Shown here piece after piece: positions 1 to 64,000 of a stretch of 64,000 nucleotides of DNA. The position numbers and the translations under genes are program-made. Position 1 is the stretch's first letter. Each line of letters opens with the position of its first letter. The notes beneath the pieces are model-generated. The model made no database searches and had not been told where the DNA came from. It saw nothing but the letters and a program-made list of their open reading frames with translations. Source of the stretch: Sipunculus nudus (lineage: Eukaryota; Annelida; Sipuncula; Golfingiida; Sipunculidae); contig CM049312.1 in NCBI GenBank assembly GCA_026874595.1, positions 66,184,929-66,248,928 on the forward strand, written 5' to 3'.

Positions 1-600
1 CGATCTTTCACATACAGCTCACCTACCAACAGGGGAAGAACCATAATTTTTTTTAGGTCAAAAGGTCAAAGGTCAAGGTCACAGGAGCCTCTTCTTTGAA
101 AAGCCTGTGGATGCATTTTAAGCCAACCCTTTCATCCCAATTCTTTGATCTTTCACATATAGCTCACCTACTAAGTTGGAGAAAAATCCTATAGATTTTG
201 AGGTCACAAGGTCAAAGGTCAGGGTCACAGGATCCACTTCTTTGAAAAGGTAGTGGACGCATTTCAAGCTAGACTTTTCATTCCAAACCTTCCAGCACTG
301 ATATCGCTTCTCTGCCAACAGGGGAAAAGACCTGTTGATTTTGAGGTTAAGGGTCAAGTTCACAGCACCCACTTCTTGCGTGGAGTCATTTTCAGGCAAA
401 CTTTTCAATCTGTACCTTCCATCTGTCATATATGGCTGACCTACCAATAAGGGAAGAAGCCTATTGATGTTGAGGTCAAAAAGTCAAAGGTCAAGGTCAC
501 AATATTTAATTGTTCGAAATGCTTGTGAGCATATTTCAAGTGTAACTGTTCAACCCAAACCTTCAGTCTTTCACATATGCCACATTTATACATCACTCAG
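1..600. repeat. Imperfect tandem repeat, about 143 bp, 4+ copies
   Basis: Copies begin near 5, 148, 290, 420 and 563, the last degraded. Each ends with AGGTCA-type hexamers, such as AGGTCAAAGGTCAAGGTCA at 64-82. The short open frames at 118-447 and 253-450 are by-products of the repeat. Confidence 0.75.
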
Positions 601-1182
601 TTTGACTCAAACTTCATATTTATGGGTCTTTTTGCTTGAATAAATAACTTATTGATTTTGGGGTCAGCTGGTCAGCAGGTTAAAGGTTGCAGGTCAAAGT
701 TATTTACCCATTGGTTGCCAAGTAATTACACCAGATTTAAGTGGTCAGTAGTTACCCATCATTTAGAAAGAATCCAGTTGATATACGGGCAAAAGGCCAA
801 GGTCATAGGTCAGGGATGTTCATAATTACTTATTTTATAGACCATCTCTATTTTTCTTGTATATATAACCATCCCACTCCAGCTGGTACATCTCCCTGTG
901 TGGCTGTAATTGTGAGTGACACTGGTGACATATGACTCCCTTTTGTATCAGCCTATTAAGTGATAAGGCTCAGTGATAAGTACCTCGTTACTTCATAACA
1001 AAAACACTGTTGTCAGAATGCTTCAGCCAGGCATTAAGACTATGAGAGTATATAGTATTACGGTTTAGCTACTGATACTGGCAAATTGGTTCTTCAAAAT
1101 TTGACTGGAAGTTATGAATCTCAGTCCATGATGTCACAGGTCACGCTTGGCAGCTGAGCGTCATGACCCATGGGTCACTTGT
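1..1182 (-). mobile_element. Terminus-family element (partial), core of about 143-bp AGGTCA-rich repeats
   Basis: A left terminus in minus orientation sits at 1152-1182 (cagctgagcg, then the palindrome TGACCCATGGGTCA, then CTTGT). The interior runs to lower coordinates and leaves the window, so the right end is not seen. At 1-600 there are about four imperfect copies of a unit near 143 bp, each with 'ctttcacatat-agctcacctac', 'aggggaaga-cc' and a run of AGGTCA half-sites. No protein is encoded. The link between the repeat block and the terminus is inferred from complete copies elsewhere in the window. Confidence 0.5.
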
Positions 1183-1488
1183 TTTAACCTTTCTACCAAA
1201 CCTAGACATATTACCATCTCTTGGTATATCCACTCCATATAATGGATTAGGGTTTGGTAGTTGGACTCTTGCCTCATCTTCTACTTCCCTCACTTGTGTC
1301 TCCGCTTTACCATTATTATATACCTTTCTTTCTCTCTCTCTCTTCCTCCCCCCCCCCCCCCTCTCTAACTGCTACTGGAATCCTTCCCTAAAATCTATTA
1401 TGACCTCTAGATCTAATAACCTCATCTGACGCCTTTCCTTCTGAACAGTACTTCTCTGCTGTCGTTCTAACTACTTTTCTATTTCTTC

Positions 1489-1749
1489 TTAACACTGACC
1501 CGTCACAGTGTAAGAACGTGGTTCCACAGATTCACTCTGTATTGTTCCTAGCTTCAATTCATTATCCTTCAAATCTCTAACAATTTCTCTTTCCTGTACC
1601 TCATGTGTTTCTCTTGTACCTTTGTCATAATATTTCTCTTGTTTAGTTTGACTTTCCAATAACCCTTTTTGTACCAGACTCTGATCTGCTAAATTTGGCT
1701 TTAACCGTTTTTGTAACATTGGTAGTTTTGTTCTTAATCTTCTTCCCAT
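1489..1749 (-). pseudogene. Gypsy integrase C-terminal tail fragment
   Basis: The fragment opens MGRRLRTKLPML, which matches the conserved 'LMGRRLRTxLP' stretch following the integrase core in bivalve and other invertebrate gypsy elements. It continues with a basic KYYDKGT block and ends at a stop. The integrase core upstream (1750-2150) is too decayed to read. Confidence 0.7.
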
Positions 1750-2159
1750 TTAAAGCCGTGCTGATAAATACCCTATTCCCTCCAAGTCTGTTATTCTATA
1801 TTCTAACAGTGGAACATGGATCTAACATGGATCTGCCGATTTCTGAATCATATGTTTCACCGTTTGTACCATTCTCTCAGCCTGTCTGTTGGATCTTTCA
1901 TATCTGAGGCTATTAGTTTAATGTTTAATTCATTTGTTTGAGACTCATTGGAATTTGGCACAAGATTATTGCGGACCGCTAACGGACACACGTTCCTGCC
2001 GTAGGCCATCCCTCGCAAATATAGATTAATGAGCATTTTTTACTGCCTTTGCTGTAGTGTCATGTTTTAATCCATAGATCTCTAAAAATTTTGAATAATA
2101 ATCTACTCTCAATATATAATGCTGTACTTGGTAGTCTGATGCAACTTTTTGCCATGGAC

Positions 2160-2400
2160 GTCAGAAATATCATGTGATACCTCTCTTGCATATTTCTACT
2201 TGTCTAACAAAAAGCACGGTTGGCTATCATTTTCTCTATCTGTTTTCCTATTCCTGGGTAATGAAGAGCTTTCCGAACACTTTCCTTACATTTTGCCATT
2301 CCTAAATGCGACTCATGAATTCTTAAGAACATGTCTCTTTCAAACTTATTGGTACAATCACTCTATCGTCTTTAAGCAAAACTCATCTACCTCACTTAAT
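2160..2400 (-). pseudogene. Gypsy integrase HHCC zinc-binding domain fragment
   Basis: On the minus strand the frame reads LRIHESHLGMAKCKE followed by RKALHYPGIGKQIE and FC before a stop. This is the H-x3-H-LG-x-KC pattern of Ty3/gypsy integrase N-terminal zinc fingers. It lies between RNase H and the integrase tail, as expected. It is broken by a stop just after the first Cys of the CC pair. Confidence 0.7.
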
Positions 2401-2712
2401 TCATCTGTAAAATGCCAATAGCTCTACACTGTTCTGGACAATATCGTTTTATTTCAGGACAATCATTAATAGCAAGGTATTTCAATTTTCACTGGTAGCG
2501 ACGTTAAATTCCTGATATATCTCATCCCTTAATGGTGCCTGATCTTAAATCAGAAACACTTTTACTGTGGCTTCAAAACCCATACCGCTTCTTGCAAGTA
2601 TGCCCTACTCAGTGCCCTCCGACCCTTTTCTGTACCATACATTTAACTTATAATGTTCTAATGCCATCAGCATTCTCTGTAATCTAACTAGAGTTCTATG
2701 TAAAAGTTTCTT

Positions 2713-2940
2713 TTAAATCGTCTCCGAGGGCCTATGGTCAGTTTCTACCTGGGTTTCTCTATGACAAGCATAGTCATGAAATCTTTCACGACCGAATATA
2801 ATGGCCAAGAGCTCCTTTTCTATTTGAGCACAGTTTTTTACGCTATTAGTAAAAGCTCTAAAGGCATATACTACTGGCGTCCCTTGCTGAATAAATGTAG
2901 CCGTTAGCCCTTTAAAGCTAGCTTCTACTGATAAACTCAC
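2713..2940 (-). pseudogene. Ty3/gypsy RNase H domain fragment
   Basis: A 75-codon fragment has SVEASFKGLTATFIQQGTPV, then AQIEKELLAIIFGRERF and VETDHRP. These are the conserved blocks of gypsy RNase H (SxDAS-x-G, the IEKE-LLAIVF glutamate motif, and TDH-P). The first catalytic Asp (normally in DAS) reads E, and the flanking reverse transcriptase is frameshifted. It is a relic. Confidence 0.8.
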
Positions 2941-3509
2941 TGGCTTATCACCATCATAATATGCAAGTACTTGAATAATGCATAATGTATCAAGTAGTTC
3001 CTGTTATGCCTGTTCTTGACGGTCATTCCAAATCATGCTTCATCTTTTACAAACATTTCACGCAAGGGCTCAGTTTTCTGCGAGAGGTTTGGTATAAACT
3101 TGTGGACATAATTTAACATCCCTACGAACTTCTGTTGTTTCTGAAAATTCTCTGGTTTTGGCATCTCTAATACAGCCTTGACCATCTCTGGGTCTATCTT
3201 TAAACCTTCTGAGGTGACTTTAGGTCCAACGTAGCTTACCTCGGTTTTCTTAAACTTGATTTTAGCTTGGTTGAGTTTGAGGTTACTTTCTCTAATTATC
3301 TCTTAAACTTTAAATAATCTTTTGTCATGTTCATCTTCACTGCTGTCCCATACTAATATAACATCCATAATAACCTCAGTGGTCTCTTCATCTTCAAAGA
3401 GACTGGACATTTAGTTTGAAATATCTCTGTTATAAGGCTGATTATACCAAAGGGTGCTCTTAAAGGTCTATACCTTCCAAAAGGCGTGTTAAAGGTAAAA
3501 TACTCTGAA

Positions 3510-5215
3510 CTCTGTTAGGAGTAAAGTGTATAACACACAGAAAAGCCAGCCCTAAGCTGTTAGGATTCTGCAGCGTATATATGAGTTATATGTGTACCTA
3601 AAATCTTTTAGTATTTTTACGATTAAAAGATATAATACGTTACGTTGACATATACCCTGTATGCATCAGCTATGATTTCTATTGCAAACACACACACATA
3701 TATGTAAAAGTTTCTTAAAATCGCCTCTGAGGGCTTATGGTCAGTTATGGGACATATATATATAATACTGATTATGTGGTCATATGTTAATTTAAATGTT
3801 ACAGAGAAGCTGTACTCTAGATTAATTTACATATATGAAAATATGTGTGTGTGTTTGTTGTGAAGCTGAACTCTTGATTTCTGCATCACAACTGTTGTGG
3901 CAACAATCGCTCCCCCCCCCCCCCCCGCCCACAACAACGTACAACACCATACAGCGACACTGAAGCGGCTGTGACACCTGATCAAGAAAGTGGCAGTCTC
4001 CATCTATCTCCTGGCTGTGGTCAGAGGTAAGAATTTAGCTGTAGAACTGAAAACCAAAAACAAAATATCTCTCCAACACAGGGCTCATATGTTCTGGCAA
4101 ATCTGTAAAAAAGACATGAATCTTAAAGTGAGACAAATTAAAAGCCAGCTATTAACCTGCTTAATTGTAGAATAAATGTAGTTTCTGGCTTGCTCTGTGT
4201 ACATATTAATGTTAAGAGTCAACAGCTGCAAAAGCTGACATGCCGCCAGATTTTGTTGTTGAATATGTCTAGACTATTTTGACTTTTACCTGACATGATA
4301 TTAACACCTAGTTATAAACAAAATAAACATCCCTTGAATAATGGGACTGTCGTTATCTAGCCTATTTCATGAAAGGTGCAAGGAATTATCTTTAGTTTAC
4401 AGACTTCAGATATCGGAATTGGCCAGTTTATTAATAATGAAAATGAAAGATCTGATCAAATCAATCTTATAATTTTTGACATTGTGAAGATTTTTCATGA
4501 GTGTTCTCATTCTATCATTATATCAGCTATTAATTGCACAAGGAAACCTTAGAAAGCCCTATAGCTTTATGCTTTCAGACAGGTGCACATGTATCATAGC
4601 ATCAACAAAATCAATCTTTCATAACTCCTGTTTTTTTGTTTAATATATAGACTACATTAAAGATTATGCAAGTAATATTTTTGTTATTATTTAAATATAC
4701 ATGTTTATGATTATATGCTTTCTTAATATCTTCATTTCTCTTAATATCAAGGGCTTTGTATGGCTGGCTTATAGAAATCAGTCCTATTTGTTAAAGGGTA
4801 CTTGATTGCTTGTCTGTAATTTTCAGAAAGTTTTATCAGTTTAAAACAGAAATAATACAGTGGGATATTTCTCATCTTATAGTTTAAGACGCTGTACTTA
4901 TGGATGACCAAACATGATGGAAAACACAGAGCAAGTTTCACGATCTTTTACAAACGTGACTGATAAACTCGATGGACAGAAAAGTTTAAGTAAAATTCCG
5001 ACGAAATGAAGAATAAACATATTTATCTCTGACATCTTGGTTTGCTGTTGTTTCATTTTAATTGTCGGTCATCAAAAGACCACCTTGAGAATCAGAAAAG
5101 GAAGAACTTGACACTCCTGTAGGATCCCTACTACTAACACTGGGTTAACCTGGGAAATGATCGTGAATAAATTAGATTTCGTTCATGCGGAACCCATATG
5201 TTAGAGGATATCAGT
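3510..5215. other. Non-coding AT-rich region, no gene seen
   Basis: It contains a short duplicate of the gypsy RNase H flank (about 3703-3745), a GT-rich stretch near 3845, a poly-C tract at about 3911-3926 and otherwise unique AT-rich sequence. A short hydrophobic open stretch ending at a good donor (4018-4027) lacks an ATG and is not called. Confidence 0.5.
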
Positions 5216-5219
5216 ACAG

Positions 5220-5420
5220 TAGGGGCCTATTTGGAACCAATGTGTGAGAGGGTGTCAGAAAAGAAGGGGCCCATGTGGAGCCCATGTGTGAGATTGCGTC
5301 ATTACAGAAGGGGCCAATGTGGAGCCCATGTGTGTAAGGGGGCCTATACAGTCGGGACCCACGTATGAGAGGGTGTCAATAGGAAGGCCCCTTATGGAGC
5401 GCGTGTGTGAGAATGAACGT
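5220..5420. repeat. Minisatellite, about 44-bp unit
   Basis: Imperfect copies of a unit containing 'ggggcccatgtggagcccat' and 'gtgtgagaggg' start near 5222, 5266 and 5310. Later degraded copies reach about 5420. They create a spurious minus-strand open frame (5255-5497). Confidence 0.7.
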
Positions 5421-5639
5421 GTTTTCTCAGTCTGAGATGGGCCCGTGTGGGGCTCATAAGTAAGAAAAAAGGCATTGTCAGTACTAGAGGAACCCATTTT
5501 TGCCCCACGTCAGGCCCATGTACAACCCACGTGGGATAACGAGGGTAATGAGTGCAATTTTCATGGGATATATGTGGTCTGCCATATGTCTTACCCCCTG
5601 GGCTAGCCCTTGAAAACCACAGAATGAGCCCACGCGGGG

Positions 5640-6960
5640 CTGCTGTCTGGGTAATTAACTATGTACCCCTTTATGTTGTAATGTGGTAGCCCGGCGGCCG
5701 CAAATTCGGCAATGGTGCTCCGCGTTCGATATGGCCTATATGTCTGACTAGCTAGAGTCAGGGCCAAGCAGTGGCTCATTCGGGTTTAAGGCCGAAATCG
5801 TTGGCCGCTTGGCGCTGGCGGTCGACATGTTGATTTGCGACGGGCGAAATCTCCCAAAACCGCACGAAGCCCTCCGACCTGATTTTAGTGATTAGTCTTT
5901 ATGCCAACAGGTCTGAAACCGCGTCGGAATACTTTGTCTTAATATACCTTGTCAAATCATATATATCATGTAAACAGGAATGCTAGCCGCCTGCAGCGAC
6001 GATCGAAACGTCTTGCACCGTTAAAGGGGCCCAATCACCAATAAAGCATGTTTAATTAACACGAAAAATAGCTTCTTCCCTATTTTGTAAATTTGTACTT
6101 GCCAATACATTGCCCTAAAAATGGTTGCTTAGTCCTGTAAAAGAGTGTTAAAGACAGTGGACCGGGCGCGATCACACATGTCAACATAAACACAGCTGGT
6201 GTATCGCCCTGCCACAACACGTGTCAATCAGGAGATGCTCTGGCTGACTTGGTCTAAAAATGTAATACAAGTTCCCTCTGGTTGAAACATTGAATGTTTC
6301 GGCTCACAATCGGACCTCCGGTCACACAGCTTGTTATGGTGAACAGATCCACGTGGACTGTGTTTACCAACACGCAGAGCCATAACAAAGTCTTAAACAG
6401 AAGTTATTATTTAATTTAATTTGAATTATAAACTCTCAACTTAGCTAACCCTACTGTACATAACAACCCTGGAGTGTGTATATACTCTAGTTGAGATGAC
6501 CTTTAATACTCAACTAATAAGTGTACTAACTGTACAAACCACAGTCCATCCCTCTTTTATTATGTGGACTCAAGATGAGTTCATCTTAATAGCACAACTA
6601 AAAGCTACTCCAGTGAACCCTGCCATCACACCCAAGTTCGTTTCGCATACCTACAGAAAGGTTTTTGTGAATCCTTTACATAAAAAAGGTTGGAAAAGCA
6701 ATCCCTCTGATTTGTACTGATATGACAAGCCAAAACTTAATTTGAAAAACAAAAATGTATGTTGTGACTGCATTTCCAGATAGAACGCAATCTTCCTTTC
6801 CTTTCCCTTCCCTATAGGAAGATTGTGCCAATCAGGTATTGCAGTGACCTACCCTCAGAACAGTTACATGTACACAAAGTGCTTAATAACCTTAATAGGT
6901 AAGACGATCACAAAGGTTTACACAACTTTACATATATATCAGAATAACATTTTATATCCG
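5640..6960. other. Intergenic, with a GC-rich patch at 5690-5900
   Basis: 5690-5900 is strongly GC- and CpG-rich in an AT-rich setting. On the minus strand an ATG at 5830 opens 26 codons (MSTASAKRPTISA...) ending in TAG, without a usable donor. The rest (5900-6960) shows no coding or repeat signal I recognise. Confidence 0.4.
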
Positions 6961-6966
6961 CTCACT

Positions 6967-7304
6967 CAGTGGCGGATCCATGGGGTAGCTGTGGGAGCTA
7001 TGTCCCCCCCCCCCCCCCCCCGGCTCTGGCCTCTGGGGAAAAAAAATAGACAGTAGCTGTGCTTCCCACAAACCCCATTCTGCCTTCCCAATTTTCAGGT
7101 TTGCACACATTTTAGATGTCAGTAACATTCTGCGACATATTAACCCCCCCCCCCCCAAAAAAAAAAAAAATTAAAAAATAAAAGATAATAAACATTAAAG
7201 ATCCTTGGTTAAGTTTCGTGCGCCTTCGGTATTCTCCAGGTACCGGCCCCCCCCCCCCCCCCCTCCTCCCCGGGCCCCTTTGTAAAATTCTTGATCCGCC
7301 CCTG
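6967..7304. mobile_element. Possible hAT-like MITE with poly-C tracts
   Basis: The left edge is CAGTGGCGGATCC (6967-6979) and the right edge is GATCCGCCCCTG (7293-7304), inverted and similar to the CAGGGGCGGATCC-type ends common in invertebrate hAT-like repeats. The interior has three long C runs and an A run. No 8-bp target duplication is visible, so the two ends may belong to different copies. Confidence 0.4.
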
Positions 7305-7336
7305 TGTCGATTTCCCGTTGTGATCAAGTGATCGAT

Positions 7337-7836
7337 TAGACTGGTATCCTGCTCTATTATGACCCTCAGCCAAGCATAGAGACAGGCGTAGGCCTACAAC
7401 GCCATCTGAAGAACTCCCAGTTGCAACTCCTGACTTACCTGTAGACTGTTTCCAACTCCAGACTGCACGCTCACACCGATTGTCATGGACGTTCCCGCGA
7501 TCCTGTCTGGTTATCCGTGAAGATTTCTTATAAAAGTACTTTCTTTAGATATTTATAGTTTCCGATTATTGAAAAATGAGTCGTTGCACAAAAAAATTAA
7601 TGATGGATGTATAGATGATACGATATACTGAATCTTTGATATTCCACTGTACGTGGCATACGTTTTATTATCAATATCTATTAATCTAAATAATAAACGA
7701 AATGCTTATTTTTAATCATTATAATATATACTAGAGTTGGAACCAGTCTGCTGGGAGTACTTAAGATGGCGTTGTACGCCCCTCTCTATGATTGGCCTAG
7801 AGCAGCGGTGCCATAATAGAGCGGGGTACCAGTCTA
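7337..7836. mobile_element. MULE-like MITE, 500 bp, perfect 9-bp target-site duplication
   Basis: Terminal inverted repeats of roughly 100 bp begin TAGACTGGTA at 7337 and end TACCAGTCTA at 7836. Shared blocks include GCTCTATTATG and ACAACGCCATCT. The identical 9-mer GTGATCGAT flanks it at 7328-7336 and 7837-7845. Long TIRs plus a 9-bp duplication are the hallmark of Mutator-like elements. The interior (7460-7730) encodes nothing. Confidence 0.85.
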
Positions 7837-7845
7837 GTGATCGAT

Positions 7846-8503
7846 AACAGAAGATATTGCATGGTATGGACTATCACAAGGATGTCTAAAGTCGGATGAC
7901 GGACGCTAAGTCGGCTGCCACAAATACGTGCCATTAGGTTTTCATTTTACGGACTAAACCAGGACATCAAGCTCAGATTCCTCAATGCTTGTTTTCCGTG
8001 TTATTTGTTTATGAATATGAATAAACATACACACTTGTTTTAAACGTAAATCTGTGTAAAACTATACTCTCAGATCTGGTCCATATTTCAATAAACGTAA
8101 AATTTTGACATCTAGATACTCATTGAATAATTATCTATGTGATACTCAATTTCTACGATAATACGTTTTTAATTCATTGGTTATTAAACATTTTCATTGT
8201 TAACTTTTTAGTGATAACACATGGAAAATCGGTTGATATGTTATCAACCATCATGCTTAGGGTAATTCTATTTCTCACCTTTACATTTATTATATCTGTC
8301 CAAATATAGGAAAATATTGGCGCATTAAAAATAGGCCTTGTATATTTCAAATCCTTTAAAATATGCATTCGGGGGCCCGGTATTTTTTTACGAAAATTAA
8401 ACACTTTGTTGACTATATATCAGCAGTTTAACAACTGCTAAACTCAAATGGTAAATAATGTCTACCGAAAGCCATAATTCGCAGTTAAGTCCGTAATATT
8501 TAA
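7846..8503. other. Intergenic AT-rich sequence, no feature
   Basis: No coding, RNA or repeat signal was recognised. Short open frames here have no family resemblance. Confidence 0.5.
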
Positions 8504-9293
8504 ACTAGGTACCCATGGGTCTCGACGCTCACCTGAATTTGTTAATAAGGATATTTTAAAGAAATTTTTCAGAATGACCGTCCTAAGACATAAACCAATG
8601 ACCATGTAACAATCTTTAAAAAAGAGTTGGCCCAGTGACTTTGATCTCTGACCTTTGCAAACGTAAATCGACAGGTTTCTTGCTTTTGGTGAACAGATAG
8701 TCCCTGTGATCTATACTTTTGACCCCCCAAATTCTTTTATGCTCTCTCCATTATGGCAAGTCAGCTAAATGCGCAAGATGGAAAGTTTGGGATGAAAAGC
8801 TTGGCTTAAACTGCAGCGATAATCTTTTTGAATAAGTGAGTCCTGAGTCCTCGCCCTTTGACCTCTTGACCCAAAAATTCATACAGGTTTTTTTTCCTTA
8901 GTGGTGAGCCATGTGGATTTGTGTGGATGGACGGACTGACAGACGAACAGATGGCCATTATTACTATTGCACATCCACTTGTTTTCAATAAACAAACCAG
9001 GTTTTAGGACACTTGATGGAATCACAGCTGAGAAACTGACATGATTGTTGTCATTTTAAAATTTAAAAAAAAAGATAGAGAAATATTAGTAAAAATATGA
9101 AAAGAAATACAGGTGGCGCCACAACTTTTCGGGTACTGAAAAAAAACTAATCATGGTCAATATTCAAGGCAAGATTCATGACAATCCATGTATTATCTAT
9201 CAAGATATTTAAGGTTTTGTATCAGTTGTGGTTATCGTTCAGGGGGGTACTTACAAGTTGTTTTTTTTTTCTCTCAGTCGGCTGAGCTAAAAA
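8504..9293 (+). mobile_element. Terminus-family element, diverged copy with one 345-type core unit
   Basis: The left end ACTAGGTACCCATGGGTC (8504-8521) is followed by tcgacgctcacctgaat, a diverged form of the family left terminus. The right end ctcagtcggctgagctaaaaa lies at 9273-9293. One core unit (about 9113-9290) has ggtggcgccac, the 'gtatcagttgtgg' block and the gggggggtact stretch seen in the arrays at 18000-19800. There is a purine-rich gga-cgga-ctgaca tract at 8926-8945. Confidence 0.6.
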
Positions 9294-9350
9294 AATACAG
9301 TTTCTTGAGACACCACACATTTTGTAATGTGGCAGTAAGGAAGCCCAAAC

Positions 9351-9556
9351 GGTACTCGGTAAAACCCGGATTCGGTCTCCGAACACTGGCTTGACATTAA
9401 TAATCGCCGGACCTAAAAACAACATGAATAAAGCTTCACCCACGTAAAATTGTTAATTTTAGAAACTGCAATCCATAAAATATAATTAAGCTGTTGTTTC
9501 CGGGTCAGGCGATTATTACTGGACCTTGTCCAAGTCCGGGTTTTACCAACTACCAA
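9351..9556. mobile_element. Fold-back / long-inverted-repeat element
   Basis: Arm 1 (9351-9433) and arm 2 (9488-9556) are inverted copies. Both contain GGTAAAACCCGGA, TAATAATCGCC, GGACC, AAACAACA and AAGCTT-like blocks. The spacer is about 55 bp. There is no coding capacity and no clear target duplication. Confidence 0.65.
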
Positions 9557-10299
9557 ACCAAAGTGTTTCGAAAGAGCTCATTGGTTGATCGTTTTAACTT
9601 TGCCCAATTAAAAAAGAGTATAGAACAGTGCACGTGCGGTGGAGCGGCGTCCCCGGGAAAATGGCTGAATTGTGTTCTGACAGAAGGTGTGGGTGCTTAA
9701 AAATTTTCCACTTCAATGGGTTTACAAATTAATATATTATTACTTTGTATTTCTCTAGGAATAAGCTGAAAATTCCGGAACTTATTTAAAATTTGTCGGA
9801 GATGATTGTACAATTACACATGTTGTCAATGTTGTTATAACTTATGTTATCTTGAGAACAAGAGTACAATTCAAACTACTTTTTCAAAACAGGTCTATAC
9901 TTTATGCATAAGTTTATTGAGTTTGAATTGAAAAAAAATGGACCATCATTTTATTACAGCTTTAGGGGGACATTTTTGTATATATTCTGCTAAAACTTTC
10001 AATTAAATCTAATATCATTTGATTTTATATTTTATAGGTACTTTAATATTAGATATCATCAAATATTGATAATTAGACTGACAGTTTGCATGGATGTCAT
10101 GTAGCTTAGGTAATCCAATATATATAATATTAATACCAGTATTAAGGGGATCATATATCCTTTAATTCAAAATGTGGGAGACTTTTCTTATTTTGATACT
10201 TCTTTCAGTTAAATCAGATATATTGAGGATGTCTGGGAAAAATTAAAATTGTTTTGGTTGTTGCTAAAAGGACCTGACCAGCCTATATTATCATTTTCA

Positions 10300-10561
10300 A
10301 TTTCATGCGCAACAATGTAGTCCCGGTTGGGGCCTATGGCCCCGATTCAGAGTAACAAACTGCCTTTTGCGGGCAATAAAGGTTCTACCGAAACGCTCGG
10401 CACGCTCGATAGCGCTCAGCATTAAAAATTGACCCCTAAGCAAGCTATCGGCATCAGATTGTTCTGCTTCACTATGATTAGGCCCAGTATTACGACTTCC
10501 AGTGACAAGGTCGAGGTCTTTGTTACGACACGCATGTGTTGTAGTATCATAAGGCCCCACA
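10300..10561 (+). promoter_or_regulatory. GC-richer region just upstream of the SDR start codon
   Basis: About 260 bases directly before the SDR ATG are clearly richer in GC and CpG than the AT-rich DNA on either side and have no obvious repeat. This fits a 5' UTR or CpG-rich promoter. A 96-codon reading frame on the opposite strand is treated as a shadow of this composition. Confidence 0.3.
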
Positions 10562-11553
10562 ATGGCCGGTGTTCGCAAAGTAGCACTCATCACAGGTAAG
10601 TCAGAAGTCAGCTTGTGAATGCCGAGAGTACAACAACTGCATTATCTAGGCAGATAGATTCCACCGCTGTTATTTACTGGGGGGACACACTACACCCCGG
10701 GACCAACCCGGGACCAAACAATAGTGTCTTTCAAAGTCGTTTAATACATGATAATGTCTCATAATTAATTCAATATTAATATAAATGACAAGTCTCTCTG
10801 CCGATTACATTGAACATTTTAAATATCAAGTGAATTTATAAGCATTATTATCCAACCTTTATGGAACGTATTTTTGGTTCCGAGCCAGGGTCAAGGACAC
10901 CCAGGACCATTTACGAGAAACCCGGGACCAACTTTTAAAACGATTTTCATATTTACATGAAGATTTTATTGTAATTTATCAATATTCATAAAAAATACAT
11001 GTGTGGCAGGAAATGCATTTCACAGACAGTTTCAATTGGTCCCGGGATTCTCGTTACTGGTCCCGGGTGCACTGACTCGGGTCCAAAAATCTGCTCAATA
11101 TAATTTGGAAAATAATCCTGAGAAATTCACTTGAAATTAAAAATAATATCAGTGTGGGTGGTAAAGAGTCATATAAACTTTCCATTTGTATTAATATCGA
11201 GTTAATAACAAGGCGTTATCACGTACATAATGGCTTTGAAATACACCAGATTTTAGTCCCGACTTTGTTCCGGTTTTTAGTGTATCTCGTAACTGGGCAA
11301 ATTCCTCCACGCAGGTTGGTCTATGTAGATTGATTTCGGCCGAAGTAGATTTCGGCCGAGGCGGCTAATTATGTCCTAAAATTGTTTTCGGTGGCGCAGA
11401 TATTGACACATTTCAGGCTGGTTTTAAGCAGGAGCGGATCAGTGGCGTCAGTTTATCTTTAGTGGTTGGGAGATGACTTGCAGGCGCGCGCGCGTGTGTG
11501 TGTGTGGGGGGGGGGGGGGATAATCAAAGTAACATGAACACACTGACATATAT

Positions 11554-11630
<77 letters not shown>

Positions 11631-11931
11631 CAATGCTTAATGTTGAAATAATTATTGTGTTTTAGAAAATGTAATCATTATTAGACAAGGGGAAACTCCG
11701 GGAGGACGGAGAGTACTGGATGTGAGAGGGTGCGGGGGAGGGGGTGCATGGCCCCCTACGGCCCGCTTGGATGCGCCCCTGAAAGCATTGCACATGCAGT
11801 GATTATATAATGTATTGTTTATTGATGATTCTACATTTCATCAGGTTTGATCCTGCAAATATGATATCTTTTTTAAAATTATCCATCTTGTACAACTGAA
11901 ATTTCTTATTATAATTAAAACGTGTAAGGTG

Positions 11932-12009
<78 letters not shown>

Positions 12010-13126
12010 TGATGGGCAGTTGAATGAGGAGCGTTTGGTTTCATTCTTTGGTTTATTAATACACAAAAATTTTCGAATGATCGAGACTTGAATAAGCGTT
12101 GTCTGTTTGTTCAACAACAACATGGTATTTCATTGAGCTATAACGGTTCTTTCAGGTGCTGGTTCAGGTATAGGTGCTGGTACAGCCGTTCTCCTCGCCG
12201 TTAAGGGCTACAGACTTGCCTTGAACGACCTGAGACCGGACCGACTTGAAGACGTTAAGAAGACGTGTCACGAGGCCGGACTCAGCCCAGATGACGTGAG
12301 TTTGGCATAATTGCCATGCACTCAGACAGATGTGTATATGTGACACTTTATTACTATTAGCTTATCCTACCCGTTCATTACTTTGCACTTGAATACAAGT
12401 TTCATTTTTATTGTTAATACATGTGGTGCTTTAATCTTTAATGGCCATTGGCTAAACTATTTTAATCGTTATAGATCGCAGAATAACACAACAGTGACAA
12501 GTGAACATTTCCACAGACCATAGTTATAATATAGCTGAAGATAAATTGTTGATTAATGCATAAGAGATCACACAAATGTTTGTTTCAAATCCTAATTACC
12601 ACATGTTTTATTGATAGAATTAAGTTGTGTTGTTGCTTTAGAAACATGTTCTAATGTCTGACACTATTCGTCTCAGAAACACGGTAGCGGAAGGTGTCAA
12701 ACCTTGGTTTAGAGTAGCACACCGTTTTCTCTTGGAAATTTAAGATGAACGATCTTTGAATTGATGCAAAAATAAAAAAAAAGGATTCACCTTAGGTCAT
12801 ACTTTGCATCATTCCCTACAGTTCAAGACGGCCATATCCGATGGATGGCAACAAAGGAGTTCCGTGACAAAACTCCAGTGCGCCCACCGGCAATTAATAT
12901 ATAAATAACTAGTATCGTGTAACTTGTTTCGCTGATCAGGTTTGACGGTGTGATTGTTATAACTAGTATGTTTTACAGTTCCTTGACTCCTCCAATTGTG
13001 TACCTATACAGCTCTTGTTCCACACCGTATAGCACTCCAGAAGTTTGCATGATTCGTGCACAACTAATAAAGAATTAATCTTATTTTGATACTTATGTAT
13101 ATATGTATATATGTTTATGTGTACAT

Positions 13127-13207
<81 letters not shown>

Positions 13208-16200
13208 ACCGAAGTGTATACCAGAACAATTTATTAATCGCTCATCGCAAAATAGTTATGATAAAAAGACTACAACATCACAAGCATTTTATAAATGCGC
13301 TGAAGAAATATTAAATAATAGTTGGGAGCGGAGCTATAGACATTATTATTATATATTATAGTGTAACTTTTATTATTATGATATATTATAGATATTAATA
13401 TTTATTAATATATTATTATTTTAGACAGTATTTTATATTTGTAGACAGTCCTGGTGCCTGGTGATGGTAGAGATGCTACTGTAGTGAAGGCTGCGGTACA
13501 GGAAACCGTTAACAAATTAGGACAACTGGATTTACTGGTAACAATATGCTCTTTCATTTCGTTAAGTGGTAGCATGTACACTCATCCCGGTCCATTTAAT
13601 TTTTCGCGATATTTCTTTTGAATTTATTTGTTAGATTTTTTTTATCTGTAGGTGGCCAATGAAATATGTCATTTATTCTCATAAACTTAAATATGACCAC
13701 TAAGTTTGGAAGATTAGTTGATGAGGTCTATTATTAGAGAAAAAAACCTCTTTAAAAATACACAACCATTTGTGGCTTTTTGGCATATCCTTTGTCAAGT
13801 GTTTCCAGCCTCACTTTGATGTTCATAGTTTTTAGAATAGTTAATGCGTCCAAAATGGTGCACATTTAATTATCTATATAAATATATAAATGTTTTTGGT
13901 ACAGACTTGGAAGACGTTGAATGTATGCATAGTCAAAAGGTACTGAGGAAATTTAAAAAATTACGATGAGATGTCCGCGCCGTTGAGCAATTTTTACCTA
14001 GAAGATGGCAATAAGATATAAGATTTACCTATACAAATGGATAAAAAAACTATAATAGCTGGTTCGCAGCATTTCTGGGGGTTATGCCCATGCGTATCCA
14101 AATGAGATACTAGACTCCGCAATTTTCGGTTAGTCTACGATTCCAAATAAAGCCATTTGACACACAGAGCTGACACAGACATATGTCATTTAAAATGTAG
14201 GAGTGCAGGGGGAAAATTGATTGCGATAAATGTAACAATTTTGGAATAATATGCAAATTACATAAAAGGTGACGTCAGCATTTTCAGCTGAACATTGACC
14301 CAGTTTCAATTATGCTTTACAGAACAAAATAGTTCTTCCAGACTATTAGAGATATATAAAATGTTATATCAGTAGGGATTACTCAGCGGGTTATAGGTGA
14401 AGATCCGTGACTTATATAACTGTTACAAGAAGTAGAGTTTCCATACGTCTTTGACTGAAAAGACTCCAAAGATGTAAGAGCTACATTGTTTCGAAACTTC
14501 TGTGTTGATTTACAAAATATTTTAAATAGGAGACGTGGTGTCTTCGATATGGATAGATATGGTACGTTCTACAAGGAGATACAGTATAATACATTGCTCG
14601 TTTTGTGTTCCAGGTTAATAGTGCTGGTGTATATAAGAATATAAACACGATGACCTCGACGATGGAAGACTATGATTTGATAATGGACACGAATGTTAAA
14701 GCTCTCGTCATGTGGTGTCGTGAAGCTGTACCTCATCTCATCAAGACAAAGGGTAAGTATTAACAATACATGGAATATGATGATAATAATCATGATTATA
14801 AGATAAATGGTATTTCTGCTAACTAAAGCAAAGGGCGTGTATTCAAGATAATGTATAATACAGTTCTTACAAGAATAATCAAAGCCTTCGAATGTTAAAA
14901 AAGTGTAAAGAATTATTAGTCATACCCAATCACCTATACAATTTTCATTGAATAAAGAAAACCCCAGAAGCGCAGGCATGTAATAATCACTACTAGAGGA
15001 AATAATTAATTATCTACAGACAATATGATTTTTTTTTTCAAATTGTTTTATAAACATTACAAGTGATTGTGCCTGTGATTTCTTTTACTTAACATCTTTC
15101 AGTGATATCTTTTACTAAATATTTATACACGTTAATGTTTAGAAGAAAGGGAACATAAAGCGTTATTTCTTAAAATTGTATTATGAATGAAATTACTTGT
15201 ACAAAAGACTACACGCAATTTAAGTTTTGTGATATCAGAATAAGAACCAGGATATCTCAAGGCAACATTGTATTAAATTGTAAACCTTTTTTTCATTAAT
15301 TTTAGGAAACATTGTCAATGTTGGTTCCATTGCTGCGGTCTGTCCGGTGAGTGCCCCATGTGTTTGATCTTGCTGCTTTATTCGCATGTATGTATGTCTG
15401 TATGTATGCGAGATTAAAGGTGGTCATTCACCTACCTTTTGAAAAAGTATTGATGAGATTTCTGGCTTCCTCTGTGTATATATCAATGATATAAGGGTAA
15501 TTTTGGATTTGAAAAGTCCTTATAACGCCTTAATGAAGGATGTATGAACTTGTTTATCAGTAACATGTTTGTAAACAAAGCAATGTTGGCAAATCGGAAA
15601 AACATGTAACCTAAGGTGGTACGTTGCATACATGCGGGGGTAGAAAGGTCACTTGATGTGGAACGCCATTTTCAAAGCACTTGCTTATCTGACTTCCTGC
15701 CAGAAGCCCATGTTTAATATGTTTTTATTATTTTAGCGGGCCCCCACATATTATAAACACATTGAAAGAAGCAGAAAAAGCAGCCTGTGTGCGTTGATAT
15801 CCACGTTTTCTGGCCTATTTTTTTTATAAAAGCTCCAAGGGATTACCTTTAGTTTATAAAGGTCAGATAGATGATTGGGCCCCTTTAACATAAATTCTCT
15901 AAAACATGTCAATAGAAAATGCTATTCATACTTAAATATTTTAAATTGGAAATTCTAATGTAAGCACAATTTTTGGCATTGGTGTTAGATCTTAATGAGA
16001 GGTGACATTTTCCTCAATTTTTTTTAAATTATTTCTGCTGATCGCACAATCTTCGGAAGGATATTTCTCACAAACCCTTATTTTGTTTATTTGTCCAAAA
16101 CGCTTAAAGACAGCTGATAAATTATAAAGAGAGAATATAAATTTACAAGAACAAAAGGCCTGGGAGGATTTGTCATTATTTGTACATTATGTCATTGTTA

Positions 16201-17756
16201 ATGTACACTTACTCAGAAATGTTTGTTAAAATGAAATTTTGCTTTATTCTTTATTTTTATTTTGCTCTGATTATAAAACTTAGAGTTGTCCCGAGGTATA
16301 TAGTAAGTTTTATCATTTTGCTTAAATGTCATTTTAATATAAATTGTAAAACTGAATCGAAAAAAGGACGTTTGATGATACCAAGATATACTTGATATCC
16401 GTCCATCGCATTGCGCAAATAACCAAAGTTTAGTAGTTGATCTAGCTTTGTGTGTCCGGACATGACTTTTCAGGCCAATCCGGGCAAGGAAGAACCTACC
16501 ACATGTTAGACACTTCTAATCGATTATTGCTGTTTAGGTAGTTGCCATCCTCGCCTTGCGGACCTCACGTGTCCTCTTGGACTCCGCTAATCGTGCTATC
16601 CCAGCGTCTTCTGCACCTCTGTGTGCGGCTGCACGCCACGCCGTTCGATCATGCGCTTGACTTTTCCACGTTTCTGCGTTAATGAATAGTTTTTAGCTGA
16701 GCTATCGCTGAGCTATAGTCATGGTCCTTTGTCCGTCCGGCCGTAAACGGGGAACGTCTTGAAACCATTTAGCTATGAAGCCAAAATTTAGCATACAGTT
16801 AGAAAAGTCTCATACCATACAGGAAACTGGGGGAGATCCCCTGCTGTGACAGGTGTTCAGTTATTCTCATATCAAATCAACCCAGCCCCCATCCCCACCT
16901 AGTGTTATGCAGTATCTATGCCCCCCCCCCCCCCCCCCGGGGAGGCATGGTGTCTTCAGTGCCATCTTCTGTCGTCATTTGTCGACATCATCTGTAGGAT
17001 ATCTTGTGAACGCGATAATTTTAAAGGGCTGCATAGTTTCCTCCAAAATTTAAAATACTCATTGTTCATCCTAAAACCTTGGAAGAGTTCGAAATCCGGT
17101 GACCTTTTCATTTTCGAAGTCAAATATGCCTTAAATGAAATTCTTGTGAACCTCAAAACTTTGAAGTATTTTTCATTTTGTCTTCAAATTTGGTACACCA
17201 ATTGTTCCTACCAAGTTCTCGGAAGAGTTTAAAACCCGGTGACCTTTGCCAGGATCTTCAAGGTTAAATCTGCCGAATTATAGTTATTGTCATGTGCACG
17301 CGATAACTTTAGAAGGACTGCATATTTTCCTTCAAAATTTTAAAGAATTATTGTTCCTACCAAAATCTTTAAGGAATTCGAAATCCAGTGACTTTTACCC
17401 TGCTCATCAATGCAATTCTAGGATTAGTTTTACCCCAATAACATTTGAAGTACTGAAGATATTTTCTTTAAATTTGACACACCAGTTCTTTCTGCGAAAA
17501 TCTCATTGATGTTTGAAAAACGGAGACCTTGACCTTCACTGTCCAATCTGCGGAAATGTAGAATCATTGTTTTGAGATAGTGCATATTTCACCCCTGATG
17601 TTTTGAGATGGCCTATAGACCGGAGACATGTATCTGTTTTGCGCTGCGAAAACAAAGCCATTCTAATGGTAATTGTTTACTGTATTTCCTTAATTGTAAT
17701 GCTGGTTCCACTCAAAAATACACATTTTTTCTTGAAATAGTAATTCAAGGAGTTGA

Positions 17757-17787
<31 letters not shown>

Positions 17788-20700
17788 TGTGTTGAGGGAG
17801 GGGGACATGGAATGTAATGTTGTGGGACTATAGCATTCTTTAACAAGTGACCCATGGGTCATGACGCTCAGCTGACTGGGAAGAGATTTGCAAAAGGAAA
17901 TTTTATCATCTGAATGGTAGTATATACCCATTCAACTGAAGCATCAAACAGATTAACTTAACCAACAGGCTGAGATTGTGTCTGTATTAATATATCTAAA
18001 AATAGAAAAAAAAAAATTAAAAAAAAAATACAGGTGGCTCCACCAGTCTGCAGAAACTAATAAAAACACTTAATGTTCAATATCCATGCAAAGAAGCATG
18101 GTGGTCTCTGGATTAGTTGTTCAGATATTTCAGCTTTCGTATCAATTTTTCCATTATTCTGAGGGATACTTTGCAGTCCTATAGCTTGGAGGATATGGGT
18201 AACAGAGACCTAATTTCAGGTTTCCACAAACACTTTTCATGGGCCTCCTTGCATGACAAGAATGAAGATTCTAGGTCCAGTTGTTACAATTTGTACCCCG
18301 TTGACAGATAACCACATCTTTAAAGGTCTCAAAAATAAAGAAAAAAATTGGTAAAAATTTGAAAAAAAAAAATAGAGGTGGCGCACCCAGTCTGCTGAAA
18401 TTGATGGAACATGTCATGATCAATATGTATGCCAAAAATCATGAGCATCAGTGTTGTAGTTATTGAGATACTGGAGTTTTTGTATCAATTTTTCATTATT
18501 CTGGGGGGGGGGGGTTACTTTTTGAGCCATACAACTTAATGGATATGGGTAACGGAGACCTAATTTCAGGTTTCCATGGAGATTTTTCATGGGTCTCCCT
18601 GTGTGTAAAGAATGAAGATTCTAGTACCAATTGTTATGATATGTGCCCTGTTAACAGATGTTCATATCTTAAAAGGTCTCAAAAATTGAAAAAAAAATTC
18701 GTAAAAAATTGAAAAATAGAGGTGGCGCCACCAGTCTGCAGAAACTGATGAAACATCTCATGATCAATATGCATGCCAAAAATCATGACCATCAGTGATG
18801 TAGTTAATGAGATACTGAAGTTTTTGTTTGAAATTTTTCACTATTCTGGGGGGGGGTACTTTGGGGCCCCATAGCTAAAAGGATATGGGTAACAGAGACC
18901 TAATTTCTGGTTTCCATGGAGACTTTTCATGGACCTTTTAGAAAGTCAAGTTACAAGATTCTAGGTCCAACGGTTACGATTTGTGCCTGGTTAACGGACA
19001 GACAGACGGACAGACAGACAGACAGACAACAGACAAAGAGTGATCGCTATAGCTCAGCATGACTGAAAGTCAGCTGAGCTAAAAAATACAGGTGGCGCCA
19101 CCAGACTGCAGAAACTGATGAAACATTCCATGATCAATATCCATGAAAAGAATCATGGTGATCAATGCAAAAGTTGTTCAGATACTGGAGCTTTTGAATC
19201 AAATTTTCCATTATTCTGGGGGGTATTTCGGAGCCCCATAGCTCAGAGGTTATGGGTAACAGAGACTTAATTTCAGGTTTCCAAAGAGACTTTTCATGGG
19301 CCTCCCGGAATTTCAAGAGAGAAGATTCTAGGTCCAGTCATTACAATTTGTGCCCTGTTAACAGATGACCACATCTCAAGAGGTCTCAAAAATAAAGAAA
19401 AAAATTCGTAAAAATCGACAAAATATAGGTGGCGCCACCAGACTGCAGAAACTGATGAAACATTCCATGATCAATATCCATGCACAGAATCATGGTGATC
19501 AATGCAATAGTTGTTCAGATACTTGAGCTTTTGTATCATATTTTCCATTTTTCTTGGGGGGTACTTCGGAGCCCCATAGCTCAGAGGTTATGGGTAACAG
19601 AGACCTAATTTCAGGTTTCCAAGGAGATTTTTCATGGTACTCCCTGGATGTCAAGTTAGAAGATTCCAGGTCCAGTGGTTACGATTTGTGCCTGGTTAAC
19701 GGACAGACAGACGGACAGACGGACAGACAGACGGACAGACAGACAGACAGACAGACGGACGACGGACAAAGAGTGATCGCTATAGCTCAGATGACTTTCA
19801 GTCAGCTGAGCTAAAAATCAATTTTCCGATAAATAATTTTTGCAAATTAAAATATAACTATACCCATCAGTATGCATTAGTTGATAATATATGAGCCAAA
19901 TTATGTATAACTTTGTTTTACAAATTAAAAAATATATTTTTGTGATAAAAACTAAATACATTTATATCTAAAATGTAACAGTATCTAACAAAGTTGAGAT
20001 ATATGATGATGCAATTATAATTATAAATTAACTTTTATATTCAGACACATGTTATATTAGGAATATATAAAAATGACACACTTGAAGAAAAAATGTAATA
20101 ACAAAAAAGGATCTAGTGCAAACATTTGTTCATTATTTTTCTGCCTCGGCAGAATGGGATATAAAGTGATCAACTTTGTCTACCAGTTATATTATTTAAT
20201 AATATATTATATAAAGTTAGATCTAATAACACTAATGTGTAAACTGCTGAACTGTCAACAGTTTATCAAAAAGCAAACTGCTCCAGTTTCAACTTTAGGA
20301 AACACATGGTCAGGTCATAAAATATTTTTTGCAACAATTTCTTACTCATCAATACAAACTAATCATATGAACCAACCCTGGCCTTAATTACCTCTTCCTC
20401 TCAAACTTTATGTCCATTTGATATTATTTTAGATTTTTACCTTCAAGGTCAATTTCAGCTGAGCACAGGACCCATGGGTGCCTTGTTTTAGTGATTCTTT
20501 GAGACTGTCCTTGTAGCGCCTCCGCTGACCTCCGATGGATCAATTACCGGACAATTCTCAAGTCAAAAGTTGTTTGCGGAGTCTTGTGTCCCATCGAACC
20601 TGGGATCGATGCAAGATAGGGTAGATTGATGGGAAGTTGGCGCGTAATAGGACCTCAGAATCTGGAACTTTGTCTTGCAATCTAATGAGTATTGTTCATT

Positions 20701-23700
20701 AGTCGATGGAGTCAGGTCAGGTGACTCTGGTTCAGTTGTTTGGCTTATCGTGCATACACAGTCCATGTCTCGCAGCCATACAGCAGGGTTTAGATGACAA
20801 CTGCCTTGTAGACCTGGATCTTGGTTTCAATAAAGATGCCTCTACGCTCCTAGACGTTGGGGCGGGGTCTTCCAAAAGCAATGCTGGCTTTTGCTACTGG
20901 GCTATTGACCACGTCATCTATGTTTGCTCTCTGTAACAATGTGCTCCCCAGATAAGTGAATTTGTCAACCACCTACAGATTTGATCCATGCACCACGATG
21001 GAGGGTTCTTCCTATTGCTCTCCTGGTGCTTGTTGGTGCATCACGTCAGTCTTCTTTATGCTGTTGGTAAGCCCAAATTTGTCACCTGCACGGGAATATT
21101 GGTCCATGTTGTGCTACATGTCTGATATTTAAAATGCAACAAGGCGCAGTCGTCAGCGAAGCGTAGGTCACGGATGATGGTTGTTCTGACTTTCGTGACA
21201 GCATCCAACCTTCTGCGAATAAGGAGTCCCCATCTGCGCGGTGTCTAACCCCGTAATGTGTGTAATGGTATCTAACACCGACTCCAGGATCATCCTTGTT
21301 AAAAGTATCCACTATCACGGCAGAAAACATCAGGCTGAACAGTGTTAGAGGGAGAAGGCAGCATTGTTTTACGCTGTTGCTTTTTGTGAAGTCGGAAGAT
21401 GCCTCACCCTCATAGAGGACGTTAACATGCCATCGTGAAACTGGCGGATGATGGTGATGAACCGATCAGGACATCCAAACATTGACCATTATCGTCCAGA
21501 GTCCGTCACGGCTGACAGTGTAGAATGCCTTTGGTAGGCCGACAGATGTGGTTTACAGGCCCTGGTATTGTCTTTGGCATTTCTCATGGAGTTGATGAGC
21601 GGCAAAGATTATGTCAACTGTACCACGACCAGCACGAAAACTGCATTGATTCTTTGGTAGAATACCGTCTTCCATGTGTACAATGAGGCGATTAAGGAGC
21701 AGTCTACCAAGGCTCTTTCAGGTAATGCTGAGCAAATAAAGCCCTCTATGGTTGTCACAGCTCTGTTTCCTTTGCGCTTGTGTAGGTGGACAATGGAAGC
21801 GTCTTTAAATTATTGTGGCAGTGTAATTTTCTCCCAAAAGGACAGGAACAACTCATTGATTTTCTGTGTCAGTTTGGGTCCGCCGGCCTTGTATATCTCA
21901 ACAAGAATTGCATCAGAGCTCTGGGCTTTACCACATGAGAGCTGTTTGATGGCCTGCTCCAATTCTTTGACAGAAGGCATGTTGTCGAGAGCATCGTTGA
22001 TTTCTACTTTCGGAAGGCGAGCTATAGCATCGTCATTGACGGAAGAGGGACGATTCAGAATGGACTTGAAGTCCTCTGCCCGCGGCCCAGGATCTTACCA
22101 CGGTCAGTGATCCAGGCCAATCCATCAGTACTCAGGAAATGAGATGTGCCAGAAAACTGCCGTCTATGCACAGTTTTAAGAGCGTAATATAATCTTTTGG
22201 AATCATGCATATCCATGTATCTCTGGATCTCAGCTGATTTGTCTCATAGCAAGGTATTGTGCATGTTGAGCAGGTTAGTCTGGACCAAACGGCGGATGTT
22301 TGTAAAGGCCGCTTTCTGTGAGGTTTAGGTGGTGTCCTCTTGGTACACAAGATGAAGCCTGTTTGAGGAGCTTTTGTATCTGGTCATCGTTCTTATCAAA
22401 CCTGTCCTAGTGCCTCTTAGTTGTTTGTCCAAGGACATACAACGAGTCGGAGTGGACTACAGCAAATGCTGGCCGTCATCCTCGACATCTAACTTGTCAG
22501 AGTTATATACATACCATTTTGTGAATAGGCAGCAGTCACCGAATCTTTCCGCCGCCTATATCCCAATTTATGTTCATTTCCATGCCACCATTTTAGTGGT
22601 ACAAATTTTATAATAATTTAGGCCTTTCTAATGAATTGATAAAGATATATTCCCTTTCTTATCGTCGTTTAGAACTTAAGCCTTCGTTTATAGAAGAAAG
22701 CATGTCATATGAGGGATCTGTCTAATCAATCCAGGTCATTATAATTTGATAAGTGAATATCTTTTCAACAGTCTCCGTAATATTTCCTTTTATAACTCAC
22801 TAGTTCCCATATTTTTCTATATTATTTGTATTTTGTTCTAATTTTTGTTCTTAATTTATTCAAGTCCTCGGCTTTATTCGTAGGTTAATTAAATACCTAA
22901 CGTGTGTATTTTCCCTTTTTCAGCGTGAGTCTTCACCATTCTATTGTATGAGCAAAGCTGCTGTTGCAATGTTTACGAGATGCCTCTCCAATGGTACGGG
23001 AATCCTCTTTTTCTGCAGTAAAAGGGATAGCATAACAGTAATACATTATACATGTGATCATAACAAAAAAAATGATAATAATTGTGCATGTATTCAGTAT
23101 TTCGGTATTAATAGTTAAATCAAAACTAATTGTTAAAGAAAAGATATAAAAAAGGTTTATCAATTATTTTCATTATTGGAAATATTGAATACATCTAACT
23201 TTATGAGAATTTTTTTTTTTTTTGGCAATTTATTTTATTTTACTAATGCTCAAATAATGAATACCTCTATCTTTTTTAGAAGTAATTTAACGCACCTGAT
23301 ATTTCTTATTTGAGATTTTTTTGTAATTCTCCTCAGCGATTGGATGTCTCTTTGACAAATAGGTTTTCATTTAATTTTGGAAATCACCCGTATCCAGATG
23401 GACATGCAGGTTTATTTTATTATATTCGTTCGTCTCCCTATACAAAATATCCGAATAAGTCTTAAATAAATTTCATTCACGTTATGTGGAGAGGGATATC
23501 TTTTAGATGTCATACTTATCTGTACATGTATATTTAGAATCATATTTGCCTGTTACAATCGGATTTTATTAACTAATATCGAATAGACGTAAACACTAGC
23601 ATGTTCTATTAAGCATTTTATTCAAATTACTGCATAGTATGGTCACGCAGTCACCTTGACCATAATTTGTTTACAGAACTCGGTCCGCATGGTGTACGAG

Positions 23701-24064
23701 TTAATGCTGTAAAGTAAGTATATAATGAACTGCTATGGAGAGAGAAATAACAGTTGAATATGTAACTCAATATAGCTACTTTATTTTCTCATAGCTCCTT
23801 AAGATTTTAGCTATACTCTATTGGCTTTGCTGTTCTACTGTTTATTTCATAAATTTACCACAGTGGAAACATTTATAGATAAGGAAGTAAAGGAACCAGT
23901 TTTACGATACAGAACTCCATAATAAACCAGGACTGTCAATTTCGATATTTTTTTCTTTGATTACTCTCAACCACCATAACCAATTCCCAGGATCAATTGC
24001 TAGGTAAAGTTTTCGGCAAATCAGATTCATATTGCTGACAAAGCTGTGATCATTTGAATTGGTG

Positions 24065-24115
<51 letters not shown>

Positions 24116-24524
24116 CATTCATTCATTCAACAGTCCTGGAGCTGTAGAAACAAATATCTATGAAAACACAGGAAATACAAAAGACGAGTATTTAAAGGTA
24201 AGTATACCATCTGTTTAAAGATTCTCTGATTTAAAAATTCTCCGTAAGAAATGAAACGTTTAGTAATTTGAAATATCTTTTTTTTTTTTCTTGGAAACAG
24301 TCCTATTGACAGAAAAGAGAGTTATCTGACATCTTAAGTTCCTTTTAATATCTTTTTTACAGATGTTGAATCGCTGGAAAGAAAAAGTGCCTTTAAGGAT
24401 GATGGGATCGGTTGAGGATGTGGTCCATGCTATCGAGTATTTTTCGTCGGATCAGGCTCGATTCATTACCGGAACGTCAATCAACATTGACGGGGGCGGG
24501 GCTAATAAGATGGAGTCCCCGTAA
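10562..24524 (+). CDS. Classical short-chain dehydrogenase/reductase (SDR), complete, nine exons
   Basis: Exons: 10562-10595, 12156-12295, 13445-13537, 14614-14752, 15306-15346, 22924-22993, 23677-23713, 24134-24197 and 24363-24524. All introns are GT..AG, all phases match, and the total is 780 nt (259 aa plus stop), the usual size of a classical SDR. Visible motifs: cofactor loop TGAGSGIG (residues 11-18, split by intron 1); Asp36 after beta-2, which favours NAD(H) over NADP(H); VNSAG (90-94); catalytic Asn116 in TNVKA, Ser143 in VGSIA, and Tyr156/Lys160 in YCMSK; NPGAVET (185-191) in the cofactor and substrate loop; C-terminal TGTSINIDGG. No signal peptide is visible. The family reversibly oxidises alcohols or reduces carbonyls with NAD(P); it is probably a soluble FabG-like oxidoreductase, and the substrate cannot be read from sequence. 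The start is the ATG of a 12-codon opening exon beginning MAGVRKVALIT. Intron 5 (7.6 kb) is filled with nested transposons. An ATTAAA at about 24654 is a possible polyadenylation signal. Confidence 0.93.
10871..11089. mobile_element. Fold-back element with CCCGGGACCA arms
   Basis: Arm 1 (10871-10932) and arm 2 (11036-11089) are inverted relatives. Each has TTTTTGG, CCGAG, ACGAGAA and CCCGGGACCAA in mirrored order. Two extra CCCGGGACCAA blocks lie upstream at about 10696-10717. It is non-coding. Confidence 0.6.
11429..11781. mobile_element. Possible hAT-like non-autonomous element
   Basis: The left edge CAGGAGCGGATCA (11429) and right edge GGATGCGCCCCTG (ending 11781) are inverted relatives of CAGGGGCGGATCC-type ends. 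The interior holds (GC)/(GT) repeats, a 13-G run and a (TA)n array. No target duplication was found. Confidence 0.35.
11560..11627. repeat. (TA)n microsatellite
   Basis: About 68 bp of pure TA dinucleotide within SDR intron 1. Confidence 0.95.
11932..12007. repeat. (TA)n microsatellite
   Basis: About 75 bp of TA dinucleotide 150 bp before SDR exon 2. The YIYIYI reading frames across it are artefacts. Confidence 0.95.
12296..13444 (+). other. SDR intron 2 (contents)
   Basis: Unique AT-rich sequence plus an interrupted (TA)n array at 13131-13204. The donor is gtgag and the acceptor is atttgtag. Confidence 0.8.
13131..13204. repeat. (TA)n microsatellite, one interruption
   Basis: A TA dinucleotide run broken once by a TTA in the middle. 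Confidence 0.95.
13538..14613 (+). other. SDR intron 3 (contents)
   Basis: No repeat family or gene was recognised. The donor is gtaac and the acceptor is gtgttccag. Confidence 0.7.
16445..16690 (-). pseudogene. Detached 3' end of the same LINE ORF, with C2H2 finger
   Basis: Minus-strand translation reads INAETWKSQAHDRTAWRAAA, then ARLAESKRTREVRKAR, a stop, and after a shift CLTCGRFFLARIGLKSHVRT-H. This is the C-x2-C...H-x3-H finger that ends this LINE family's protein. It is exactly the segment missing after GGQRRRYKDSLKESLK at 20487, so the two pieces were contiguous before element 16691-20486 inserted. Confidence 0.85.
16960..17560. repeat. Tandem repeat core, about 142 bp, four diverged copies
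   Basis: The block 'gaagagttcgaaatccggtg' followed by accttt recurs at about 17082, 17221, 17371 and 17508. 'gaacgcgataa' and 'catattttcc' blocks keep the same spacing. No coding potential is conserved across copies. Confidence 0.75.
17756..17791. repeat. (GT)n microsatellite
   Basis: About 36 bp of GT dinucleotide with one TT interruption. Confidence 0.9.
17843..19816 (+). mobile_element. Complete terminus-family element with 345-bp core repeats
   Basis: The left terminus is ACAAG-TGACCCATGGGTCA at 17843-17861, followed by tgacgctcagctga. The right terminus at about 19762-19816 reads gacaaagagtgatcgctata, then gctcagatgactttcagt and cagctgagctaaaa. Between them are five tandem units of 339-371 bp. 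Just inside the right end is a (CAGA/CGGA)n tract (19700-19757). There is no open reading frame of family type, so it is non-autonomous. Confidence 0.8.
18031..19770 (+). repeat. Tandem array of about 345-bp units, five copies
   Basis: Units start at GGTGGCGCCACC-type palindromes at about 18032, 18375, 18719, 19090 and 19429. Each contains 'gatcaatatccatgc', a poly-G stretch before 'tacttcggagccccatag', 'atgggtaacagagacctaat' and 'gacttttcatgg'. Some units end in a short cggacagacaga tract. Confidence 0.9.
19817..20454. other. Interior of the outer terminus-family element, AT-rich
   Basis: This stretch lies between the nested element and the left terminus at 20455-20486. No repeat unit or gene was recognised. 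Confidence 0.5.
20487..22490 (-). pseudogene. Non-LTR retrotransposon (LINE) reverse-transcriptase relic, main part
   Basis: Minus-strand frames, broken by several shifts and stops, show in order: a linker with DWFDKNDDQIQKLL (about 22440) and the DSKRLYYALK region (about 22200); fingers with PSVKELEQAIKQL (about 21980); HLHKRKGNRAVTTIEG; a CSFRAGRGTVDIIFAA palm motif (about 21630); a LTLFSLMFSAV block (about 21310); and near the 3' side QDKVPDSEVLLRA and GGQRRRYKDSLKESLK (about 20500). This order is that of the LINE polymerase family often misannotated as 'craniofacial development protein 2-like'. The catalytic FADD region is decayed. The frame stops at a 3.8-kb insertion and resumes at 16690. 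Confidence 0.85.
24066..24113. repeat. (TA)n microsatellite next to the SDR exon 8 acceptor
   Basis: About 48 bp of TA lie only 20 bp before exon 8 (24134), inside the polypyrimidine/branch-point region of intron 7. Confidence 0.95.
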
Positions 24525-25810
24525 TGTCCTACCGCTTGGTGGGTGATTATTAACCTACTGGACCTTATTGACAGTCAGCTCATTAGCGAAATAGTCCATA
24601 TTGCGGAAACACGTGCAAATAATCTTGTGCAAAGATAAATTATATAAATGATGAATTAAAAATAGAAAGAAACTATTCAGCTTCCGAAGGTGATCTCACA
24701 GATAGATGGTAGATTTATAGTGCCACATAATGTGTGGCAGACTGTTTTCTGTGCCCGCGACTTATCGGTGATAGAAAATTGCAAGGAGTTAAGGGACCGG
24801 GAGACCGCCTTCAAATATTAAAAAAAATAACGCATAAAAATACAGCAATTCGTTGAGGTGGCTACGCTCATCCAAATCAAAGTATGGTTCAGTCTTGATG
24901 GCTATAATGTTATGCTCTGTACCATGTGTGGTACGGTACAATTTGTAAAGATATGATGATTGTCCTCCAAGCGTATTTCACTCAAATGTTTATTGTCTTT
25001 ATCTTCTTTACTAAGTTATCTCGCTTCGGTTCTTTTACATTTCGGTTATTTGTGAATGTATGACATAGCTGCCATAACTGAAATGAGAGAGTTGGCGCCA
25101 CCTCTCTTCAACGATTTCTGGTAACAAGACTTGTAATTTCCGTTTTCCGCCAGATAAGTCAGGAAATAAGATTACTTTGGCCTTCACATCAAATGCAAGG
25201 ATTCCTTGGGGAAAACATGAACACTAAATTGAATGGCATTATTTTCAAAATGATGTTTCAACATGACTTTGAATTTTGCTGACTAAGAAATTTGATTATT
25301 TAACAAATATGGTGCAAAACCTGCTACCTTTTTATCTGAGGTGCCATTTCACCTGCCATCACAAATTTTGACAGACGTGTTTGATCATGCGACTTCTATG
25401 TGGTTTCACCTGCAGATGACACCACCAGTGGTGACTTACTTTCTTTGAGGTGAAATGATGTATTCAGCTTATTCATGAATTAGAATATATTGAAATTTAA
25501 GATTTGCTATTATATTAAAATGCTACACATTCCTAATTACACACATAGCGGCGCACTGATTGTGTCTCTAGGCCCTTGTTTATTATTAAATTGACTCTCA
25601 TATCTTTTCACATTTAAGTCATTTTTTCATCTGTCTTTGGTGTGGTATAATACAAACTTGATGGTAAGATTGCATGTGTATTCAGTTTTCAATAATATAA
25701 TTCATAGAACTTAGCAAATGGATGGTTCTCCCTGCTACAACCATTGCATATTGTCAGTCTGTAATGTTGTCATTTAATGACCGAAATGTCAAAATATATG
25801 TAACAACAAT
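24525..25810. other. SDR 3' flank and intergenic region
   Basis: It includes the probable 3' UTR (ATTAAA at about 24654). After that it is AT-rich unique sequence without a recognised gene. Confidence 0.5.
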
Positions 25811-25819
25811 TATCAGACT

Positions 25820-26173
25820 CTAATACGAGTTTCCAGAAACATTGTATATGAAGAGGTAACTCTCTCTCTTGAATTCATATGAAAATAAGAAATCCATAAT
25901 CATATGTTCCAATGTTAATGAGATTGCTGAAAGTGTAATATTAGTGGGATATACTGGAAAAAATATATGTGCAGAGAGACTATTTAAATGCCGGTTGAAT
26001 TCTCTGGCGAGGTCAGCGGGCTTGGTACCCATGTAAAGTCTTGCAAGGATCAACAGCTTGTCCACAACTGACAGGACATGGCACTTGCGTGTATCCATTG
26101 ACGAGTACGATTTAATAGGATGTAAAAAATCACGTGGAGAATAATCAGGATGAGCAGTAAATCGTGTTGACAT
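25820..26173 (-). pseudogene. Pogo transposase N-terminal HTH fragment
   Basis: 117 codons; residues about 32-60 resemble the pogo/CENP-B psq-type helix-turn-helix (L-x2-DKL-IL-R...-G-x4-LAREF). The C-terminal half has no family resemblance, so the fragment is truncated and fused to flanking sequence. Confidence 0.6.
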
Positions 26174-26791
26174 TGACTACCACAATGGTTTAATCAGCTT
26201 CGGTTAGCATGGTTAATATAAAGCTCAGACTTCCTCAACTGCAGTCGTTAGCAGCGATTCTAGCTAATCAAAATTCTAATTTATTGGGCAGAAATATACT
26301 GGCCACTAGACTTTGTGAATTAATAACGCAGGCGCACATGAACTCAAATAATGCCCATCTTGTACTCAAGGCGACAACCGGAACGAAGATCAGAGCTATC
26401 CTGATCAAGGCTGAGCCGAGGACTACACGGATCGGTGAGGCTGAGTTTATCACACCTACAACCTGCGGTCGGGTACTCAGTTGAAGTCTGTTGTAACATT
26501 TCGTTTGTACAGGTTAATTACCCCGGCCTGGGCATTCTGCTTAAAGCGAGGACATCCACGGCCGGCGGTGCGGTGTTTTCACACCTGCTGCCTACGCTCG
26601 AGTGTACTAATCAGTCTGCTATATGTATCAACGCTTATGTGGCTACTTTTGTTATGAATCAGACAATCTTTTATCCATTTTATTCTGAATTTTTTGTCAT
26701 TGTTTGGATTTCGGATAAATGGTTAAAATTTCGGTTCTCCGTTTTTTTTTATTTTCGGATAAGTGGTGTTCGGATATTCGAGGTTCTACTG
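25820..26791 (-). mobile_element. Truncated pogo/Tigger-like DNA transposon
   Basis: The 5' TIR (minus) starts CAGTAGAACCTCGAATATCC at 26791, flanked by the TA target dinucleotide. Inside, the minus-strand frame 26173-25820 contains HVLSVVDKLLILARLYMGTK and PADLAREFN, the first helix-turn-helix (CENP-B N-terminal type) of pogo transposases. It is followed by unrelated sequence, so the catalytic DDE part and the 3' TIR are missing. Confidence 0.75.
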
Positions 26792-26799
26792 TAATGCAT

Positions 26800-27619
26800 T
26801 GCTATTTTCCAATCGTGAAGTAACAACCACTTGCACCAAGTGGCTGCACGCATCACCAGTAATATTTTTTTTAATTTGGCCGATTTCTCTGATCTGAAAG
26901 CAGCATGACTTTAGGATAGCATTAACCTGTTTCTGCCTTGTAAACTCACTATCAAAGACACCCATAGCGACCCCCCCCCCCCCCGCCCCCGCTTAGGGTT
27001 CCACTTTTTCTGTGTTGCCTTGCTCTCTTTAACGTCCCATTCAGTCAAATAGCAATACATGTGTAGTTTCAGTTTATATTACAACATGTCATTGTTAACT
27101 TTTATTTCATTTATGCTTTCCCTTATTTGTTCCGATAAAACCCATGTTTTCTTACGTCCCAACCTACATCAGCGCTGAATAACCCCCCCCCCCCCCCCCG
27201 GCCCTTCTGAACAACTGGCATTATAATGGATATAGGCAACTGCACACATGACCCTTCTCTATTTGCTCTATAGGCTTACACTTGATGTTCCTATTTGCTG
27301 AGTGAAGTAGGGATAACATTTTTACTCTCACCCTGCCCCCTTTTGTCCCCCCTGACGCCACTGACTACACATCATGCATAGGCCATGCCTTGTTATCAGA
27401 GGTGGGTTTATAGTGGCTCAACAAGTCCGTCTCTTGAAGTATTGCCGAATGATTTTAGAGAATGACCTCAATATGATAACTCGTCCCGGCGGTGAACGTC
27501 TTTTTAAATAAGATAGAAATTGTGGCTTTTTAATAACCTGATCTCGAGTTAGAAGCAACATATACCATGTGAGGGTACACCATAGTAACCAGGGCCGTTC
27601 CCTCTACAGCAACAAAATG

Positions 27620-27664
<45 letters not shown>

Positions 27665-28010
27665 ACACACATATTTATATATTTATCAGCCAAATTCAAT
27701 TTTTCACTTATGAATTATTTGTTACATGCAGAGGGGTGTGCATTTATGAAATGTGGGGTAAACATGCAATTCATATATATGAAATTTATAATTGAATTTT
27801 CTTGGCGGACATTATATGTCTGGAAAGTTTTCCCTAATTATTACATGCAAAGTGGGATGGGGGGAGGGGGGATGTAAGATGATTTCCAGTAATTTCTTCA
27901 TTTAAAACAATATTTGAGGGCGCTGCAGCACAACTAAGCAGTCTTCAGTAAATAAGTGTTGCAAGTAACTATGAGTCTTAATATATTTATATTTCATATT
28001 TTGTGAGAGT
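26800..28010. other. Intergenic, microsatellites and poly-C tracts
   Basis: It contains two poly-C runs (about 26970-26985 and 27183-27199) and a (CT)n array at 27621-27662. No gene is supported. Confidence 0.5.
27621..27662. repeat. (CT)n microsatellite
   Basis: About 40 bp of CT/TC dinucleotide. The serine-leucine open frame across it is an artefact. Confidence 0.95.
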
Positions 28011-28011
28011 A

Positions 28012-29233
28012 CAGTATGACCCCCACAATTGACACCCTGGGGACTGAGCAAAGTGGTCGTAATTTGGGGGTGGTCGTATTTGTGAAACTCTTATCATGGT
28101 CGCATATAACACGCTGATATTTAATGTGTATCAGAGTTTATCTACTGCATATCTTTAATGTGAATTATAACAAAATATTTTACTTAGCGGAGGACCCTTA
28201 TTATGAATGTTTTTTTGTGTGTAGCTGAACATATTTATTCATGATAAAATTAATATACATGTACACATACGTAGTGACTGATGATTAACAAATAATAACA
28301 CTAAGGCAATACGATTACAACCTACTGAATGCATATTGAACATAATACGTGGCTGTCATTTATTTAGCCTTCCGCTTGAGTATATATTGCGTGCACTTGA
28401 GTTTTCCCGACGCTAAACTGCTGAGCCATTTGGTGCTGACTGCGCGTGGTGTTGCCGCCTTGATAAACGCCACTTTATCCTTCAAGGAGAGCTCTTTCAG
28501 AGGCATGGTTGCCTAACAGCAAGCAATTTAAATGCAAACTTAACCAGTAGAGAAATAAACTGACAACGATCTATCAGAACAGGCAAGTTAATGTGAGGGA
28601 TCCCCCCCCCCCCCCCCATGCAAGCTTTATTTTAACATTTTACTGACTGCTCAATACTCAGTGTCAGTAAGGTATGAACACATTTAGGATTAACTAGGTC
28701 GTTAATTTTACCAATGAGGATCGAACAATATGTGATGAGTTGAAATATTAAGCCCGCAACTCCACACTTAGGGTAGCTGTATTACAGGTGATCACTGAGG
28801 GGCAATTAGCATCTGACCCCAGGTCAGACCGGCTCATTAAGTAATCAGGCCGATGGTTACCCTATTTGATCTATAACCTACACCTCAACGAGTCCCAGCG
28901 AAGACACCGAGTCGGGAAGATATGCGGGACCAGATTAACACTCGGGTTAGGAAACCTTGTTACCCGCTTTGATCTTTCGTTAAGGCGTCTGTGACAAGAC
29001 GCAGCCATTGACTCGTGACAAATGTTGTTTCAGTACTTCTCGGCGGTGGTCGCATTAGCGGGGTCGCATTAGCGCTGGGGCCAGGAAATCTGGTCGTAAT
29101 TCTGAATTCAGGGGTGGTCATAATTTTGAGTCATTTTTAAAACATAAATTAACTAAAAAAAAATTCGGGACCAAGCAAAATGGTCGTAATTGTGGGGTGG
29201 TCGCAATTGTGGGGTGGTCGCAAGGCGGGGTTC

Positions 29234-29238
<5 letters not shown>
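28012..29238 (-). mobile_element. Pogo/Tigger-like transposon relic with both TIRs
   Basis: The left end CAGTATGACCCCCACAATTG (28012) and the inverted right end (minus: AGTGGAACCCC then GCGACCACCCCACAATTG, ending about 29238) share GACC-CCCACAATT and GTAATT/GGTCG blocks. TA flanks the left end, and the right end abuts a (TA)n array. The minus strand at about 28507-28370 encodes the start of a transposase. Length 1.2 kb; internally deleted. Confidence 0.7.
28370..28507 (-). pseudogene. Tigger/pogo transposase N-terminus, frameshifted
   Basis: The ATG at 28507 (minus) gives MPLKELSLKDKVAFIKAA. After a frameshift the neighbouring frame reads AQQFSVGKTQVHAIYT. Together these are the two helices of the pogo psq-type DNA-binding domain. 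No downstream catalytic domain was found. Confidence 0.7.

Positions 29239-29286
<48 letters not shown>
29237..29286. repeat. (TA)n microsatellite
   Basis: Pure TA directly abutting the right TIR of the pogo relic. Confidence 0.95.
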
Positions 29287-29287
<1 letters not shown>

Positions 29288-29299
29288 GCTTGAGTCTAT

Positions 29300-29411
29300 T
29301 ACCACGTTTATGTCGAAGTTACAAATAACCAAATAAAACCAGCTTGTGTCGAACCTCGGATGTGTCGAAGTTTTCTGAGGGTCCCTTAGACTTCGACACA
29401 ACGAGGTTTCA

Positions 29412-29414
<3 letters not shown>
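29300..29414. mobile_element. TA-inserting element end (CAGTGAAACCTCG type)
   Basis: Minus strand from 29414: CAGTGAAACCTCG followed by TTGTGTCGAAGTC, then an inverted partial repeat with TGTCGAA blocks. Both sides are (TA)n arrays. The second TIR is not recognisable. Confidence 0.45.

Positions 29415-29465
<51 letters not shown>
29415..29465. repeat. (TA)n microsatellite
   Basis: Pure TA immediately after the element end at 29414. Confidence 0.95.
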
Positions 29466-29467
<2 letters not shown>

Positions 29468-29812
29468 ATATATACATATATATATATAAATAATTAGCCT
29501 TAGGGCCGTGAAATCCCATCTTCTCCAAGACAAAAATGTATATATAAAGATTCTATTGAGAACAAAAGTCGTTTATATTAAAACCAAAATATGGTTTCCC
29601 AGGAATGTAGGCTTCTACCTTGTAGGCCGTCCTTAAATTTGAATACTCCGTTACACGTACTTTCATTCAGTTACTGGCGTATATTTCAGGTTCATTGGTG
29701 CATATGTTTCCTAGGGTGTGCATTGAGTGATTCGCCGCTAGACCTGCAGCAGGTCATAGAATACTTAAATTAACTATTTTTTTTTTCATTTTTTATCACG
29801 TTATTTAATGTT

Positions 29813-30165
29813 CAGTGGTCATTTTATATTTCATGTATTGGCTTCTTTTGAGGGATGCAAATAGTTTTTTTCCTTCTCCAGGGAGCCCCATTTTCACTGA
29901 GTTGTAAGGACTTAATAAGAATCCTCTATAATTGAACACAGATGCCACCTGTAGTGATAATTGTAAACTACTAGAACTGACCATGGCAGTGGTCATTTTA
30001 TATTTCATGTATTGGCTTCTTTTGAGGGATGCAAATAGTTTTTTTTTCCTTCTCCAGGGAGCCCCATTTTCACTGAGTTGTAAGGACTTAATAAGAATCC
30101 TCTATAATTGAACACAGATGCCACCTATAGTGATAATTGTAAACTACTAGAACTGACCATGGCAG
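29813..30165 (+). repeat. Recent direct tandem duplication, 174-bp unit, two copies
   Basis: Copy 1 starts at 29813 and copy 2 at 29987 (cagtggtcattttatatttc). They differ only by the length of a T run and one base (cacctgtag versus cacctatag). Near identity implies a recent event. Confidence 0.95.
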
Positions 30166-30169
30166 CTGG

Positions 30170-31150
30170 ACACTTGGCCAACATAGAAACAATATACGGA
30201 TTGCTTATACTTAATTTTGGGTATATTTATGTATATATCAGAACCAGGTATTCGCCCTTTTTTGTAATGTTCAATCGGGCATATGAGACTATGAGACTTC
30301 ATATTTGTGAACATTCTTGGATCGGGACCATGAGCTGGAGCCCCGCCAAAATCTAATCAGTTTTTCATTGTATCATTCTCAAGGTGACCTGAAGATTTCA
30401 TGGGACACCGTTCAGGACTGCGGGAGTACGTTGTGAACAAAACACACAAACACACACCAAAAAATGCGATTGAACGCATAGCTTCCTGGCGGAGACAATG
30501 AATAACAATTTTTCCCTGATTTCAGGTGTATATATACATGATATTGTCTCTTACCGTTAAACGAAGATATGAATGCGAAAAAAAATTCTGTAAAAAAAGG
30601 ATTCCTTCCGGACATCAGCTTCTTAGTATACTAAATCAAACTCAAAATTCTTGCAACGAGTCGGAAATTTATTTAGAAATTTGGCTAATGATGATTCGTA
30701 TTTACAAATATTGTTGTAGCTAGACAGAGCTAAGATTTTAGAGAACCGCAAGTGCCTGGTTTAGAACAGTTTTGTGTTCTCTTTCAGCTCTTTTACTGTA
30801 AAATAGATTTTAAAAATTTTATCAGGTATATAATGTTTTAGGTTTTTTTTTGTAAATACAGTTAATGTATTGTAATATTTTGCGATTTATGTTTGAACCT
30901 TCAATGTGCAAAAAATACACTTATAATGCTGTATATAACAAGCATCAGTGTTTAGCTCAGACAGAGAAAAATGACAAGAAATGATAGTAGGTAAAGCCAA
31001 AGAACATTCCTTGCTTGATTGCTTTTGAAGGAATTAAAATTTCACCAGCATGTGGTTGCACGTCAGCATGGTTTTGACAGTATTTGTTTAATGCAGCAAT
31101 CCGATCCTAGTTATATACAAGCCTCTCAAGAGCATAGATTCGAACAAGTA
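30170..31150. other. Intergenic, no feature recognised
   Basis: AT-rich unique sequence. Short open frames show no family resemblance. Confidence 0.5.
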
Positions 31151-31156
31151 CTGACT

Positions 31157-32450
31157 TTAAGCTCAGCTGACTGTAAGCGTTCCCCTTTTCCGTCTTCCGT
31201 CCGGATGTCTGGCCCTCCATCCATTACCAGGGTACCAATCGTAAACGTTAGACCTAAAAATTTCTTGACGTACATCCAGGGAGGTACTAGGCAAATCTAA
31301 AAAATCTTTAGGCCTAAAACATGATTTTTATCATTTTGGCAGTCAATCGGTGCTCATATTGTATCCATGATGCTTCGAATCCGCTAATGTTACATTCTGA
31401 AAGGGCCTGGGTAACGCTCCTTAGGAACCTAAAATTAGTTTGGGCGGTCTGTATACTGCGATCTTCTGACCAAAAACATGATTTGAAGATTCCAAACAAG
31501 GCACAAACTGTATCCATTAGGCCTAGAACTTCTAGTGTAACATTATAGGAGGTCCACGGCAAATGTCCTAGGAAACATGAAATCAGGTCACCGTGACCTA
31601 TATTCTGAGACATATATGTAAAATATATTAAATCGTATCTGTTAGGTTTAGAATCGTCTTACGCAATCATCCAGGGAGGTTCTGGGCAAATCACCGGGGA
31701 AACCTAAAATTAATTCATGGTGACCTATATTCTTAGAACTATCGACCAAAACCTTGATTTTAAACACCTAGAGAGGGGACAAATTGTATAGGGTTTCCTT
31801 GGAATCTTATAACAATTCATCCAGGGAAGTCTTGGGCAAATCTACTTGGAAACATGAAATTAGGTCATTGTGACCTATATTCTACGAGCTGCTGGCAAAC
31901 AACAGCCTTCTGAGCACTCATACAGTCACACAGGGCGCTAAACTTAACTGTTTGACCTAGAACCTTGTATTGTAAAATTCAGGGAGGGTCTTGACAAGTC
32001 TCCTTTTGTACCTCGAAATTACGCCTTTGTGACATAAATTCTGTGAGTTATAGGGGAAAACATGATTTAAGTACTATCAGATGGAAAAAAATCTTAATGC
32101 TTGGACATAGAACCCTTAACTTAAAACTCGAGGAGGTGTTAGGCACATCTCCTTCAGCACCTGAGATAAGCGCATAATGCACTATATTCTGTGATGTATG
32201 AGCCTGTTTTTAAAACCGAGAAAGTCAGACGTGGCCATAGTCTGAAATGTTAGATCGAGATACGTTATTATAATGTCTCCTTGGACTTAAAGATAACTAT
32301 ATTCTGTGAGTTATCTGATAGAACATGATTTTAGCATCCCATTAATAATCGCACACAAATCGTAGCATTTGGAAATAGAATTTAGTATCTAGAAAGTTCG
32401 AGTCGCTAATGAAGTCTTTTTATCCATAGTTCAAGTTTCCTCAACAAATA
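31157..32450 (-). mobile_element. Terminus-family element, right end plus about 150-bp core repeats
   Basis: A right terminus in minus orientation (ttaagctcagctgactgtaa, then the ttccgtcttccgtccgg tract) lies at 31157-31204. It is followed by diverged tandem units with 'ggtcaccgtgacctatattc'-type blocks near 31592, 31720, 31870 and 32029. Each unit also has 'gggaggt-ttgggcaaatct' and 'ttggaaacatgaaatta'. No left terminus was found before 32500, so the element is incomplete. Confidence 0.55.
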
Positions 32451-32527
32451 TTTTTTTATCAGATCATACCTCACCGTGGATACGTTGCATTGTAACCAAC
32501 ACATGAATTGGCAAAAAGTCACATAAT

Positions 32528-32529
<2 letters not shown>

Positions 32530-32561
<32 letters not shown>
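32530..32561. repeat. (TA)n microsatellite
   Basis: 32 bp of TA followed by a poly-C run at 32574-32587. Confidence 0.9.
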
Positions 32562-32563
<2 letters not shown>

Positions 32564-32639
32564 CATACAAATACCCCCCCCCCCCCCGGGCAGCAACCAG
32601 TACTCACCGTCCTTTCGGAATTTCACTGTATCTCAACCA

Positions 32640-32646
<7 letters not shown>

Positions 32647-32699
<53 letters not shown>
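32647..32699. repeat. (TA)n microsatellite
   Basis: About 53 bp of TA dinucleotide. Confidence 0.95.
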
Positions 32700-32702
<3 letters not shown>

Positions 32703-32720
32703 TTAAATTGCCTTTGCTAT

Positions 32721-33443
32721 CAGTTGCGGATCCAGAGGGGGCGTCTTCGGTGCGCGGCCCCACGTTTAGTTGCAAAAACTCTCATTTTATCTAATTTCCC
32801 AATTTTCGTGATTAATTTTCGTTTTTCATATTTCTTTTTATTAATCAGCAGTTTATTACTTTCAAATTTATTGTTTGAGTATAGGGATATTTATGAACAG
32901 CTGCAGAACAACAGGCCGTGGTTGGGGTCGACCGTGAACAATTAATTTCACGGCTCCTCTGGTGATACCGGTACTCGAAATCGCGATCTGTGATCAAAGT
33001 TTAACATAAGAATACAACATTTTTGTTATTTCATTCCGAGCAATACATTTAAAAGATAATATTTTGCAAATTAAGAACGTAAATGCGCCTTTGCGCCATT
33101 GACTTTTTTTTAAACGATTGAAATTTTATATCCTAATTTGACGTAATATAAATATTAAATATTGAACCTCTCTACAGTTTGACTACATAACACAAAGACA
33201 TGACGGAACAATGTTCAAGAACAGGAAATTCTCATATTATGGTGAAAATTGCCTTAAAATGTCCTCTTTATATTGCATATTAAAAAAAAATCCAAATATG
33301 ATACTCCCTCCCATACCCTCCCTATATACCTGTAACTAACCTTAATGGAACCATGTTCATAATTGAAAATAAAGAAAAATGGTATTTTCATACACTAAAA
33401 TATATAACATATAGTATAATAATAATAAAATATAAAATTATTA

Positions 33444-33480
<37 letters not shown>

Positions 33481-33576
33481 CATACATATACACGTATATA
33501 AAACAGTTTTCATTGTACCCATGCATAGGTGCATAATAGCCCCCCCCCCCCCGTTTTCGAATTTCTGGATCCGCCA
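32721..33576. mobile_element. Possible hAT-like element pair of ends
   Basis: The left edge is CAGTTGCGGATCCAGAGGGGG (first 20 bases count) at 32721. The right edge is inverted, TCTGGATCCGCCA, ending about 33576 after a C run. The interior is AT-rich with (ATT)n and no transposase. No target duplication was seen, so pairing of the ends is uncertain. Confidence 0.3.
33437..33478. repeat. (ATT)n microsatellite
   Basis: About 40 bp of ATT/TTA trinucleotide. Confidence 0.9.
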
Positions 33577-33689
33577 ATAATTATGGCCCCCTCCCCTCCC
33601 TCAGTCCTGGCTACGCCCCAGCGTGGTATAAACAGAACTAACCAAAGACCGATCAAGCGTTAATTTAATAGAATTTTGTAAACCTCCAA

Positions 33690-33691
33690 TG

Positions 33692-33723
<32 letters not shown>

Positions 33724-33725
33724 TC
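33690..33725. repeat. (CT)n microsatellite
   Basis: CT dinucleotide with one GT interruption. Confidence 0.9.
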
Positions 33726-33729
33726 CTCA

Positions 33730-35980
33730 ACTCAGGATATCAGTTGTCCAGGGATACCTAAATATACTTTTTTTTCACTTTCTCTTTCTCATGCACGCAT
33801 GCACATTTATAAAAAAATATATAAAAAATTCGGTATGCATTACAGGAGTATGTCTTTGAACACATAAATCATCTTGATACCACAGTGTTCAAACGGATAA
33901 ATCCCGTACACGTACACATATTCAACCAAAAACATTCCCAGTGTCTAACAGTTGAAAGGATAAGAAATTCCATGATGAGTACTTCAGCTGCCCTGTCTTG
34001 GGCTTGTCGTACGACCGGCGGGTCTCTTGGGTGTAAGGCCCTGTCACATTGCTGGCCGCAGAACTTGTTTGTACATAACTCCACTGCACATGCATTAACT
34101 TATTTATTAATGTATCAACATTTTCTTTAAAAAAACGGCTGGTTTTACTAATATATTTTTGTATTGATTTGTTTTATATGATAAATTACATTATTAAAAT
34201 AAATGTTTACAGGTTTTATATGATTGCGCAACCTTAACCACGTTTTTACTGTTTTAGCTATAACTTCAGAAGACATTTTTACCAAATACTCTTTGAACAT
34301 GATGCATGAATAAAAATTGAATATTCTTGCACTGGCTGATAACATAACCAAAGAAGTATTTTTTATTTAGTATTTCATTACACTGGAATGACTTTCGATT
34401 TTAATAAGTGAAAAAACACGAAAACAGTTTTGACCTGTTGTCACTTATGTCTAGCCCGGAAGGACTGTCGTAACAATTAAAAAATGGAAATGCAGCAGAG
34501 GCGAATCAAGAGGGGGAGCTTTGGGGGCTGAAGCTCCCCCCCCCCCCGCCCCCTTACAGGGTGAAACATTGTTATCATATTTTATCAGAGAAGATTTTCT
34601 TTACATTATTTCAGTTGCCGTCATACAAATATCACCCTTTCAACTGAAACATAAAAGTTGAAAACCCAAGGAATCGTTAGGAGAGGCGCATGTCTACACC
34701 AGGATCAGGCATCTTTTTATACCCCCGCCGTTAAGTGAGAGGACTACTAAACTGGTCCGCGTCTGTCAGTCCCTCCGTCCTTTCGTCCGTCTGTCCTTCA
34801 ATCCGTCCGTCCGTCCCGCACCATCACTGATGCCACACTTTCCTGGTTAACATATCGCCATTGACCATTATGGCCCTAGGTCCTTTTGTATTTTTAAATA
34901 ATTAATTTGGCATTTTCCAACATTGGTTATAGACGTCAAAATTTTCGAATTACAAAATCTTTTATCCGTGGCTCCCTCGAGCATTTCTTATGCAATGCTC
35001 CAGCTGTCCTTGGGCTTGCTTGTGAACATGATTAAGCGTTTAAATAAAAAGCAAGCCTTTTTCACCTCTCTTTATCCTAGAAATAAAAATCATTTTCTAT
35101 TTTTAACAAAACGCCAATACATTATCATTACATTAAAAAAAACAATGTCTGAATATACTTACATCATAGCATTTGATTTTTATGATAGGCAATGGATATT
35201 TACTGCCTCGTCATAAATAACATGTATGGGGACTTGGATTTTGGTTGTATATATCAGTTGGAATTCTCAATGGGGAATCTGTTTTGAAAATATTTGTTCT
35301 TGTCGCCCTTTAAAAGAAAAAAAAATGTACAAAACAGTACAAGAAACTGACAAGATTTAATACCTTTAGGATCCTTTTATAGTGAAGATTTACTATCGAT
35401 TACAAATGTATAAATTACCAAATAAATATGGAAATGATAGTACATAAATATACGAACGAAATAAATGCATTTTATACTTTAGACGTATTTATATAAACGA
35501 GATCTGACGTTTGAACGTATAAAAGCAAGTTATAGACTAAAGAAGCAAATAACTGCGCATATGGAAAAGTAATTTAAGCTATACCAGTTAATCAAAATGA
35601 ACGCTAGTGATTAATATCTTGAAAGAGTAGTAAGAGAATGATATTCAATCCTGAGTTATTCGTTTGCCTTTTTCAATGATTCTTGGTTCACTTTAATGTT
35701 TATATGTATTTGTGTCTTTATTTTATGACTGATCAATTATTTGAGATTAAATGATGAATGAATTGTTTACATCGTTGGGCATTTGTGCTCACATCTCATG
35801 TTCAAACCTAAACGACAAATTAAAAAGAGATTATTAATATACCCAAGTCTTATTTTCATTTTAAAATCGGTTGATAGAAAAAAATAATGTCCAAATCATT
35901 TATGCTTTTGCTATGAATTCCCATTCTTAATATAAACTTATTTATTTTACATGACTGTACTAATAGTTATTATAACTAAT
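33730..35980. other. Intergenic region, no gene
   Basis: It contains a GC-richer patch at 33990-34075 of unknown nature and a G/C-run repeat fragment at 34493-34560 (gcgaatcaagaggggg). An interspersed repeat start at 34723-34830 (tatacccccgccgttaagtg, then a (GTCCGTCC)n-like tract) precedes unique AT-rich DNA. Confidence 0.45.
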
Positions 35981-35989
35981 CGAAGCACT

Positions 35990-36170
35990 CTCCATGGCTC
36001 CGGTGATGGCGTTCTATAGTCTGCAGTGGTGGAGGAAACCGGAGTGCCTTGAGAAAACCACCGGCCTTGGACGGGCAACTGCAACCCACTCTCATAGCCA
36101 CGCCGGGGATCGAACCAGGGTCGCTAGCGGAGAGAGCCAAGAGTTTTACCACTCAGCTGTTCAGGCCCCG
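35990..36170 (-). mobile_element. tRNA-derived SINE
   Basis: On the minus strand a tRNA-like head carries an A box CAGCTGAGTGG (36159-36149) and a perfect B box GGTTCGATCCC (36116-36106) about 33 bp apart. It is followed by a conserved-looking body with GGTGGTTTTCTCAAGGCACT and CCGGTTTCCTCCACCAC. Such a 'TTTTCTC..CTCCGGTTTCCTCC' block is, to my knowledge, a shared central domain in several invertebrate SINEs. No A-rich tail is obvious. Confidence 0.75.
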
Positions 36171-37081
36171 CTGCTTGCTCCAGAAGAGTCTTGATTTGCA
36201 GAGTAAATGAATCCTCTGCGAAGCAAGGTTTATCACGTAATTATCGACGTTGGTTGATTCGTCTTTTAGCAGCTGTACCCAACAGTTATAGACGGACTTA
36301 TGAGGAGACCCAGAAAAAAAACATCCAAAATAATTTAGAGTGTACCTGGATACCAATAATATTTTCATTTAAAATATGCTTAACTGCTGTTGAAAAAAAA
36401 GGCGAGCAAAAGACCGGTTTTGGGATTTGGTTTAAGGGGAATCTTTAATTGAATTTAAATTCACGAAAGAGGCGAGCAGACCGGGTAGCAAAATCGAGTT
36501 GAACTTGTCACACATTCCACATTTAAAAATAAAAAAAATCGCGCTACAAACTGTAAATATAAAAATAAACATAATATGATTTGTCTGAATTTAATGTCTG
36601 CATTTACGTTTTATCTCAACTTTGTTCATGAGTTTTCAGTTGTAAAGTATGTCTCGGGGAAAATATAATAAATTGCACATCTGTACCCATTCATTCATAT
36701 TCACAATTTACAAATTGTCAGATCGTATATGAAGTGGAAAAATGCAAAAGGTGTATTTTGATATCAATATCCGTGCAGTCATGTTTTGTTAGTTTGTAGT
36801 CTGCAAATTATATAATGTTAAACTGAAACTAAGACTACATTTTTATAAAAATTTAATGTGGTAGTGGCTATCTATTATCTCTTCCTCTCATTCATCAATA
36901 AAAGTTGATTTTTTTTGTAAAATCATTATTCTGAAGTTCAAGAAAGGAAAAAGGGAGTTTTTCGTTTTTTAAAACGGCTTAGATTTATGTTTTTTTTTAT
37001 AGGTATAAAGTGACTTAAATTCATTTAACGTATCCAACGTTTCACTTATTATAACCTTTTGAACATCAGAAGTTTACACTG

Positions 37082-37083
<2 letters not shown>

Positions 37084-37135
<52 letters not shown>
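37084..37135. repeat. (TA)n microsatellite
   Basis: About 50 bp of TA dinucleotide. Confidence 0.95.
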
Positions 37136-37139
<4 letters not shown>

Positions 37140-37202
37140 TTATTTATGTATATATATAGATAGATAGAAAAAAAAGGTAAATATCTATGGCAAGTGTCTG
37201 CG

Positions 37203-37204
<2 letters not shown>

Positions 37205-37247
<43 letters not shown>
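37205..37247. repeat. (TA)n microsatellite
   Basis: About 43 bp of TA dinucleotide. Confidence 0.95.
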
Positions 37248-37252
<5 letters not shown>

Positions 37253-37276
37253 GTGATTATGCAAAGTATTTACTAG

Positions 37277-37310
37277 CCTCCCCCCTTTCAAAATCCTGGA
37301 TCCGCCCCTG
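37277..37310. mobile_element. hAT-like terminus (single end)
   Basis: Read on the minus strand from 37310: CAGGGGCGGATCCAGGATTT then TGAAAGGGGGG, the canonical form of this invertebrate end. No partner end was found nearby. It lies 80 bp from the stop codon of the NTF2-like gene, probably in its 3' UTR. Confidence 0.5.
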
Positions 37311-37392
37311 ATGCAATAGGATTTTAATCGCTGCTGTACATGTTTGCCCTTTCCAAATTAATCTTTCACCGGTCCTGTATGTAATAAAGCCT

Positions 37393-37551
37393 TTAGTGGC
37401 CTTCGTTGAACATTTCAAGGACCAACAGCCATTCTTTTCTCTGTTCATCTTTCTTCCAAACCATAACACTCCTGAAATTAAGAAAAGATCATACACGATC
37501 ATACTTTTTAAAATTCTTTTACTACTTTTAATGAGATTACGGAATACTATC

Positions 37552-37619
<68 letters not shown>

Positions 37620-40600
37620 TGCTTGGCTTAAACATATAGGTGGTTTTAACACTCACTTTCCACGCATGGAAACCTTCCCCTCCGAATCGTAGAGGTTGAA
37701 CCTGTGCCAGCTGTGAGCGCTCTTTCCGTCATTAAGTACCTCGATCTCTGGCTCATAGAAGTCAAAGTCCGCCATTTTATCAGCGTCATAATATTTCTTT
37801 ATGACCTTAGAGATATTGTCTTGAAACGAGAAAAACGTTTTGAAGCATTATTTTATCTCTTCGTCAAGTGTACTGTAAAAATAACGAAATAGGCACTAAT
37901 GTTATGCGCAAAAGTCGATCTCACACATCAGTATATAGCTAGCTATCAATTCAATTAAGAATGCATCCTATAGACTACAATTTTATATAATTGTTATATT
38001 TTTATAATTGTTATAATTGTTATTTGTTATAATTATTACTGTTGGAACAAGATTTAATGAACCATTATTTGGTGGAGATGATATGGTATGACATAACAGT
38101 TATTCAATTCAATAATATATTTGATAAAAGTTTACATGTACGATTTATTTAGCTGACGATGTGCTGACTTCGATATATTGTTTATTCTTTTCTATTTCCA
38201 AGCTTCAGCGATAACTTTTTCCCCTGCCAAGGTATATCCGCACAGTTAAAAATGTTATATATATGAAGTGACCATGCAGAGTTCAAAACTTGAAAACTGG
38301 AAACAAGGAGATAGACAAGACACACACAAGATTGATTATGTTCAGGAAAAAAGTATTGAGTACCTGTGATACATGGTACTTGCGTTTAAAATTCAACTAG
38401 TGGCCCATAGGCCATGACACCTAGCTGAATTCAAGGAATGTTAAACAATGAGAAAGATGACTGCCAGATTGCAAAAAAAAAAAACTATGAATTTTGTGAA
38501 GAGCCCTTAGAGATGTCTGGTTTACGAGAAAACTCTCCAAGACAGAATGACAAGCCAAATTTCAGACCAATTCCTTGAACCACTATTGGGATATGAGCAA
38601 TTTTCACCCAAACCACATGTGTGGATAGATACCACGGGAAAACTATGATGGCACCACCAGTCTTGAGTGCAAGCTGAAGGAGTCAAAGATCTATGAGTAA
38701 GCACAAATTCAAGCAAATAGAGCAAGTCACTCCTGAGAAAAGGGCATTTATGTATTCTACAAACCGGGAAATTAGGTGGCGCCTCCTGTCTGTTTACCAG
38801 AAAACTTTCTAAGATGGAGGGACATGCCAAATTTCAGACCAATATCTTGAACCATTCTTGAAATATGAGTAATTTTCACCAAAAGCTAATATACCGATGA
38901 ACGCCATGCGAAAGTGGCTACAGACGGCGCCACCAGTCTTGTTTACATGATGTAGGTGTTGAGGATCTATGAATATGCATAATTTCAACCCATTACATTG
39001 AAGAACCACTAAGACGAACAGATGGCAAATGCACAGATGGACACTACACAAAAAGTATTGTAGGTGGCGCCACCAGTCGCAGTTATGAGATGGAGAGATC
39101 CAAGATCTATAAACATGCAAACTTTCAGCACAATACATTCAGACACTCCTGAGATATGGGCTGTTATCTAAAAGACACCCAGATTCATACTGCACAGAAA
39201 AGATTGCTGAGGGTGCCATCTGTCTTTGTTAGGCACAACAACATAGGGAACAGCTAAGCTAGGTTTCGGAAAGATCAGTCCAAGGGTCTCAGAGGAGTTG
39301 TCATGAAACTAACGCAGAGTTTTGGTATCACATTTTTAATTATTCTAAAATCTATTATCTATTAAAATCCCAATAGCTTGATGGATATGGGTAACAGAGA
39401 CCTAATATTTCCACGGAGACTTTTCATGGACCTCCTTTGATGTCAAGTAAGAAGTTTCCAGGTCAAGCGGTTACGATTTGTGTCCTGTTAACAGATGACA
39501 GCTTCTTTGAAGGTTAAAAAATTATAGAAAAAAATCGTAAAAATTAGAAAAATACAGGTGGCGCCACAAGTTTGCAGGAAGTGATTGAATATTCCACGAT
39601 CAATATCCATGCAAAGAATCATGCTGATTAATGCATTAGATTTTCAGATACTTGAGCTTTTGTATCAAAATTTCATTATTCTGGGGGGGGGGGGAACTTC
39701 GGAGGCCCATAGCTCAAAGGTTATGGGTAACAGAGACCAAAATTCAGGTTTCTACTAGCTAAGAGGTTATGGGTATTAGAGACCTAATTTCAGGTTTCCA
39801 AGGAGATTTTTCATGGACCTCACTGGATGTCAAGAAAAAGATTCGAGAACCAGAGGTTATGATTTGTGTCCTGTTAACAGATGACAGCTTCTTTGAAGGT
39901 ATAAAAAAAAGAGAAAAAAATCGTAAAAATTAGAAAAATACAGGTGGCGCCACCAGATTGCAGGACCTGACGGAACAATAATCATGATCAATAATCATGC
40001 AAGGAATCATGGTGATCAAGGCAGTAGTTATTCAGATACTGTAGCTTTTGTATCAATTTTTTTTATTATTCTTTGGGGGGGGGGGGGTAATTACGAGAAC
40101 GATAGCTCGGAGAATATGGGTAACAGACACTTAATTTCAGGTTTCCAAGGAGAATTTTCATGGACCTCCATGTATGTCAAGTTAGAAGATTCTAGGTCCA
40201 GGAGTTACGATTTGTGCCCTGTTAACGGACGGCCAGACGGACGGACGACGGACAAAGAGTTATCGCTATAGCTCAGATGACTTTCAGTTAGCTGAGCTAA
40301 ATTTGAAGAAACCTTGTAGCTTGTTAGGAATTGTGACAAAAACATTCATTATTTCATGGATGATGTAAAAGTGTTTCTTCAGCTGGACCCAAACTACTGT
40401 ATTGGATGGCGGTAATGATAGGCAAAGTCTATTGAAATGACCATGGAAACAAGTATACAATATTATTAAAATTTCGATCCAATCTAAAAATAGAATTGTA
40501 AAAAATTCATCCATCGAAAGGATTAGATATAATAAAATGAGTGCATGAGGCATCATCATTTAGATAATTAATTAAGATATATGGTTGACCGAAAATAAAA

Positions 40601-41732
40601 TAGTTACAAACGGCCATAATGTTACCCAAAACCAGGAAAATATTCCAAAATATAGACAGAATGCTCCTCTTGAGGTACAATGCTACCATTGTTGTAGTTG
40701 TCACAAGCATGCCATATATTCAAATCAAATCCAACAGAACTGATGAATGTTAATTTGTTCTTAGTCCTTAAATCATGAAATATTAAAATATCCATGCAAA
40801 GGACATTACAAGTAATGATGAGGAATGATACAGGAAAGATACAAGAATTATACAGGAAAGAGATTGTGGAAAATAAGAACTGTTGTAAACATCATAACCT
40901 TTTTCCATACGGAAAAAATCGGACTTTTGGAAGTAGTGATATAGTGCAGTAAGTTAGATATTTATAGAAAATACAGGGCTGAGATTTTAACCAATTCAGG
41001 AACCTTGATTACATCATTAACTGTGACCTAAAATGGTAAGATGGTCAACCAGGAAAGGCCCTGAAAATACATAATCATATAAATATATATATTCTTGATA
41101 AATAATCTTAATAAAAAAGCCTGGTATTAAAGACTCGTTGTGGTGGAACTTTTAGCGTTTTTTTTCGGGGGGGGGGGGGGAGGGGGGATTAATAGATCCG
41201 TATCTAAGTATCATCAGTCGATTAATTTACGAAACCGGCTACAGAAAATGTATCCACATCGACTTATGTGACATACCTGTTCCAACAGCTGGTGATTCTC
41301 CTGGCGGTAAAAGAACGCCATCTTTTGTATACAGGTCGGCAAAGTCTTTTTGTTGTTTAATACGATCTTTGTGGGCCCGTATCATCCTAGTTATTTCTTC
41401 TTTCTCGCCCGAAAATTGACCTTAAATAAATAACAAGTGCGTATGGAATTATACGATATTCTTAATGGTTTAGGTATTTTTCTTTGGGGCAAGACAAACG
41501 CGTTATTGCTATGTTGCGCTTTTTGATTAAATGTTTAGCATATGTTGTTAATATTCATAAAAAAACTTCGATTATGAGCCATTCTCATTAACTTATTTTC
41601 TTAGTGAAACAGTACCCATGCTTCGGATTAAATTATCTTCTCTTCAAGATAAATTTGATTATCAAGCATGCAAGGATAAGTTACCTCTGTTCTATCCCAT
41701 CCTTTAGCTATACTGTTTTTCTTACCTTCCAT
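37393..41732 (-). CDS. NTF2/SnoaL-like (DUF4440-type) small protein, complete, four exons
   Basis: Minus-strand exons in order: 41732-41726 (ATG GAA G), 41420-41277, 37819-37657 and 37471-37393 (stop TAA at 37395-37393). Donors are gtaag, gtatgt and gtgagt. Acceptors end tttaag, tttcaag and atttcag. Phases join exactly to 393 nt, 130 aa. The protein starts MEGQFSGEKEEITRM, carries the family-like FADLYTKDGVLLPPGESP (about residues 30-47), then a central strand region with FDFYEPEIEVLNDG, and ends with SVMVWKKDEQRKEWLLVLEMF. The order helix, 'LYT-D-LLPPG', beta strands and a final 'VWKK..-W' matches the cone-shaped SnoaL/NTF2-like fold of about 130 aa. Such proteins bind or isomerise small molecules, or dimerise without catalysis; no catalytic assignment is possible here. 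There is no signal peptide. The 7-nt first coding exon is unusual but is the only start found whose phase and donor fit. The 3.5-kb second intron carries a repeat element. Confidence 0.85.
37557..37616. repeat. (TA)n microsatellite in NTF2-like gene intron 3
   Basis: About 60 bp of TA in the 185-bp intron between exons 3 and 4. Confidence 0.95.
38396..40301 (+). mobile_element. Terminus-family element in NTF2-like gene intron 2, chimeric core
   Basis: The left end ACTAGTGGCCCATAGGCCAT (38396) is followed by gacacctagctgaatt. The right end gacaaagagttatcgctata, then gctcagatgactttcagtta and gctgagctaaa, ends near 40301. The first core part (38500-39200) is a repeat of about 270-300 bp with 'gccaaatttcagaccaat' and gcgccaccagtc. 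The second part (39340-40250) is the 345-type unit seen at 18031-19770. It is inserted in opposite orientation to the host gene. Confidence 0.75.
39340..40250 (+). repeat. 345-type tandem units, about 2.5 copies
   Basis: GGTGGCGCCAC blocks lie at 39557 and 39944. 'atgggtaacagagacctaat' blocks, poly-G before the tacttcgga block, and cgtaaaaattagaaaaatac separate the units. They are clearly homologous to the 18031-19770 array. Confidence 0.9.
40302..41276. other. NTF2-like gene intron 2, remaining sequence
   Basis: It carries the first copy of duplicated segment X (about 40318-40490), a poly-G run near 41167-41189 and otherwise unique AT-rich DNA. Confidence 0.6.
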
Positions 41733-42253
41733 TTTTTCACACGCCCAGTCTTATGCGCAGCAAGTTATTTATATATATACACGCCCCAGACATCCGGCCG
41801 CGATGCATTATTTTTCCAACAGCTGTTACATGCTGACTTATTTTTGTTTAGGATTTGCTTGTTTCTTACACCAGGATTAGTGCCCGGCGTATTGTCTTGG
41901 CAACGGTGATGTGTCAATTCCTCATTGTTGACATATGGTATTGATCAAAACTCGAAAATTGAAAAATAGGAACAGAAATACATGATATTTACGTTTATAA
42001 GTAAATAAAACAAAAAATAAAACATGGTCTCTTGTAAAGAACTGTGACAAAAACATTCATTGCTTCATGTATGAAATAAAAGTGTTTCTTCAGGTGGGCC
42101 CAAACTAATGTATTGAAATAAAGGCTTGATTGTAGTAATTATACGCAAGGTCTATTGAAATGACCGTGAAAATGCTATCTTATATTATTTAAATTTCGAT
42201 CAAAATAAAGGCAACATGTAGTTGTCAAAATGTCAAAAATACAATAGCGTTAT

Positions 42254-42328
<75 letters not shown>

Positions 42329-42498
42329 ATATATATACACGCTCACCTGACATCCGGCCGCAGTGCTATATTTTTCAACAGCTGTACACGCTGGCACTTT
42401 TTTTAGGAGTGCGTATTTCTTACATCAGGTTTAGTGCCAGGCTTATGGCTATGTCAGCGGCCATATGTCTGTTCTTCACTGATGACAGATGGTATTGT
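40318..42498. repeat. Duplicated X and Y segments around the 5' end of the NTF2-like gene
   Basis: Segment X occurs at about 40328-40490 and 42045-42215 (tgtgacaaaaacattcatt, aagtgtttcttcag, ctattgaaatgacc, aaatttcgatc). Segment Y occurs at about 41775-41941 and 42338-42498 (catccggccgc, caacagctgt, gtttcttacaccaggattag versus atttcttacatcaggtttag). The order X-Y-X-Y suggests one tandem duplication with loss of exons 1-2 from the second copy. Confidence 0.75.
42257..42338. repeat. (TA)n microsatellite
   Basis: About 80 bp of TA with one shift, separating the second X copy from the second Y copy. Confidence 0.95.
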
Positions 42499-42589
42499 TA
42501 ACAAGGCCCACAGGCCTCATGTGAACCTGTGCAATGGGATATACATCCGATGTAATGCTTCCATGATAGCAAGCTTGACAATTATTAAA

Positions 42590-44430
42590 CAAGATGACCA
42601 GAGGTCACGCGCTTGCCGGAAATGGAAATGATACAGACAGATAGACAGAGAGTGCATGTAGAAACAGTCATATGAATGAGCAACATTGTGGGGGCAGCAT
42701 AAACGGATAATATGTTTATTTATGCATGCTGACCTTTAACAGCTGCATATCTTTCTAGTGTAAAATGGACCAAGTTCAAATTTTTTTCATGAAATCCCGT
42801 TAATCTCGTTTGACAAGAAGCAGTGAGACGTTTTCAGGTTTGTCATGTCAAGCTGGTCATATGTGACAAAATGCCGAAAACTAGAACTACTTTGTTGTAA
42901 AAGGCGCCGAGTTATAAGCATTTCAGTGACATCTCGTTTGTTCACGTTGCACAAGATATGGTGCGAGATTTGGGAAGACTTATGGCTTTATCTAATCAAG
43001 CAGTTCATATGTGACACAATGCCGAAAACTAGACCTTCGTACCTGTAAAAATCGCCGAGTTAAAAGCATTTTGGTGAAATCTCGTGTTTTCTCGTTTGAC
43101 GAGATACGGTGCGAGATTGTGCCTGACTTGGAGTTCTGTCATGTCAAGCGGGTCATGTGGAACTAAATGCCGAAAACTAGACCTGTCTAGCTGCAGTTCC
43201 GTGAAATCTCGTGTTTTCTCGTTTGACGGGATACGGTGCGAGATTTTGCCTGACATGCATGTCTGTCGTGTCAAGCTGGACTAGTGGAACAAAATGCCGA
43301 AAACCAGACGTGTCTATCTGTAAAATTGCCGAGTTATAACCAATGCCCTGAAATCTCATGTTTTCTCGTTTGACTAGATACGGTGCGACATTCGGCCTGA
43401 CTTTCATTTCTGTCATGTCCAGCAGGTCATGTGAAAGAAAATGCCGAAAACTAGACCTGTCTAGCTGTAAAACTCGCCGAGTTATAAGCATTTCCGTGAA
43501 ATCTCGTGTTTTCTCGTTTGACGAGATAGGGTGCGAGATTTGGCCTGACTTGCACATCTATCGTGTCAAGCTGGTCATGTGGAAGGAAATGCCGGAAACC
43601 AGACGTGTCTAGCTGTAAAACTCGCCAAGTTATAAGCATTTCCGTGAAATTTCGTGTTTTCTCGTTTGACGAGATACGGTGCGAGATTTTGCCAGACTTG
43701 CATATCTGTCGTGTCAAGCTGGTCTAGTGGAACTAAATGCCGAAAACCAGACGTGTCTAGCTGTAAAACTGGCCCAGTTATAAGCATTTCCGTGACATCC
43801 CGTGTTTTCTCGTTTGACGAGATACGGTGGGAGATTTGGCCTGTCTTGCAGCTCTGTCGTGTCAAGCTTGTTTGGTGGAACGAAATGCCGAAAACCAGAC
43901 CTGTCTAGCTGTAAAAGTCGCCGAGTTATAAGCATTTCCGCGAAGTCTCGTTTTTTCTCGTTTGACGAGATATGGCGCGAGATTTGGCGTGACTTTCAGT
44001 TCTGTCGTGTCAAGCTGGTCATGTGGAACAAAATGCCGAAAACTAGATCTGCCTAGCTGAAAAACTGACAAAGTTACCAAAAAATGCTCGTGTTTTTTCA
44101 ATTTCCATGATTTTTGCCCAAAAAATGTAACCATGGTAACGGCAAATTTAAGTAAGCTACATATCAAAAGAAAGGCCAGGTGATGACGAAAAAAATGAGC
44201 TATTGCAGAAGTGGATAAGCCTATTTATGGCGAAGTTATAGTGCAAAAACCGTTAACCACACCTGTCGTGACCTTGACCCTTGACCTTGGAGCAATGTTG
44301 ACCAAAAACAATAGGGTTCCAAGGTGTTCGGTTGTCAATCAACCCTGTAAGGGTCATGTCGATTGCTGCAAAATTGTGGCCAGGAGAGCGCAGACAAACA
44401 CACAAAAAAACAAACAAAAAAACAAAAAAA
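42590..44430 (+). mobile_element. Composite satellite block 1 (1.84 kb)
   Basis: The leader begins with the TGACC-AGA-GGTCA palindrome and holds an agacagatagacagagag stretch. About nine 148-bp units lie between 42780 and 44080, and the tail ends in (A)nC-rich caaacaaaaaaac. Confidence 0.75.
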
Positions 44431-47170
44431 CAAGATGACCAGAGGTCACGCGCTTGCCGGAAATGGAAATGATACAGACAGATAGACAGAGAGTGCATGT
44501 AGAAACAGTCATATGAATGAGCAACATTGTGGGGGCAGCAGAAACGGATAATATGTTTATTTATGCATGCTGACCTTTAACAGCTGCATATCTTTCTAGT
44601 GTAAAAGGGACCAAGTTCAAAATTTTTTCATGAAATCCCGTTAATCTCGTTTGACAAGAAGCAGTGAGACGTTTTCAGGTTTGTCATGTCAAGCTGGCCA
44701 AATGATATGAAATGCCGAAAACTAGACCTGTCTAGCTATAAAAGCCGCTGAGTTATAAGCATTTGCATGAAATCTCGTGTTTTCTCGTTTGACGGGAAAT
44801 GGTGCAAGCTTTGGCAAGATTTCCAGTTTTGTCATGTCAGGTTTGTCAAATATTACAAAATGCCGGAAACTAGACCTGTCTAGCTGCAAAAGTCGCCGTG
44901 TTATCAGCATTTACGTGAAATCATGTTTTTTTCTCACTTGACGAGATATAGTACGAGATTTGGCAAGACGAGCAGTTTTATTATGTCAAGACGGCCAAAC
45001 GTTACGAAATGGCAAAAACTAGATCCGTCTAGCTGTAAAAGTTGCCAAGTTATAAGCATTTCCGTGTACTCTCGTGTTTTCTCGTTTGACAAGATATGGT
45101 GCAGGATTTGGCCAGTCTTGTAGATTTGTCATATCAAACTCTTTAAATGTTATGAAATGGCGAAAACTACATCTGTCTAGCTGTAAAAGTCGCCGAGTTA
45201 TTAGCATGTCTGTGAAATCTCCTTTTTTATCGTTTGACGAGATATGGTGCGAGATTTGGCCAGTCTTGCAGGTTTGTCATGTAAAGCCGTCCAAATGTTA
45301 ATGAATGCCAAAAACTAGACCTGTCTAGCCGTGAAAGTCGCCGACTTATATGCATTTCTGTGAAATCTCGTTTTTCCACATTTGACCAGATATAGTGCGA
45401 GATTTCGCCAAGTATCACAGTTTTACTATGTCAAGTTGGCCAAATGTTACCAAATGCCAAAAACTAGACCTGAGTAGCTGTAAAAGTCGCCTAGTTATAA
45501 GCATTTCCATGATATCTCGTTTTTTTCTCGCTTGACGAGATATGGTGCGAGATTTGGCCTGATTTCTTTTCTGGCGTGTCAAGCTGGTCATATGTTATGA
45601 AATGCAGGAAACTAGACCTGTGTAGCTGTAAAAGTCGCCGAGTTATAAGCATTTCTGTGAAATCTCGTTTTTTCTCGTTTGACGATAAACCGAGCGAAAT
45701 TTGACGAGACTTGCAATTGAATGACTTAGAACCAAGGGGAAGCAGCCTCATGCAAAAAACTAGACCCTTGAAACATAAATATTAACCGAGATAGAAGCCA
45801 AAAACTGCATATTTTCAGATCGTCAAGTTTAACCCACAAATTTGGTAACCATGGTAACGGCAGCACAAAGCTACATGTGCGGAGGAATAAGCCAATGTTC
45901 CTAGTTTAAGATACAACGATAAAAATTGTGCCATGTTTAAAATTATTTTAGATATTGCAGAAAAATGATATGTTACAGTGTTCCAGGTACCACGCCCCCT
46001 GGTGGCTATTTCCAAAAAATGAAAAACTAATTTCGAGATATTTATAAATAACACAAAATATATCAATTTCAAAGCCATTGTTAAAAAAATGCAACCTGTA
46101 GATCATATTTAATGAAATCTCGAAGACTCTCGTTTGACGAGAAATGGTGCGAGATTTGGCGAGACTTTTAGTTTTATCATGTCAAGCTGCCTATAAGGTA
46201 CATAATGACCAAATCCAGACGTCTGTAGCTTAAAAATTGACAAAGTTACAAAAAATGGTCGTGTTATTTCCAATTTCCATGATTTTTGCCCAAAAAATGT
46301 AACCATGGTAACGGCACTTGCATATTTGTCGTGTCAAGCTGGTCTAGTGGAACTAAATGCCGAAAACCAGACGTGTCTAGCTGTCAAACTGGCCCAGTTA
46401 TAAGCATTTCCGTGAAATCCCGTGTTTTCTCGTTTGACGAGATAAGGTGCGAGATTTGGCCTGTCTTGCAGCTCTGTCGTGTCAAGCTTGTTTGGTGGAA
46501 CGAAATGCCGAAAACCAGACCTGTCTAGCTGTAAAAGTCGCTGAGTTATAAGCATTTCCGCGAAGTCTCGTTTTCTCTCGTTTGACGAGATATGGCGCGA
46601 GATTTGGCGTAACTTTCAGTTCTGTCGTGTCAAGCTGGTCATGTGGAACAAAATGCCGAAAACTAGATCTGCCTAGCTTAAAAACTGACAAAGTTACAAA
46701 AAAATGGTCGTGTTATTTCCAATTCCCATGATTTTTGCCCAAAAAATGTAACCATGGTAACGGCAAATTTAAGTAAGCTACATATCAAAAGAAAGGCCAG
46801 GTGATGACGAAAAAAATGAGCTATTGCAGAAGTGGATAAGCCTATTTATGGCGAAGTTATAGTGCAAAAACCGTTAACCACACCTGTCGTGACCTTGACC
46901 CTTGACCTTGGAGCAATGTTGACCAAAAACAATAGGGTTCCAGGGTGTTCCGTTGTCAATCAACCCTGTAAGGGTCATGTCGATTGCTGCAAAATTGTGG
47001 CCAGGAGAGCGCAGACAAACACACAAATAAACAAAAAAACAAACAGACAAATGGACATACGCAACTGACCAACCAACTTGCCGAAATCGAAGATTTCCGG
47101 CAAGCAACAAACAGACAAATGGACATACGCAACTGACCAACATGCTTGCCGGAAATCTTCCGGCAAGCAA
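44431..47170 (+). mobile_element. Composite satellite block 2 (2.74 kb)
   Basis: As block 1, but the first unit reads ggccaaatgatatgaaatgc. It has an internal non-satellite stretch at about 45720-46130, and its tail carries two CTTGCCGG-type hairpins (47077-47105 and 47144-47168). Confidence 0.75.
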
Positions 47171-48563
47171 CAAGATGACCAGAGGTCACGCGCTTGCCGG
47201 AAATGGAAATGATACAGACAGATAGACAGAGAGTGCATGTAGAAACAGTCATATGAATGAGCAACATTGTGGGGGCAGCAGAAATGGATAATATGTTTAT
47301 TTATGCATGCTGACCTTTAACAGCTGCATATCTTTCTAGTGTAAAAGGGACCAAGTTCAAAATTTTTTCATGAAATCCCGTTAATCTCGTTTGACAAGAA
47401 GCAGTGAGACGTTTTCAGGTTTGTCATGTCAAGCTGGTCATATGTGACAAAATGCCGAAAACTAGAACTACTTTGATGTAAAAGGCGTTATAAGCATTTC
47501 AGTGACATTTCGTTTGTTCACGTTGCACAAGATATGGTGCGAGATTTGGGCAGACTTATGGCTTTATCTAATCAAGCAGTTCATATGTGACACAATGCCG
47601 AAAACTAGACCTTCGTACCTGTAAAAATCGCCGAGTTAAAAGCATTTTGGTGAAATCTCGTGTTTTCTCGTTTGACGAGATACGGTGCGAGATTGTGCCT
47701 GATTTGGAGTTCTGTCATGTCAAGCGGTCATGTGGAACTAAATGCTGAAAACTAGACCTGTCTAGCTGCAGTTCCGTGAAATGTCGTGTTTTCTCGTTTG
47801 ACGGGATACGGTGCGAGATTTTGCCTGACATGCATGTCTGTCGTGTCAAGCTGGTCTAGTGGAACAAAATGCCGAAAACCAGACGTGTCTAGCTGTAAAA
47901 CTGGCCGAGTTATAACCAATACCGTGAAATCTCATGTTTTCTCGTTTGACGAGATACGGTGCGACATTCGGCCTGACTTTCAGTTCTGTCATGTCCAGCA
48001 GGTCATGTGAAAGAAAATGCCGAAAACTAGACCTGTCTAGCTGTAAAACTCGCCGAGTTATAAGCATTTCCGCGAAGTCTCGTTTTTTCTCGTTTGACGA
48101 GATATTGCGCGAGATTTGGCGTGACTTTTAGTTCTGTCGTGTCAAGCTGGTCATGTGGAACAAAATGCCGAAAATTAGATCTGCCTAGCTTAAAAACTGA
48201 CAAAGTTACAAAAAAATGGTCGCGTCATTTCCAATTTCCATGATTTTTGCCCAAAAAATGTAACCATGGTAACGGCAAATTTAAGTAAGCTACATATCAA
48301 AAGAAAGGCCAGGTGATGACGAAAAAAATGAGCTATTGCAGAAGTGGATAAGCCTATTTATGGCGAAGTTATAGTGCAAAAACCGTTAACCACACCTGTC
48401 GTGACCTTGACCCTTGACCTTGGAGCAATGTTGACCAAAAACAATAGGATTCCAGGGTGTTCCGTTGTCAATCAACCCTGTAAGGGTCATGTCGATTGCT
48501 GCAAAATTGTGGCCAGGAGAGCGCAGACAAACACACAAAAAAACAAACAAAAAAACAAAAAAA
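47171..48563 (+). mobile_element. Composite satellite block 3 (1.39 kb)
   Basis: Its first unit (ggtcatatgtgacaaaatgc) and its tail match block 1. It carries fewer 148-bp units. Confidence 0.75.
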
Positions 48564-51350
48564 CAAGATGACCAGAGGTCACGCGCTTGCCGGAAATGGA
48601 AATGATACAGACAGATAGACAGAGAGTGCATGTAGAAACAGTCATATGAATGAGCAACATTGTGGGGGCAGCAGAAACGGATAATATGTTTATTTATGCA
48701 TGCTGACCTTTAACAGCTGCATATCTTTCTAGTGTAAAAGGGACCAAGTTCAAAATTTTTTCATGAAATCCCGTTAATCTCGTTTGACAAGAAGCAGTGA
48801 GACGTTTTCAGGTTTGTCATGTCAAGCTGGCCAAATGATATGAAATGCCGAAAACTAGACCTGTCTAGCTATAAAAGCCGCCGAGTTATAAGCATTTGCA
48901 TGAAATCTCGTGTTTTCTCGTTTGACGGGAAATGGTGCGAGCTTTGGCGAGATTTCCAGTTTTGTCATGTCAGGTTTGTCAAATATTACAAAATGCCGGA
49001 AACTAGACCTGTCTAGCTGCAAAAGTTGCCGTGTTATCAGCATTTACGTGAAATCATGTTTTTTTCTCGCTTGACGAGATATAGTACGAGATTTGGCAAG
49101 ACGAGCAGTTTTATTATGTCAAGACGGCCAAACGTTACGAAATGGCGAAAACTAGATCCGTCTAGCTGTAAAAGTCGCCGAGTTATAAGCATTTCCGTGT
49201 ACTCTCGTGTTTTCTCGTTTGACGAGATATGGTGCAGGATTTGGCCAGTCTTGTAGATTTGTCATATCAAACTCTCTAAATGTTATGAAATGGCGAAAAC
49301 TACATCTGTCTAGCTGTAAAAGTTGCCGAGTTATTAGCATTTCTGTGAAATCTCCTTTTTTATCGTTTGACGAGATATGGTGCGAGATTTGGCCAGTCTT
49401 GCAGGTTTGTCATGTCAAGCCGTCCAAATGTTAATTAATGCCAAAAACTAGACCTGTCTAGCCGTGAAAGTCGCCGACTTATATGCATTTCTGTGAAATC
49501 TCGTTTTTCCACATTTGACCAGATGAAGTGCGAGATTTCGCCAAGTATCGCAGTTTTACTATGTCAAGTTGGCCAAATGTTACCAAATGCCAAAAACTAG
49601 ACCAGAGTAGCTGTAAAAGTCGCCTAGTTATAAGCATTTCCATGATATCTCGTTTTTTTCTCGCTTGACGAGATATGGTGCGAGATTTGGCCAGTCTTGC
49701 AGGTTTGTCATGTCAAGCCGTCCAAATGTTAATGAATGCCGAAAACTAGACCTGTCTAGCTGTAAAACTCGCCGAGTTATAAGCATTTCCGTGAAATCTC
49801 GTGTTTTCTCGTTTGACGAGATAGGGTGCGAGATTTGGCCTGACTTGCACATCTATCGTGTCAAGCTGGTCATGTGGAAGGAAATGCCGGAAACCAGACG
49901 TGTCTAGCTGTAAAACTGGCCGAGTTATAAGCATTTCCGTGAAATTTCGTGTTTTCTCGTTTGACGAGATACGGTGCGAGATTTTGCCAGACTTGCATAT
50001 CTGTCGTGTCAAGCTGGTCTAGTGGAACTAAACGCCGAAAACCAGACGTGTATAGCTGTAAAACTGGGCAAGTTATAAGCATTTCCGTGAAATCCCGTGT
50101 TTTCTCGTTTGACGAGATACGGTGCGAGATTTTGCCTGTCTTGCAGCTCTGTCGTGTCAAGCTTGTTTGGTGGAACGAAATGCCGAAAACCAGACCTGTC
50201 TAGCTGTAAAAGTCGCCGAGTTATAAGCATTTCCGCGAAGTCTCGTTTTTTCTCGTTTGACGAGATATGGCGCGAGATTTAGCGTGACTTTCAGTTCTGT
50301 CGTGTCAAGCTGGCCATGTGGAACAAAAAGCCGAAAACTAGATCTGCCTAGCTTAAAAACTGACAAAGTTACAAAAAATGGTCGTGTTATTTCCAATTTC
50401 CATGATTTTTGCCCAAAAAATGTAACCATGGTAACGGCACTTGCATATCTGTCGTGTCAAGCTGGTCTAGTGGAACTAAATGCCGAAAACCAGATGTGTC
50501 TAGCTGTAAAACTGGCCCAGTTATAAGCATTTCCGTGAAATCCCGTGTTTTCTCGTTTGACGAGATACGGTGCGAGATTTGGCCTGTCTTGCATCTCTGT
50601 CGTGTCAAGCTTGTTTGGTGGAACGAAATGCCGAAAACCAGACCTGTCTAGCTGTAAAAATCGCCGAGTTATAAGCATTTCCGCGAAGTCTCGTTTTTTC
50701 TCGTTTGACGAGATATGGCGCGAGATTTGGCGTGACTTTCAGTTCTGTCCTGTCAAGCTGGTCATGTGGAACAAAATGCCGAAAACTAGATCTGCCTAGC
50801 TTAAAAACTGACAAAGTTACAAAAAAATGGTCGTGTTATTACCAATTCCCATGATTTTTGCCCAAAAAATGTAACCATGGTAACGGCAAATTTAAGTAAG
50901 CTACATATCAAAAGAAAGGCCAGGTGATGACGAAAAAAATGAGCTATTGCAGAAGTGGATAAGCCTATTTATGGCGAAGTTATAGTGCAAAAACCGTTAA
51001 CCACACCTGTCGTGACCTTGACCCTTGACCTTGGAGCAATGTTGACCAAAAACAATAGGGTTCCAGGGTGTTCGGTTGTCAATCAACCCTGTAAGGGTCA
51101 TGTCGATTGCTGCAAAATTGTGGCCAGGAGAGCGCAGACAAACACACAAAAAAACAAATAAACAAAAAAACAAACAAATGGACATACGCAACTGACCAAC
51201 CAACTTGCCGAAATCGAAGATTTCCGGCAAGCAACAAACAGACAAATGGACATACGCAACTGACCAACATGCTTGCCGGAAATCTTCCGGCAAGCAACAA
51301 ATGGACATACGCAACTGACCAACATGCTTGCCGGAAATCTTCCGGCAAGC
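48564..51350 (+). mobile_element. Composite satellite block 4 (2.79 kb)
   Basis: Its first units match block 2. The tail has three hairpin copies, the last two perfect (51271-51295 and 51326-51350). Unrelated sequence (aaaaagtacttgatt) starts right after the last hairpin, so the hairpin marks the array's edge. Confidence 0.75.
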
Positions 51351-51524
51351 AAAAAGTACTTGATTACTTTTCAAGTACATGTGTGACACGTACCTGTACA
51401 AAGCAAGTACTTCACATATTTAACCCTAGTTCAAGCACCATTTACTCGAACGTCTCCCCTGAAATACTGGCATAGATGACTTTCACATATAAGTTCGTGG
51501 ACTAGTCCTGCCTCACCTTGATCA

Positions 51525-52110
51525 TTGTTAAGGAATTTTATTTGGCATTCCAGAAGGACCAATAAAAATACTACAACGCGTGCAAAATATTGCGGCAAAA
51601 TTGTTTTTGAACAATGTAAACATAACGGTGCATCAGAAGCACGTGAGGCACTATATTGGTTACCTATTCGTACTCGCATAGAACATAAAGTCTTGACAGT
51701 TGTCTTAAAATGCTTAGCAGGAGATGCACCAGTTTACCGTAAGTAATGGCTGAAGATACAAAAACCAAGCAGATTAAGCCTTGGATTTGGCAGCGGTGTA
51801 CAAAGGCTTGTTGTATCCAATACAAAACGGTCATTCAGTGTTTGTGGTCCAGAGCGATGGAATAGGATTCCTGGAGAATTGAAGACAATAACACGATTTG
51901 AACAATTTTTAAAGGACATTTAACTTATATTTTTTTAGTAAATACTATACTTAAATATATGTTAAAATACTTTTACTGATATAACTATTTTAGCGCTTTA
52001 GAATCATTATCATGGTTAAGTAAATATGTGGTCTGCTTAAATTAGGTTTCAGTTGTAAAGCGCATTTGAAACATGCATGTAAAAATTGAAATATATATTG
52101 TTATAGTTTT
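51525..52110 (+). pseudogene. CR1/L2-like LINE 3' end
   Basis: The plus strand encodes GPIKILQRVQNIAAK, then after a frameshift EALYWLPIRTRIEHKVL and KCLAGDAPVY. After another break come RSFSVCGPERWNRIPGELK and TRFEQFLKDI with a stop at 51920-51922. These are the conserved thumb and C-terminal blocks ('LQRVQN-AARL', 'LHWLPV-RI-KIL', 'FS-APRLWNSLP') of CR1/L2-type LINEs. The 3' tail contains tgtaaagcgcatttgaaaca, typical of these clades. It is truncated at the 5' end, as is usual for LINE insertions. Confidence 0.85.
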
Positions 52111-52128
52111 TTAGATTAGAAAATTGAA

Positions 52129-52232
52129 GGTCTAGAGGTTACGATTTTTGTCCTGTTAACGGACTGACAGGCAGACGGACAAAGAGTAATCGCTATATAT
52201 CACAGATGACTTTCAGTCAGCTGAGCAAAAAA
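52129..52232 (+). mobile_element. Solo right terminus of the terminus family
   Basis: Contains ggttacgatttttgtcctgt, taacggac plus a gacaggcagacgg tract, gacaaagagtaatcgctata and gactttcagtcagctgagca. It matches the right ends at 19762-19816 and 40245-40301. There is no left terminus or core nearby. Confidence 0.75.
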
Positions 52233-53500
52233 GTGGTAGTTATTTCAAGTTGTTCGCTATAGGGAGGCGGTCGTAAGATGAGGTTTAACTGCACCTGTGT
52301 TGTTCGGTTATAAATATTTGTTGTTCACGCCCACAGATAAATGTATTGAAACATTGTATTCCTAACAGAGACACATCTGTATTATGGAGGTTTTGTAACA
52401 GAAAGGCTTCCTCCCACAAGCAGATGTTTGGACCAGAGGTAAGCCATTAACACATATCTTCTGTTTTTCAGACAATGAAAACCCGGCATCGAGGATGAGG
52501 AACGGCAAACAAATTAAGTGTACACATCCGCACGGCACTCCGAACACCTCGGCCGCATCCGTCGGCTTCTAACCTCGCATGTACAGAGCAGACCAGGACA
52601 AGGCCAGGTCAACTGCACACCTGTTGTGCACTTTGTAAGAGCAAAACAAGATATTTGTGTCCAGGTACTGCCAGTAATCACATATTCTATCGTTAAAGCT
52701 ATAAGACCACACTGATCCAAGAAATAGAGGAGAAAATTCCTGGAATACTGATTTGGACATCACGAATATTCAGATTCTGCCAGGCAGTCCACTCTCAGTG
52801 GGCGATGTATGAGGCATTTGTGATAAACTGAACTTTCTAGTTCAATAACTGTCGAAACCTGGTCATATTTGATGGTTATCAACATATCAAGGCCATAAAT
52901 TGTACATTAATATGAAAAATCAATGTATTCTTTATGGAAACTGTGATATTTTCTCAGACTAATCAGTAGAAATGGCAACCCGGTCGATTTCCGGCGAACT
53001 ACCCTATAGTGCTTGGTGTATCATTGGACTATACAGACATCCGAGGTCTGATCGACAAAGGTCAGCCGAGTTTTTTTTCCGAATGATGCGCACGGCATGG
53101 CCACGTCAATGTGGTATGATGATCCGAGTATTTTTCTAATCGGTCTGTAAGCGACATTTTACCGTTGTCGGACATTATCATTCTACGTCACTTCCAGGAA
53201 CTGATGTCACATGCAACAATCGTGGAGGGGATTCCTTTCCAAGCATTACAGTTTTTAAATCACTGAGATGCCCTATAAATAAATAAACAATCCGCTAAAA
53301 TGGGGGGTGGGGCAAAATCTAGGTAACTTTTGTCTAGGTATAATATATTGTAATCTATCACATACTTGATTTTATAAGGGGGTGTTAAATCAAATTCCAA
53401 TATGTTTCTCTGTCTTCTTCTTTTTCTTTGAACGATAGAAATGTGTCTAGTATCTCTCTCTTCTTAATCTGGTCAGCCCAAGGATTAAAGACAAAGGCAA
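52233..53500. other. Intergenic, no supported gene
   Basis: Splice-like signals flank 52370-52440 and 52471 onward, but the frames do not join without stops. 52330-52730 is GC-richer and could be an old repeat or a non-coding transcript. Confidence 0.4.
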
Positions 53501-53502
53501 TA

Positions 53503-53679
53503 CAGTGGAACCTCTCCTTACGGGCAACTCTCTACTAAGGGCACCTCCTATTTATGGACAATTTAGTGCATTCCCTAAAAATAGATCCCGAAATATGTAA
53601 CCCCCTGCTACGGCCACCTCTCAATTGCGGGCAAAATGTTCGGGTACCGTTGTAATTTCCGTAATTCGGAAGTTCACTG
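53503..53679. mobile_element. 177-bp TA-flanked MITE (Tc1/mariner-pogo type)
   Basis: It begins CAGTGGAACCTCTCCTTACG at 53503 and ends TTCACTG at 53679, with TA directly flanking both sides. Terminal inverted similarity covers about 20-25 bp (CAGTG-AAC..TTACGG). Internal 'acgggca' and 'acggccacctctc' blocks repeat. It is non-coding. Confidence 0.7.
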
Positions 53680-53681
53680 TA

Positions 53682-56280
53682 TATAGAACTATTGTCGCCT
53701 TGGGGGTCCATTGTGAAAAAAATCAGATCCGATTTGGCCTTGGATTATGAATTTTACCGGACTTATATGTACAATATGTACATTTAAGCTGATAACATAC
53801 ATCATCTTCAGTTGCATCCAATTAAATCTATGCTGTCCGGTCATCGCGTCCGTCTACACCAGTTTTGACTATTTATCTGAGTATGAAACATACCTCCGGC
53901 AACATTTGTCAACGGCGTTCACTGGATCCACGGTACATACATAGGGCGGATGCATAAAGGTCGGTTTTAAAAGCTTTTTCTGGAGGGAAGGGGAATATTC
54001 CAGTAATTAGATTCAAATTAATACGTCAACAAATAAACCTGTCAGCTATTTTAGTTATAATAATTTCTCAGTACAGCATACAAGATGAGCGTCATGGCTT
54101 ATAACAGCCTAACGTACAGCACCCTCAGGACAACTGGTACCACACATAAATGATTGCACTATACCGGCAACAACCAACAAGCCTGTTCTGCGAGCGTCAT
54201 GACTCGCTTGCTGAGACTGCAGGTAAAGCAATCACCCCATTTTTTAGGCTTTGGTTCATGTATTGTCCTGAAGCTTCGTATGTTTATCAGTCAAGGATAG
54301 ATTAAGGAGTCTAGCAAGGTTGTTAATGCCACATATTTTTTATCACCGAAAATATACAGCAGTTTTTACACGTTTGAAATGGTGTACCTCATCTTTAATA
54401 TGTGTGGTCTGCTTCGGTTTAGATCAATGGTTTTAATTTCTCATCCTGCAGGGTACAAATGAAAATGCGTTGATATAAAACAGTACATTTGGCACTACAA
54501 AGGTCTAATGCTAAAGTTACAATTGTTAAGGTTCCGTTGGCGTTCTTGATTTCATGGTACTCCATCCACTTCTTCCTTGTATATGGTTAACACAGCAATC
54601 AGATTTTTGATGTGCTAAATAGTTTTTTTGCTCAATAACTCAAAGAATAAATGTCACCGCGACTTACATATCTGATTAACAAAGGACGTTTGTGCAACTA
54701 AATCCTGGTAAAATTCTGTAACTTCATCAGTAAACATGTTCTGTGATAAAATATATTTCTATCGGTCTCACCATCAACATTATGTTCCAGTATGTAACAT
54801 ACAATATCGACACATTTCCTAACACGTATACGTTATAAATAGGAAATTCATTTAAACACAAACGTTGCAAATTATGAATAAAATCACACCAGTGGCCTTG
54901 AAGAGGTAGTCTTGGAGTGTTACAATAAATATGTAATCCATGAAACGGAGGCTTTTTCTTAGTATCCCGAAAAGAAAAATCACAGTGGCTTAGTTTCTTT
55001 TTCTTGGTGGGGAAGAACTTCTATATATATAACTATATATATTTCATTATGTCGTAGGTCCTTAGATGCTTCTTTTCCATTCGCTAGTTTAAACCATGTT
55101 TCCCCTTTCCAATCACGCCGTGTAAAAATGTATATCTCAAGACAGTATATCTGGTATGCACTCTGCATGTAACGACAAAATATAATCTGACCTGCTTCTA
55201 TATTTTCTTAAGTCAGGGACAGTATCATGTCGTAGATGATCTGAGGCACGCACAAGAGAAGACAGCACGGGTTTTGCTCATTATTATATCGAAAAAGAAG
55301 AAGCATACAATAATCTGGTTTAAGAGTTGAAGCTTGACAGCAAAAGGCGCCATCCGTTTTTAACAATGTAAGCTTAGACTCGTTAACAAAGTTTTTTTCT
55401 GTGGCCACCATCTTGTCACGAACGCTGGAGGGCTTCATTTATTTCGACGATCCACAAAAAAAAATCCATTTTAATTCATTGACGTATGATTAGTATAATT
55501 AAGAAATTACTTTTTAAAACATTAGTTGCATTATGAAGATACACTGCCTTGTCCGTAAGAACAGCCAAACAAGTCAATGGACATTTTAACCAGGTGAAGA
55601 AACATCGACATCGTACACCCATAAAAAGAGGTTTTAAGCCTTATGAATACTTGAGACTGTAGTGGTACTAGTGAATATTTTCAAACAATAATACATTAAT
55701 TAGCATACCGTTGCAGTGACCATTAATGTTTGACGACACTTGCATACAATAAACAACACAAACTTGTCTTCTTTTAAATCACAAAAGTCATATAGCTTAT
55801 GAACAAAAAATCAATTGCGTCACAGTTATTTAATTGTTATTTAATTTAATTGGTCAACATGGCCCAAACCTAAGCATAGGCCAACCTCTTCTCACAAAGA
55901 ACTCCTGCCTTGTAAGAAACAAAGATATTATAAAGTTTTAAATTCTGAATGAAATATAATCTTTTGATGGAAATGTTACTGGACAATAAGCCCATCTCTC
56001 CGTGAAAACAGTTCATCCGGTCGCTTTCCAAATCCATGACTCTTCTCTTTTCCTGTATGTTCCCGATGTCCAGTACGCAGACCAGTTAGCCAGACCTTTC
56101 TTTGACTAAACTATAAAACGATGATCGTAAAAGGACTCACGAATGTAGTACCACACTAACCATTAAATTTATATTTCAAACTTTGGTATTTCGCTTTATC
56201 CAATATTATTGTTTTAAATCATATTAATAGTAAAATAAGTATACACAGTACATCCAGATGTGTGTTACGCCTAAGGGTCT
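53682..56280. other. Intergenic AT-rich, no gene
   Basis: A 76-codon minus-strand frame at 55208-55438 and a 62-codon frame at 54980-55168 have no recognisable family, no splice context and no repeat identity. They are not called. Confidence 0.45.
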
Positions 56281-56286
56281 GCTATG

Positions 56287-56460
56287 TATTACGGGTTGAC
56301 ATAAAAGCGGACCTGCTTTGCTCGCAAAGCGGTTGGTTTGCCGGACATGTGAGCCACCGACCTGGGTTTGACTCCCGGATCGGCCCAGGATTTCCCCCTC
56401 CCATAAAAGTCGCCTTCGTAACAAAATGGGGGCTCGTCTTACATGATGGTTAACTTTGTG
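56287..56460 (+). mobile_element. tRNA-derived SINE, copy 1
   Basis: The 5' lead ttacgggttgacataaaagc and ggacc precedes a tRNA-like unit with A box TCGCAAAGCGG (56322-56332) and B box GGTTTGACTCC (56365-56375). A body with atttccccctcccataaaag follows. The B box has one change from consensus. Confidence 0.7.
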
Positions 56461-56541
56461 GCCCAGGGAATAAGCTCACCAAAGTGTGATTCCTAAGGAT
56501 AATTAATCTTGTTCTGATAGCAGAACGCTCTTAAGAGGGTG

Positions 56542-56760
56542 TGTTACGGGGTGACATAAAAGCGGACCGAACTGTCTCGCTAGTGAAGCATGCTTCTCTG
56601 GCAAAGAGGTTGGTACGCTGGACTTCTGCGCCACCGACATGGGTTCGAAACCGGGATGGGCCCAATTTTTTTCCCCTGAGCAATTTGCATTCGTAACATA
56701 TGGAAGCTCTGCTTTGTTTTCTATGCTGACTAGCAAGTGCTCCCTAGGTTTCATGATTCT
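56542..56760 (+). mobile_element. tRNA-derived SINE, copy 2
   Basis: It has the same lead (gttacggggtgacataaaag and cggacc), A box TGGCAAAGAGG (56599-56609) and B box GGTTCGAAACC (56642-56652). It lies about 255 bp after copy 1 in the same orientation and is diverged from it, so both are old. Confidence 0.7.
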
Positions 56761-56764
56761 GCTT

Positions 56765-59639
56765 GGCTGCTTGAGAAAGAATAAACTAAGTATTTACTGA
56801 CGGCAGCCTGCTTAAAAGTCGCACTTTGGTGCTTGCAAAAACGCGTACAGGAGTTTTCATGGAATGCCTCATTGTTAAACCCGTAACTGATTGGCGCAGT
56901 ACAATGACCTACGACTACAGTGTTATATATATAATTTCAGCCTGTAGGGGTTTTTTCCTCGAAGTATGGTATACATGATATATGTACGCAGGTCATCAAG
57001 TTAATCATAAATAAAAAAAAAGAAATCCGTAAAAAGTGAGATGCATTAAATGTAAGAGTACATACTAGTGAGTTAAACAGAACCGAAAAACTTTTCATAA
57101 ATTCATACATTAATTCAGCAAAGATAAACTATTGAAAATCGTATTATTGATATAAGATCAGATTAGATATAAGATCAAATTAAATTGTTTCGAAATTAAG
57201 ATGTTTTACGTCTTACACTGTACATATTACATAATTTTACATGCAACAAGTGACTTTTTTTAAACAAGAGGGGATAGAATGCTATCTGTTATTATTTTAG
57301 TGGTGTCAGGGACAATAGGGTCAGATGTTTCGATTTCAACAGCTTGCCTCTCATTTAAACATTTTAAACATTATAAAAAAGTTGTAATTGTTATTTCTTG
57401 GACTACCGACAAACAATGCTATTTTATTTAGTAAGGAAATGGCGACAGTCATGTGCTTTAAGGATCATCAGTACATACTTAATCAAATCATTTGCATTAA
57501 TTGAAAACATGAATAAACTTAGTATTCACTGATGCATAAACATAAAAAGTAAGAATGGCTGTATATAAAAATTTGAAGTAGTGTCATCTCACATGACGAG
57601 ATGTATCTTATTCTTTTATAAGAGAGAGCATACTATTGTGTGAATGTTTAAGCTATTGAGTGAATAGAAGAGACTGGTAACTCGAATAAAAAGGACTGGA
57701 CCATAACACCACAATGTAGTCGAAATGGTTTCAATTTAAAGCTTTCTAATTCACTTTTGGGGGCAACATAGATTGCCAGGAAAGGATAGTCACAATTTTT
57801 CTGATAGTCCTGAACTGAGTTAACTGGTCAGAAGGAATTTGCTTTAAATAGTTTAGCAGTAAATATAAATCTGCACCAGATCTGGTACAATTAATCCTAT
57901 CTGGGGGGTTTGTTTGTTCTATCTGTAACTCGTAGTTGAAAAATCATAAAAAGCTATCTTGTCAATGTCATCAACATCTCAAAATGACAAGTTTTTAGGT
58001 TTGTTTATATATGATATTAACAAAGTTACATTTTTATTAGAAGGTTTAAAATCAAAATCTTGTGTATAATTGAATGTTTGTTTTTGTTATTGTTTATTTC
58101 TTTTGTATTTCAATTAACATTTAATGCCCATTCAATGTTTTCTTGCTTCTTTGTCCTGTCAATAAAATTGGTTAATATGGCAATTGTGTTACACGTATCT
58201 GTTACCATGAACATTATCAAACATTATCAAACTAGTCTGCATGGTCCGTGTTTGCTGAGAAATTATGAGTGGGCAATCCACAGGAGTACCAGCAGAAGCT
58301 AGACGCGTTGAACAGGGTCACTGTTACATAATCTTTTTTCAAGGAACACCCATGACTGTAAATATATAGTCATTGGAACAGTCACCAGGTTTAGTAAGAA
58401 TGTTTGCCTGACACCTGGCTAAGAAGAAAAGGGTAAATATTGTTTGTATAGTCTTTTCATGCTTTGAGGGCACTTGCAATCATTCTCTGGTCACCTTTCG
58501 TAGATAACACAAGTTATGGATACAGCCACGTAGAATTACTCATAAGACGTCCTCCTCAAGTTTGCTTAAGACACTTCAAGTTTTTTGTCGAACCACGTCG
58601 TTAGAATAATTAAAAAAAAAGAATTATCTCTGATTGCCATTAAATTAATAGATCATACAATTACTGGTGCCACTGGATACTTTTTTGCAATTTTTGCAAT
58701 AACAAATATGTGTAGTAAATGGCACAAAAGCCTCGTTTTCGCATAATTTAATTCATGACTGGGACTAGGTTTCAAGCCCTTTTGAAGGCAATAAGAACAA
58801 ATCTTCCCTTAGATTGACGAGTCATTCCGTTAGTTAAACCAATATGACCTGATATTTCAGGTCTTCGGAATATATTTACTATAACATTAACGTACTTGTT
58901 CTTAGACTTGAATCTAAATAAAATCTGCGTGTGTGATGCCAACAAAAAATCTTAATTCGATTTTTAAGTTCAAACATATATACATACTTTATCACTATCG
59001 GCTGTAAATGGAAAAGCATTTATAGTACATTTGTATTTGCATTTAATACAGGATACTCTGCAAAAAAAATTCATTTTCAAATGCGGAGAGTATCTTATAA
59101 TAATAATCACCAAAACCTCCTTTATCATGTGTCATATAAACTGTCTCACCTACGTAGTCAATAGAATCTACTATGTTCTTGTAGTTGACGGTTATTCATT
59201 TCAACAAACATATATTGGTATCCGGTTGGAAAACTTAATTTAAATGCTATTTAAAATGTCATTACAATATACTGGGATGTTTATATTGGGATGACAGTTT
59301 TCTACATTAGCACCAAAAGGGTATGGCCTCGGGCTTTGTTTAACATAGATTTGTCTATTTTGTCTAAAAATGGCGGTTCTGGAGCATGCGGCAAAAGCTT
59401 TTAAGCTTGCTAAAAGCACCCGAGGGAATTATATTGTCTCTTTTGGCTATTAGTTTTCAACGTCAATGATAAAGACCTTTAAAGTGTCACTTACCCGCAA
59501 AATCCTATTCATAGGAAACTGCCTCCGATGACAACAGGTTTTGATCTACCGAACATAACTGTCAATAACGTATAACAGTCTATGAAATTCGCCAGTAAAA
59601 TCCTTTCAAATGAGCGGATTTATTCTTTTCGATCACACA
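56765..59639. other. Intergenic AT-rich, no gene
   Basis: No coding, RNA or recognised repeat signal. The open frames at 58060-58302 and 59031-59243 are hydrophobic AT-rich chance frames. Confidence 0.45.
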
Positions 59640-60024
59640 GAAAAGCTGCACTATGTTAGGGTAACTCAATACATCAGTCCCAAGGTAAAAGAGAAGTTTA
59701 AATCGAGATATCCAACATTGAGGAACAGGCGCCTTGCCGTTTATCTGCATTGAAGGTGGAATTCCTACACCGAGACTTCATCCTTTGCTCCAGTTAAATA
59801 TAAGACGATTGCTAGGAAATAAGGAGTCCTTTGAATTGCCATTTTTTTTTGTATTTCTTTGATTATTGTAATCATATTCTCCTTCACGGAGACTTCCGAA
59901 AAACATATTTTTATCAAGAGAGGTTAAACGACATATTCTTTATATTTTCATTTGCTAATTGTACTTTATTTTCAGCGGATGGAAATATCTTAGAATAAAT
60001 GTTGCCCCGGACGACGGATGCAGA
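59640..60024 (+). promoter_or_regulatory. Putative upstream and 5' UTR region of the secreted PAN-module gene
   Basis: A TATA-like ATATAAG lies at about 59797. A possible donor (CAAG|gtaaaa) lies near 59683, and a good acceptor (tttattttcag) ends at 59975, so the leader may be spliced before the ATG at 60025. No transcript evidence is available; this is inference from signals only. Confidence 0.25.
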
Positions 60025-61306
60025 ATGTATAGCATTTACATCCTCTTTTATTTTTGGATTTTATTAATGACAGGTTTGTACCTCGGGTATTACCTAAAGT
60101 GTTTCGCCTACTTGTATAAACCAAAAAAAAAATAAATAAATTAAGCGAGGCTGTGTTAATGAATTCACTTGCTAAATACACCTTAAAAATTACATTGAGT
60201 GAAAATAATCTTCTCTTTATCTAGCGTGTTCTTCAGGGAAGGAAATCATTGTTGGACCCGATATATTAAATCGTACAGGACTTGATTCGTGGCATAAACA
60301 GATTGTTATTCCACATCCACACACCCCGGTACAATTAGGAAACACGTATCCAGTGGGTCGATTCACTTTTTTTGCAAAGAGAAGAGGGAAACTGCGTTTA
60401 CAGATTTGGAGACCAGAACTAGGTTTGGTGAATGCCTTCCGCTTGGTAGCTAGCACGGAAGACATCACGGTAACAAAGTTAGGTACAAATGATGTGACAC
60501 CACACTCTAGAATGACAATCCTCGATGGCGTTTTCATCGGTTTCTACACAGAGGGGGCTGGTGTAATACCGTATGATGGTATACAATGTAAAAGGAACCG
60601 CACACTGTACCAAAATATTCAGAATTTAGAGATATTATCAGAAGGCACGGTGCTTCAATTTTTTCCAAACGCTGTAAAACCATGCCGGAATTATTCTATC
60701 CAGGTAATCGTAAAATTCCCGGAAGAGGACAAACGTAAGTATGATTGTTTTACCTAGCCTGTTTATTAAATGTTGCGGTATGTTGACATTTGTAAAAGAT
60801 CACTTCTAAAACAATTATGGATTGAATAATAAACCACAACAAACTATTGAATTAAGATTAAACAATAAATTGCATTAACAAGGCATACAGGTGCAATATT
60901 TAAGATGGCGGAAAATTCAGTATAAAGTGTGTTATGAAAGAAGTGCAATACGAAATTTGTTATCAAATTAGCCCATTACTTATGTATTGTTGACAGTGTG
61001 CAATTTCATTTTATTGTTTAAAATAGTAAAATGTCCAATATATGGTTAGGACAGTACCAATGTCCATTTAACGAAATGAGATGGATCCGGGTGTCCAGTG
61101 GCCGTATTGCAAGAATGATTGATTGGCTGTCCTGTCACGTCCAGAGTCGTATAACATGTGCTGCCACCTGCATGACTGAAACTTCGTGCAATAGTTTCAG
61201 TTTTGATGCTCAGAGCAACATGTGCTGGCTAAATAGTGACGACCAAGACAACACAAGTGGCCATCGAACAGACGAAAAGGTAGATCATTATATCAAGGGA
61301 TACTAA
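60025..61306 (+). CDS. Secreted protein: signal peptide, unnamed WRP-motif domain, PAN/Apple-like module
   Basis: Exon 1 is 60025-60073, exon 2 is 60225-60734 (strong donor gtaagt), and exon 3 is best placed at 61050-61306 (stop TAA 61304-61306), giving 271 aa. Residues 1-17 form a hydrophobic signal peptide (IYILFYFWILLM). Residues about 22-185 form a beta-rich domain with GRFTFFAKRRGKLRLQIWRP (61-80), a DGVFIGFYTEGAGVIPYDG stretch (117-135) and few cysteines. I believe similar WRP and GFY..G..IP patterns occur in uncharacterised marine-invertebrate secreted proteins, but I know no accepted domain name. Residues 191-271 have PAN/Apple-type spacing: C215, C223, C227, C233 (TSCNSFSFDA), C245 (CWL) and a terminal DHYIKGY. 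PAN modules usually bind carbohydrate or protein, so an extracellular adhesive or recognition role is inferred. The acceptor of exon 3 is weak (tatggttag) but is the phase-compatible one. A 5' UTR intron ending at 59975 (tttattttcag) is possible. AATAAA lies near 61501. Confidence 0.75.
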
Positions 61307-61500
61307 TAGATTTTTCCATTGTGCATTGATGATAGACTGCAGAGAATAGCTGCGGTCATCCACGGCTGATGGTTTTGCAGCTATTAGTGATGTCTCAAAT
61401 GTCTTGACACGTTAAAGGCTCCCAGATTGAACGAAGAAACTGGTGAATTTTCATCGTGATCGTACAGTGGGTAACCGCCGCACGTGCAACTACAATGAGA

Positions 61501-61506
61501 AATAAA
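61501..61506 (+). terminator. Candidate polyadenylation signal AATAAA
   Basis: A canonical AATAAA lies about 195 bases after the stop codon of the secreted PAN-module gene. It is the first such hexamer downstream of the stop. Confidence 0.45.
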
Positions 61507-61509
61507 ATA

Positions 61510-62590
61510 TATTCCTTTCCTCTTTAAATTTTGTTAGAAATAAAATGTATGCCTTTGTTATTTACATTGCGTAACAACCTAACTTGCATGCACGTAAACA
61601 TATCATAGATATGGGATTGTTGGTTATGCATATGTAAGATCTGAAGTTAGAAAGTCCCATATTTTCTGGGCTGACCAAGTATACCTGTTAGCGTTTATTT
61701 ACGTATTGTACTACAGGATGCATCGGAAATAAACTTGTTGTAAGCAGAACCCGGTACCTAGAATATAATATTTAACACATAAGATATATAACAAAAGAAC
61801 TTATATTACAGGACGCGGAATCTTCTTTTGAAGAATGTGTTCTAAAATGACAAAGATGAAAGTACATGTATATCATAGCCATGATGTGATCAAAGAGAGT
61901 CAATCCTGCAAGATAAGACTATACATTGTCTAATATATCTTGCCCGACAATGCGCATCACCATTTAACGTTCAGGAACTCTTATTTGAGTAAAGTCATGG
62001 GTTCTACCATTCTAAATTTTAAAATAAACCGCAATTCCCTCCCATGAACTATTTTGGCTTAACCCTTTAGTGTACTGAGACCTATACTAGTATAAATAGG
62101 AATTTTTCAAATACATTTCCATGTTATTGAAAGGAAAATCGTTGAACAGAAATGTCATATGCTATTCTTACAGCCCAACTTGATAAAGTTTAGTCTGTCG
62201 CACCGCAGTTTACTATTACAATTTTCTTGTATGGCATACGCGGTAACGTATGCAAAAAAAGAATAGTACTATGTTTTGTGTGCTGTAAGATTATTTCATA
62301 GTACCAATTTTTGTAATTGTGTGTGGTAAAGGTATATCGTAAGATTCCAAGCATTGCGGCTTTTACTATATTTTTCTCGAATTGACCACGATCACTTATG
62401 ATAATCAATAAAATCAACATGTTATATATTTCATGGTGATAAAGAACGCTTGTCATTAACATGTGTTATTCGATTGCAATATAATGAACATTTGTTAATG
62501 TTCCTAAGATTGTTAACATTAACCTATATATCAACAGATCACTTATGCGTGACGAACATCAATTTGTAATGGAGATAAAAAAAAATCAGA
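61510..62590. other. Downstream flank of the secreted-protein gene, no feature
   Basis: AT-rich unique sequence with no gene or recognised repeat. Confidence 0.45.
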
Positions 62591-62593
62591 TTC

Positions 62594-63361
62594 TGTTACA
62601 CGAGGCAGCGGGAAATGAATAATGAAATAAGTGGGTTTTTTTTAACAAATAATTATAATTTATTCTTAAAACAACCCTAACATTGCAATATACTAAATCA
62701 AAAGAATCTCATAGTATAACGACAGTACAACAGTAAATCAATACAAGTATATAAATAAAGTGTACAGTACCTGGATACCACCACTGTCACAGCGACAAAA
62801 CGTCCTTTAAAGCAAATAATCCAGATGAACAGTTCACACAAATCTTCTCAGAGAATAACAGTCCTGTTCAATCACAAAATTTTTTGTATTCCAAAACTGA
62901 AGTTCTGATAGTGATCCTAAAGGCAAACTGAAGACTATATAAAATCCGTTTACAAATTCGAAGAAAAGCTATAACTGCCGCAATTATCGGAAAATGTCCA
63001 CAAACTAACTTACACTCTTCTGTGTCCGCTGGAATATAAATCTCCTCTCTCCTCTGAAACACTGTCCCTTATTTATAACTTTTAACCTCAAGCCGAGAAC
63101 TTTCCATTTCCCGAAAAACCCAAAGAACCCATCAAATACACACGTTACAGGAAACATCTCGAACAAAGAATACTGTGTTTCTACATATCAGGGTTCACAC
63201 GTGGGCCGGCCATATGAGAAAGCCCCAGACTAGCATGACCGCTGTGTTTACACGTCACACCCCAAGCGTGGCCATGCTATGCCGCCATAGCAACGGATAT
63301 TGCTAGCGCTGCACATACACATGTAAAAGTGCTACATACAGTAAAAGAGACATCTGTAACA
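62594..63361 (-). mobile_element. Candidate solo LTR
   Basis: Read on the minus strand it starts TGTTACAGATG (63361) and ends ...TGTAACA (62594), giving TG..CA ends with a 7-bp inverted terminal pair. It is 768 bp with a GC-richer U3-like half (63200-63360), a TATA-like GTTATAAATAAGG (near 63075) and an AATAAA near 62673. No 5-bp target duplication is evident (GATTC versus AGAAA) and no internal region adjoins, so this is tentative. Confidence 0.35.
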
Positions 63362-64000
63362 AGAAAACTTGAAAATAAATTACATTTTTCTTCAACCTGT
63401 TAGCATCGATTTCCAGAAATATCCTGTTAGGCGTATGAAAGCTCGAAAAAAAAAAGTTGCTCCTCTCAAGGCATTGTTCTGAATACAGGAGTTATACTTG
63501 TCACACACATTAACAACATGAACGTCTTAGTCGAATAGTTGTTATTCTAATTGCTCCCATTCGGGAATGTAAAGGTTTATTTTAAATCGTTTGCCAATAC
63601 CAGCAAAATGTTATTTCTATTAATTGCACATCGCGAAAAATATTTATTGTTTCTTAAACAACTTTACGATATGATGACCAGGATTATTTTATAAGGATTT
63701 GGAGCTGCCTAATACCCACCAGGAAATTTTTATATTGATCAAAGTGGGATAAACTAGCTTTAGTTCCACAAGGCTTCATGCATTGTGACGAGAAAAATTG
63801 TTGATATATTAATTCTGCTAAATATTCTTTTGGGCCCATACGTAATTTATATTTGATGCAACTAAGACAAATGACAGCATTGTTTGATATTACCACCGAT
63901 AAACGGGTACAATAAGTAAAACATATATGCACAATGAGCAGAACAGCCATATAAAAACATTTCGGTACATGGTTTCGAGATCCCGTGAGGACAAATTCAC
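63362..64000. other. Terminal stretch of the window, no feature
   Basis: AT-rich unique sequence. The minus-strand frame at 63684-63950 has no recognisable family. Confidence 0.45.

Follow-up and report, generated by a model that had tools for sequence, protein, structure and literature searches.

Non-autonomous Helentrons (HINEs) follow a published plan (PMC4067079, PMC7492417), in which the 5' end consists of a subterminal inverted repeat (subTIR), an inverted repeat (IR) and a GTCC microsatellite, in that order, and the 3' end of a subTIR, a palindrome and CTWGT, with T following. The Cg_HINEs of the Pacific oyster, as portrayed in PMC7492417, have these ends, with a GTCC-type microsatellite, around a short satDNA-like array in a single orientation, and they occupy T-rich sites without target site duplication (TSD). 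In group 2 of these elements related flanks enclose unrelated repeats, and two arrays may lie within one element. The account given there leaves open how satellites enter Helentrons and spread with them, and how two-array elements originate. The HINEs and Helentrons of mites, mosquitoes and Drosophila (PMC4067079) are described as having palindromic subTIRs, a 3' palindrome, a T-rich target and an autonomous partner encoding Rep/helicase with a C-terminal endonuclease. The bivalve pearl elements CvA, CvE and CvG and their relatives DTC84 and MgE, cited in PMC7492417 and PMC11136912, have constant flanks around central repeats of ~160 bp.

The features listed for the non-autonomous elements recur in the window, the 64,000-nucleotide stretch of the Sipunculus nudus genome analysed here, the likeness to the pearl elements being one of description. 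The anatomy of its elements matches the HINE plan as those sources present it. The kind of element, non-coding and of the rolling-circle class, is already known, and the window is an ordinary example of it and an instructive case. It probably holds seven copies or relics (E1 to E7) of a single HINE family, a judgement made jointly with the mobilisation in trans and the history of the cores proposed below. The features are as follows, in window coordinates.

1..578, + strand: E1 core, an array of C units of ~143-146 bp with a GGTCAAAGGTCAAGGTCA stretch (TRF for the first two units; C profile)
1150..1182, + strand: E1 3' end, with subTIR, 14-bp palindrome and CTTGT, then T (32/33 ungapped; 33.4 bits leave-one-out)
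8504..9292, - strand: E2, whole element (profiles), with 5' end 9292-9271, one B unit 9247-9102, microsatellite remnant 8972-8926, C units 8914-8609 and 3' end 8536-8504
16691..17842, + strand: E5 left part, with 5' end 16691-16754 and a D array of ~140-bp units at about 17000-17600
17843..19816, - strand: E3 (scans and profiles), with 5' end X (19816), A-B-A-B, 5' end Y (19084), A-B-A-B-A-B, a tail and a single 3' end (17875-17843)
19004..19084, - strand: E3 internal second 5' end Y (67.1 bits)
19817..20486, + strand: E5 right part, with a decayed Helentron endonuclease piece at about 20199-20370 and 3' end at 20454-20486
31156..32411, + strand: E6, 5' end and A-only array of ~145-150-bp units (eight hits of the A profile between 31224 and 32411; reciprocal profile)
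38396..40302, - strand: E4 (unit profiles), with 5' end, A-B-A-B-A, five B' units (39200-38501) and 3' end
52111..52231, - strand: E7, a solo 5' end with subTIR, partial IR, microsatellite and A start (66.0 bits)

An earlier note on this DNA had described five 'left' and six 'right' termini of one family enclosing different tandem arrays. All eleven are present, as are arrays of the unit sizes given; the ~140-bp array at 17.0-17.6 kb is missing from the TRF output. A seventh 'right' terminus, at 19084, had been missed, and the polarity has to be reversed: under the HINE convention 'right' corresponds to 5' and 'left' to 3'. In an ungapped scan with the 33-nt palindromic terminus, the 3' ends at 17843, 1150, 8504 and 38396 score 33, 32, 27 and 26 of 33, against a maximum of 22 in 30 Markov-resampled windows. 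The copy at 20455 has a 1-nt indel and scores only 19, below that maximum, and is clear in the profile scan alone (29.0 bits against a maximum of 8.8 in 20 resampled windows; 18.2 bits when left out). Leave-one-out profiles recover all five 3' ends at 12.7-34.6 bits, the weakest being that of E4 at 12.7 (resampled maxima 7.6-8.7). They likewise recover all seven 5' ends, strongly for E3 X (63.5 bits), E3 Y (47.3, resampled maximum 12.3), E4 (66.6) and E7 (43.5), and less so for E5 (15.3), E6 (11.3) and E2 (9.9), where the resampled maxima are 7.7, 8.4 and 7.6. Three complete pairs run 5' to 3' from 9292 to 8504, 19816 to 17843 and 40302 to 38396; a fourth, from 16691 to 20486, holds an insertion, and E3 appears to have inserted into E5. 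The partner of the E1 3' end lies beyond the window edge. No matching 3' end was found in the window for the 5' ends at 31156 (E6) and 52231 (E7), the latter element being cut off after about 115 bp, with its A start at 52160-52117.

The 5' ends are of the type TTTTAGCTCAGCTGAC, and the subTIRs read GCTCAGCTGAC at the 5' end and TCAGCTGAGC at the 3' end, with mismatches in some copies. An IR complementary to the 5' subTIR, followed by the microsatellite, is full in E3 X, E3 Y and E4, partial in E5 and E7, and absent from the 5' ends of E2 and E6, so that this feature is found in three to five of the seven copies. For the 5' hairpins, folding is much more favourable than in shuffled sequences (z -4.6 and -4.9). 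A palindrome lies near the 3' end in 5/5 copies, shorter in E2 and E5. Its positions are paired in 90% of 30 cells across these five copies, a level reached by 8/500 shuffles, and two of its six pairs are changed on both sides, in one sequence each, as in 36/500 shuffles; its folding is no better than that of shuffles. T directly follows the 3' end in all five window copies and in 8/8 fetched loci, two of which share one flank. A canonical Helitron, with 5' TC, 3' CTRR and insertion between A and T, does not fit the 3' CTWGT followed by T or the 5' end, which lies within a T-run. A MITE of a cut-and-paste (DDE) transposon would also be short and non-coding with inverted terminal motifs. It is highly improbable, given the asymmetric subterminal repeats, the 3' palindrome, the T-T insertion, the Rep-helicase relative whose 3' end is almost that of the family and the finding, by eye, of no target duplication in any of four element flank pairs. 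The family is abundant, CATGACGCTCAGCTGA occurring 8,585 times in the 1.43-Gb genome and its reversed control not at all. Exact searches of viral contigs and of bacterial and archaeal genome contigs found nothing, as expected of an animal repeat.

Helentron-like mobility, which the earlier note had suggested, is supported by a group of Helentrons in the same genome. PF14214 has 143 matches there and none in 14 control genomes. The members of Helentron group 2 carry the domains Helitron_like_N, PIF1 and Exo_endo_phos_2 (Rep-helicase-endonuclease), and 3/3 copies examined end in the family 3' terminus. Two of these, L046 and L051, go back to a single insertion that was duplicated, leaving two independent insertions in all; the homology of the group 2 copies with the independent L052, which interrupts a B unit belonging to an E3-like element, ends at the 3' terminus. 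Group 2 copies lie near C7:71.18 Mb and C3:10.57 Mb. Some copies have broken frames (L046 contains a stop, and L052 is split into two frames that overlap), and at C7:71189229 the frame through the Rep domain is reported as open over 1,658 aa. By eye, 30 of the 33 bases of the Helentron's 3' end are those of E3, and since three differ the Helentron may be a sister of the window family and not its direct partner. The fetched upstream sequence did not contain its 5' end, so the sharing of ends concerns the 3' end. The fetched parts of the group 1 Helentron flanks contain none of the family termini. The HINEs of the window were presumably moved in trans by a Helentron of this kind, inserting next to Ts. 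In PMC7492417, by contrast, none of the 10 autonomous elements could be related to the Cg_HINEs. The elements presented in PMC4067079 differ from those of the window, where the cores are long satDNA-like arrays and the candidate partner is matched at its 3' end. Within the window, the decayed endonuclease piece of E5 matches the Helentron in a single blastp comparison (E 3e-13), and the right part of E5 does so by blastn (81.7% over 82 bp); Pfam does not detect the piece. When the window was scanned crudely for motifs, it gave 23 HxHxxxW-like matches, most of which fall in short frames and are taken as chance, and no match to Rep motif 2, Walker A or a GDFN-like motif.

The cores had been regarded as interchangeable, and this holds in part. 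Unit profiles show that the 345-bp unit is A plus B, that the array at 31 kb is A only, and that the 345-bp, 150-bp and '270-300 bp' arrays are different combinations of one A/B lineage. E4 does contain two arrays, as had been noticed. That these are unrelated cores is rejected on the profiles, in which B' is a relative of B: the B profile reaches four B' units over positions 75-146, three of them marginally, and scores 12.8-17.5 bits on B' units of fetched loci. Within the window the relation of B to B' is a modest one. Unlike the double arrays of the Cg_HINEs as PMC7492417 presents them, that of E4 resolves into a single lineage, and much of the core variety probably belongs to one lineage, (AB)n and then B'. 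By eye, a subTIR-like string was also spotted within E4 and is considered weak.

C and D, on the other hand, seem unrelated to A/B, and in comparisons of the units A, B, C, D and S are mutually unrelated. Separately, the C profile matches a ~48-bp stretch at four places beside S arrays (25 bits). Cores C and D would have entered the family through an event outside what the window shows. Capture of a foreign satellite as filler DNA, one of two HINE scenarios in the account of PMC7492417, would explain their lack of relation to A or B and is possible, if doubtful.

The earlier note had further suggested that the element captures or re-amplifies tandem DNA, which likewise holds only in part. Under rolling-circle re-amplification, the 3' terminator is lost or bypassed on a circular template, bypass having been discussed for HINEs. 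This would yield shortened copies in tandem, several 5' ends being followed by a single 3' end, and arrays would grow in this way in each copy. Some pairs of neighbouring B units inside one copy are indeed 88-92% identical, which indicates that local re-amplification or duplication occurs. Against growth in each copy, 7/10 copies have the same B unit next to the 3' side of the array (mean identity 93.4%; exceptions E2, E4 and L003), which indicates that those arrays were inherited, although the seven were picked after viewing the tree. Across all ten copies the last B unit averages 82.5%, barely above the 79.8% for B units inside one copy. This weakens the view that arrays are inherited and not re-amplified, and has lowered our confidence in the preferred explanation and raised that in re-amplification, which we consider unlikely. 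In the preferred explanation, most of the copies seen inherited their A/B arrays along with the element, with units gained and lost locally.

Mixing of cores would probably start with the insertion of one element into a T-rich spacer within the array of another. Such nesting is observed at 21 exact junctions of 3' terminus, spacer and GTTAACAGGGCAC (control 0), with T next at 20/21, and 3' ends are stacked in 3/8 loci and 5' ends in 1/8. Some 3' ends follow one another without an intervening 5' end, which re-amplification does not predict. Alternatively, recombination among neighbouring or nested elements or arrays could swap cores behind common ends with no composite transposition, as proposed for double arrays in the C. 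gigas account of PMC7492417. E2 (5'-B-C-3'; C units at 67.1, 17.2 and 11.3 bits) and L001 (5'-A-C-3') look chimeric in this sense. However, no breakpoint with two-sided homology has been demonstrated, and the internal microsatellite or 5' remnant of E2, which is weak (7.5-16.6 bits depending on the model), would instead fit a nested element. Recombination is a possible but less favoured alternative.

In the nesting scenario, a rolling-circle copy begun at the outer 5' end and stopped at the first 3' terminator would be a composite, 5'X-core-5'Y-core-3'Y, such as E3, whose 5'Y lies directly after GGTGGCGCCACCTGTATTTTTT of a B unit. Two 5' ends with one 3' end are also the pattern expected of re-amplification, and one that a review (PMC12628747), in its treatment of plant Helitrons, credits to Xiong et al. 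2016. However, X is no more like Y than like E4: X and Y are 89.9% identical in their 5' modules, 85.7% in the first A and 75.0% in the first B, and X and E4 91.0%, 85.7% and 78.3%. X is also about 80% identical to the last two units of Y, and 81% to E4 over 504 bp. A recent in-place rolling-circle dimer is rejected on these values; the identities speak against recent in-place duplication, yet are no proof of nesting. No X remainder follows E3, which speaks against nesting unless composite transposition, as proposed, accounts for it. We tentatively propose that the poly-T spacer of the tandem repeat is a landing pad for the family itself, and that nested pairs become new single elements when copying starts at the outermost 5' end and stops at the first 3' terminator. 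If so, the arrays of HINEs would be a built-in device for making composites and swapping satellite cores, which would answer how double-array HINEs originate. The genome contains copies by the thousand, nesting junctions that can be read, a Helentron whose 3' end is almost that of the family, and an element in which two 5' ends go with a single 3' end, so that the capture, re-amplification, recombination and nesting models are testable there by counting. The hairpin tip is inverted between the two 5' ends of E3; the same inversion is present in L001 and therefore looks like a subfamily trait.

Both terminus types put forward in the earlier note are borne out, scoring above Markov-resampled versions of the window, with some copies weak when tested against a profile built without them. 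In the 1.4265 Gb genome (153 contigs), CATGACGCTCAGCTGA has 4,311 + 4,274 exact matches and its reversed control none. The window, at C7:66184929-66248928, is eukaryotic in character: across its 64 kb no ORF opening with ATG, GTG or TTG reaches 150 aa, and the stop-to-stop frames listed extend to 182 aa at most; ten frames scanned include an RNase H domain of retroelement type and a PAN domain, and LINE-like fragments can be recognised by eye.

The elements are probably HINEs, non-autonomous Helentrons, in whose direction the former 'right' terminus is the 5' end. This end consists of a T run, GCTCAGCTGAC (the subTIR), its complementary arm GTCATCTGAGC, CTATAGCGATNACTCTTTGTCC and a GTCC/GTCTG microsatellite, followed by GTTAAC and the core. 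The arms form a hairpin whose folding energies, -10.6 and -12.6 kcal/mol, lie well below those of shuffles (z -4.6 and -4.9). The 3' end comprises TCAGCTGAGC, a palindrome (TGACCCATGGGTCA in the best copies) and CTWGT, then T. The base after it is T in all five window copies and in 8/8 loci fetched from the same genome, which represent at most seven independent sites as L006 and L007 share a flank. Among five sequences, the palindrome shows two-sided change in 2/6 pairs, in one sequence each; folded as a short hairpin in four copies, it is no more stable than shuffles. Copy E3 has two 5' ends (19084 and 19816), whose hairpin tips are inverted relative to each other (GACTGAAAGTC against GACTTTCAGTC); the second form also occurs in L001. 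A further microsatellite-bearing start (ACCCCCGCCGTTAAGTG... GTCC repeats) lies at 34715-34890, possibly from another HINE family.

The 345-bp unit was split into two halves, A (~133 bp, starting at GTTAAC) and B (~152 bp, with GGTGGCGCCACC at its end), and a profile of each was searched in the window and 20 resampled windows. The A profile recovers all eight E3/E4 A units and finds eight matches of 10-58 bits in the 31.2-32.4 kb array (at most 8.0 in resampled windows); a reciprocal profile from that array scores the E3/E4 A units at 53-80 bits. The B profile matches E3, E4 and E2, and also reaches the 3' halves of 4/5 units in E4's second array (B') at 22.6, 10.4, 9.8 and 8.9 bits (resampled maximum 8.7), the last three being singly marginal. 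Reciprocally, of the seven B units in E3 and E4, a B' profile matches five at 10.1-18.8 bits and scores two under its maximum in resampled windows (7.1); it also matches at 54235 (15.4 bits) and 22144 (9.8 bits). B' units in the fetched loci are also matched by the B profile. The cores were assigned from these direct and reciprocal matches.

Core units of the HINE copies in the window, in HINE direction
E1: C
E2: B then C
E3 (5' ends at 19816 and 19084, 3' end at 17875-17843): AB
E4: ABABA then B'
E5: D
E6: A only

The four or five distinct cores claimed previously therefore reduce to one A/B lineage, with C and D standing as separate. In the pairwise comparisons carried out, no similarity emerged among the A, B, C and D units and a separate 148-bp unit, S; the C profile matches a stretch of ~48 bp beside S arrays. 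The C unit at 1-578 carries AGGTCAAAGGTCA, which we take to resemble a nuclear-receptor DR1 site. Weak A-, B'- and 3'-end-like matches (up to 18.3 bits) at 54083-54684 may mark a decayed further copy.

The same arrays recur elsewhere. In L001-L008, the first eight 3'-motif places listed, all at the start of contig C1 and not a random draw, A, B or B' units lie upstream in the same orientation (8/8), with C too in one. In trees built from 27 A and 20 B units, the units seem to group by position. Seven copies, a set chosen after inspecting the tree, have B units nearest the 3' end that average 93.4% identity (21 pairs, minimum 86.1), or 92.6% without L007, a likely duplicate of L006. Under a strict rule taking the last B unit of ten copies, 7/10 fall in the shared group (outside it E2, E4 and L003), and all ten average 82.5% (45 pairs). 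B units from a single copy average 79.8% (22 pairs), the closest of these pairs reaching 92.4, 89.0, 88.5 and 88.2%. Five last A units, selected in the same way as the B set, average 90.3% among themselves and 71.9% to other A units. We read this as most copies having probably inherited a shared array, in which neighbours also duplicated locally; re-amplification stays compatible.

The arrays also appear to receive members of their own family. The end of the 3' terminus followed by 8-38 bases and GTTAACAGGGCAC has 21 exact genome matches (control 0); the 38-base limit is reached by 10/21 joints, so longer joints are missed. The intervening bases mostly resemble the T-rich spacer normally found between B and A, with T after the terminus in 20/21. 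Ten joints lie at one spacer point, past a long T-run, and the others elsewhere; some of the repeated joints could stem from a single older one. L002, L003 and L004/L054 contain stacked 3' ends separated by array units, with no 5' end detected in between, and L001 contains stacked 5' ends. This is the pattern expected from family members inserting into each other's arrays. E3 shows the 5' side of such a joint, namely a B unit, T-run and second 5' end, with a single 3' end and the rest of the outer element missing. Exactly this structure would result if copying began at the outer 5' end and stopped at the first 3' terminator. Composite rolling-circle transposition is named as a possibility in PMC4067079. 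The main rival to nesting with composite copying is that E3 is a rolling-circle multimer, a class of product reviewed in PMC12628747. It is disfavoured by sequence identities, the outer and inner 5' ends of E3 being no more alike than the outer end and that of E4.

A candidate partner was found among the Helentrons of this genome, in which Helitron_like_N has at least 143 matches, against none in 14 control genomes. Among eleven Rep stretches classed by eye, L009 and L010 resemble the canonical Helitron type, and the other nine read SAAD, SAAE or SSAD at one and the same position. Group 2 (L036, L038, C7:71189229) combines Helitron_like_N, PIF1 helicase and Exo_endo_phos_2 domains, with reading frames broken in some copies. 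In 3/3 copies the 3' HINE terminus lies beyond the gene end in the same orientation (31.1, 31.1 and 29.6 bits), identical by eye to that of E3 at 30/33 bases. From their common flanking DNA, L046 and L051 are a single insertion, duplicated. L052 is an independent insertion, its 96.9% homology to L046 ending at the terminus; it interrupts a B unit in a HINE resembling E3, and the tail and 3' end of that HINE come after it; E3 itself has the same stretch intact. No 5' end was found within the upstream DNA obtained; homology between copies extends to the outer edge of L053, so this end lies further out.

A trace of group 2 is present in the window, where 20061-20384 encodes a decayed piece of its endonuclease (blastp E 3e-13, one comparison; Pfam alone gives no detection). 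As this piece immediately precedes the 3' end of E5, E5 is best read as a probable Helentron relic, into which, judged by order and orientation only, E3 would have inserted.

The HINE plan of these elements is already known, being the same as that of the Cg_HINE elements, for which PMC7492417 describes flanks that are related around repeats that are not, double arrays, a constant orientation of the arrays and T-rich sites; there, 0/10 autonomous elements could be related to Cg_HINEs. HINEs with Helentron partners are described in PMC4067079, bivalve Helitron-associated satellites in PMC11136912, PMC5139131 and PMC12628747, and shuffled oyster loci also in the last. In a literature covered mostly in outline, no published description was found of array spacers as landing sites for their own family. 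New here are the resolution of the double array into A/B units, a Helentron whose 3' end matches, and the nesting junctions.

A large block of S units occupies 42587-51352, organised into higher-order repeats of 2.4 kb (92%), 1 kb (95-96%) and 0.7 kb (97%). S units in the same orientation are also found on the 3' side of the gene near two copies of a second Helentron set, group 1 (C13: L040, L048; C4: L042), with a weak presence near a third (L044); the block may therefore be the tail of another Helentron family, S being a putative part of the element. The longest frame among group-1 copies (L011-L032, L037, L047) is 2,426 aa (L020), and the C-terminal part of L047 (one read) carries PIF1 and endonuclease domains. 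Pairs of copies are 98.7-99.9% identical across 2.5-3.6 kb spanning the Rep domain, which points to activity or duplication in the recent past.
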